From Microcaldota archaeon (GTDB lineage Archaea; Micrarchaeota; Micrarchaeia; Micrarchaeales; CABMGC01), in NCBI GenBank assembly GCA_021848025.1, contig JAJZND010000026.1:1-42339 (forward strand): 42,339 nt of DNA, written 5' to 3'. Shown one piece after another: positions 1 through 42,339 of the stretch (the first letter of the stretch is position 1; the number at the start of each line of letters is the position of its first letter). Both the position numbers and the translations under genes were made by a program. The notes under the pieces were generated by a model. It searched no databases and was not told the DNA's origin. It saw only the letters and a list, made by a program, of their open reading frames with translations.

Positions 1-92
1 TTGAATAACGTCAATCCTTGGCCCGCGAATGCAAGACCAACCAACAATCCTGCCGCGACGGCGGCTATTCTCTTTGCGTATAGACTTTTCAT
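1..92 (-). CDS. N-terminus of a secreted/surface (possibly S-layer-like) protein, truncated by window edge
   Basis: Reverse complement reads ATG AAA AGT CTA TAC GCA AAG AGA ATA GCC... = MKSLYAKRIAAVAAGLLVGLAFAGQGLTLF, a typical signal peptide (basic n-region plus Ala/Leu/Gly h-region); frame runs off the left edge. Confidence 0.6.
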   Translation of the reverse strand, partial: MKSLYAKRIAAVAAGLLVGLAFAGQGLTLF

Positions 93-342
93 GCTATCAC
101 ATTAGTATTTTGTGAAGATAGATAAAAGTGTAAAGTATTTAAATAGTGATGTTTTATTTAATCTTTTTTTTATAAAAAGATTATTAAACTTCGGCGATTG
201 TTATACAGAACTTCTACGTATCACGTATTTGTTAGACAGTAGTAGAAGTACGCTTTTAAACGTTTCCTTTCTCTTCTTCGCCTTGTTCTGCGCAGTAAGC
301 AGGAAGTTGACAGGCTATATGATATATGAGCCCGGGTACAAC

Positions 343-376
343 ATTTGAATACAAGATACATTTGAATACAAGATAC
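343..376. repeat. Tandem 17-bp duplication ATTTGAATACAAGATAC x2
   Basis: Units 343-359 and 360-376. Confidence 0.9.
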
Positions 377-782
377 AATGACTGCAGAGGCTGAGCATGA
401 AATGTCTTTATATTCTCGATAGAACCCGCAAAAACATGACAAGACCTTGTTTGCAAAAACCCTTGGGATATGTAAAGAGGGTCTTCGCCTTCAACTGCGC
501 TGCGAAATGTCTTCTGATTAAGCATACGATTCTACAGAAATAAAAGAAGAGTGCAGAAGATGCGGAAGAACTCCTTTCATTTAAAGAAATTGGATGAGAT
601 TGAGAAAGTAAGGGAAACCCAGAGATTCAGATTACGGAAAGGGGCAACCATAAAATGTATTTTCTCAAGGCTCAACGATGTCTTCTGAGAAGCAAGAGCA
701 GGGCAGGCCTGAAAAAGCCCCACTCTGTGTTTTTCTGTCTTCTTTCCTGCGCAATAAGGTTATGCGATGTGAGGGCTTTGGC

Positions 783-2754
783 CTTGGCGAAGCGTTGGGA
801 TGCGGATTTCAAGGCCTTAATGGTAGGTGTCAAACCATTATAATATTAATTTTTTCATAAATACCATAATGAATGAAATGAGTAAGATCGCGTCTCTGCC
901 CTACATGAAGAAATGGCTTATAGTGGCATCTCTTCTTGGGATTATATCCGGCATCTCTGCCCTTGCATTTTACTATGCGATAATTTACGTCGAGCACATA
1001 TTTCTCGGGTCTCTTGTAGGCATGAGCATACCGCGCCCTGCAGGTGAAGGTGGCATCTCAGGATTCGTATACGATGTCAGAAATTACTGGTATATACCCA
1101 TCAGCATAGTAATCGGCGGCATTCTGTCCGGAGCGATAGTTTACAAGTTTGCTCCGGAGGCAGAGGGGCACGGCACCGATGCAGCAATAAAGTCCTTCCA
1201 CTACGACCAGGGAAAGATACGCCGAAGGATCCCTCTTGTAAAGGGGATAGCCTCTGCAATAACTATAGGCTCGGGAGGCAGCGCAGGAAGGGAAGGTCCA
1301 ACTGCCCAGATATCGGCAGGGATAGGATCTTTTATAGCGGATACCCTTGGCCTAAGCGATAATGACAGGAGGATGGCAGTAGCGGTATGCATAGGCGCAG
1401 GCATAGGCACGATCTTCAAAGCCCCGATAGGAGGGGCGATACTCGCAGCCGAAGTGCTGTATAAGCGGGACCTTGAGACTGAGGTAATATATCCATCAAT
1501 AATAGCAAGTGCTATAGGATACTCTATCTTTGGCTCGGTGGTTGGCTTCACGCCGATCTTCGGCTACAATTTAGTGCCATTCAGTGTGCTCCATCTTCCC
1601 ATGTATGCCATACTCGGCATAGTCACGGGGGTTCTCGCTATATTCTATATAAAGACATTTTATGGTATTCACGGGTTTTTCAATAAACTTAAGATAAGCA
1701 GGTACGCAAAGCCTGCAATTGGCGCAGTTGTAGTTGGAATCCTTGCGCTCTTCTTTCCCGAGATAATTGCCACAGGCTACGGATGGGTCCAGATACTGAT
1801 GAACGGATCGCTACAGCAGATCCCAACATTCGGAGTGCCGCTTCTCCTGATGCTCTTGCTTCTTCCATTCGTAAAGATTATAGCTACCTCGTTCAGCATA
1901 GGCTCGGGAGGCAGTGGAGGCGTATTTGCTCCGGGGATAGAGATCGGGGCAAGTGCAGGGCTTCTCATCTTCCTAATGTTTCATGCAATAAGCCCGTCTC
2001 TTGCGGCAATAGCTGCACCGTTCGTAATAATAGGCATGCTCTCCTTCTTCGGCGCAGCGGGAAAGGCGCCGATATCAGTGCTTATAATGGTGGTTGAGAT
2101 GACAGGCAGCCTGCAGCTTCTTCCAGGCGCGATGATAGCCGTTTTGATAGCATACTTCGTATCTGGAGACAATACCATATACCGTTCGCAGGTGCCTACA
2201 AGAAAAGACTCGCCAGTCCATTTTGGCGAATACAACGTTCCTATGCTCACGGAGATGACAATAGAGAGCATAGGGCTGCATGACATATCAATAAGCCCCG
2301 GTTCAACAATATCCAGCGCCACCAGGAAGATGAAGGCAGAGGGCCTTGCGTCCCTTCCGGTGGTAGAGAAAGGGAAGCTGATGGGCGTAGTCTATCTGCT
2401 TGATATAAACAATATGCGGGGTTCGGAGAGAATAAGGCCATTAATTAGAACCGGCAGCACGTACCTCAGGCTCCAAAATACTGCGGATGAGGCATGGGAG
2501 GTTATGGTTAAGAACAAGAGCACGTGGGTTTCAGTGGTGGAGAAGGGCAAGTACCTTGGTGCAATTACGCTTGACAGTATACTCGAGCGCTACAAAGGCA
2601 AGATCGCAACGCTCCGCATGAATCAAAAACAAGGTCGTACACCTTTGAATCCAAAATAGAAGCATATTTCTTTCTGCCTGCGTCGCTGCGGAGTAAGTTA
2701 CATAATAGGTAAATTTTTACTTGCTTGGCGAAGCGTTGGGATGCGGATTTCAAG
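783..2754. repeat. 31-bp perfect direct repeat (783-813 and 2724-2754) flanking the ClC gene
   Basis: CTTGGCGAAGCGTTGGGATGCGGATTTCAAG present twice in the same orientation. Confidence 0.9.
869..2659 (+). CDS. ClC family chloride channel/transporter with C-terminal CBS domains
   Basis: GSGGSAGREGPTAQISAGIGS and SIGSGGSGGVFAPGIEIGA selectivity-filter motifs; polytopic; C-terminal paired CBS-like region. Track ORF starts at 827, but ATG at 869 (MNEMSKIASLPYMKK) fits better with the TATA-like AT-rich element at about 837-850. Confidence 0.93.
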   Translation: MNEMSKIASLPYMKKWLIVASLLGIISGISALAFYYAIIYVEHIFLGSLVGMSIPRPAGEGGISGFVYDVRNYWYIPISIVIGGILSGAIVYKFAPEAEGHGTDAAIKSFHYDQGKIRRRIPLVKGIASAITIGSGGSAGREGPTAQISAGIGSFIADTLGLSDNDRRMAVAVCIGAGIGTIFKAPIGGAILAAEVLYKRDLETEVIYPSIIASAIGYSIFGSVVGFTPIFGYNLVPFSVLHLPMYAILGIVTGVLAIFYIKTFYGIHGFFNKLKISRYAKPAIGAVVVGILALFFPEIIATGYGWVQILMNGSLQQIPTFGVPLLLMLLLLPFVKIIATSFSIGSGGSGGVFAPGIEIGASAGLLIFLMFHAISPSLAAIAAPFVIIGMLSFFGAAGKAPISVLIMVVEMTGSLQLLPGAMIAVLIAYFVSGDNTIYRSQVPTRKDSPVHFGEYNVPMLTEMTIESIGLHDISISPGSTISSATRKMKAEGLASLPVVEKGKLMGVVYLLDINNMRGSERIRPLIRTGSTYLRLQNTADEAWEVMVKNKSTWVSVVEKGKYLGAITLDSILERYKGKIATLRMNQKQGRTPLNPK

Positions 2755-2883
2755 TTCCTGCGCATGAGCCTTTCAGGCTTTTTTGGCTCTTCATTTTGCC
2801 TTCTTCTTTAACCTTCTTTTTCAGGGCTCTCCGCCCTTTTCCTTCGCATCTCAAACCTTTTATAGTTTTTCTTAACAAGTGTA

Positions 2884-5367
2884 ATGAAATATTGTGATAT
2901 AGTGGAAGAAGCAACGCAGCAGGAAGCGCACGTCAAGCAGAAATGGAAATGGACAGGCATTTCGAGGGCGCAGCTTCTCTTCCTCGCTGCATTTATTGTA
3001 CTGATAATCGCTGCTGTGGTAGAGAGGACCTCTATGCTGAGGTTCTTCGGCTTCTACGAGCCGGATGGCTTCTATCACTTCTCAGTAATAAGGGCAGCCA
3101 TATCCAACAGCTACCACATACCTAAATATCTCAGCATTTCCGGATGGCCATTGAGCGGCGCGGTTACTGAGCCGAATGGCTTCTACTGGGTCACCATGCT
3201 CCCTTATCTTTTGATAGGATGGACGGGAATAAGCTATTATAACGTAATGAGGCTGGTGCCTGTCCTCTTCGGCATCTTTGACATGATAGGCGCTTACTAC
3301 CTTGCAAGATTCTTCAACAAGGACAAATTCTTCCTCTTTCTCGTGCTTGCGCTTGTTGCGCTGAGCGCGGGCGATGCCGCCAGAACCAGCGCGCTGATAT
3401 ACAGGGGAGACGGCTTTATCACGATCTTCCTCCTTATATCGCTGATTTTTGTAGCCAAGATATTTACAGCGGAGAAAAACAGGAACAGGTTCATTGTTTT
3501 TGCTCTCCTCTCGGGCATCTTCCTCAGCCTCTGCAATTATGTATGGAACGGCGCGCCGTTTGCAGGGCTTGTGTACATAATATCGCTGCTCCTGATAATG
3601 GTAACGGCCTTCGTCCTCGACAAGAAGGATGTGCTCGGCAGGGTGGGCTACCTTGTTCTGGCTCTCATAGTATGGCATATACTAGTCAATTTCTACCTCT
3701 CCTCCGGCTTTATAAGCGGGCAGCTGCTCGTTGGCCTGAGATTCACTCCAGTATATGTTGCAATTGCAGCGATGTGGCTGCTGCTGAATTATGGAATCGA
3801 GCCGCTTAAAAGCAAATTCCTTTCCAGCGTGCCGGCGAGGCTCGCCTTGATCGCCATTGTAGTCCTCCTTATCACAGGTGTCGTTGACCTCTTCTTCCAT
3901 CCGCTTCTTGTTGAGGTCTTTTACGATAACGGATTTGTTAATACGAGCAACTTCACTGCAACCATACAGGAGCTGACAAGCCCGACTCCGGCTTTCCTCT
4001 ATGCAAGCTTCGGAGCAACTCTCTTTAGCACCCCTATGTCAATAGTCATATGGCTCTCCTCTTTCAACAGCCTTTCCAGCTCGACTGTGGCGCAGGCTAC
4101 AGCAGAGCTCGTCAGGAACTCTCTCGCGTGGATAGTGATGTGCCTTGGCTTTATACCTTACTTCTTCATGCGCGTGTACGATTCCGGAATGAATGGAGGT
4201 TGGTTTGACGGCGCCCCTGCGCTCCGGCTTGAATACAAGCCTGTCCTGCTCATTTTCGTAAGCTATTTTGCAGTGACTGCATACCTGCAGCTCTTCGCGG
4301 TCCGCTTCAATTCCCTCATCTCCGTGCCGCTCGCCATCTTCGCAGCATATACACTCTACTGGATTGTAATTGGGGCCGGACCAATCATACTGGGAATCTT
4401 CAGCAAGAGACCGGATTATACGTTCGTTGTACTTGCAGGCACATTTTTGGTGCTCATGCTTCTTGTTTACATATTTTACGTGGACATGCAGTACGACGCG
4501 CTTCTGACGCAGGCAGACGGCATAAACCCATCATTCATAAGCGCACTGCAGTGGTTCAAGGCCAATTCAAGCCCAAACAGCGTTGCGCTTGCCATCTGGC
4601 CTGACGGAAGCGTAATAGAAGGCATAGCAAACAGGACAAGCGTTACAGACAGCGTAGGCTCGCAGAATGTGCAGAAGGCAGATTCGTTTGCAAGATGGCT
4701 GCTCAATACCAGCAATGACCCGCAATTCCTTACAGGCAATTTAAGCGGCATGCCAGATTACATCATAGCTAGGTACTTCTGGATAGATGAAGGCACTGGC
4801 ATCTTCCAGGAATCAGGGCTTAATGCAAGCACAGAAGCCAATTACACGCTAGCTATACTCAATGAGATCTCTGAAGCCAACCAGGTAAACGGCACGCTTG
4901 AGCTAAAACTCTTCAACCCTGCAGGCACAACCACTTACACTGCAATACACAATGGAAGCGTGGAGAGCTATGCAGTGCTCAGCAACGGAGCAGTCTCGCC
5001 ATTCTCGTATGTAGGCTTCTATGACGAGAGCAACGGCAACTTCAGCTATGTGCATACGTCGGGCTACAACATAACCAACGGAGACACCTTGCTTATACAA
5101 TATTCTGAAGTGCCTAATCACAGCGTACCGGTAAACATAACAAGCGCGTACATAATGCCGGACAGGTTCGCAAATAGCAACATGATGAAGCTTCTCTTCT
5201 TCTGCGGCGCGGCTGCCTGCACATGGGACAATGGCGCGGCTACGCTCTCTTTAGTATACATAAACCAGGATACGAAGATCTTCAGGATAAACTACAATGC
5301 TACGCTTATGGGCCAGTACAATGCATACCGGGCAGAGCATGCGGCTGCGGTTGCAAGCGGCAAATAG
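2884..5367 (+). CDS. aglB: STT3/AglB-like oligosaccharyltransferase
   Basis: 827 aa; about 13 N-terminal TMs; EPDGFYHF in first luminal loop; IWPDGSVIEGIANRTSVTDS corresponds to the WWDYG...ANRTS region; leaderless TATA (ttttatag about 2857-2864). Confidence 0.85.
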   Translation: MKYCDIVEEATQQEAHVKQKWKWTGISRAQLLFLAAFIVLIIAAVVERTSMLRFFGFYEPDGFYHFSVIRAAISNSYHIPKYLSISGWPLSGAVTEPNGFYWVTMLPYLLIGWTGISYYNVMRLVPVLFGIFDMIGAYYLARFFNKDKFFLFLVLALVALSAGDAARTSALIYRGDGFITIFLLISLIFVAKIFTAEKNRNRFIVFALLSGIFLSLCNYVWNGAPFAGLVYIISLLLIMVTAFVLDKKDVLGRVGYLVLALIVWHILVNFYLSSGFISGQLLVGLRFTPVYVAIAAMWLLLNYGIEPLKSKFLSSVPARLALIAIVVLLITGVVDLFFHPLLVEVFYDNGFVNTSNFTATIQELTSPTPAFLYASFGATLFSTPMSIVIWLSSFNSLSSSTVAQATAELVRNSLAWIVMCLGFIPYFFMRVYDSGMNGGWFDGAPALRLEYKPVLLIFVSYFAVTAYLQLFAVRFNSLISVPLAIFAAYTLYWIVIGAGPIILGIFSKRPDYTFVVLAGTFLVLMLLVYIFYVDMQYDALLTQADGINPSFISALQWFKANSSPNSVALAIWPDGSVIEGIANRTSVTDSVGSQNVQKADSFARWLLNTSNDPQFLTGNLSGMPDYIIARYFWIDEGTGIFQESGLNASTEANYTLAILNEISEANQVNGTLELKLFNPAGTTTYTAIHNGSVESYAVLSNGAVSPFSYVGFYDESNGNFSYVHTSGYNITNGDTLLIQYSEVPNHSVPVNITSAYIMPDRFANSNMMKLLFFCGAAACTWDNGAATLSLVYINQDTKIFRINYNATLMGQYNAYRAEHAAAVASGK

Positions 5368-5605
5368 CGCGCGCGGCTTTACAGCGTAGAGCGCAGCACT
5401 CGGATTGCGTGGTTCGCATGGAGGCCATGCCTTTTCAACTGGCCAGCAGGTTTTACATAGTAAGCGTGTGAAGCTTATCTTTCTATCAGTCACTGCCGCA
5501 ACATCATGCCTGCTGTCGCAGAGCAGGGCTGCGAAGCCAGATTGTGCTCGTTGAGAAGAATGTGCAGAGAATATGATTTGGTATAATAAAGTATCCGCAG
5601 CGCTT

Positions 5606-6994
5606 CTATCCGACGTAGCGTGGTGCGACTATCTTAAGCGTGTCAGTTGAGCCTTTCCTGAGAGGAGTTCCTGACAGTATCGCGTAATTCTTTATGCCCA
5701 TCCTCTCTGCAATGCTGCCTATGCGCTTGAGCATCTGGTCTGTTGAACGATAAGGGGATATCTCAATGCTGCTGACACCCCAGTGCAGCTTCAGCGACTT
5801 TCTTATTCCAGGATCAGGCGAAAGCGCCACTATCTCCGCATTTGGCCTGTGCCTTGAAAGCATCATTGCTGTTCCGCCGCTTTGGGTGGGCACGAAGATA
5901 TGGGATAGATTATATCTTGAAGAGATATCTGAAGCTGCGGCGGTTATCTCGGCGGCGAGCGTGCCGGGTGACTCGTAAAGCGTGTAATGCTTCTTGTGGC
6001 CCTGGAAGATCTCGAAGTTGCCTGCCGCCTCGCTGAGCACCGAAAGCGCCTCGACAGGATACTTCCCCGCCGCGGTTTCGTCGCTCAGCATCAGAGCGTC
6101 TGCGCCGGAGTAGACTGCGAATGCTATATCGCTAGGCTCCGACCTGGTAGGCTTGCTCGAATTGACCATGCTGGCAAGGAGCTGGGTTGCTACTATGACA
6201 GGCTTGCCGTGCTTCCTTGCGCTCCTTATTATCTCCATCTGCATTGCCGGGAACGATGTCCATCCTACGTCAAGGGCAAGGTCTCCCCTGGCAACCATAA
6301 GCGCCTCAGTTTCCCTCGCAATGGCATCTATGCTTCTTACCGCATCCCCTGTCTCTATCTTCGCTATTATTGAATTGAATTTGGACTCATTTCTAAGCTT
6401 CTCGACATCCTCGGGCTTGCGCACGAAAGATTCTGCAATGAAATCGAATCCGTGCTTCCTTGCAAACTCGGCAAGGGAGATGTCTTCATCTGTAGGAGGA
6501 GAGACTCCGCCCCTGAGATTCCTTATGCTGAGCCCCTTTCTGCTCCTGAGCATGCCGTCTTCAAGCGCAACGCACGTTATGGCATTGTCTGATGTGCCTG
6601 TGACGCGGAGCTGGGGCGAGCCGTCGCCTATGAATGCAAGCGAGCCTTCTTTCACGGAGCCGGCTAGATCGTATTCTACTGGCACAGGATTCGGCGCGTT
6701 GATCGGCTTCTTTGAGCCTACGTAATAGAAATTGATCTGCCCTCCTTTCTTTACCGCTACATCATGCTCAAGGACGCCGAGCCTTATCTTGGGCCCGGGC
6801 AGATCTGCCATGAATGCAACTTCCCTGCCGAGCCTGCCTGCGGCGCGCTCTATCCGTTCTTTAGCATCGAGCCACTGCGGAGCGTCGCCATGCGACATAT
6901 TTATCCTTATGACATCGATAAAACGCAGTGCCTTCTCGAGCACTCCCTTTCCGTCCAACGCAGGACCATAAGTTGCTATTATCTTTGTCTTCAT
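5606..6994 (-). CDS. pyk: Pyruvate kinase
   Basis: MKTKIIATYGPA..IRINMSHGD, PGPKIRLG, AKIETGDAVRSID, MVARGDLALDVG, VIVATQLLASM, PTRSEPSDIAFAVYSGADALMLSDETAAGKYPVEAL. Confidence 0.95.
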   Translation of the reverse strand: MKTKIIATYGPALDGKGVLEKALRFIDVIRINMSHGDAPQWLDAKERIERAAGRLGREVAFMADLPGPKIRLGVLEHDVAVKKGGQINFYYVGSKKPINAPNPVPVEYDLAGSVKEGSLAFIGDGSPQLRVTGTSDNAITCVALEDGMLRSRKGLSIRNLRGGVSPPTDEDISLAEFARKHGFDFIAESFVRKPEDVEKLRNESKFNSIIAKIETGDAVRSIDAIARETEALMVARGDLALDVGWTSFPAMQMEIIRSARKHGKPVIVATQLLASMVNSSKPTRSEPSDIAFAVYSGADALMLSDETAAGKYPVEALSVLSEAAGNFEIFQGHKKHYTLYESPGTLAAEITAAASDISSRYNLSHIFVPTQSGGTAMMLSRHRPNAEIVALSPDPGIRKSLKLHWGVSSIEISPYRSTDQMLKRIGSIAERMGIKNYAILSGTPLRKGSTDTLKIVAPRYVG

Positions 6995-7095
6995 TTACTC
7001 ACTCACGCCGGCTCTTAATTCAAGCATAGGAGGAAGATATGGAAATGGGCCAGAAGAGCCCGAATAAAATAAAGATTGCTTTTGTATTTGCAGGT

Positions 7096-7473
7096 TTACT
7101 CCAAGTAAGACCATGCACTGCCTATGAACCCCAGTATAAAGCCGATAAGGCTTATGCCGAAATATACGCTCGTGCCTGCGGTCAGTGCGAAGAGAGAGAA
7201 GCCCGCGACGACATTTGAGAGAAATGCAAGCCTGGTGCCGCGCTCATTTTGCCTGTTGAAAGTCGCTATGCTCGTGAAGAGCAGTAGCACCGAACCGGTC
7301 ACTGCTGCAGCATACAGCAAAGGCTGCCAGACTGAGCCGTTAGCCCACGGAAAAGTAGCCCCTACACCGGTAGCAGTCATTATGGCATAGAAGAAGAATA
7401 AGCTCGCTAGAAACTCGAAACCGAAAACCCACCCACTGCTCAGTCTCAGTGCCGCATCTTTTTGTTTGGCCAT
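7096..7473 (-). CDS. Small polytopic membrane protein (about 4 TM), unknown function
   Basis: 125 aa, four hydrophobic segments; ATG start after an AT-rich intergenic region. Confidence 0.65.
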   Translation of the reverse strand: MAKQKDAALRLSSGWVFGFEFLASLFFFYAIMTATGVGATFPWANGSVWQPLLYAAAVTGSVLLLFTSIATFNRQNERGTRLAFLSNVVAGFSLFALTAGTSVYFGISLIGFILGFIGSAWSYLE

Positions 7474-7613
7474 TTTATCACATATCTCATTAGTATTTGA
7501 ATAAGATGGAAAGGCTTTTAACTTTATCTGGCCATCATGGCAGATGTACCGTTTAAGCTTTGATGGAAGAAGGCGATCTTCCCTTCATCAGGCTTTGCCA
7601 TCAGAGAATAAGG

Positions 7614-7663
7614 GGTGTTAGGTGAATGGGGATCTGGTGGGACAATAATTAGCACCTAACACC
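7614..7663. repeat. Perfect 11-bp inverted repeat GGTGTTAGGTG / CACCTAACACC, 28-bp spacer
   Basis: Arms 7614-7624 and 7653-7663, read directly. Confidence 0.9.
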
Positions 7664-7742
7664 TATTGGTGGATGTAAAAATCCTGATATATAAGCATTA
7701 CTATAAATGCAGCATGCGACAAGCAGGATTGTTATTTTGAAG

Positions 7743-7814
7743 GGCCTTAGCCGGGATTCGAACCCGGACCTGGGGATCCACAGTCCCCTATGCTAGCCAT
7801 TACACCACTGAGGC
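7743..7814 (-). tRNA. tRNA-His (GTG anticodon)
   Basis: Minus strand GCCTCAG T G GTGT..GCAT A GGGGA CTGTGGA TCCCC AGGT CCGGG TTCGAAT CCCGG CTAAGGC C; all arms fold (one C-A mismatch in the acceptor stem); C73; no encoded CCA; TATA-like catataaaat about 25 bp upstream. Confidence 0.95.
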
Positions 7815-7889
7815 ATTTGAAGTAACTTGAATTTTATATGTATAGAATAATAAATAGGCAGTGCAGGATTTATAGAATAAGCGTATAAA

Positions 7890-8201
7890 CTATGGCGTAG
7901 GACCCTGGGGCCTGTCTATTACCGAGCCAGGCTCTGGAGGCATACCAGGATAAGGAGTATTCCTTTTCTCTCGGGACCTTTGCATCGCTTCCAACTTCCT
8001 GAGGCGTAATCTCCTCATTTCTTCCGCTTCCTCTTCGCGTCGTAATTTTTCCAGTTTTTCTTTACGAATTGCAAGAGCTTCAGCATCCATTTCAGCACCT
8101 ATCTTTCTTCTTTTATATTCAGGGCTTTCTGACCTGAAATGGCTTTTATACCAATAATATATACCTCTTTTGCTCCCTTCTGTCAATTTTACATAAAGCA
8201 T
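7890..8201 (-). CDS. Charged coiled-coil protein; possibly the frameshifted C-terminal part of the upstream ankyrin gene
   Basis: 103 aa from ATG, but the open frame continues upstream without a stop to about 8384 (FINQKYGSRIAEQAPLRNNREKFVVKGPYLWENNQYLQEGSIETALSEARRARQYKQYKEFM...) with no ATG/GTG/TTG there. Confidence 0.45.
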   Translation of the reverse strand: MLYVKLTEGSKRGIYYWYKSHFRSESPEYKRRKIGAEMDAEALAIRKEKLEKLRREEEAEEMRRLRLRKLEAMQRSREKRNTPYPGMPPEPGSVIDRPQGPTP

Positions 8202-8353
8202 AAATTCTTTATATTGCTTATATTGTCTTGCTCTTCTTGCTTCACTTAGCGCGGTCTCTATTGACCCTTCTTGAAGGTATTGATTATTTTCCCATAAATA
8301 TGGTCCTTTTACTACGAATTTTTCTCTGTTATTTCTTAGTGGTGCTTGTTCTG

Positions 8354-9712
8354 CTATTCTACTTCCGTATTTTTGGTTAATAAATCACGATCTCTTAGGC
8401 GATCTTCTACCTTTTGCTCCTTTTCTATACGTTTATATTCGAAGAATTCTGGGCTACCTGGCATATTTTTTGCCCTATATCTGAAAAGAATTTCAGAATT
8501 TTTCTTTGAGTAGGATTCAATATAAGTGGCAGTTAAACTTCCAGTAACGCCTTCAACAGCCCCATTGTCCAACAACAACCTCGTTATTCTGTCTCTTCTA
8601 TGTGCTATAGAAAAGAAGATTGGCGGGGCTTCTAGATAAGTCGTGTGGTCTGGCAGTTCGTGTACGTATGTCGGGGATAGCTTGCGTATATCTGCCCCGT
8701 ATCGTATATACAATTTTGCACTTTCTATATCATTGTCTTCTATTGCTTGCACTAGATAAGATTTTCCATAACTTAATTCTTCCTTGTTTATGTCCCCTCC
8801 TGCCTGTAATAATAGCCTTACTGTTTCAAGGGTTTCAGTTTTGCCTAATGGAATAAAGTCAGGCCCATACAAGTCAGTTTTCTTTACTTTGTCAATAGCA
8901 GCTTCTACCTCTAAAAGCCTTCTTAAAAGGGCGTGTCTCAATGCACTCTGTATGTTATGCATTAGCGGCTTTACCTGACTTTCCTGAAGCAGCAATCTTA
9001 CTTTTTCATACCTGCCTGCATCTGAAGCTACGATCAACGGCGTTTTATAGCTTATGCCTAATGGGTCTCCGTACTTGTACTTTTTCATGAACACTCTCTG
9101 GTATTTGTCATCTTTAAGCCACCTGCTCCGCAGCCTTCCACGATAGTGAAATGCATGGTTTACTAATCCACTATCCACTATTTTCTCCTTGAATTTTTCT
9201 ATCTCGGATTTAGATTGGCTTAGCTTCTCTATCTTATCAGGATGGGAAGGATCTTTTCTCGGTAGATTACGCCTTCTCCTTAATCTATAGACATACGCTC
9301 CTGCAAGAAGGCCAGTCCCCGCAGCTCCTATGATTACAGCATCTTGTGCAGACCTGTCTTTTCCTATTACTAAATCACGCATCACTTCTTTTACCGGTTT
9401 GTATTTTTCTGCCTCTCTGAGTATTTCCGATGTGGTGGTTTCTACTTTCTTTATAATGCCATTACTCTTGCTACTAGTTGCACGCACAACAGTTGTAGAA
9501 TTAAAAACAGTGCTGGTTGTTTGCTGCGCACTACTTGTAGCTGTAAAGGCAGCAATCGACGATAGTGAAATTGCAGCAGTAGCTAAAGATGTATTTATTG
9601 CCCTTCTTAGATTATAATGCGCAGATTCTCTTACATTGGTGTCTCTACTCAGTTCACCTAGTTGATTTGCCTTTGAAGCGGCGCTTGTTGCATGCAATAG
9701 TGTAGCTTTCAT
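8354..9712 (-). CDS. Membrane-anchored ankyrin-repeat protein
   Basis: N-terminal hydrophobic segment, EKYKPVKEVMRDLVIGKDRSAQDAVIIGAAGTGLLAGAYVYRLRRRR, then ankyrin-like units (TPLIVASDAGRYEKVRLLLQES, ETVRLLLQAGGDINKEE, NDIESAKLYIRYGADIRK, DRITRLLLDNGAVEG). Confidence 0.8.
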   Translation of the reverse strand: MKATLLHATSAASKANQLGELSRDTNVRESAHYNLRRAINTSLATAAISLSSIAAFTATSSAQQTTSTVFNSTTVVRATSSKSNGIIKKVETTTSEILREAEKYKPVKEVMRDLVIGKDRSAQDAVIIGAAGTGLLAGAYVYRLRRRRNLPRKDPSHPDKIEKLSQSKSEIEKFKEKIVDSGLVNHAFHYRGRLRSRWLKDDKYQRVFMKKYKYGDPLGISYKTPLIVASDAGRYEKVRLLLQESQVKPLMHNIQSALRHALLRRLLEVEAAIDKVKKTDLYGPDFIPLGKTETLETVRLLLQAGGDINKEELSYGKSYLVQAIEDNDIESAKLYIRYGADIRKLSPTYVHELPDHTTYLEAPPIFFSIAHRRDRITRLLLDNGAVEGVTGSLTATYIESYSKKNSEILFRYRAKNMPGSPEFFEYKRIEKEQKVEDRLRDRDLLTKNTEVE

Positions 9713-9877
9713 AAATTAATCCATTCACTCGTATAAGCCCTGTAAATTATATTGCTATTTTTTACTATATTAACATGGCTACAGAGATATTGATTTTTCT
9801 TTAATATACATAATCGAATTTTCAAAAGATCGTAAATTTCCTTTCGGATAGGCTTTAAATACGACCCTTAATTGCTA

Positions 9878-10855
9878 TTAATATCCAAAAGATTCTATGG
9901 CTGCCTTTTCCAATGACTTGAGCTTTTCATAGGCCACCTTAGCAGCAGCATGAACTCCGATTTCATTGAGTGCCTCGATGAATTCACCAGTCTGCTTAAC
10001 TGCTTCATTTCTTAAAAAAATCTCTCTCATAACTTTTTCAGGCATCATATTCACTACCACATATTCTATTGCAGATATGCCGTTTTTATCGGTAGCCAAT
10101 GGATTCGCACCAGCTTCTATCAATGCCAATGCGACTGCAGGTGTTGATGCGTGCATCAAAGGCGTGAAGTCGCTTGCAAAGCGAGTGCGAGCATAATAGT
10201 TTTTATCAGTAAATGAACCTGCTCCGTACCCGAAATTCACAGGGCCATAATGCTTGTTTACATCGGCTCCTTTTCGTATCAGTCCTATGACTTCATTCGC
10301 TGATCCATTTTCTATTGCCCTGGTCAATTTACGATCTAAATCACTTTTCTTCCTTTCAGAATTTTCTGGGCCGCCGTATTTGTGTCTAAGCAGCCCATTC
10401 CTGACAGGATGGTATCTTCTTCTTAATGCTTCCTCTACGCCAATTACACCCAATGCTGCTATTCCGATAATTATTTCATCCTGCGCGCGCTTGTTCTTGG
10501 CAAGCCCTAGTTTTCGCATTATTATTTTTACTGGCTTGTACTTCTCTATGCTGTTCAGGGTTTTTGACTCCCAATTTTCTTTTTCTTTTGCAGCCTTATG
10601 AGCTTCTATGGTTCCTGTTTTAGACTCATTTGCTGTTTCAACAGACTTTACCATTACTGCAGCAGGAGACTGCCTGTACGCTTCACGGAACGAAAGCGCT
10701 GATGGCACTGCAAGTGAAGCCGCAATCATGGAAGACGCAAATGCTTTCGAAACTTTATTTTTAATATTAGCTGCGTTGCTTTCTTTTCTCTGCAATGCTG
10801 CATCTAGTTGTGGCATATGCTTATGTTCCTCTGTATTTACACGACTCACTCTCAT
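9878..10855 (-). CDS. Membrane-anchored ankyrin-repeat protein (paralog of previous)
   Basis: IEKYKPVKIIMRKLGLAKNKRAQDEIIIGIAALGVIGVEEALRRR; ankyrin units GSANEVIGLIRKGADVN, TPLMHASTPAVALALIEAGANPLATDKNG. Confidence 0.82.
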   Translation of the reverse strand: MRVSRVNTEEHKHMPQLDAALQRKESNAANIKNKVSKAFASSMIAASLAVPSALSFREAYRQSPAAVMVKSVETANESKTGTIEAHKAAKEKENWESKTLNSIEKYKPVKIIMRKLGLAKNKRAQDEIIIGIAALGVIGVEEALRRRYHPVRNGLLRHKYGGPENSERKKSDLDRKLTRAIENGSANEVIGLIRKGADVNKHYGPVNFGYGAGSFTDKNYYARTRFASDFTPLMHASTPAVALALIEAGANPLATDKNGISAIEYVVVNMMPEKVMREIFLRNEAVKQTGEFIEALNEIGVHAAAKVAYEKLKSLEKAAIESFGY

Positions 10856-10872
10856 GATTCAACCCCTTATAT

Positions 10873-12099
10873 TCACCGCACCAATTTCCTGGCCTCTCCT
10901 ATCTCTTGCTCTATGTACTGCGCCAGTTTGTAGGCTTCTGCCTGCTTACCGACATTGCCATCTAACACGGAAGCTAGCCTAAACGGAATATGATTTACAA
11001 GCTGCCCTGTTCTACTAAACTGATTTCTTTCATCTGCACTATAATTATTAACTTCATACTTTACCACATCCCTTGCAAGATTCTGCAGCACTTTTTCGCG
11101 GGCTTTGCTCAAAGCTTCTGCTGTATTATCACTAGTATATGGTTTTGCAAGGGTATCTACCAGCAGGTCTACAAAAGAGCTTAGCTCATCTTTTGTAGGC
11201 AGATATGCTATGGTTGATGCTCCCCAGTACCATTTATACTGATCCTTAGGATACATCGGAGGACCTGCTTTTAAAGCAGGACTTGCCAGGTCTATCGCTG
11301 TCATCAGCAATGTCTTGCCGTTTTTGTCCATTATGTCTGCTTCTATGCCATGCTCCAGGTAAACTTTAGCAGTTTCCAGGTGCCCCCACCTTACGCTCTT
11401 AAACAGAGAATCCTGATCAGTTGCGGTGGCAGCCCTTTTACTCAGATCTGCCTTTACTGTTGCAAGTTCTGCAGAGAGCAGCAAAACAGGTATTGCATCG
11501 CTGTTCTTCATGTCAAAGAAATTAATCCTGTCAAAAGCCCGGCGCCTCTCATTGTTAACTGCATTAACATCTGCGCCGCGTGAGATCAATGAGTATGCCG
11601 TATTCAAATCGCTTTCTATGGCTCTTGGTATGAGCCAGCGTTTGTCACCGAGTTTTTTAATTTCATTCACTACAGAAGTTATAGTGCGGAAGAGCTCTGT
11701 CTCGCCCCTGCTGTCCCTTGCATCTATGCCAGGCTCATGGTGTATTGTAATTTGCAGAAGTTGCAATGAACTACGCTGTTCAGTTTCAGAAGGTGAACTT
11801 AAAATTTTGCTGCTCCGCGTCTCTTCACCGGCAGGCATACCGGACATGTATCTCAGATGATTGGCAAACCATGGATTTCTCTCCGACCAAGCACGTTCTT
11901 GCTCTTCTGGACTTTGACGCCGCTGCAGCTGCGGCAGCGGTATAGGCTGCGTTCTATAGGTTCCTCCTTCATTGGAAATGCTATTGTCTCTGCGCAAAAA
12001 CCTCTTTAATCGTGATGCTCCAGCACTCCTGGTTTCACCTGTGCCAGAAGCGCCGCTTGCCGTATTGGATACCGGCTCCTTTTCCTTTCTGCGTGTCAT
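10873..12099 (-). CDS. Ankyrin-repeat protein with disordered basic N-terminus, no obvious TM
   Basis: LNTAYSLISRGADVNAVNNE; DSLFKSVRWGHLETAKVYLEHGIEADIMDKNGKTLLMTAI; low-complexity N-terminus MTRRKEKEPVSNTASGASGTGETRS. Confidence 0.82.
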   Translation of the reverse strand: MTRRKEKEPVSNTASGASGTGETRSAGASRLKRFLRRDNSISNEGGTYRTQPIPLPQLQRRQSPEEQERAWSERNPWFANHLRYMSGMPAGEETRSSKILSSPSETEQRSSLQLLQITIHHEPGIDARDSRGETELFRTITSVVNEIKKLGDKRWLIPRAIESDLNTAYSLISRGADVNAVNNERRRAFDRINFFDMKNSDAIPVLLLSAELATVKADLSKRAATATDQDSLFKSVRWGHLETAKVYLEHGIEADIMDKNGKTLLMTAIDLASPALKAGPPMYPKDQYKWYWGASTIAYLPTKDELSSFVDLLVDTLAKPYTSDNTAEALSKAREKVLQNLARDVVKYEVNNYSADERNQFSRTGQLVNHIPFRLASVLDGNVGKQAEAYKLAQYIEQEIGEARKLVR

Positions 12100-12199
12100 T
12101 CTTATCTTATTGTATGCGTCTTTCCAGATATATAGCTTTTTGCGGGTTTAGGAATTGTCGTCTGAATCATTTACTGATCCTTTTATAAATCAGTATGTC

Positions 12200-12210
12200 T
12201 TTTATATCAT
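12200..12210 (+). promoter_or_regulatory. TATA-box-like element for the secretion-like cluster (leaderless GTG at 12232)
   Basis: ttttatatca centred about 26 bp upstream of GTG 12232. Confidence 0.45.
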
Positions 12211-12231
12211 CTAGGGCATAATTATACTGGT

Positions 12232-14331
12232 GTGCTGGTGTTTTTCGCATTTGCTGTATTGCTCTCTATTGGCGCGATAAATGCGCTGATACCGATAATT
12301 ATAATACTGATACTTATAGCTGCCGCGGCAGGCTCTACAAGAGGGTACAGCATCTTTGCAATATTGGGCATAGGAACCATTGCAGGAATGGGACCAAGCG
12401 GAAAAGGCAGCATGGCAGGTAAAGGAAGCTATCCTTTCAGGTCCATTCTCGATCCGAATATAAGGGGGCCGAGGAAGTCTCCAGAAGTTAAGGCTAAAAA
12501 AGCAGCAAAAAAAGCAGCAAGAAAAGCAGCATTAAATGAAAAACCTAAGAGACCGCTCAAGCCATGGGAGAAGAAAACCCTTGATATGGCAAGATGGGCT
12601 GTCGCACCTGCAATATTTGGCAGCGGCATGGCGCTTTATCAGAGAGGCAGCTCGGTAGCTAGAAGGATAGCAAAGTCATCAACTCCGCAGGGCAGGAGAG
12701 ATGCCAGATCTGCAAGGACAGAAGCAGCAAAGGGGCAACTTAGCGGAAGCCTTGACTCGCGGAAATCTCCGCAATATAAACCAAATACCACTCCTGGAGC
12801 ACCTCCCGGGAGCGGGGTTGTTACAAATAGATTGAGCTCTGAGAATAGGGAAATTATAAGAAGGATATTGGATTCCAGAAGCAGGGGAATAGGAGCAGTG
12901 CCTACAAGTGCCATAGGAGTTGGAGCAGGAACTGAATTAAGGCGGGCCGTGATGGCGCTTAAAAACCGCCAGTTTAGGGTCGCCAATGGACATCTGAACA
13001 ATGTTTCCAAGATAACAAGCCATAACCTGCAGCAGAGGCGGTTAAATGCAGTTTCTGGAAAGGCTTTGCTCGAAAGGCAAAAACTCCTAAATGAAATGAA
13101 AGAAGCAAACGAAATAGGAAGGGGACGCACTGTGCCTCCTACAACAGTAAGAACCACTTACACTGGTGCAGACGTAGGGGCTACAAGGACCATCTGGGGC
13201 TCTCTGGCCATGGCAGGTCTTGCGAGACTCAGGGGAGACAGATATGCATCTAATTTGTATAAGAGGGATGCTATGGCGCAGCTTAAGGTTAGGAGCGCAG
13301 AGGGCAGCCTTGCGCTTTCAAAAAGGCTCAGATATGGAGTAACTGACAAAAAAGGCAATGTAACCATGGGTGCGCTTCATCAGCAAATAGGAAGGGCGGC
13401 GCGGCAAGAAAAAGCAGGTGAGGAAGCCAGAGCAAGGGAAAAACGTTTGCGTGATCTTGAATTATTTCTATATGGCTCAAAGGACGTATATGGACTGGGA
13501 GGACAGATAGGTGCTTTCGAGAAGATATACGGAGTCAATGATCCAAGCAAAGTAGATAAGTTGAGAGAGAGGGTAAAAGCAGAGCAGGCAATTGCAGATT
13601 ACAGATATAGTGGAGATCCGGCTGCACTGACTACTATAGAGCGCGCTAAAACGTTAAAAATTATCAGTAATCAGAAGTACAATGAAGCTCTCAGAGCGGG
13701 CCCGCATTCATTTACGAAAAAAGAGTATGAATCTCAGACAGAGAAAAACAAAAATGCCATGGAAAATGTTTCGCAGCTTGAGGTCGGAAGGATAGCATTT
13801 GCACAGGATAAACTTGCGCGCGGTGAAATAACGCAGGATGTTTATGAAAATGAGATGGGCAGGATACAGAAAGAGCAGAGACTACTCAGCAAGCTTTCAT
13901 ACGAGCATGCCCGGCTGACATCAGGAAACCCTCCTGGAAGAATAGAGGTAAGCTTTAATCGCAAAATTGTACCAGGTGGAGGGGTAGAAGCAGGCGGACT
14001 TCTGCCTACTATAAAAATAAATGGCAGGCAAACAGGTACAAGTGGAGTGGCGCAGCGATTGTTTGAGTTTCATAGGAACGTCAATACTATTAACAAGCTA
14101 AAAGAAAGAGGCGACAGGGAATTTCAGCCTCCTACCGATGGCATATTTTCTGTTTCTGGAAGATGGCGCAATGAAAACGTTACCACGTACCCCTCTTTCG
14201 AGGTTGGCAGTGCTCCTGCAATTAACAGGAGGGTCTATAGAGTAGGAGAGGGGCCTGTTGAATACCAATTGAGGCGCAGGAGGGTGGTGCCTGTGCCTCG
14301 CTGGGAGAAGGTAAAGAAAAATGAGGAGTAG
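12232..14331 (+). CDS. Membrane-anchored, very basic coiled-coil protein, first gene of secretion-like cluster
   Basis: 699 aa; hydrophobic N-terminus (VFFAFAVLLSIGAINALIPIIIILILIAAAAG), then Lys/Arg/Ala-rich KAKKAAKKAARKAALNEKPKRPLKPWEKK and a long helical charged body. Confidence 0.75.
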   Translation: MLVFFAFAVLLSIGAINALIPIIIILILIAAAAGSTRGYSIFAILGIGTIAGMGPSGKGSMAGKGSYPFRSILDPNIRGPRKSPEVKAKKAAKKAARKAALNEKPKRPLKPWEKKTLDMARWAVAPAIFGSGMALYQRGSSVARRIAKSSTPQGRRDARSARTEAAKGQLSGSLDSRKSPQYKPNTTPGAPPGSGVVTNRLSSENREIIRRILDSRSRGIGAVPTSAIGVGAGTELRRAVMALKNRQFRVANGHLNNVSKITSHNLQQRRLNAVSGKALLERQKLLNEMKEANEIGRGRTVPPTTVRTTYTGADVGATRTIWGSLAMAGLARLRGDRYASNLYKRDAMAQLKVRSAEGSLALSKRLRYGVTDKKGNVTMGALHQQIGRAARQEKAGEEARAREKRLRDLELFLYGSKDVYGLGGQIGAFEKIYGVNDPSKVDKLRERVKAEQAIADYRYSGDPAALTTIERAKTLKIISNQKYNEALRAGPHSFTKKEYESQTEKNKNAMENVSQLEVGRIAFAQDKLARGEITQDVYENEMGRIQKEQRLLSKLSYEHARLTSGNPPGRIEVSFNRKIVPGGGVEAGGLLPTIKINGRQTGTSGVAQRLFEFHRNVNTINKLKERGDREFQPPTDGIFSVSGRWRNENVTTYPSFEVGSAPAINRRVYRVGEGPVEYQLRRRRVVPVPRWEKVKKNEE

Positions 14332-14415
14332 CTTTTATAGATCATTTAAGTGCCTCTCTCGTCCTTAGCACAAAAGCTCTTCCTGAAGCAGCTCCGCTCT
14401 CTTCATAGATATCTA

Positions 14416-14425
14416 ATTATATAAT
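14416..14425 (+). promoter_or_regulatory. TATA-box-like element for the first polytopic paralog
   Basis: attatataat about 25 bp upstream of ATG 14445. Confidence 0.5.
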
Positions 14426-14444
14426 TTGCCATAGATATAGCACT

Positions 14445-15698
14445 ATGCGCCTAGCCAGTGGCATCCCCAAAGTCCTGCTTTTCATGCTTTTCTTTCTTGG
14501 CATAGCTAATGCGTGCAGCGCTGCAGCGAACACTGCGGGATTTAATTTATCCATTATTAACAAGACAGGTGGGCTGGAGCTCTCTTTCCTCGCGTTGCTT
14601 ATCTCGTTAGACGTGATAGCGATTGGATGGATCGCAAACAAGATTCTCCCTTCCATAGGCATAGCAGGCTGGCTGCCAAGGGAGTACTGGGAATTTACTA
14701 AATCTGCAATTCTTGTAGCTACCATCTTCTCGGTAATAGCGTTCGTAAGCGGGCTCTCCTTGCTGCTCGGAGGAATCACGCCGCCAGCTGCAGGAGCATC
14801 GCCGGCATACGCCGCGAATGCAAATGCCCTGGTCTACCAGTCTGAAACTTATCTTTGCACAGTGGATAATTCCCTACAGGCTTCAATGGCAAACGTAGTC
14901 ACGCTCTCTTTCGGATTGGGCGAAGTGAACGGAGCATATGGCGGCATAGGTGTCTTTGCTGATGGGCAGGGAGGAAATCCCGGTTCTTATGCGGGCCTTG
15001 CGCTCTTCTATCAGGGCATACCGATACCGCCTACTGAACTGCCAGGAATTTTAGGACTGCTCCCGGAGTTCAGGTCAGGCATAAACTTTGTCATACTCAG
15101 CAACTTCATGCTCGGCTCGAACTTCGTCTTCCACAGCCAGTTTGTCTCATTCATAAACGATGCGCTTGTCTTCCTGGCTTTTCCGATGGCCATCTTCTTT
15201 ATTTCTGAAGAGAAGCTGCTTCCCCTGCTTGTGCTCATAGGGCTCAATGTGCTAATACCTATCGGCCTTGTCTTCCGCTCTTTCCCGTTCCTGCGGAACA
15301 TAGGGGGAACGCTGGTGGCTCTCGGCATAGGTGTTTCGCTCATCTGGCCTTCGCTGCTGCTGCTGATCAATGCGCCCCTTAGCAGTTACTTCGAGCCACT
15401 GCTCTACGACACCACCTCATCAAGCACAGCGTTCTCCAACAGCTGCCCGGGCTTCTTCGCAATCATATGCAACGGCGTAAACACGCTCTTTACTGGAACA
15501 TTCTACGGTTTTGACAGCATAGACAACATTTATCCTGATATTAACTTCCTTATGAAAAATGAGCTCTTTATAATATTCCAGCAGTATGTGCTCTTTATGA
15601 TAGACTTGGTGATCTTCTTCCCGCTTACCGATGCCATAGCAAGAACACTCGGTGGCACAATCAGACTTCAGCTCGGAAAGAGGTTTAAGCTGGTGTAG
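14445..15698 (+). CDS. Polytopic membrane protein, VirB6/TrbL/CedA-like candidate (paralog 1 of 6)
   Basis: 417 aa; motif GLVFRSFPFLRNIGGTLVALGIGVSLIWPSLLLL; Cys-containing predicted external loops. Confidence 0.75.
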   Translation: MRLASGIPKVLLFMLFFLGIANACSAAANTAGFNLSIINKTGGLELSFLALLISLDVIAIGWIANKILPSIGIAGWLPREYWEFTKSAILVATIFSVIAFVSGLSLLLGGITPPAAGASPAYAANANALVYQSETYLCTVDNSLQASMANVVTLSFGLGEVNGAYGGIGVFADGQGGNPGSYAGLALFYQGIPIPPTELPGILGLLPEFRSGINFVILSNFMLGSNFVFHSQFVSFINDALVFLAFPMAIFFISEEKLLPLLVLIGLNVLIPIGLVFRSFPFLRNIGGTLVALGIGVSLIWPSLLLLINAPLSSYFEPLLYDTTSSSTAFSNSCPGFFAIICNGVNTLFTGTFYGFDSIDNIYPDINFLMKNELFIIFQQYVLFMIDLVIFFPLTDAIARTLGGTIRLQLGKRFKLV

Positions 15699-15700
15699 AT

Positions 15701-16873
15701 ATGATAGGCTTCTTCTCGTTTGCAAACTTCATGCTCGCAGCCACAACGACTTACCAGGCTACCTGCTCCTATGCATACCTGAACCAGGCCGGCTGGATAA
15801 ACATAAACATGCTTGTTGTACTGGCATTCATGCTTATTGCGTCATTGATATATGCGATAAGCTCGCTGCTGCCTGCTTCAAAGAGCGAGAGGGTCAAAGG
15901 CCTCGTAAAATTTGAATTGGTTCAGGGCGTAATAAGCGTTCTGCTTATAGTGGCCATACTTTCCTTTGCAGATGTTACGTGCAATGCAGGCGCAGCGCTT
16001 ATGGGCCCATACAGCGGCTATCAGGATCCATTCCAGTACTCGCATTTCTATCTCGGAACCCTTGTCTTTACCACTGGCGTCTCGCTTATTTCGAACCTGT
16101 GGTCGCAGGGGATAATACTGCTGGTGGATGGAAACCTGGTAGGCGACTTCCTAAGCAGCATCCCGCTGGGCCATTTTAGCGGAGGCCCATTCAGCGTTGA
16201 ATTCGGCATAGGGGATGAAGCAACATATGTCTTTTTCGAGTACAACGGAATACTCGCGCAGGTCTTCTCTGTGATTGTAGTGCTTACTTCCGGGATACTT
16301 GTAATAGTATTCCTTATTTTGCCTGCGGTGGAGCAGCTCGCTCTTGGTGTTGTGCTGCCGGTAGCCATCATAATGAGATCGCTTTCATTTACAGGGCCCA
16401 GGCTGCGTGAGGCTGCTAATTCATTCATTGCTCTTGCCCTTGCCTTCTACTTCGTTTTCCCCATGACAATAGTTATGGACAGCTACATTACAGGATGGCT
16501 CTACTGCACAAACGGAACAGTATGCAATCCTTACTCCGGCTATCTTGGCTCATATCCGCTGAGCAATCTGCCGGTAAGCCCGCTCTTCGAGCAGAAAAGC
16601 TCAGTGAAATTAGGCATCGGTGCGCCGCTGAGTGTTTACAGCGCAGAAGTAAGCGGCAATGGAGGAATAGGAAGCATGCTGACGCAAATGCTTGAAAGCC
16701 TGGTAAGGCTGCCTGCGGTTGTGCAGAACTTTATACCTTCTGTGGCAGAGTACGTCTTCCAGGGCATTATACTTTTAGGGCTTGACCTTGCAATAACAGT
16801 TGGATTTGCAATAGGGCTTACAAAGAGCTTTGCTGCTGCTTCCAGTTTTATGCATGTTGGCCCGGTGCTTTGA
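15701..16873 (+). CDS. Polytopic membrane protein, VirB6-like candidate (paralog 2 of 6)
   Basis: 390 aa; motif AIIMRSLSFTGPRLREAANSFIALALAFYFVFPMTIV (degenerate); WLYCTNGTVCNPYSG external Cys pair. Confidence 0.72.
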   Translation: MIGFFSFANFMLAATTTYQATCSYAYLNQAGWININMLVVLAFMLIASLIYAISSLLPASKSERVKGLVKFELVQGVISVLLIVAILSFADVTCNAGAALMGPYSGYQDPFQYSHFYLGTLVFTTGVSLISNLWSQGIILLVDGNLVGDFLSSIPLGHFSGGPFSVEFGIGDEATYVFFEYNGILAQVFSVIVVLTSGILVIVFLILPAVEQLALGVVLPVAIIMRSLSFTGPRLREAANSFIALALAFYFVFPMTIVMDSYITGWLYCTNGTVCNPYSGYLGSYPLSNLPVSPLFEQKSSVKLGIGAPLSVYSAEVSGNGGIGSMLTQMLESLVRLPAVVQNFIPSVAEYVFQGIILLGLDLAITVGFAIGLTKSFAAASSFMHVGPVL

Positions 16874-16903
16874 AATGGATTACACTGTACGATTTGACAG
16901 GGT

Positions 16904-18379
16904 ATGCAAATTGGTGAAGCTACGATGAGGCCGTCCATACTGCTTATGCTGTCATGCGCGCTGCTCATGCCTTTACTTATTACATCCGCAGCAGCTGCCG
17001 CGCCCAAGACTCCCACCACCATAACAAATGCAAATGTGCTGAACCAGTGGCTGAGCGTTATCATGATAGCTGTGCTGGCCAGCGTGCTGCTGCTTATCTT
17101 TTACTATGTTGCAGGATACCTTCTCAATAATGCGCAGATAAAGGCAACTGCAATCAACGAGATCCAGCAGGCTTTTGGCACAGCAGTGGCAGTCTTTATC
17201 ATAATAGCGGCACTTGATTTTGTAGGGAATGCTGTTTTCTCTAGCACAAATCTCGTGCCTCCGTCTACCATAAGCAGCATCTGCAACACCTTAACTGGCG
17301 CCAATCTGGATTTTGTGAAAAATGCCGCACCTAACGGCTATTACACCCCTACAAACACCCTCTGCAACGGCATTATAAGCAAGGCCAAAGGCGGCACCCT
17401 CAGCGTCTCCAACTCCATCGACTACGGCCTCGGAGCTTCTTACATAATAATAGCCAACATAACCAACCAGAGCCTCACTAATCTAAATGCAGTCTACATT
17501 TTCGAGAGCTATACTGGATTCTTGACTGCACTGAACCCTACAGCAAGCATTTGCATACCTAATGATACCTGCTTACCTGACGACATCGGGGCCTTCTACG
17601 CTTCTATCAGCTATGCGCCTTTTGCTGCGTACGGAACTCTCAGGGGAGTTGTCTTCCCTGTAGCTACGCAATCAGAGATGATCTTTTACATGAGCCTGCT
17701 TGAGGAAATGGCGATACTGCTTATGCTTTACGCATGGCCGTATATACTCGCTGCAGGCATACTACTGCGTGCCTTTACCTTTACCCGTAGGGCAGGCGGG
17801 CTTATCATCGCCTTGGTGCTCTCGGCTCTGGTTATCTTCCCGCTGATAATGCTTTTTGAATATTCCTCGCTTACTAACCCGCACATAGTGCCGATAGGCG
17901 CGAATGAGATAACCGTAAATGCGATAAGCAACAGCATTGCACTTAAAGGATTGCCAATAGGCAAAACTGACACCCCTGCAAACGTAATAGATTACAGCTC
18001 CGGCACCATAAACTTCTTCTCCTTCCCGCGCGCAGACTACGTGCTTAATTACGAAGGCTGCTGGCCTGGCACGTCACTGATTACCAGGGAAGCGGAGATA
18101 GTGGGAGGTTATGCCATACCTGGCTATGGAGAATTCCTTACACTCTCCACTGCGCTCGGATCATTCAGTGCATCGGTGCCTGCGGTGCCTTTCACAAATT
18201 GCAACTGGCCAAATGTAATACACTCGCTCTTTGCGCTTGAAAATCTCTATGGGATTATCTCAGTCATAGGAGTGATAGTGCCGGTACTCAATCTCCTGAT
18301 TGTGCTAGGAAGCGCCAGAAGCTTATCATTCCTGCTTGGAGGGGACACGAATATCTTTGGGCTTGGACGCTTGTTGTAG
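16904..18379 (+). CDS. Polytopic membrane protein with signal peptide, VirB6-like candidate (paralog 3 of 6)
   Basis: 491 aa; motif GILLRAFTFTRRAGGLIIALVLSALVIFPLIM; probable start is ATG at 16925 (MRPSILLMLSCALLMPLLITSAAAAA). Confidence 0.75.
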   Translation: MQIGEATMRPSILLMLSCALLMPLLITSAAAAAPKTPTTITNANVLNQWLSVIMIAVLASVLLLIFYYVAGYLLNNAQIKATAINEIQQAFGTAVAVFIIIAALDFVGNAVFSSTNLVPPSTISSICNTLTGANLDFVKNAAPNGYYTPTNTLCNGIISKAKGGTLSVSNSIDYGLGASYIIIANITNQSLTNLNAVYIFESYTGFLTALNPTASICIPNDTCLPDDIGAFYASISYAPFAAYGTLRGVVFPVATQSEMIFYMSLLEEMAILLMLYAWPYILAAGILLRAFTFTRRAGGLIIALVLSALVIFPLIMLFEYSSLTNPHIVPIGANEITVNAISNSIALKGLPIGKTDTPANVIDYSSGTINFFSFPRADYVLNYEGCWPGTSLITREAEIVGGYAIPGYGEFLTLSTALGSFSASVPAVPFTNCNWPNVIHSLFALENLYGIISVIGVIVPVLNLLIVLGSARSLSFLLGGDTNIFGLGRLL

Positions 18380-18381
18380 GT

Positions 18382-19602
18382 TTGGCCATGAAAAAATACG
18401 CGCTCGCACTGCTCTTTGCCTTTTTTGTGTTAGCTTCGCCTTCGCTCGCCGTGGCGTCCTCTTCCACTACAATAGGCAGCACGTACTGCACGCCTATCTT
18501 TACGCCCAGCAAAGCAGTGGTCTCGACTTCATTCGTGCTAAGCCCTGGATCGGTGCCCATAAAGGGTACCTTCGGAGGTGTGATTAGCATAGCCCTCCTC
18601 ATAGTGCTGATGGTGTTTACTGTAATCGCATTAGTATACGGAGTAGGAGTAGCTTTCAGAATAGACAAACTTATCAGATTCGGTCGCGCCGAGCTTCTTG
18701 AATCGTTTGCGAACGTAGTGATAATAGCAGTAATAGCGTTCGGAGTAGGGACCATATTCGGAGCAGCGTCTTTTCTTGCTAACCTGGGCTCGCTTAATGT
18801 AGTTGCTCCTTCGTCTGGCTTTTCCACTGGCGTGCAGGGCTTCTATACCAATACATGCATAAACATCTTCAACAACGTAATAATAACCAGCTTATTTGAC
18901 ATGGTCGGGGGCCTTGCGAATGCCGTAATTTACGAGATACTTGACGACTTCCAGCTCACTTTCGTACCTGGAGGCGTCATTTCTTATGTTGTGCCAGGTT
19001 TTCAGGCCCAGCCATTTCAGGGAATAGGTCCAATAGTCTCGCTTACTTTCGTTGAGACCTCCACATTTACGGCATTCATTATGACAGGATTAGGCATAAT
19101 CTTCATGCTCTTCGTCATTTATTATCTTTTCCCTATCTTCCTTTATTTGGGGATAGTGCTCAGGGCCTTCCCCTGGACGAGACCGGCAGGAGGTGCGCTT
19201 ATAGCAATATTCGTCTCGTTTTACATCTTCTTCCCTGCACTGCTTTATCCGTTCACTACCTTTGGCAGTAGCGTTGGTAACATATACTGCAATGGATCTA
19301 CTTCGCACGGAGGAACTACTTCGCCCAGCGGAAAGCCAGTCCCGGATATCTGCAGTTCGAATGACATTACGCATTACATCGCTACCGGAGGTATAGATGC
19401 CTTGCTGGCCCTTTTAGGCAACATTAACACCGCATTCAACAGCAATGTAGAGGTATATGCGAGCATGGTAGCTGCATTCGCACTTGAGTTTATAGGATTT
19501 GCCATAGCATTTCTTATATCCTACGACCTGCTGGAGGTGTTCGGAGACCTCTTCGGCTCGCCTTCACTGCAGGCGAATAGGATACTGAGTAGATTGATAT
19601 GA
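18382..19602 (+). CDS. Polytopic membrane protein with signal peptide, VirB6-like candidate (paralog 4 of 6)
   Basis: 406 aa; motif GIVLRAFPWTRPAGGALIAIFVSFYIFFPALL; N-terminal signal peptide; probable start ATG 18388. Confidence 0.77.
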   Translation: MAMKKYALALLFAFFVLASPSLAVASSSTTIGSTYCTPIFTPSKAVVSTSFVLSPGSVPIKGTFGGVISIALLIVLMVFTVIALVYGVGVAFRIDKLIRFGRAELLESFANVVIIAVIAFGVGTIFGAASFLANLGSLNVVAPSSGFSTGVQGFYTNTCINIFNNVIITSLFDMVGGLANAVIYEILDDFQLTFVPGGVISYVVPGFQAQPFQGIGPIVSLTFVETSTFTAFIMTGLGIIFMLFVIYYLFPIFLYLGIVLRAFPWTRPAGGALIAIFVSFYIFFPALLYPFTTFGSSVGNIYCNGSTSHGGTTSPSGKPVPDICSSNDITHYIATGGIDALLALLGNINTAFNSNVEVYASMVAAFALEFIGFAIAFLISYDLLEVFGDLFGSPSLQANRILSRLI

Positions 19603-20828
19603 TGCCTTTGCCTTTTCTCTTGCCTGGGGGATATGCACTTGCGATCAGCGGGTGCTCTGCCACAGGAGGCGCGGCAAGCTTGGTCAACTATATTACGGCA
19701 CCATGCGGAGCATGGTTCCCCATTGCATTGATAGCAGTACTTATAGTAATAGGCATTATGGCCATAATATACGGCCTGAGCGAATTCATAGGGAGGAATG
19801 ATATAAAGACATGGGTTAGGGTAAAGATCTATGACGCGCTGCTCTCGGTAGTCTTTATACTCATCTTTGCTGCATTCGGCACGCTCTTGTTTACTATACC
19901 CGTAGCATCAACCCTGCAGAGCGTGAAGCTCTTCCCTGGAAGCGGGGGAAGCACGCCTTCTGAATGCGCATCCCAATCGCCTACTAAAGTAAACAACCTT
20001 TATTCGGTAGCATCGTGCGACATGTTCCTGTTCAACTTTTACGAAGCTAACGTAAACTTATACATATTTTATACTTTCCTTCTTACCTCTGCTGTAGCAC
20101 CTGAAATAGGATTCTCGCTCAACTTTGGAAGCGGATCGCTAGGCAGTGGAAGCGGCACTGGTGGCTCGCCAAGCAGCGGAAGCAGCACCGGCAACCTTGG
20201 AGGTAACATAGGAATAGGCGCTTCCGGCATTGAGATCTTCCCGCAATATGCATCTTATAAGTTCCTTGGGCCAGTACTCGACCTTTTCTATGGCCTGATA
20301 CTGCTGAACCAGGTCCAGCTTATACTTATCGCAGCTTCAGCATTAATCTTCTCTATCTTTATGGCCCTCGGGCTGATCGCAAGGGCTTTTGTGGTAACGC
20401 GCACATTCGGTGGCGCAATGATAGCGTTTGCAATAGGGATAGGATTTATCTATCCGCTTCTTGTTTCGATAAACTACGGCTTTTTAGTATATGCGCTCTC
20501 TACCAATACACTGAGCTCTCTTGTAAATCTCTCAAGCGGAACCATCGCATTTTTTGGCGTGCCCCTTATGTTTATCAATCTGATGGCAAGCCTGACAACA
20601 GGGCTCACCGGTTCTGCCCTCTCGTTCTTTTCTTTGGGCAGTTATCCGTATACACAACTGGTAGGCGCATTCCCTTCTTACCTCTTTGAGTACTTCGGCC
20701 TTGTGATTTCAGGGCTTATGTTCATACCTGTGCTTGAGCTTGTGCTTGTCGACGTTTTCATCATAGACTTCTCGCAGGCGATAGGAGAACGCATGGACCT
20801 CCTCTCTCTATTTACGAGGTTGCTGTGA
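19599..20828 (+). CDS. Polytopic membrane protein, VirB6-like candidate (paralog 5 of 6)
   Basis: 409 aa; motif GLIARAFVVTRTFGGAMIAFAIGIGFIYPLLV; 4-bp overlap with the preceding stop; Gly/Ser-rich external loop GSGSLGSGSGTGGSPSSGSSTG. Confidence 0.77.
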   Translation: MMPLPFLLPGGYALAISGCSATGGAASLVNYITAPCGAWFPIALIAVLIVIGIMAIIYGLSEFIGRNDIKTWVRVKIYDALLSVVFILIFAAFGTLLFTIPVASTLQSVKLFPGSGGSTPSECASQSPTKVNNLYSVASCDMFLFNFYEANVNLYIFYTFLLTSAVAPEIGFSLNFGSGSLGSGSGTGGSPSSGSSTGNLGGNIGIGASGIEIFPQYASYKFLGPVLDLFYGLILLNQVQLILIAASALIFSIFMALGLIARAFVVTRTFGGAMIAFAIGIGFIYPLLVSINYGFLVYALSTNTLSSLVNLSSGTIAFFGVPLMFINLMASLTTGLTGSALSFFSLGSYPYTQLVGAFPSYLFEYFGLVISGLMFIPVLELVLVDVFIIDFSQAIGERMDLLSLFTRLL

Positions 20829-20838
20829 GCTGATTTGC

Positions 20839-21918
20839 ATGAGGAGAATGCTTTTTTATCTCATCCCGCTTTCACTGCTTCTAATCAGCATAGCCCACTC
20901 CTCTTACTTCTCCACCTACTGCGCTCCGGTAAGCGGAGCAGCGACAGGCTTTAATGTCAATGCTCTCGCACCGTGGTACTGCAGCCAGATAAACCAGACG
21001 CTCTCTAGCGACTGGAGCTACTGGGAACCCATTGCATTTGCCGCAATCATGTTCTCGCTGGCAGTGGGAATAATAATATGGACCTTCGGAGGGCTCCTGC
21101 GAAACGAGCGGCTGAGGACGTTTGGCCTTGGGGAGCTTTATGAGGCGTTCGCAACCGCGATAATAGTAGTGCTGTTTCTCTTCATCTCTGCAGTTATGCT
21201 TGGCCTGCTGCCAAGCGTCGTGGTAGGCAACATTAATCCGTACACTACATCGCTTACGTACATAGCAAGCACCATAAATTCTGTGCAGCAGGAGGTTTAC
21301 AGTGCCTTCTATATAGAGATTCTTGACAGATATTATTCCAGCATAAGACTCCAGGTATGCATACTTGAAGTTTGCCAGGGCATACCGGAAACTTTCGCAT
21401 ACATAATAAATTATCTCTATTATATCCCGGCTTTTACCATAATAGATCTGCTGCTTGACGGGATTATGCTGCTATACGGCGAATTCTACCTGATCCAGAT
21501 CTTCCTTTACATGGCCATCCCCGTCTTTCTCATTCCAGGCATAATACTTCGCGCAATTATGCCTACTAGAGGCATAGGCGGCATGATGATAGCTATTGCA
21601 ATAGGCTTTTATGTTGTAATGCCCATCCTCTTTGCCACCGCATACGCCTTCAGCGCAAAGCAGCTGATAAACCAGTTTGATGCGAATACGGCACAGTTCC
21701 AGCAATATGGGCAGGGGACAGATGCACAGATAAACGCCTTGACTCCCTCTTCTCCGCTGATAGAGACGCTGACAAACATACAGAGCCAGATGGGAAGCTT
21801 CTGGCTTGCAATTGTCTTCTGGCCTTCGCTCATAATAGGCATAAGCTATGAGATTATAGTCCAGATAGCAGAATTCATAGGGGGCATGGCACAGGGCTCA
21901 GGGAGGATGAGGATATAG
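20839..21918 (+). CDS. Polytopic membrane protein with signal peptide, VirB6-like candidate (paralog 6 of 6)
   Basis: 359 aa; motif GIILRAIMPTRGIGGMMIAIAIGFYVVMPILF. Confidence 0.77.
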   Translation: MRRMLFYLIPLSLLLISIAHSSYFSTYCAPVSGAATGFNVNALAPWYCSQINQTLSSDWSYWEPIAFAAIMFSLAVGIIIWTFGGLLRNERLRTFGLGELYEAFATAIIVVLFLFISAVMLGLLPSVVVGNINPYTTSLTYIASTINSVQQEVYSAFYIEILDRYYSSIRLQVCILEVCQGIPETFAYIINYLYYIPAFTIIDLLLDGIMLLYGEFYLIQIFLYMAIPVFLIPGIILRAIMPTRGIGGMMIAIAIGFYVVMPILFATAYAFSAKQLINQFDANTAQFQQYGQGTDAQINALTPSSPLIETLTNIQSQMGSFWLAIVFWPSLIIGISYEIIVQIAEFIGGMAQGSGRMRI

Positions 21919-21944
21919 CGCCGTAATTAGCACTGCCCTGCGTT

Positions 21945-21956
21945 AATTTAATAAGC
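21945..21956 (+). promoter_or_regulatory. TATA-box-like element
   Basis: aatttaataagc about 30 bp upstream of GTG 21982. Confidence 0.4.
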
Positions 21957-21981
21957 TTTCCAGTTTATTCTTAATTGATCG

Positions 21982-22821
21982 GTGTTTGTGTTGGCACTTA
22001 ACCTGCAGCTCCTGCTCTTTGTGGTACTTGTAGGTGCAGGAATAGTTGTCGCTGTCTTCATCTACGTGATTCCGTCCCCTGTGATCTCGCCAATTCTGGC
22101 CATAATAACACTTATAATTGCTGTCTTCGCTTTTGCCACAAAATACTATACGTACCTGATGGTGCCTGCATTGAAGATGAAAGGCAGAACCATAGTTCTC
22201 AGCGCAGATGAACCGTTTATCATAGCGCCTAATAACACCGCAATATTGATGCATGAGGGGCAGGAGGTTTACGCAAGCGCGTTCGTAAAAATTCCGCTTT
22301 ACAGATCTGCCACTGAGATGAGCAATGATGAGAAGCTCGATTTTGCACGCCTCTTCTCAAGGATGACAACACTTAGCAAGATACCTGTCAAGATCTCTTC
22401 GCAGATGCACGTGATAAACAAGGATGAATATATTACAAGCATAAGGAACAAGCTTAACGAGGCTCAGGAGCGGTACGCCACGCTTGGGGCGAAGCCCGGA
22501 GGGAGCAAGGCAAGTAATGACAGAATAAAAGGCGAAGTCACAATGTGGAAGAATCTCATGGACAATGTCAGCGCCTCGCAGGCCCATGCGCTCACTATAT
22601 ATGCAATGGTCAGCGCAATGGGCGGCAATGAAGAAGAGGCATTGACCATTGTAAATCAGCAGGCCGAGGATTTTGCTGCTGGGGTTAGTGCCATATTCGG
22701 AGTGAGTGCATATGTAGTGAAAGGTATTGAACTTCTTACATTCATAGAGCCAGACCATATGATACCTGTAGAGACGGTAACTGAGAGGCTCAAGGAAAAG
22801 GCTACAGAAGAGGCGCTATAG
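21982..22821 (+). CDS. Two-TM membrane protein with cytosolic domain; candidate VirB3/PrgI + VirB4 N-terminal-domain-like protein (A)
   Basis: 279 aa; two N-terminal TMs then alpha/beta domain with VKIPLYRSATEMSNDEKLDFARLFSRMTTLSKIPVKISSQMHVINKDEYITSIRNKLNEAQERYA. Confidence 0.65.
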   Translation: MFVLALNLQLLLFVVLVGAGIVVAVFIYVIPSPVISPILAIITLIIAVFAFATKYYTYLMVPALKMKGRTIVLSADEPFIIAPNNTAILMHEGQEVYASAFVKIPLYRSATEMSNDEKLDFARLFSRMTTLSKIPVKISSQMHVINKDEYITSIRNKLNEAQERYATLGAKPGGSKASNDRIKGEVTMWKNLMDNVSASQAHALTIYAMVSAMGGNEEEALTIVNQQAEDFAAGVSAIFGVSAYVVKGIELLTFIEPDHMIPVETVTERLKEKATEEAL

Positions 22822-23646
22822 ATGGATGAATATACTATAATGTACTTATCGATTTCCGGCATACTTATATTCATCGTGATTGCAGGCTATGGTGCATACG
22901 GCGCATTTGCCCCGCTCATAATCGTCTTGGCCATATTGGCTATGCTTGTTATACTCTTACTTAATTATGCAGACTTCGTGATCTTCCCAGTTATAACGCA
23001 GGTGCTTGGGATAAAGGTGCTCCTCTGGAAGGATTACATGGTACCCAAGACCGAGAACTGCGTGATAAAATACACAAAAGGACTGTACTACGCGCAGGGC
23101 TATCTCTCGGCAAACATCTATAACTACATCTTCGCTGCGGAGAACATAAACCAGGAAGAGGATGCAGGCATAATCAGCGGCGCAGACAAATGGGAGAGGA
23201 TAGTGATGAGCATAGACTTTCCGTTCAAGTTCAATGTAGTTTCACTCGCAGAAGAATTGCAGAAGCACAGGGAAGAGCTTGAAGGTAGGCGGGGTTTCCT
23301 GCAGTTTCAGATGTCGCGGGAAATGAGCAGCGGCAATCCAAACACCCTTACAATACAGGATATGCAGAAGAAGATAAATATAATACAGGCAAGGATAGAC
23401 AGGATCTCTGCAGGAGAAAGGCCTGTAAAGACAATAATGTACATAGAGACAGTTGCAGTCGGAGTCAGCGAGAAAGAGGCTACGGACAACCTTACCAATC
23501 AGCTAAACAAGCTGATTACAGTGTTCAATTCATTCGACCTGAGTATAATGCGCGTGACTGGAAGGGAGATGCATATACTCAACAAACTTAACTATAGGAT
23601 CATGGACTTTGACCTGCTTAACAGGCAGTTCCAGCTGCAAAAATGA
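22822..23646 (+). CDS. Two-TM membrane protein with cytosolic domain; candidate VirB3/PrgI + VirB4 N-terminal-domain-like protein (B)
   Basis: 274 aa; same architecture as upstream gene; IVMSIDFPFKFNVVSLAEELQKHREELEGRRGFLQF and long helical part. Confidence 0.65.
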   Translation: MDEYTIMYLSISGILIFIVIAGYGAYGAFAPLIIVLAILAMLVILLLNYADFVIFPVITQVLGIKVLLWKDYMVPKTENCVIKYTKGLYYAQGYLSANIYNYIFAAENINQEEDAGIISGADKWERIVMSIDFPFKFNVVSLAEELQKHREELEGRRGFLQFQMSREMSSGNPNTLTIQDMQKKINIIQARIDRISAGERPVKTIMYIETVAVGVSEKEATDNLTNQLNKLITVFNSFDLSIMRVTGREMHILNKLNYRIMDFDLLNRQFQLQK

Positions 23647-23650
23647 ATGG

Positions 23651-23660
23651 AATATATTTA
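23651..23660 (+). promoter_or_regulatory. TATA-box-like element upstream of the motor ATPase
   Basis: aatatattta centred about 30 bp upstream of ATG 23686. Confidence 0.5.
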
Positions 23661-23685
23661 AGCTTTGAAAGCCAAGTGCATTTGT

Positions 23686-25200
23686 ATGTCGATCGTGCGT
23701 ATCCAGAACGTAATGAGCAATGAGCTCTCAAAGAGAATCTTCGTAACCAGGCCTCCGGAGCCGCCTTACGAGTTTCTGCTCAATGATCCTACGGATTCGA
23801 TCTTTATAGGCATAACCAAGCTCTTTGGAGTGCCATTTACCTGGAATTTTGCGAATCTTGCGAATCCGCACATATCCGTAGTGGGAATTACCGGATCTGG
23901 AAAGAGCTTTTTTGTGAAGACTTTCCTTACCCGGGCCAGCTTCGTCTGGAATACAAATGCAATAATAGTCGACTGGGCAGGAGAATACATAGCTTGGGTA
24001 AAGAATAGCGGCGGCGTGGTAGTCTCGCTTGCAAAAGGGGACTACATGAATCTGATGGACCTCTCAGGCACAAAACCTCTCGACCGCGTAAAGCAGATTA
24101 TGAATGCCTTTGACATACTTACAGACATCTCTGATTTCCCTGAGCAGCGGAGGCTTACCGCAGAAGCTATTGAGCAGGCTTATCTGAATGCAGGGTTCGG
24201 GCTCGCAACGCTTCCAGATCCGAGGAGGGAGGTGCCAACGCTCAAGGATGTTACTAAGCTGCTTGAGGAGAAGCTGCAGGAAGGCACATACCAGTATCCT
24301 GCAGAACTGGAAAATACGATTTATAGGTTAAGGCAGTTCTCCAGGGATGGAGAAGACTATTTCGCCAAGAAGAGTACAATAGACCTTGGCAAACTTGCCA
24401 CTTCCGGGCTGGTGGACATAGATCTTTCCGGGCTCCCTGATGAGAAGTTCAGGGCCATGGCAGCTCTCTTCATTCTCCAGACGCTCGAAGTGATAATGCG
24501 CGCTGAGGGGTGGAGCTCGACCAAGGGATTGAAGGCGCTAGTGGTCCTTGATGAGGCCTGGAAGATAGCCAACGACGAGAGAAGCGACGCTATAACAATA
24601 ATAAGGGAGGGCAGAAAGTATCAGTTTGGACTCATAGTCGCATCTCAGAATCCCACAGATATAAACGAAGCCATCTTCTCTAACGTAGGCACTACAATAA
24701 TGCTCAAGATAAAGTTTGAGAAATTCTTGGACTACCTGCAGGGCTCACTCAACTTCTCGGCTTACATAAGGAAAGAGATAGGCAATTTCGGGGTGGGACA
24801 GGCTGCCGTTGACATGTCCTTTAACACGTCTGTCCAATTCCCAAATGTCTTTGTAATAGAGAGGATAGTAGGAGAAGTGCCACTCGATACATACACCATA
24901 ACCATAGGAGACATACTCACGCCATCCGAGCAGGAACAGAAAACTATACCTAAGGATTATTCCTTTGAGAGGATAGATATGAGCTCAAAATTCGTAGATG
25001 CAGGCTTCAGTGCAGAAGCCATACAGAAGATATTCAAAGGAATGGACAGCAAGGGAAGGGTGATTGACATAAGGGCTATGATGCAGATACTCTCTGCAGA
25101 GAATATTGACAAGAACGTCATGGTTTCATTCCTGAGAAGCATAGGCCTCTCTGACACGCTGATAACCCGCGTCTTCGGATACCTAGCAGCGCAGATGTGA
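23686..25200 (+). CDS. VirB4/HerA superfamily ATPase lacking a large N-terminal domain
   Basis: Walker A GITGSGKSFFVKTFL; Walker B ALVVLDEAWKIAND; IIREGRKYQFGLIVASQNPTDINEAIFSNVGTTIMLKI typical of VirB4/HerA. ORF track starts at TTG 23665, but ATG 23686 fits the TATA spacing. Confidence 0.88.
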   Translation: MSIVRIQNVMSNELSKRIFVTRPPEPPYEFLLNDPTDSIFIGITKLFGVPFTWNFANLANPHISVVGITGSGKSFFVKTFLTRASFVWNTNAIIVDWAGEYIAWVKNSGGVVVSLAKGDYMNLMDLSGTKPLDRVKQIMNAFDILTDISDFPEQRRLTAEAIEQAYLNAGFGLATLPDPRREVPTLKDVTKLLEEKLQEGTYQYPAELENTIYRLRQFSRDGEDYFAKKSTIDLGKLATSGLVDIDLSGLPDEKFRAMAALFILQTLEVIMRAEGWSSTKGLKALVVLDEAWKIANDERSDAITIIREGRKYQFGLIVASQNPTDINEAIFSNVGTTIMLKIKFEKFLDYLQGSLNFSAYIRKEIGNFGVGQAAVDMSFNTSVQFPNVFVIERIVGEVPLDTYTITIGDILTPSEQEQKTIPKDYSFERIDMSSKFVDAGFSAEAIQKIFKGMDSKGRVIDIRAMMQILSAENIDKNVMVSFLRSIGLSDTLITRVFGYLAAQM

Positions 25201-25201
25201 T

Positions 25202-25501
25202 TTGATGACTGGAACATTTATAATAAGCAGGATAGAGCTTGAAAGGGTGCTTACTGGGTTAGGGGTCAGTACGCAAAAGATAGAGGGCCTTGTCACTGCA
25301 CTCAATAAGATGCACAGGCATTCGAATGCAGTAGCATTCGTAGGCATGCTTCAGAAGACCGGGCTAAGGCAGCCTGAGATAGCGAATATATTGAGGAGGA
25401 TAGGGGTAGACGATGTGACTGTTACAAATATCTTTAACTCTCTTGACGAGGAGAGGATAAAGAGTGCGTTTGGCAGGATTGTGGAGCTGAAGGTGGAATG
25501 A
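25202..25501 (+). CDS. Small helical protein repeating the C-terminal tail domain of the ATPase
   Basis: ANILRRIGVDDVTVTNIFNSL aligns with VSFLRSIGLSDTLITRVFGYL at the ATPase C-terminus; 2 bp after the ATPase stop. Confidence 0.65.
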   Translation: MMTGTFIISRIELERVLTGLGVSTQKIEGLVTALNKMHRHSNAVAFVGMLQKTGLRQPEIANILRRIGVDDVTVTNIFNSLDEERIKSAFGRIVELKVE

Positions 25502-25902
25502 TGCAGGCTAAGAAGCAGCACACATACTGCATGGTCTGCGGAAAGGAAAAAACCGGCATCTCTGTCAAGGAGGATTATGTAATAGACTTTATAAGATGGT
25601 TCAAAAAGACAGTGCTCAGGTCCGAAAGCCACAATCTGCTCGTAGTATGCGAAGAGGATTATCCAGTATACAAGAAATACAGGAAGAGGTTTGTATCAAG
25701 GCAGCGGATCTATATCGTGCTTGGCGCGCTTTTCGTAATCTTTGGCATGATTATCGCGCCGTTTATAACCACACTGCTTTGGATGCTTGCGCTTCTTCTT
25801 TTCCTGTACCTCCTATCCCTGATAAATTATGTGCCAGCGCTGGATTTGATGAAATATAAAGAAGGCAAGAAAACTGTGGGAAAGAAGAAGGATGCACTGT
25901 GA
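25498..25902 (+). CDS. Zinc-ribbon-like protein with two C-terminal TM helices
   Basis: YCMVCGKEKTG...VVCEEDY plus hydrophobic pair; overlaps the upstream stop (ATGATG). Confidence 0.65.
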   Translation: MMQAKKQHTYCMVCGKEKTGISVKEDYVIDFIRWFKKTVLRSESHNLLVVCEEDYPVYKKYRKRFVSRQRIYIVLGALFVIFGMIIAPFITTLLWMLALLLFLYLLSLINYVPALDLMKYKEGKKTVGKKKDAL

Positions 25903-26046
25903 GTGCAAAGACGCCGGCTCTCTTTTTGGCATGGAAAGCCTTTATAGCTTGACTTCCAAATAGTACCGTTTTTTCTCCTATTCGAGAAATAACACAGTAT
26001 ATAAACTTTAGTATATACCAATTATCATTGATAAGATTGTGGTCTT

Positions 26047-26772
26047 GTGGCTGAAGATGTAAACATTACCCCGCGTGTTGAGAAAGCAGAATTCCCGGCG
26101 CGTATTACTGGAAGTATGCAGGATTTGGCGGTAGAGATTAAGAAGGTGCCTTTTTATTCTGTAAGCGTTTCTGGGGATGCGCTTTTTGCCGTGATGGTAG
26201 AGAGCAGAAATATAAAGAAGAGGCCATACCTATTTCATATCCTGAACTTTTCTGAGAACAAGCTTACGCTGATATATTCGATAGTGCAGGATAGCAGCGA
26301 AGACATGAGGAGGGCTACAGTGCTGAGGTATGCCTCCTCTCTGCTCTCTATGGTCTCAGACCGTTGCCAGGTTGACCAGGGCTCTTTCTACCAGTACATT
26401 GACTCTGTGCTTGGAAACATACTGACAGGCATTTCACAGCCGTTCAGCGCGCTCTTCAATAAGTACGGTTCGCTTGTCTCAGAGTACAGGGAAGTGAAGA
26501 GGATAAATTTAGAACTTTCAGCCTCAAACAGGAATCTCACGCTGCAAAGCTCGAAGCTGGACGAAGAGAACAAGAAACTCAAGGCACAGTTGGAGAAACT
26601 TGAGACATATTCTGACGAATCGCTCATGGCCATGGTGCAGGATTGGCTGGAGGTGCACAACAGCACCATAGAGGTTAATGATTTCGCGAAGAACCATGGA
26701 ATCTCTGCGCCAAGGGTGGAGCAGATACTTGATAAGATGGTCTCAAAGGGTTATCTGGAACTGAAGAGCTGA
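26047..26772 (+). CDS. Coiled-coil protein with C-terminal winged-HTH-like domain
   Basis: LSASNRNLTLQSSKLDEENKKLKAQLEKLE coiled coil; WLEVHNSTIEVNDFAKNHGISAPRVEQILDKMVSKGYLEL wHTH-like. Confidence 0.65.
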   Translation: MAEDVNITPRVEKAEFPARITGSMQDLAVEIKKVPFYSVSVSGDALFAVMVESRNIKKRPYLFHILNFSENKLTLIYSIVQDSSEDMRRATVLRYASSLLSMVSDRCQVDQGSFYQYIDSVLGNILTGISQPFSALFNKYGSLVSEYREVKRINLELSASNRNLTLQSSKLDEENKKLKAQLEKLETYSDESLMAMVQDWLEVHNSTIEVNDFAKNHGISAPRVEQILDKMVSKGYLELKS

Positions 26773-26776
26773 GCTT

Positions 26777-26923
26777 ATGGAATATAAATTTGCAGTAAAC
26801 AAGCAGTACAAATACATGCGCATATACAATATAGTAAAGAGAGTCAGCGGGAATCCAAATATAGTCTCAAAGACAATACAGTCGCTTGTTGACAAATACA
26901 TAGTAAAGAAGAAACAGCTTTGA
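26777..26923 (+). CDS. 48-aa basic wHTH-like small protein (absent from ORF track)
   Basis: MEYKFAVNKQYKYMRIYNIVKRVSGNPNIVSKTIQSLVDKYIVKKKQL; ATG 26777, TGA 26921-26923; tightly packed between neighbours. Confidence 0.5.
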   Translation: MEYKFAVNKQYKYMRIYNIVKRVSGNPNIVSKTIQSLVDKYIVKKKQL

Positions 26924-26940
26924 CATTCACACTGGTCTTT

Positions 26941-29334
26941 ATGCCGTCTAAAAAGGTAATAGCTGCGATAATGATTATCGTGGTTGTGCTTGCAGCAATA
27001 ACATATTTGTACTTAAGGAACGCTTTATCCATAGCTTCGATAATAGGCCAGTATGGCATAAAGCCTACTGGCCGCATAAGCGAGCTTATAGGCGTAGCGC
27101 AGACAGGCATCGCCAGCTACAATAACGCTCAGTCGTTTGTCTCATTCGGAATAGTGCACTACAATCTGACCAATGCAAGCTACATGAATCTTTCACTGAT
27201 TACGTACAAGGATAATCCGGTGCAGCAGATATACCTGCTCGACACAGGAAGCTCGTGCATTAACTGCATAAACGACCAGGCGCTTTATGTTGCACTTCTT
27301 GCTGATCTGAAGAAATATGATGCTGTGCAGAACAGCAGCTACGTACATTACATAACATTCAGCGAACTGGGCGAGATAGTAAACAACTCCATAATAATAA
27401 TACCTTCTGGACTAATGCCTGCAAGCCTGCTGCCCGGGACAGGCTTCAACTCAAGCGGCAGCAACATTACAATAATTAACATGCTTAACAGAGGAGATAC
27501 AATAATATACATAGGCAGGAATTTCTCGCAGATGGATGATAATGGGGAGGTTTATATCACCCCTTCGGCAACAAGCGGGTATCTGAATGCGACAGGATTG
27601 GAGAGTGTGGCTTTCCCGCCGGGGATAAATACATCGATAAATGGCTCACGCCTCTATTTCAATTCCTCCCAGTTTCAGTTCCTGAAAGGGAAACTGTACG
27701 GACCGCTGAGCTACGTTGCTGCTGAAAACGGAAGCATTGTGTCATTTGGCAACTATCCGAGCTATGCCTGGCAGAACATAAGCGCAGCCGCAAGTGACCT
27801 TTCTCAGGTGCTCATGCGGCGCTTTTGGATGACTACCTTCCTTATAGGAAATGACAGCCTTAACTTCAGCGCAGAAGTTTACGGAAACCATAGGAGCGTA
27901 GGAGGCTTCACAGATATAATATCTCTGCAGAAAACTCTTGACCTGGCGAATTCCTCTCTTGTAAAATCGCTTGTGAGCGGCTCATATTCCATGCTATATA
28001 TAAAGACCGGAAACTACAATGGATCCCGGATAACATATACGGAAATCCCTGTAACAATAACCCTTTCCAACAGCGCTCTCTTCAGCCTTCCCTCGGTAAT
28101 TGGCGCAACTTCTACTGTACCTATATACGTAAACCTGCTGAACAAGTCATTGAATTCGGTCGCCTTCCACATCGACGTGTATACCTCTACGCTAGGCTAC
28201 GTCTACAGCATACCCATAGGCTTCTTCAACACTTCGCTTGAGATAGTGAAATATTACAATTTCAACCTTCCTACAGGCTACTATATTGGCTTCCTCAGGA
28301 GCATTTATGGGCAGAGCTACGGCAGCGTACTGTTCCAGGTGCTGGGCCTGAACGTCACCCCGATAAACCTGAACTTCCAGAAAGGGATGTTCGCTTTTGA
28401 AATTTACAGCGACGGGCAGCCTGTAAGCGGAGTGCCTTACCAGGTCAGCATCAACAACGCATATACTGAGAACGGAACTGTGACGGATGGCATTATAAAC
28501 TACACACTGCCTAAAGGCGTGCAGATAGCTCACGGAAATCAGACATTCACTTTTTACACTCTTAACAGTACTTATACGTACTCGGTGCTCTATGCCTCGC
28601 CTACGCAAATCTCGCCGTTCTACATTGAAGTTGCGATTGCCCTTGTTGCAATAATACTGCTCAACCTCGTGGCTAAGGCCCCTACACGGGATGAGTATTA
28701 TATCGATGTACCCACATTTCCGCCTAATACTAAGACAGAAGTCAAAGTGGACTCCAGTTCTATTATCAACCTTTTTGACACGGTAAATTATTACTATCAC
28801 TGGAAATACATGCCTCTCACAGCCGAAGAGATAAAGAGCGGCATAGGGAGCAACCTGAGATACAATAGCATGCCTATCTCAATAACCCTGCAGAATACAA
28901 TGGAAGTGCTTGACAGGCTGTCCGTAAGCGGGAGCCTGGATTCAAAATATGGATACTATATGCCTAAGAGGTGGAGGGACTCGTCCAGACATGACATAGA
29001 ATACCTTGTGGTCTTCAGGAAGCTCAGGGATTATTGCGTTTCGCATGCAATGCTCTTCACAGAGATAGATGCAATTGAAAATGCTGACATGCTCGTGACC
29101 AAGGGCGGCATGCAGACGTATGTGTTCATATATTCGGCGCTTTCCAGTGCAAAGAAGATACATATCTATTCCGGCAACAAGGCCGTACTTGTCTTTATAG
29201 ACCAGGAAAGGAAAGCAGAGTTCTTAGACAGGCTTTATGCTGCTGAAGGCAACGATGCTGAGCTTATGAAGATGAGCATAGCATGCTTATACATAAGGCT
29301 GATAAGCACAGAAAACCTGGACCAGTTGATGTAG
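26941..29334 (+). CDS. Large surface protein: N-terminal anchor, sequon-rich ectodomain, second TM and cytosolic C-terminal domain
   Basis: MPSKKVIAAIMIIVVVLAAITYLYL; roughly two dozen N-X-S/T sequons; second TM ISPFYIEVAIALVAIILLNLVA. Track start is TTG 26920; ATG 26941 preferred. Confidence 0.75.
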   Translation: MPSKKVIAAIMIIVVVLAAITYLYLRNALSIASIIGQYGIKPTGRISELIGVAQTGIASYNNAQSFVSFGIVHYNLTNASYMNLSLITYKDNPVQQIYLLDTGSSCINCINDQALYVALLADLKKYDAVQNSSYVHYITFSELGEIVNNSIIIIPSGLMPASLLPGTGFNSSGSNITIINMLNRGDTIIYIGRNFSQMDDNGEVYITPSATSGYLNATGLESVAFPPGINTSINGSRLYFNSSQFQFLKGKLYGPLSYVAAENGSIVSFGNYPSYAWQNISAAASDLSQVLMRRFWMTTFLIGNDSLNFSAEVYGNHRSVGGFTDIISLQKTLDLANSSLVKSLVSGSYSMLYIKTGNYNGSRITYTEIPVTITLSNSALFSLPSVIGATSTVPIYVNLLNKSLNSVAFHIDVYTSTLGYVYSIPIGFFNTSLEIVKYYNFNLPTGYYIGFLRSIYGQSYGSVLFQVLGLNVTPINLNFQKGMFAFEIYSDGQPVSGVPYQVSINNAYTENGTVTDGIINYTLPKGVQIAHGNQTFTFYTLNSTYTYSVLYASPTQISPFYIEVAIALVAIILLNLVAKAPTRDEYYIDVPTFPPNTKTEVKVDSSSIINLFDTVNYYYHWKYMPLTAEEIKSGIGSNLRYNSMPISITLQNTMEVLDRLSVSGSLDSKYGYYMPKRWRDSSRHDIEYLVVFRKLRDYCVSHAMLFTEIDAIENADMLVTKGGMQTYVFIYSALSSAKKIHIYSGNKAVLVFIDQERKAEFLDRLYAAEGNDAELMKMSIACLYIRLISTENLDQLM

Positions 29335-29430
29335 AGTAGCGTGTAGCATTATATTGATAGCTGAGGATTTGCCTGCCTGGAGCATTTGAGGCATTATGCT
29401 TCTGATTTTCACCTGCAGGTATGAATTGCG

Positions 29431-31140
29431 TCAATCTTCTTCTCTTTCTGCTTCGTCCTTTTTCTCATTCTTCTCTTTGCCGTTATCGTTCTCTTCACTG
29501 TCAGATGCAGTATCATGCGAGGCAGGAGGTGCCTCGAAAAGCGATTTGTACTTTCTCTCTATAAGAGATTTTAGCTGTTCTTCTATCTTTTCCTGCTTTA
29601 TCGCAGTGATATCGCTCAGGTCTTTTGAGAGCTGGCTGACATAGCGCATTATTGTCTTGTATCTTGATTCCTGAGCTTTCATGTTCCTTACGCCGCTTAT
29701 GTACCGCTGCACCGTCCTGCCGCAGTCCATTACCGCGAGCTTTATTTCTTCTATTATCTCCTCTTCCTGGGCTATGGCCTGCTTTCCTACTCCCGAGTAC
29801 GGGACATAGACGCTCGAAACGTTCACCATAACGCTTATCGGCTCTTCATCGAAATTCGCTATTCCGTATCTCTTCCACTGTATTGTCTTTACAGCATCAG
29901 TTATGGCGCAGTTTGAAGCATCAAAGAGAAGCGGAACCTTGTTTGCAAACCTTAGCACATTGCCTTCCGCAAGCGGCGATTCCTCTCCCAATGGCCTTGT
30001 CTCATCGTTTTTCTTCTCCTTGACCTCCTTGCCTGCGCCGCCGCCGTAGGCTATGCCCGCTTCTACCACAAAGGGTACACCGCCCTTGAAGACCTTCGGC
30101 TTCCTCTCTATGACGCTCTGGAAGGTAGGATTAAGTATATTCTTTATCGCAACACCCATCTGTTTCTCGCCTATGGTGGAGAGCGAATCAAGTTCCGGGG
30201 CGATCCACTTTATCTGCTTGAACGCCCTTACAAGCTTTTCTGCATCATCCCATTTCATCTGGTGCGGATCCATCTCGAAATTTATTCCCTGCTCCAATGC
30301 CTTTAACTCTGCAATCTTTCCTTGGCTGATCCTTGAGAATGTTTCCATGAGGAAAGCAGATACTTTCCTGCTCTCGCTCCTATGCGCAAACTCTATCAGG
30401 TCATTTGTGCCTATGCCCAATGGATGCGGTTTTATCTGCTTGGGCTTGCTCGGCATCTCCTCGGTGCTGCGCATGAAGATGGTTTCCTTCCCTTCAGGGT
30501 CGAGCAGCTTTATGCTTGCATGCGGATTGGAGAGCGCCGTCCTTTTAAGATATTCATATACGCCGTGATCGCTGTTCTCATATTTCACATCGCCGAATTC
30601 CCCGTAGATGGAAGTTCCATGCGCCCCCTCCTTTGTCCCGGAGTTTGCCATGCCGTTTATGATGGGCTTATTGCCTTTTATGTCGATGGTTATATCGCAT
30701 TCATACCCTTCCTTCGATGTAAATGCGCTGACGTGTATGGGCTTGCCGGTGGTGATTTGCGAATATAAGGTACATCCGGATGCACCGATTCCCTGCTGCC
30801 CGCGTTGCTGCACGTACCTGTTGAATTTTGTGCCAGCTAGGACAGTGGCGAGGGCCTTGCCCACATGCTTTGAAGGTATCCCGGGTCCGTTATCGCTGAC
30901 CTTTACGGAATACTTATCCTCGTCCAGCTGTTTTACCTCTACAGAGATCTCGGGAAGTATGCCTGCCTCTTCGCACGCATCCAGGCTGTTGCTTACGTAC
31001 TCATGCACTATTGTTGTGAGTGAACGCACCTTGCCCGAATAGCCCAGCATCTGACTGTTTCTCCGGAAAAATTCAGAGATGGAGTGTTCCTTGAACTGTT
31101 TGAAAATTTCATCTGCAGATACCTGCTTGTCCTCAGCCAA
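29431..31140 (-). CDS. top6B: Type II DNA topoisomerase VI subunit B
   Basis: GHKL ATPase motifs IVHEYVSNSLDACEEAG, VSDNGPGIP, GQQGIGASGCTLYSQITTGKP; acidic/charged C-terminal tail. Confidence 0.95.
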   Translation of the reverse strand: MAEDKQVSADEIFKQFKEHSISEFFRRNSQMLGYSGKVRSLTTIVHEYVSNSLDACEEAGILPEISVEVKQLDEDKYSVKVSDNGPGIPSKHVGKALATVLAGTKFNRYVQQRGQQGIGASGCTLYSQITTGKPIHVSAFTSKEGYECDITIDIKGNKPIINGMANSGTKEGAHGTSIYGEFGDVKYENSDHGVYEYLKRTALSNPHASIKLLDPEGKETIFMRSTEEMPSKPKQIKPHPLGIGTNDLIEFAHRSESRKVSAFLMETFSRISQGKIAELKALEQGINFEMDPHQMKWDDAEKLVRAFKQIKWIAPELDSLSTIGEKQMGVAIKNILNPTFQSVIERKPKVFKGGVPFVVEAGIAYGGGAGKEVKEKKNDETRPLGEESPLAEGNVLRFANKVPLLFDASNCAITDAVKTIQWKRYGIANFDEEPISVMVNVSSVYVPYSGVGKQAIAQEEEIIEEIKLAVMDCGRTVQRYISGVRNMKAQESRYKTIMRYVSQLSKDLSDITAIKQEKIEEQLKSLIERKYKSLFEAPPASHDTASDSEENDNGKEKNEKKDEAEREED

Positions 31141-31192
31141 TAAATCAACCTTTTAGCGCGACATCCTCCCACCAGCAAACGGTGTAGGCTTC

Positions 31193-31227
31193 CTCTGCAT
31201 CATGGATTCCGCTCTTTTGATGCAGAG
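31193..31227. repeat. Perfect 10-bp inverted repeat CTCTGCATCA / TGATGCAGAG, 15-nt loop
   Basis: Arms 31193-31202 and 31218-31227 in the proS-top6B intergenic gap. Confidence 0.85.
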
Positions 31228-31343
31228 TATGTTTTCATATCGTCATTCATGTTTATATGCCTTTTTTGTTGTTTTGCGGTTTGCTCTCTCCATCCCTGAA
31301 GGGCGCAGGGTTTCTCGCCCCCCCCCTTGCTAATGCATCTGCT

Positions 31344-32786
31344 TTAGTAAGACTTAGCGAAGTAAGCTACCGCTTCTGTGTCTTTTCCGCAGACTATGCA
31401 TTTGCCATGCCGCTTTTCGCCGAAAGGTATGACCCTGCTTGTCGCATTTGTATCTTCCTTTATTTTTAACTCGCAGTCAGCGCCAAGGCACCAGTTTATC
31501 TTTACGAATCCTCCCTTTGATTTTATCACTTCCTGTAGCTCCTTATAAGTCTTGGCTTCTGTGATAAAGCTTTTGAGGTTCTCCTTTGCTTTTAGAAAGA
31601 GAGCTGATTGTATTGCTTCTAGAAGCTTAGATGCCTCTTCTTCTAAAGCTGCATGCTTAACCTCCTTTTTCTCTTTTGTATCCCTTCTTACAAGAACAAC
31701 CGTCCCGTTTTTAATATCCTTTGGACCTACTTCTATCCTCAATGGCACTCCTTTCATTTCCCAATCATTGAACTTGTATCCGGGAGTGACATCGTCCCTC
31801 AAATCAAGCTCTAGCCTGAATTTTTGTGACAGCTTGCCCTTCAGTTCTTTTGCAAATTGGGTTACTTCATTTAAACTTTCCTTCTTCATTATTGGTATTA
31901 TGACGATTTGAGTGCTCGCAACCTTCGGCGGCATTATGAGGCCTGAATCATCGCCATGCGTCATTACCAGGGCGCCCAGTAATCTTGTTGAGATTCCCCA
32001 CGAAGTAGTCCATGCAAAATGCTCAAGATTGTCCCTGCCCAGATACTTTACTCCGAATGGCTTTGAGAAATTCTGCCCCAGATTATGCGATGTGCCCATC
32101 TGGATCGCCTTACCGTCCGGCATGATTGATTCTATTGTTGTGGTGTAGTATGCTCCTCCAAATTTTTCAAGCTCGCTTTTTTTACCCGCTATTACCGGTA
32201 TCGCAAGATACTCCTCTGCTATCTTCCGGTAGAAATCAAGTATTAGCATTACTTCCTTGTCTGCTTCCGCTTCGCTTTCATGAGCCGTGTGGCCCTCCTG
32301 CCATAAGAACTCGCTGTTCCTTATAAAGGGCTTGGTGTCTTTGATCTCTGCTCTGAGAACGCTGCACCATTGATTTACAAGTATCGGCAGATCCCTCCAG
32401 CTCCTGAGCCACTTTGAGAAGAAATAGTATATTATTGTCTCGGATGTAGGCCTGATGGCATATTTGTCTGTAAGCTCCTTTTCGCCTTCATGGGTTACCC
32501 AGAATACTTCCGGCACGAAGCTTTTGAAATGCTCCGCTTCTTTGTTAAGCAGGCTTTCTGGAATCAGTAATGGAAAGTAGGCATTTTTATGGCCTGTCTC
32601 CTTTATCATCTTGTCAAATGCTTTCTGCACCTCTTCCCACATGGCATATGAATTTGGGGAGAATACTATGGTTCCATGGACTGGCCCGTACTCAGCAAGG
32701 CCTGACTTGATTACCACCTCAGAATACCAATCTACGAAGTTGCCCGATTTTTTTGCGGTTATCCCTACTTCATTCTTCTCATTCAC
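31344..32786 (-). CDS. proS: Prolyl-tRNA synthetase (archaeal/eukaryotic type)
   Basis: FVDWYSEVVIKSGLAEYGPVHGTIVFSPNSYAMWEEVQ; IRPTSETIIYYFFSKWLRSWRDLPILVNQWCSVLRAEIKDTKPFIRNSEFLWQEGHTAH; CIVCGKDTEAVAYFAKSY C-terminus. Confidence 0.96.
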   Translation of the reverse strand: MNEKNEVGITAKKSGNFVDWYSEVVIKSGLAEYGPVHGTIVFSPNSYAMWEEVQKAFDKMIKETGHKNAYFPLLIPESLLNKEAEHFKSFVPEVFWVTHEGEKELTDKYAIRPTSETIIYYFFSKWLRSWRDLPILVNQWCSVLRAEIKDTKPFIRNSEFLWQEGHTAHESEAEADKEVMLILDFYRKIAEEYLAIPVIAGKKSELEKFGGAYYTTTIESIMPDGKAIQMGTSHNLGQNFSKPFGVKYLGRDNLEHFAWTTSWGISTRLLGALVMTHGDDSGLIMPPKVASTQIVIIPIMKKESLNEVTQFAKELKGKLSQKFRLELDLRDDVTPGYKFNDWEMKGVPLRIEVGPKDIKNGTVVLVRRDTKEKKEVKHAALEEEASKLLEAIQSALFLKAKENLKSFITEAKTYKELQEVIKSKGGFVKINWCLGADCELKIKEDTNATSRVIPFGEKRHGKCIVCGKDTEAVAYFAKSY

Positions 32787-32832
32787 TGATTCACCTAGCT
32801 CATATTCTATTGCCTTCTCTGGATTTATATAT

Positions 32833-33429
32833 TTAGCTTATTACTCCAAGATGCGCAAGCTTAACCCTGAGGCCTTTTATCCCCTTGAACCTTATGCTAT
32901 GGATTCCAATCTTTCTTGCGCTTCTGACATTTTCGATCTTATCATCTATGAAAACTGCTTCTCCAGGCTTTATTTTCATCTTTTTTAGCGCATAGTTGTA
33001 GATTGCAGGGCTAGGCTTTCTTGACTTTATATTACAAGAAGCAAATTTGTAATCAAAATACCATGTCTTCAATAATTTTTTAGTATAAACATACCGGGGT
33101 TTATCTATGTTGGAAAGATATGCTGTTGTATATTTGCCTTTAAGCCTCTTTACAAGGCGTTCCATTTCATGATCTACAGTGACCCTGTCCATATAAAAGG
33201 AGAACCATTTAACTTCATTCCTTTTTATGCCAAGAGCCATAGATACTCCCTTCTCGAAATTATCCAAACTGATTGATCCGCTCTCTAGCTCATGGATCAG
33301 CTTCCCTTCCACCACCTTTCTTATCAGATGTAGGGATCTCTTTGAGAGTTTGTGAAGATATGAATAATACGGGTCATTTGTATAATTCAGAACCACTCCC
33401 CCCAGATCGAAGATTACTGCCTTTATCAT
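32833..33429 (-). CDS. HAD-superfamily hydrolase
   Basis: MIKAVIFDLGGVVLNY; YLSNIDKPR; KPSPAIYNYALKKMKIKPGEAVFIDDKIENVRSARKIGI. Confidence 0.85.
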   Translation of the reverse strand: MIKAVIFDLGGVVLNYTNDPYYSYLHKLSKRSLHLIRKVVEGKLIHELESGSISLDNFEKGVSMALGIKRNEVKWFSFYMDRVTVDHEMERLVKRLKGKYTTAYLSNIDKPRYVYTKKLLKTWYFDYKFASCNIKSRKPSPAIYNYALKKMKIKPGEAVFIDDKIENVRSARKIGIHSIRFKGIKGLRVKLAHLGVIS

Positions 33430-33505
33430 TTAGTAATTTACCTCTTTACCTAAATCCCAAATTAATGGCTTATGAAGCGCCGGAACTATACTCTGACTTA
33501 TAACT

Positions 33506-34210
33506 TTACTTAAATACATTTAGGCCCTTTGAAGTTATCTCGTAAGGCATCGATGCCTTTACATGGTCGGACTGCCTCATCTTCATTATCTTTATTAGAT
33601 ACTGAGAACTTCCTGAAACGTCCACTTCATGCATTTTTATTATGCCATCGAACATATAAGTACCATATAATCCTGCAGTGGTCTTTCCCAGAGGCCACGC
33701 CGTTTCCAAAGTTACTATGGTATTTATGCCTAGGTTTCTGAAATTTTCTATCATATAGTCTACTGAGCGTGTAAAAACGCGGTCATTGGATGCCAGTGCG
33801 CGCAGTGTTGTTATAGAATCTATTACCAGTATTTTTGATTTATTTGACTGCAATGTTTTATTTATGCCCGCTATGAATACCTGCCAATTTTCCGAAGAAT
33901 TCATGGCATTTATTGTTTCCCTTTCCTCAAGTATTATAAGCTTGCTTTCCAGAAGCTCATTCATATCGTCAAAATACGGAAAAGCACTTTTTATATTCTC
34001 TAGCAGGGAATCGCGTCTTTCCTCAAGTGTTATGAAAGTGCATGGAATATTTATCTTGGCGTTCCTGTACAGGATTTCGAATGAGAGCAGCGTCTTTCCA
34101 GTACCTGCATCGCCCGCTATGAGAACCTGATTTCCCATAGGTATTCCCCCGCTCGTAATTTCGTCCAGTCCGAATATGCCGGTGCTTATCCTATTCTTAC
34201 CCTCTGCCAT
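33506..34210 (-). CDS. KaiC-like RecA-superfamily ATPase
   Basis: STGIFGLDEITSGGIPMGNQVLIAGDAGTGKTLLSFEILYR; KILVIDSITTLRALASN. Confidence 0.87.
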   Translation of the reverse strand: MAEGKNRISTGIFGLDEITSGGIPMGNQVLIAGDAGTGKTLLSFEILYRNAKINIPCTFITLEERRDSLLENIKSAFPYFDDMNELLESKLIILEERETINAMNSSENWQVFIAGINKTLQSNKSKILVIDSITTLRALASNDRVFTRSVDYMIENFRNLGINTIVTLETAWPLGKTTAGLYGTYMFDGIIKMHEVDVSGSSQYLIKIMKMRQSDHVKASMPYEITSKGLNVFK

Positions 34211-34260
34211 TCAAATCACTGATAACTATAGTACTATCTCATTAGGAAAGTTAATAAATA

Positions 34261-35220
34261 TTACCCAGTTTTTTGAGGGATCGGCATCTTATTATAGAGT
34301 TCTATGGCATACTTTGCAACCGTATAATCCGGATTTATGTACATTGCACGTATGACGTCGAGTAGGCTCTGTACCTCCGGTTTTCTGCCCACTGCGACAA
34401 GGAAATATATCCCTATTAAGTATATTATGTGATTTTTATAATGAAGAGAAAACAGGCTTCGCATATATTCTTCATTTACCCTCACGTCAATGGCCTCCAG
34501 TAGGCCCTTTATTGAAGGAGTATCTATATTTCTTCCTGCAAATGCAAGAGTGCCTGCGGCTATGATGTAAAGCGCCATGTTTCTGCTTATTTTTATATTT
34601 TCCAATATGCTTTTATCCGTCATGCCCCTTCCGAACTCGGATATTATCAAATTGGTAGTTACTTCTGACGTGCTTTCTATTGCGCGTACCAGTGTCTGTA
34701 AGCGCTTATCCTCTCTTTTCTTAATGTACTCTTTTTCAATCTCCCCATTTTCCAGGCGATTGTGGAAGTCTATTGCAAACCTGGCCAAGGTCGCATCTGG
34801 GCTGGTGCCAAATACTCTTACTACGCGTATGGAATTTTCCATACTAATATCTTTATCCCAGCTTTGTAGGTAGTATATCGATATTAGATAGACCACATAA
34901 TTCTTAAAGTTGAGATAAGTCAATGTGCGGAGTAGATCGTTATCCGGGGTTATATTTACAGCCTCAAGCAGGTTGCCCACCTTATCAATGTCTATGTTCC
35001 TTCCACAAAACAGCAATGCCCCCGATGCAGCCATATATGGGATTAATCTTTCCCTTAGACTGTCATTTACTGCATTGCTATCATATGCCTTCTCCAATTC
35101 GCTTATTATTAAATATGAAATGCCCTTTGACATACTTACAATTATCTTGATAAGTTTGTTGTATATTGCGTCGTATTCTTCCTTAACACCATTGACAGAT
35201 TCGCCATCGCCATTCTGCAT
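34261..35220 (-). CDS. Two-repeat protein, each half with a helical segment resembling the ribosomal stalk P1/aL12 N-terminal domain
   Basis: Repeat 1 AASGALLFCGRNIDIDKVGNLLEAVNITPDNDLLRTLTYLNFKNYVVYLISIYYL; repeat 2 IAAGTLAFAGRNIDTPSIKGLLEAIDVRVNEEYMRSLFSLHYKNHIIYLIGIYFL. Confidence 0.7.
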   Translation of the reverse strand: MQNGDGESVNGVKEEYDAIYNKLIKIIVSMSKGISYLIISELEKAYDSNAVNDSLRERLIPYMAASGALLFCGRNIDIDKVGNLLEAVNITPDNDLLRTLTYLNFKNYVVYLISIYYLQSWDKDISMENSIRVVRVFGTSPDATLARFAIDFHNRLENGEIEKEYIKKREDKRLQTLVRAIESTSEVTTNLIISEFGRGMTDKSILENIKISRNMALYIIAAGTLAFAGRNIDTPSIKGLLEAIDVRVNEEYMRSLFSLHYKNHIIYLIGIYFLVAVGRKPEVQSLLDVIRAMYINPDYTVAKYAIELYNKMPIPQKTG

Positions 35221-35327
35221 AGTATGAAGTATACTCCAACATTCTTAATACTTTTACATTGCTCGGTGCAATGCAGGTAGAATGTGAGCATAAAGGTTTT
35301 TAAACTGGGGAATATAATGGATATTGG

Positions 35328-35469
35328 GGGGTTGTTGCGTAACCAGGCAGCGCGGCAGGCTCCAGATATTTATTTTAGGATTGAGCAATGAGCGATGATT
35401 AGAATCTGGAAATAAAAGCTTTGCAATGGAAGTAACCTGCATGTCGGGGTTCAAATCCCCGCAACCCCA
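35328..35469 (+). tRNA. tRNA-Trp (CCA anticodon) with a 69-nt intron after position 37
   Basis: 5' GGGGTTG TT GCGT..GCGC G GCAGG CTCCAG | intron 35366-35434 | A CCTGC ATGT CGGGG TTCAAAT CCCCG CAACCCC A; acceptor, D, anticodon and T stems all pair; TATA-like tttttaaact upstream. Confidence 0.9.
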
Positions 35470-35682
35470 AAGCGCTTCTGCCTCGAAGAAGATGCATCCT
35501 TGATTGAAGCTGCAGATGCCGAATACGGCTCTGTGCAGAATCGGGCTAGCTGCTTTTGCCTTGTAAAACGGCATGACTTTAAGTACGGCATCTCATGCCT
35601 AATTTATTTAGATTATTGCGTTATAACTCAGTTATGAACTATGGTGTGAACGTAGTTAAATTCTTTATGCTGCACTTGTGAT

Positions 35683-36453
35683 ATGATGGCAATAGCCAAC
35701 TTTTACATTACGATAGGCCTTTCCGTAATAATGGGCCTGTCTATTTTCCTGTCGTTTCCACTGGTAATGGACAGGAAAGCAAGCATGAAGCGGTTGCTCT
35801 TGTACAATGCGATAGCCATAGGCATACTTATTTTCCTGCTTATGGATATCTATGGAGATGTAGCGGCAGTCTTTGGCAACGATACGATATCCAACCCGCT
35901 TTTACTGGTCTTCATATCGGGCTTCGTAATCTCTTTTGCCTTTTTTGTACTGCCGAAGGGGAGCCGGGATCCTGCAGAGAATCCACATAGGACCTCGGTG
36001 CTTGCTGCTGCAGGCATAGGATTTCAGAATATAACAGAAGGGCTTGTATTTGGATCTGCAGGCGCAGCCGGGCTCCTCCCGATATATGTGCTTTCTGTTA
36101 TAGGCTTCTCTGCTCAGAATATAACGGAAGGCTTCCCTATTGCTGCACCTCTCTTCGGAAAGCTGGAGAAGACCAGCAAGAAATTCATTGTAGGGGTATT
36201 CTTGCTTGGCGGCTTGCCTACAATAATAGGTACCATCGTAGGGTTGGTATTCTTCTCTACTCTCTTCATTACCTTCTTTGATTCGCTTGCCTGCGCCGCA
36301 ATACTTTACGTAGTGCTGGTGCTCTTTCATGTGAATGTTAATAGGGGCTCGGAGAGTCAAGGAGGAATAAAAAAGTCGATGCTTTACACTTACACAGGCA
36401 TACTAATTGGATTTGTGATCGCTTATGTGCTGAACTATGCCGTTGTAGCCTAA
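35683..36453 (+). CDS. ZIP-family-like metal transporter
   Basis: GIGFQNITEGLVFG and GFSAQNITEGFPIAAPLFG occupy the ZIP TM4/TM5 (HNxxDG / HExxEG) positions; polytopic, about 256 aa. Confidence 0.8.
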   Translation: MMAIANFYITIGLSVIMGLSIFLSFPLVMDRKASMKRLLLYNAIAIGILIFLLMDIYGDVAAVFGNDTISNPLLLVFISGFVISFAFFVLPKGSRDPAENPHRTSVLAAAGIGFQNITEGLVFGSAGAAGLLPIYVLSVIGFSAQNITEGFPIAAPLFGKLEKTSKKFIVGVFLLGGLPTIIGTIVGLVFFSTLFITFFDSLACAAILYVVLVLFHVNVNRGSESQGGIKKSMLYTYTGILIGFVIAYVLNYAVVA

Positions 36454-36504
36454 TATATAGATTAATATTACTTCAATTTTTCATATTATAGAAAAGCTGG
36501 TGGA

Positions 36505-36915
36505 ATGAAGAAGGAGTCTAAAAAGCCGTTTATAGGAGTAGCTGGGCTCATAGTCAAAGACGGAAAGGTTTTGCTGGGAAAGAGATTAGGCAAGCACGGC
36601 AGAGGCACATGGGGTCCTCCTGGAGGCAAGCTGGAATTTAATGAGGAATTTGAAGATGCTGTAAAACGTGAAGTACTGGAGGAAACAGGGCTAAAGATAA
36701 AGGTAATCAGATTTGCAGCGGTTACAAATAATATCTTCATGGAGGAACACAAACACTCGATAACTCTTTTCTTCCTGTGCAGGATAACTTCTGGCATATT
36801 GCGCAACAGGGAGCAGGATAAGTGCGAAGAGCTCAGGTGGTTCAGATGGAATCAACTGCCAAAACCCCTCTTCCTGCCTGTCAAAAAGCTATTGGAGCAG
36901 GGATTTTCCCTATAA
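36505..36915 (+). CDS. NUDIX hydrolase
   Basis: Nudix box GKLEFNEEFEDAVKREVLEETGLKI. Confidence 0.93.
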   Translation: MKKESKKPFIGVAGLIVKDGKVLLGKRLGKHGRGTWGPPGGKLEFNEEFEDAVKREVLEETGLKIKVIRFAAVTNNIFMEEHKHSITLFFLCRITSGILRNREQDKCEELRWFRWNQLPKPLFLPVKKLLEQGFSL

Positions 36916-36936
36916 AACCAGCCACAGGTATTCCTC

Positions 36937-37623
36937 TTATTGCTGCTTACTTGCTTCAAGAATACCAGCCACTAATTCTTCAACCGCACCTTCCACATTT
37001 GCTGCTTTGACTATCCCTGACGCGATAAGTATGCCATCAGTACCCAATTCTATGGCTTTTTTTGCGTCTTCTCTGTTCTTTATACCTGCACCGCAGAGCA
37101 CATGGGTGTACGCAGAGACATCCTTTACTGATTTTACCCCATATTTTATCATCTCGGGCCTTGCAGTAGAGACAGAGATGCCCCCACCTATAAGCTCGGG
37201 AGGCTCTAACGCTATAAAATCAGGCTTTAGCTTTGCCAGCTCGCCTGCCTCTACATCATCTTTAACGCATACGATAGACATTAACAGGTATTTTCTGCAC
37301 AGTTCCACGCATTTTGCTATGTCAGAATGCGGCATTCTCCTCTCCGAATGGTTTATCAGTGAGCCTGCGACCCCGAGTTCCTTGAGTTCCTTTGCCACTA
37401 TGGAGCCGGTAAATGCACCTGTTTCATAAGGATCCACATGTTGCGATAATGTAGAAACTATTTCTGCGCTCTCTCCCAGAAGGGGAAACGGCGGTGCGAC
37501 AAATATTGCAACGCCGTACTTATCAGACAACTTTTTTGCTATTCTTGAAAAGACCAATGCCTTTTTCCCCAAAACTTCATCGTATTTCTTAAGATTAATT
37601 ATTATTACAGGGAGTTTTACCAT
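36937..37623 (-). CDS. tpiA: Triosephosphate isomerase (archaeal type)
   Basis: IINLKKYDEVLG; AGSLINHSERRMP; IALEPPELIGGGISVS; VLCGAGIKNREDAKKAIELGTDGILIASGIVKA. Confidence 0.93.
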   Translation of the reverse strand: MVKLPVIIINLKKYDEVLGKKALVFSRIAKKLSDKYGVAIFVAPPFPLLGESAEIVSTLSQHVDPYETGAFTGSIVAKELKELGVAGSLINHSERRMPHSDIAKCVELCRKYLLMSIVCVKDDVEAGELAKLKPDFIALEPPELIGGGISVSTARPEMIKYGVKSVKDVSAYTHVLCGAGIKNREDAKKAIELGTDGILIASGIVKAANVEGAVEELVAGILEASKQQ

Positions 37624-37746
37624 AGAAACACAGTAATGACTTTATCGCTTGGGTTTTAAAATGCCTAGTGCTGCTTTTGTTGTCAAAGTTTAGTCGGTTC
37701 TTTCCGTTAAAATTATATAAGGCAACTGATTAATTGTATTGATCGT

Positions 37747-39207
37747 ATGTCAATTTTTGATTCAATAAGGGATGTAAGAGATGGCAAGGCAGTATACAAA
37801 ACATTGATTGATGGACAATGGATAGAGGCACCGGACACTTTCGTGGTCATGAATCCTGCAGACGGATCGGTTGTTGCAAGAGTGCAGAAATGCGGAAAGG
37901 TCGAGGCGGAAAAAGCCGTCTCTGCAGCATACAATGCCAAATTCATGGTAGCGCATATGCCCGCGTTTGAGAGAGCAGAAATGCTCTCCAGAATGGCCCG
38001 CCTTCTGGGCCAGAACAGCGCGGAGATTAAAGAGATGATATGCAAAGAATCGGGAAAGACTCTTGACCTAGCTGAAGGCGAGGTCAGCTCATCTGTAGAG
38101 AGGTTAGAGCTTGCTGCTGATGAAGCCAGGGATATCAGAGGTGAGATAATAAAAGAAGATATAGTTTCGAGTGGAAAAGGCATGGCGCTTGTCACCAGGC
38201 AGCCTCTTGGTGTCATTCTTGCAATAACTCCATTTAACTATCCCCTCTTTGCGGCCGTATCCAAGATAGCACCTGCCATTGCTGCAGGCAATTCTGTAGT
38301 CATAAAGCCTGCGAGTGCAGACCCCATAAGCCTCTTGATGTTCGGCAAGATCATGCAGGAATCTAAGGCGCCTAACGGCAGCATTAATATAGTGACAGGC
38401 ACCGGATCCGAACTGGGCAACTATCTCAATTCCCATGTGAAAATAGATATGGTGTCTTTTACAGGTAGCAGCGATGCAGGCAAGCGCATTGCAGCTGTGG
38501 CTGGAATGAAAAAGCTCCATCTTGAGCTGGGTGGAAAGGCTTCTGCAATAGTACTTGAGGACTGCAACTTAAGCCAGGCAGTAAGCGAGTGCGTTACCGG
38601 CTCTTTGAAGTTTTACGGCCAGAGATGCGATGCGATAAGCAGGATACTCGTTGTAGAAAGCATAGCAGATAAGTTTGTTGCAGGTGTACTTGAAGAGGTT
38701 AAGAAATGGAAGTTAGGTGATCCTGGAAGTGCCGGCGTATCGATAGGGCCTCTGATAAACGAAAATGCTGCTTCTTTTGTAGAAGAGCTTGTCAATGATG
38801 CTGTGAAGAAGGGCGCAAAGGTATTGTATGGCGGGAAAAAACAAAAATTAGGATACTTCGAGCCTACAGTGCTGGATAATGTTACTGAAGAGATGGATAT
38901 TGCATGGAAGGAGACTTTCGGACCTGTTATTACTATACTCAGGGTTAAAAGCTATGAAGATGCAATGCGGGTTTCAAACAGATCCGACTACGGTCTTGAC
39001 GCATGCATATTCACAAGGGACATAAATAAGGCTATAGAAGCAGGCGAGAATATAGAGGCGGGATCCGTGCATATTAATGGCCATCCTAAACACGGGATTG
39101 GACAGTTTCCGTTTGGTGGCGACAAGAACTCCGGGATAGGCAGGCAGGGGATAAAACACAGCATAGATGAGATGACAAAACTCCATACTATAGTCCTCCA
39201 CTTATAG
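37747..39207 (+). CDS. Aldehyde dehydrogenase, probably non-phosphorylating glyceraldehyde-3-phosphate dehydrogenase (GAPN-type)
   Basis: ITPFNYPLFAAVSKIAPAIAAGNSVVIKPASADP; FTGSSDAGKRIA; LELGGKASAIVLEDC; FYGQRCDAISR; ETFGPVITIL; neighbour of tpiA. Confidence 0.85.
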   Translation: MSIFDSIRDVRDGKAVYKTLIDGQWIEAPDTFVVMNPADGSVVARVQKCGKVEAEKAVSAAYNAKFMVAHMPAFERAEMLSRMARLLGQNSAEIKEMICKESGKTLDLAEGEVSSSVERLELAADEARDIRGEIIKEDIVSSGKGMALVTRQPLGVILAITPFNYPLFAAVSKIAPAIAAGNSVVIKPASADPISLLMFGKIMQESKAPNGSINIVTGTGSELGNYLNSHVKIDMVSFTGSSDAGKRIAAVAGMKKLHLELGGKASAIVLEDCNLSQAVSECVTGSLKFYGQRCDAISRILVVESIADKFVAGVLEEVKKWKLGDPGSAGVSIGPLINENAASFVEELVNDAVKKGAKVLYGGKKQKLGYFEPTVLDNVTEEMDIAWKETFGPVITILRVKSYEDAMRVSNRSDYGLDACIFTRDINKAIEAGENIEAGSVHINGHPKHGIGQFPFGGDKNSGIGRQGIKHSIDEMTKLHTIVLHL

Positions 39208-39303
39208 CGCCATACGCTTTTACATTATTCGTCGTAAAATATGCGGTAAAATACGATATATTTAATAACTTGTTTTTATTAATTTTGTATTGAGACGAGA
39301 AGA

Positions 39304-40527
39304 ATGCCAAAGGTTTTGATAATCGGTGCTGGAGGTGTAGCCAGGGTTGTAGCTCATAAATGCGCGCAGGTGCCCGAGGTTTTCGAGGAGATAGCAATCG
39401 CGAGCAGGACTATGTCAAAATGTGAAGAGATAAGCAGGGAAATAAAGGAGAAGACCGGGCGTGAAGTTGAAGTCGCGCAGGTAGACGCGGATAACGTCCG
39501 CGAGTTGGTTGCTCTGATAAACAGGGTAAAACCGTCTATTGTAATCAATGTGGCATTGCCGTATCAGGATCTCAGCATAATGGACGCTTGCCTTGAGGCA
39601 AATGTCAATTATCTGGATACAGCCAACTACGAGCCAAGGGATGTTGCTCATTTTGAATACAGCTGGCAGTGGGCATATGACAGCAAATTCAGAGAAAAAG
39701 GGCTTATCGCGATACTCGGATGCGGGTTTGATCCTGGCGTATCAAACATCTTTTGCGCCTACGCGCAGAAAAATATCTTTGATGAAATAAATTATGTAGA
39801 TATATTGGACTGCAATGCGGGAAACCATGGCCATGCTTTTGCCACGAACTTTAACCCTGAGATAAATATACGTGAGGTGACCCAGATAGTCAAATACTGG
39901 GAAGATGGCAAATGGATTGAAAGGTCCCCGATACTTGAATCTGATAGCGTGCATTTCAGCTTCGACTATCCGATTGTAGGAGCCAAGGAGAGCTATCTGC
40001 TCTACCACGAAGAATTGGAATCACTGGCTAAGAATATAAAAGGGTTGAAAAGAATAAGGTTCTGGATGACTTTTTCTGATAATTATTTGACACACTTAAG
40101 AGTCCTTAAGACCGTAGGGATGACAAGAATAGATGAGGTAGATTACGAAGGAAAGAAAGTTGTGCCGATAAGATTCCTTAAATCACTGCTTCCTGATCCT
40201 GCCAAACTTGGTACAAATTACACCGGGAAAACTGTGATAGGAGATATAATAACGGGCAAGGACAAGAAGGATGGCAAAGAGAGATCCATATACATATACA
40301 ATGTCTGCGATCATGCAGAATCATACAAGGAAGTCGGGGCGCAGGCCATATCATATACGACAGGCGTTCCGGCAATGATCGGAGCTATGATGGTCTTGAA
40401 AGGAGTATGGAAGGGCAGAGGAATATTCAATGTGGAACAGCTTGACCCAGATCCGTTCATGGAAGCCCTGAATAGATATGGATTGCCTTGGAAACAGGTC
40501 GAATTCGATGGCAAATTGCCGGATTGA
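39304..40527 (+). CDS. Carboxynorspermidine/carboxyspermidine synthase (saccharopine dehydrogenase-like)
   Basis: MPKVLIIGAGGVARVVAHKCAQ; LGCGFDPGVSNIFCAYAQKNIFDEINYVDILDCNAGNHGHAFATNFNPEINIREV; followed by nspC-like gene. Confidence 0.88.
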   Translation: MPKVLIIGAGGVARVVAHKCAQVPEVFEEIAIASRTMSKCEEISREIKEKTGREVEVAQVDADNVRELVALINRVKPSIVINVALPYQDLSIMDACLEANVNYLDTANYEPRDVAHFEYSWQWAYDSKFREKGLIAILGCGFDPGVSNIFCAYAQKNIFDEINYVDILDCNAGNHGHAFATNFNPEINIREVTQIVKYWEDGKWIERSPILESDSVHFSFDYPIVGAKESYLLYHEELESLAKNIKGLKRIRFWMTFSDNYLTHLRVLKTVGMTRIDEVDYEGKKVVPIRFLKSLLPDPAKLGTNYTGKTVIGDIITGKDKKDGKERSIYIYNVCDHAESYKEVGAQAISYTTGVPAMIGAMMVLKGVWKGRGIFNVEQLDPDPFMEALNRYGLPWKQVEFDGKLPD

Positions 40528-40539
40528 TGTGTTTTCATC

Positions 40540-41715
40540 ATGAAGAAGAATTTTTATCTGGAGGAATTAAAAAATTTCCCTACGCAGATGACCGATGCTG
40601 TTGAGAGTCCATGTTTTATTGTCAGCGAAACGCTGATAAGAAAAAATCTCGGGATTCTGTCAATAGTGAAGAGTGAAACAGGCGCAAAGATACTGCTTGC
40701 GCTCAAGGCTTTTGCGATGTATAGGACTTTTCCTTTGATACGCACTGAATTGGATGGCACGTGCGCTAGCGGGCCTATGGAGGCCCGCTTGGGATGCGAG
40801 GAATTTGGAAAAGAGGTAGTTACCTTTTCCCCCGCATACTCTGAAAAGGATATCGGGGAAGTGATAAAATACTCCAGCATAGTGATATTCAACTCGATAA
40901 GGCAATGGAAGAAATATAGGGGCGTGATCGCAGAAAGCGGTAAAAAAATAGAAATTGGATTGCGGATAAACCCTGGCTATTCTGAAGTTGAAAAGGGGCT
41001 TTATAATCCTGCTGCAGCAGGCTCCAGGCTTGGCATACTCCCGGAAGAGCTTGAAGGAGAAGATCTGACCGGGATTGACGGGCTGCACTTCCATGCGCTC
41101 TGCGAACAGAATGCAGATGTGCTTGTTAGGGTTCTTGAACACTTCGAACGCAAATGCGCGAAGTATTTAGATGGTATGAAGTGGGTAAATTTTGGTGGGG
41201 GGCACCACATAACAAGGAAAGATTATGATGTGGATCTGCTCATCAAGACGATAAACAAGTTCAAGAAGAAGCATGGGATTCAGGTATATCTGGAGCCTGG
41301 AGAGGCAGTTGTGCTTAATGCAGGTGTACTTGTGGCTACAGTACTGGATATAGTGCATAATGACATCGATACTGCAATATTGGATGTCTCGGCAGAAGCA
41401 CACATGCCCGATGTGCTGGAAGCCCCGTATCGCCCCAATATAATAGGTGCTGGAAAACCAGGGGAACAAAAATTCAACTACAGGCTTGGAGGACCGACAT
41501 GCCTTGCTGGAGACGTTATAGGGGATTATTCTTTTGCAAAGCCGCTTAAAGAGGGGGAGAGGATTGTCTTTCTTGATATGGCGCATTACACCATGGTTAA
41601 GACAACTACATTCAATGGGGTAAGGCATCCTTCAATAGCCTTGTATGACGGCGTCAGAGGTAAGCTCTCGGTAGTCAAAAGATTTGGCTATGAAGCTTAC
41701 AGGTATAAGCTTTAG
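40540..41715 (+). CDS. nspC: Carboxynorspermidine/carboxyspermidine decarboxylase
   Basis: SPCFIVSETLIRKNLGIL..GAKILLALKAFAMYRTFPLIRTELDGTCASGPMEARLGCEEFGKEVVTFSPAYSEKD; VNFGGGHHITRKDYDV; RLGGPTCLAGDVIGDYSF. Confidence 0.92.
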   Translation: MKKNFYLEELKNFPTQMTDAVESPCFIVSETLIRKNLGILSIVKSETGAKILLALKAFAMYRTFPLIRTELDGTCASGPMEARLGCEEFGKEVVTFSPAYSEKDIGEVIKYSSIVIFNSIRQWKKYRGVIAESGKKIEIGLRINPGYSEVEKGLYNPAAAGSRLGILPEELEGEDLTGIDGLHFHALCEQNADVLVRVLEHFERKCAKYLDGMKWVNFGGGHHITRKDYDVDLLIKTINKFKKKHGIQVYLEPGEAVVLNAGVLVATVLDIVHNDIDTAILDVSAEAHMPDVLEAPYRPNIIGAGKPGEQKFNYRLGGPTCLAGDVIGDYSFAKPLKEGERIVFLDMAHYTMVKTTTFNGVRHPSIALYDGVRGKLSVVKRFGYEAYRYKL

Positions 41716-41716
41716 A

Positions 41717-42328
41717 TTATCTGATTGCATTCGGTATATCATGCAGCACATTTACCTGTTTTACCTCTGCTCTTTTTGATACTTTCAGATAAGTGATGCT
41801 GTACAATGCAATTATGGGAAACGCGTATAGGATGTACATCGAATACTCCGGGAAAAATAATAAGAATGCCAATATTATTACAAGAGAGGAGAGCCTGCCC
41901 GTGTAGATATAAAACTCCCTGTTAAGCCAAAAGTGAATCCTATCCTTCGAGCCGCGGTCTATGACCTCAAGGAAGTTAGACAAAGCCTGAATATTCAGCG
42001 GGGTTGAAGATATAGTATAGATTAGGGCAAAAGAAAAGATTGCGAAGACAGGACTTACCAGGCTATGGTCCAGAAGGAGTAGGGAAGATACAATAAAGGC
42101 TGCTACCAGTACCTTTGCAGTCGCACTCCAGTTCCGGTTGCTTACCTTTGTAATATAATTCGCAAAAACAGCCACGAAAAGGAGCGAACTCGCGTATATC
42201 CCCGCTATTGTATAGCTTTTTGTAATTTCGAAGATGTAGATAGGCAGGAGTATCGAGAAAGGCATATAAAATAGCTGGGATAGGAAAAAATACTGCTTGT
42301 AATTCTTATATTCATTATGTTTTATCAT
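41717..42328 (-). CDS. MFS-like integral membrane protein, about half-length
   Basis: 203 aa, several TM segments (FSILLPIYIFEITKSYTIAGIYASSLLFVAVFANYI); terminates next to nspC end. Confidence 0.55.
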   Translation of the reverse strand: MIKHNEYKNYKQYFFLSQLFYMPFSILLPIYIFEITKSYTIAGIYASSLLFVAVFANYITKVSNRNWSATAKVLVAAFIVSSLLLLDHSLVSPVFAIFSFALIYTISSTPLNIQALSNFLEVIDRGSKDRIHFWLNREFYIYTGRLSSLVIILAFLLFFPEYSMYILYAFPIIALYSITYLKVSKRAEVKQVNVLHDIPNAIR

Positions 42329-42339
42329 TAGATCTTTCA

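Follow-up and report, generated by a model that had tools for sequence, protein, structure and literature searches.

Gene content and conservation of the locus

Does the gene array surrounding a VirB4/HerA-type ATPase in this Micrarchaeota genome encode a type IV secretion (T4SS)-like trans-envelope machine, as a preliminary description of the sequence had proposed, and if so, what might it move and between which cells? Within the window (the whole 42,339-nucleotide stretch analysed), we identified 14 co-directional open reading frames on the + strand (12232-29334) separated by intergenic gaps of -4 to 147 bases (Table 1), which bears out the tightly packed set of about 14 genes reported initially. 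The accompanying list of parts, comprising a 2-TM pair, a Zn-ribbon/TM protein, a basic anchored protein, a wHTH protein and a large surface protein, was likewise recovered in full.

Table 1. Genes of the locus, with positions in the window.
Gene	Position	Strand	Description	Basis
A	12232..14331	+	699-aa basic protein, pI 10.6, N-terminal membrane anchor; accessory	ORF, TM prediction
B1	14445..15698	+	Putative polytopic VirB6/CedA-like subunit, cassette position 1	Motif, TM, phylum-wide position-1 clade
B2	15701..16873	+	Polytopic subunit, position 2	Paralogue alignment, tree, pilin-profile match
B3	16904..18379	+	Polytopic subunit, position 3	Paralogue alignment, trees
B4	18382..19602	+	Polytopic subunit, position 4	Paralogue alignment, trees
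B5	19599..20828	+	Polytopic subunit, position 5	Paralogue alignment, trees
B6	20839..21918	+	Polytopic subunit, position 6	Alignment, tree; AlphaFold model vs PDB
C1	21982..22821	+	2-TM + TrsD/VirB4-N-terminal-like domain	hhalign
C2	22822..23646	+	2-TM (VirB3-like by position) + TrsD/VirB4-N-terminal-like domain	Foldseek, hhalign
ATPase	23665..25200	+	VirB4/CedB-type motor domain without N-terminal domain	NCBIfam, hhalign, tree
D	25202..25501	+	Duplicate of ATPase C-terminal helical domain	hhalign
E	25498..25902	+	Zn-ribbon (C11, C14, C51, C54) + 2-TM protein	CxxC/C(xxC) pattern, TM prediction
F	26047..26772	+	Coiled-coil/winged-helix protein	Conservation in expanded and minimal loci
G	26920..29334	+	804-aa bitopic surface protein, TM 13-31 and 567-585	ORF, TM prediction

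In other genera, counterparts of these genes follow one another in an unchanged order, with a median identity of 31-66%. The complete order B1-B6, C1, C2, ATPase, D, E, F, G is present in 18 of 20 relatives sampled, and the arrangement is kept in two families and in a third, more distant one. This recurrence is far beyond chance. An orthologue of the ATPase was found in 94/98 close relatives (60-75% identity), topoisomerase VI-B forms a conserved flank, and the ATPase keeps C2, E, F and G as neighbours even in loci from which the B genes have moved. The locus is therefore part of the chromosomal core and vertically inherited in Micrarchaeota. Gene A, on the other hand, is accessory: the basic anchored protein is present as described, but only a few relatives (L007 and L062-L064) carry homologues, at varying positions. 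Among the remaining genes, F is kept in expanded loci and in several minimal ones, and G extends for ~210 aa after its second TM.

A VirB4-type motor divided among separate genes

The ATPase possesses clear Walker A (residues 74-81, GITGSGKS) and Walker B (residues 292-299, LVVLDEAW) motifs, confirming the single VirB4/HerA-type enzyme first noted, together with a REGRKY motif; the key residues of these motifs are invariant among 15 diverse homologues. NCBIfam scores were closest for VirB4-CD1110 (E 1.3e-18), CedD (1.5e-18) and CedB (1.2e-16), with HerA at 2e-13, and hhalign matched the protein to the bacterial VirB4 motor at 99.9% (E 3e-37). Phylogenetic reconstruction placed it in a clade separate from HerA-like ATPases with a support of 100/100. 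The polypeptide carries neither a TM segment nor an N-terminal domain, both of which are found instead on C1 and C2.

Profile comparisons aligned the C proteins with bacterial TrsD-type proteins, which are encoded between PrgI and VirB4 and resemble the VirB4 N terminus in monoderm conjugation systems, at 93.9-95.0% (E 1.5e-7 to 3.5e-8), and with the VirB4 N-terminal domain at 41.5% (E 2.7e-4), controls remaining below 1% in both cases. A Foldseek search of the C2 model (pLDDT 70) against the PDB returned R388 TrwK/VirB4 or VirB3-VirB4 complexes at all of ranks 1-10, with an E of 0.012 and a TM-score of only ~0.3; the chains matched within the VirB3-VirB4 complexes were VirB4-sized. Structurally, then, the 2-TM proteins lie closest to T4SS proteins. 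A candidate VirB3-like feature is the pair of TMs that C1 and C2 carry in fusion with the TrsD-like domain. Because C1 and C2 match TrsD and C2 folds best onto R388 VirB4, VirB4 is split at this locus, with the motor on the ATPase gene and the N-terminal/TrsD-like parts on C1 and C2. The preliminary description had missed this identity of the 2-TM proteins, as it had that of gene D, which aligns with the tail of the ATPase (hhalign 98.2%, E 2.7e-14) and is a duplicate of that region.

An ancient six-gene cassette of polytopic subunits

Each of B1-B6 is predicted to have 6-7 TM segments, and the six are true paralogues with a common motif, R-x(4-8)-TR-x2-GG...P, as originally claimed. R244 and P262 are invariant in the alignment and R238, G247 and G248 nearly so; a motif scan misses only B2, in which the GG pair is altered. 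Searches of the B and C sequences directly against Pfam, NCBIfam, PHROGs and the PDB gave no usable match. The N terminus of the B family is nevertheless similar to pilins by profile comparison (55-72%; controls <1%), and a pilin profile recognises the N-terminal part of B2 (15716-15982, E 6.5e-5). An N terminus in common with pilins is also a feature of VirB6 and of CedA, the latter resembling the pilin CedA1 (PMC9905601). The VirB6-type label proposed initially fits the topology and the pilin-like N terminus, but the B profile did not match Firmicutes VirB6 (0.3%), and the AlphaFold model of B6 found no significant match in the PDB (TrwI/VirB6 8rt9_F, TM 0.35/0.42). Taken together, these features bear out a VirB6 identity only in part and hint weakly at direct VirB6 homology; that the six are CedA/VirB6-like polytopic subunits is supported but not proven.

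Phylogenetic analysis further showed that the six paralogues constitute an ancient cassette fixed across the phylum, a point that had escaped the preliminary description. In distant families the B paralogues are again present as six-gene cassettes, and each of positions 1-6 forms a single clade across the phylum; for class-level members, HMM assignment to B1-B6 was ambiguous and the positions were resolved by trees. Duplication of whole cassettes is also seen; where the minimal ATPase is the only one in a genome, a single polytopic copy is present. Giant fusions occur on cassette subunits in distant families, where the position 3 subunit is often fused to large extra domains. The six-fold expansion had been described as matching no familiar layout, and a fixed six-gene channel cassette with one orthologue per position is, to our knowledge, unlike any described T4SS.

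Pilin genes and a second system in the same genome

A conserved pilin family is encoded upstream of B1 in relatives, with pilin genes in 60/60 of them; one member scores at the Pfam threshold for TrbC/VIRB2. None lies in the window; the same genome carries pilin genes elsewhere, at 33617-33967 of contig C2 and 30808-31095 of contig C5. The Micrarchaeota pilin profile did not match the Firmicutes pilin (1.7%). VirB2/CedA1-like pilin genes, overlooked initially, are nonetheless present. Also unrecorded was a second, minimal and nearly complete system on contig C5, whose ATPase orthologue best matches CedB (E 3.6e-30), and downstream of which lies a 724-aa HerA/TraG-like ATPase. No VirD4-like coupling protein was seen at the locus, and a PF10412 search found no clear separate VirD4 in the genome.

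Comparison with known systems

A search of the open-access literature yielded no described Micrarchaeota T4SS; the Mia14 paper deals with type IV pili and Sec/Tat and does not cover this locus. Among the closest known systems are the Ced/Ted systems of Thermoproteota (CedA, CedA1, CedB, CedD, CedE; PMC9905601, PMC11868833), which are likewise domesticated, chromosomal and T4SS-like, lack relaxase and VirB11, and combine a CedA1-like pilin, a CedA-like polytopic protein with a pilin-like N terminus and a CedB/CedD-like ATPase, although the similarity to CedA is indirect, through that N terminus. They differ in retaining the TM and N-terminal domain on the CedB/CedD polypeptide, where in Micrarchaeota these lie on separate 2-TM proteins, in having one or two polytopic proteins rather than six obligate paralogues, and in lacking D, E, F and G.

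As in MPF-FATA, the monoderm/archaeal conjugation class (PrgI-TrsD-VirB4/TrsE), and in the T4SS of Patescibacteria (PMC12102498), a TrsD-like gene directly precedes the VirB4-type ATPase (94-95%, controls <1%) and VirB2-like pilins are encoded; the Patescibacteria T4SS is also a core system of ultra-small epibionts. In contrast to both, no separate PrgI is recognisable here, two TMs being fused to the TrsD-like domain; neither VirB8 nor VirB1 was recognised, the motor has no N-terminal domain of its own, and the six polytopic paralogues have no profile match to monoderm VirB6. The Rickettsiales rvh T4SS (PMC2653234) offers a parallel in obligately host-associated cells, with five highly divergent, ancestrally duplicated VirB6 proteins bearing large flanking extra regions. 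Its architecture, however, is of the Gram-negative VirB/D4 type with VirB8-VirB11 and VirD4, and the Micrarchaeota six represent a separate expansion, of an order and number fixed across a phylum; the number of such channel proteins in known systems is one or a few, rising to five in Rickettsia. Nanohaloarchaeal SPEARE loci (PMC10266531), also from a DPANN symbiont and proposed to be secretion-related, encode VirB4/TraG-type ATPases, but these are fused to giant Ig-repeat adhesins and no six-gene polytopic cassette is described.

Probable function and alternative explanations

The trans-envelope machine proposed at the outset withstood the refuting conditions set with it: gene order, the ATPase clade, the failure to find NurA and the structural matches of the C proteins all support it, and homology supports a T4SS origin. 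We consider it probable, at roughly three in four, that the locus encodes a domesticated, chromosomal, Ced/MPF-FATA-like machine. Its membrane channel would be heteromeric, with six subunits, and it would exchange DNA, or perhaps proteins, with the cells of a partner archaeon. C1 and C2 would dock the ATPase hexamer onto a membrane ring or pore, which we infer to be heteromeric and to consist of six different, non-interchangeable polytopic subunits in a fixed arrangement. Pilins would provide a conduit across the S-layer, G may make surface contact, and E, F and A may organise or recruit the substrate, probably nucleic acid. More tentatively, and with the odds somewhat against it, the ancient VirB6/CedA-like subunits may form a genetically encoded hetero-hexamer matching the hexameric VirB4-type motor, with swappable six-gene cassettes, some with giant extra domains, tuning one conserved motor to different partner cells.

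A possible, if less than even, alternative is Ced/Ted-type DNA uptake or exchange among Micrarchaeota cells for homologous repair, in which the B proteins would be an elaborated CedA/CedE channel with no host-contact role. CedB and CedD are among the best ATPase models, the composition of pilin, polytopic protein and ATPase is that of Ced, in which two CedA paralogues occur and CedB and CedD have a VirB4 N-terminal domain in common (PMC11868833), and the wHTH protein occurs in expanded and minimal systems alike. Yet this genome, which has a minimal Ced-like system, retains the large expanded one as well, a duplication that simple DNA import fails to explain; protein G and the giant cassette fusions also point to contact with other surfaces. 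Comparably plausible, and similarly short of an even chance, is a host-interaction T4SS through which an episymbiont delivers proteins to, or draws molecules from, its host archaeon. Many Patescibacteria are reported to have the set of VirB4, TrsD, VirB6 and VirB2, and their epibiotic growth requires T4SS genes (PMC12102498); the system is near-universal in Micrarchaeota, known members are host-associated (PMC5498576, PMC11329633), and large surface and fused parts are present. Against this, we identified neither an effector nor a coupling protein nor any pattern specific to a host, the essentiality reported in Patescibacteria cannot be carried over to Micrarchaeota, and cryo-ET of ARM-1 traced intercellular nanotubes to the host (PMC11329633). 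Both alternatives are versions of the favoured explanation, and the confidences overlap.

That the ATPase is a HerA-type enzyme of DNA repair or defence, lying by chance beside a cluster of transporters, is very unlikely. The central domain does match DUF87/HerA, as do PADLOC HerA models, but VirB4/Ced models outscore HerA, HerA-like paralogues fall in a separate clade, the C proteins match VirB4-associated TrsD, and the ATPase keeps its neighbours even where the B genes are elsewhere; a HerA/NurA pair was rejected, NurA being found neither in the locus nor in the 88%-complete genome. Least probable of all, despite its T4SS gene content, is a remnant of an integrated conjugative element or plasmid, since the locus is near-universal and vertically inherited with a conserved flank, no relaxase, VirD4, VirB11 or integrase was seen in the window, a scan of IMG/VR found no relative, and plasmid matches are distant (nearly all <27% identity); a mobile element is thus rejected, in agreement with the initial view that this is no standard conjugative element.

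The locus is carried in the core chromosome of a tiny, probably host-dependent archaeon, and the machine it would encode is related to those with which bacteria transfer DNA or proteins into other cells. How DPANN archaea and their hosts exchange molecules is an open question, for which the locus provides a T4SS-derived candidate that is chromosomal and nearly universal throughout an entire DPANN phylum. It also provides, each on its own gene, archaeal equivalents of TrsD/VirB4-N-terminal proteins, and the cassette predicts a concrete structure, a heteromeric ring of six members, in a machine whose component list resembles that of the Patescibacteria T4SS, which epibiotic growth is reported to require.

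Conservation and inheritance of the locus

The locus forms a single co-directional array with intergenic gaps of -4 to 147 bases, and lies on contig C31 of a Micrarchaeota genome of 1.05 Mb (88% complete); the close relatives of this genome, where named, are all MAGs of Candidatus Micrarchaeota. Of 98 genomes from the same family and order, 94 had a strong orthologue of the motor ATPase, ATP (E <1e-100), at 60-75% identity and reaching 98% within the genus, and across the phylum 89 of 96 good genomes gave a match at 1e-30 or better. By BLAST, the order B1-B6, C1, C2, ATP, D, E, F, G was entire in 18 of 20 fetched relatives, with topoisomerase VI-B next after the locus wherever G holds its position. 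Stricter HMM labelling agreed in 10 of the 20, most mismatches corresponding to an upstream pilin labelled B2 or to a missing B2 or D label. Rearrangements included loss of B/C adjacency in locus L051, where a B cluster is yet present elsewhere, and inversion of F and G in L065. No relatives of the locus were found in IMG/VR, and plasmid matches were nearly all below 27% identity. The locus is a vertically inherited core locus of Micrarchaeota.

Other features of the window include three adjoining ankyrin-repeat genes, next to the locus and divergent from it, two of them encoding a hydrophobic stretch close to the protein's N terminus, and a tRNA matched by Rfam and not called by ARAGORN, which spans 142 bases and so probably contains an intron.

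Features of the locus, its genome (G000) and related loci. L, G and C denote loci, genomes and contigs.
Feature	Location	Description
Locus	window 12232-29334 (+)	A, B1-B6, C1, C2, ATP, D, E, F, G
A		basic, anchored protein
B1-B6		polytopic proteins
C1, C2		two N-terminal TM and one soluble domain each
E		Zn-ribbon/TM protein
F		coiled coil and wHTH protein
G		surface protein
Ankyrin-repeat genes	window 8354-12099 (-)
tRNA	window 35328-35469 (+)
Pilins, G000	C2:33617-33967; C5:30808-31095	pilin profile
Minimal system, G000:C5	L154 5085-13906
6-7-TM protein (243 aa)	L061 1821-2552; L048 2271-3002; L176 6783-7514
Large proteins (1150-1870 aa)	L156 14673; L157 14750; L158 13939; L160 13670	by cassettes
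Four pilin-like domains in one 633-aa open frame	G076:C8 19056-20180; G081:C2
Minimal-system ATPase with insert	L015 8198-11182

A VirB4-type motor and its N-terminal adaptors

ATP matched DUF87, AAA_10 and the TraG P-loop in Pfam, and among NCBIfam models VirB4-CD1110 (1.3e-18), CedD (1.5e-18) and CedB (1.2e-16) all scored better than HerA (2e-13); an orthologue from a minimal system (a small cluster with one B) was nearest CedB (3.6e-30). Profile comparison with bacterial VirB4 motors gave 99.9% (E 3e-37). In an unrooted tree, all expanded-type ATPases (those of six-B systems) and most minimal-type ones formed one clade (support 100/100). HerA-like paralogues (97/97) and bacterial VirB4 (99/97) fell outside it, and the short ATPases encoded by minimal systems within the order itself lacked firm placement. 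NurA was not found in the 88% complete genome. D is a duplicate of the ATP C-terminal domain (98.2%, E 2.7e-14). Elsewhere, an intein-like insert of ~500 aa splits the L015 ATPase just past the P-loop, and a 1067-aa open frame on G119:C37 is long and interrupted in much the same way.

In plasmid-borne bacterial VirB4-type loci, PrgI is followed by an unnamed 250-330-aa TM protein (or TrsD) and then VirB4. Against these TM proteins and TrsD, the C family scored 93.9-95.0% (E 1.5e-7 and 3.5e-8); its score against the VirB4 N-terminal domain was 41.5% (E 2.7e-4), and unrelated families in the same locus stayed at <1%. Given that TrsD has been described as a remote homologue of the VirB4 N terminus (PMC12102498), these profile matches indicate that VirB4 is here split into predicted membrane-tethered N-terminal adaptors (C1/C2) and a separate motor gene. 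The ten best PDB matches of the C2 protein model (pLDDT 70) were all R388 TrwK/VirB4 or VirB3-VirB4 complexes, the best (E 0.012, probability 0.96, TM-score about 0.3) falling short of a strict threshold; the modelled fold likeness is suggestive. In Ced, CedB and CedD share the N-terminal domain between them (PMC11868833), a related yet different solution.

Pilins and a minimal second system

In relatives, a gene for a VirB2/TrbC-type pilin is found upstream of B1; the pilin profile matched in 60 of 60 searched, one homologue reaching the Pfam TrbC/VIRB2 cut-off. The pilin on contig C2 of the window's genome adjoins a 12-TM and a 243-aa 7-TM protein, whose counterparts in a related genome occupy the interval from pilin to B1; the locus therefore appears to be split, with its pilin part on contig C2. 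Most order-level loci retain an unassigned 243-aa protein (6-7 TM) between the pilin gene and B1.

Contig C5 carries a second, minimal system with a pilin, a single B and a single C, an ATPase of 377 aa, an F-like protein and other genes. A 724-aa HerA/TraG-like ATPase comes after these, and together with another of 518 aa it flanks the minimal locus. Minimal clusters also occur in distant Micrarchaeota. In genomes G076 and G081, where pilin-like domains are repeated four times in one 633-aa open frame, the pilin profile gave 10-12 matches per genome.

The six-gene cassette

Beyond the order to which the window belongs, the B genes may sit apart from the ATPase and are still grouped in sixes. 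A script counted exactly six in 8 of 10 class-level clusters (L155-L164), and genome hits gave six in L156 and L163 once ORFs lost to its overlap rule were counted by eye; several genomes carry two cassettes. When nine cassettes from other orders, labelled by cassette position only, were placed in a careful tree, each of the six positions formed one clade, requiring the minimum of 5 changes (shuffled mean 35.6). A quick tree including the window's order required 7 (shuffled mean 62.5), positions 4, 5 and 6 not being fully single. Each of four genomes of family f17 has exactly one B, against five or more in the others scanned; the sole strong ATPase hit in these four is of the weaker, minimal type (42% identity, measured in one of them). 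Together, these findings establish that the six-fold split is ancient, that its order is fixed, that cassettes were duplicated as units and that they accompany the expanded-type ATPase.

Proteins of 1150-1870 aa with one or two predicted TM lie beside cassettes of distant families, where cassette members themselves reach 600-1140 aa; the two large proteins that were inspected are rich in Cys and carry a signal.

The B N terminus matched pilins at 55-72% in profile comparison (controls <1%); N-terminal likeness of CedA/CedA1 has been reported, that of VirB6/VirB2 being weaker (PMC9905601). The match of a B model to the VirB6 fold was not significant (TM-score 0.35/0.42, E 0.23) and the B profile gave no match to Firmicutes VirB6, so that B is only weakly identified with VirB6 directly.

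Classification and proposed mechanism

The preliminary description had proposed a candidate archaeal type IV secretion system (T4SS)-like machine with a VirB4/HerA-type ATPase; motor, TrsD-like adaptor and pilins place the locus in the T4SS superfamily. It resembles both MPF-FATA and Ced, but lacks the N-terminal domain that Ced carries on the ATPase polypeptide, and its assignments to VirB6 and VirB3 are tentative. The nearest precedent for channel expansion is the five VirB6 duplicates of Rickettsia (PMC2653234). No earlier description of a Micrarchaeota T4SS was found in the searchable (open) literature, and the channel cassette is unusual.

Beyond the homology of motor, N-terminal adaptors and pilin, the conservation and the cassette invariance established here, a working arrangement may be proposed. 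C1/C2 would tether the motor to the membrane, and six different B proteins would together make a heteromeric channel, which would simply account for the fixed number, order and block duplication of their genes; co-regulation alone is an alternative explanation for the conserved operon order. Around such a channel, pilins would make an extracellular conduit, G and giant fusions on some cassette subunits would touch partner cells, and nucleic acid may be handled by F and A. Ced-like DNA exchange and a host interaction like that of Patescibacteria are candidate roles of about the same plausibility, and one would not exclude the other.
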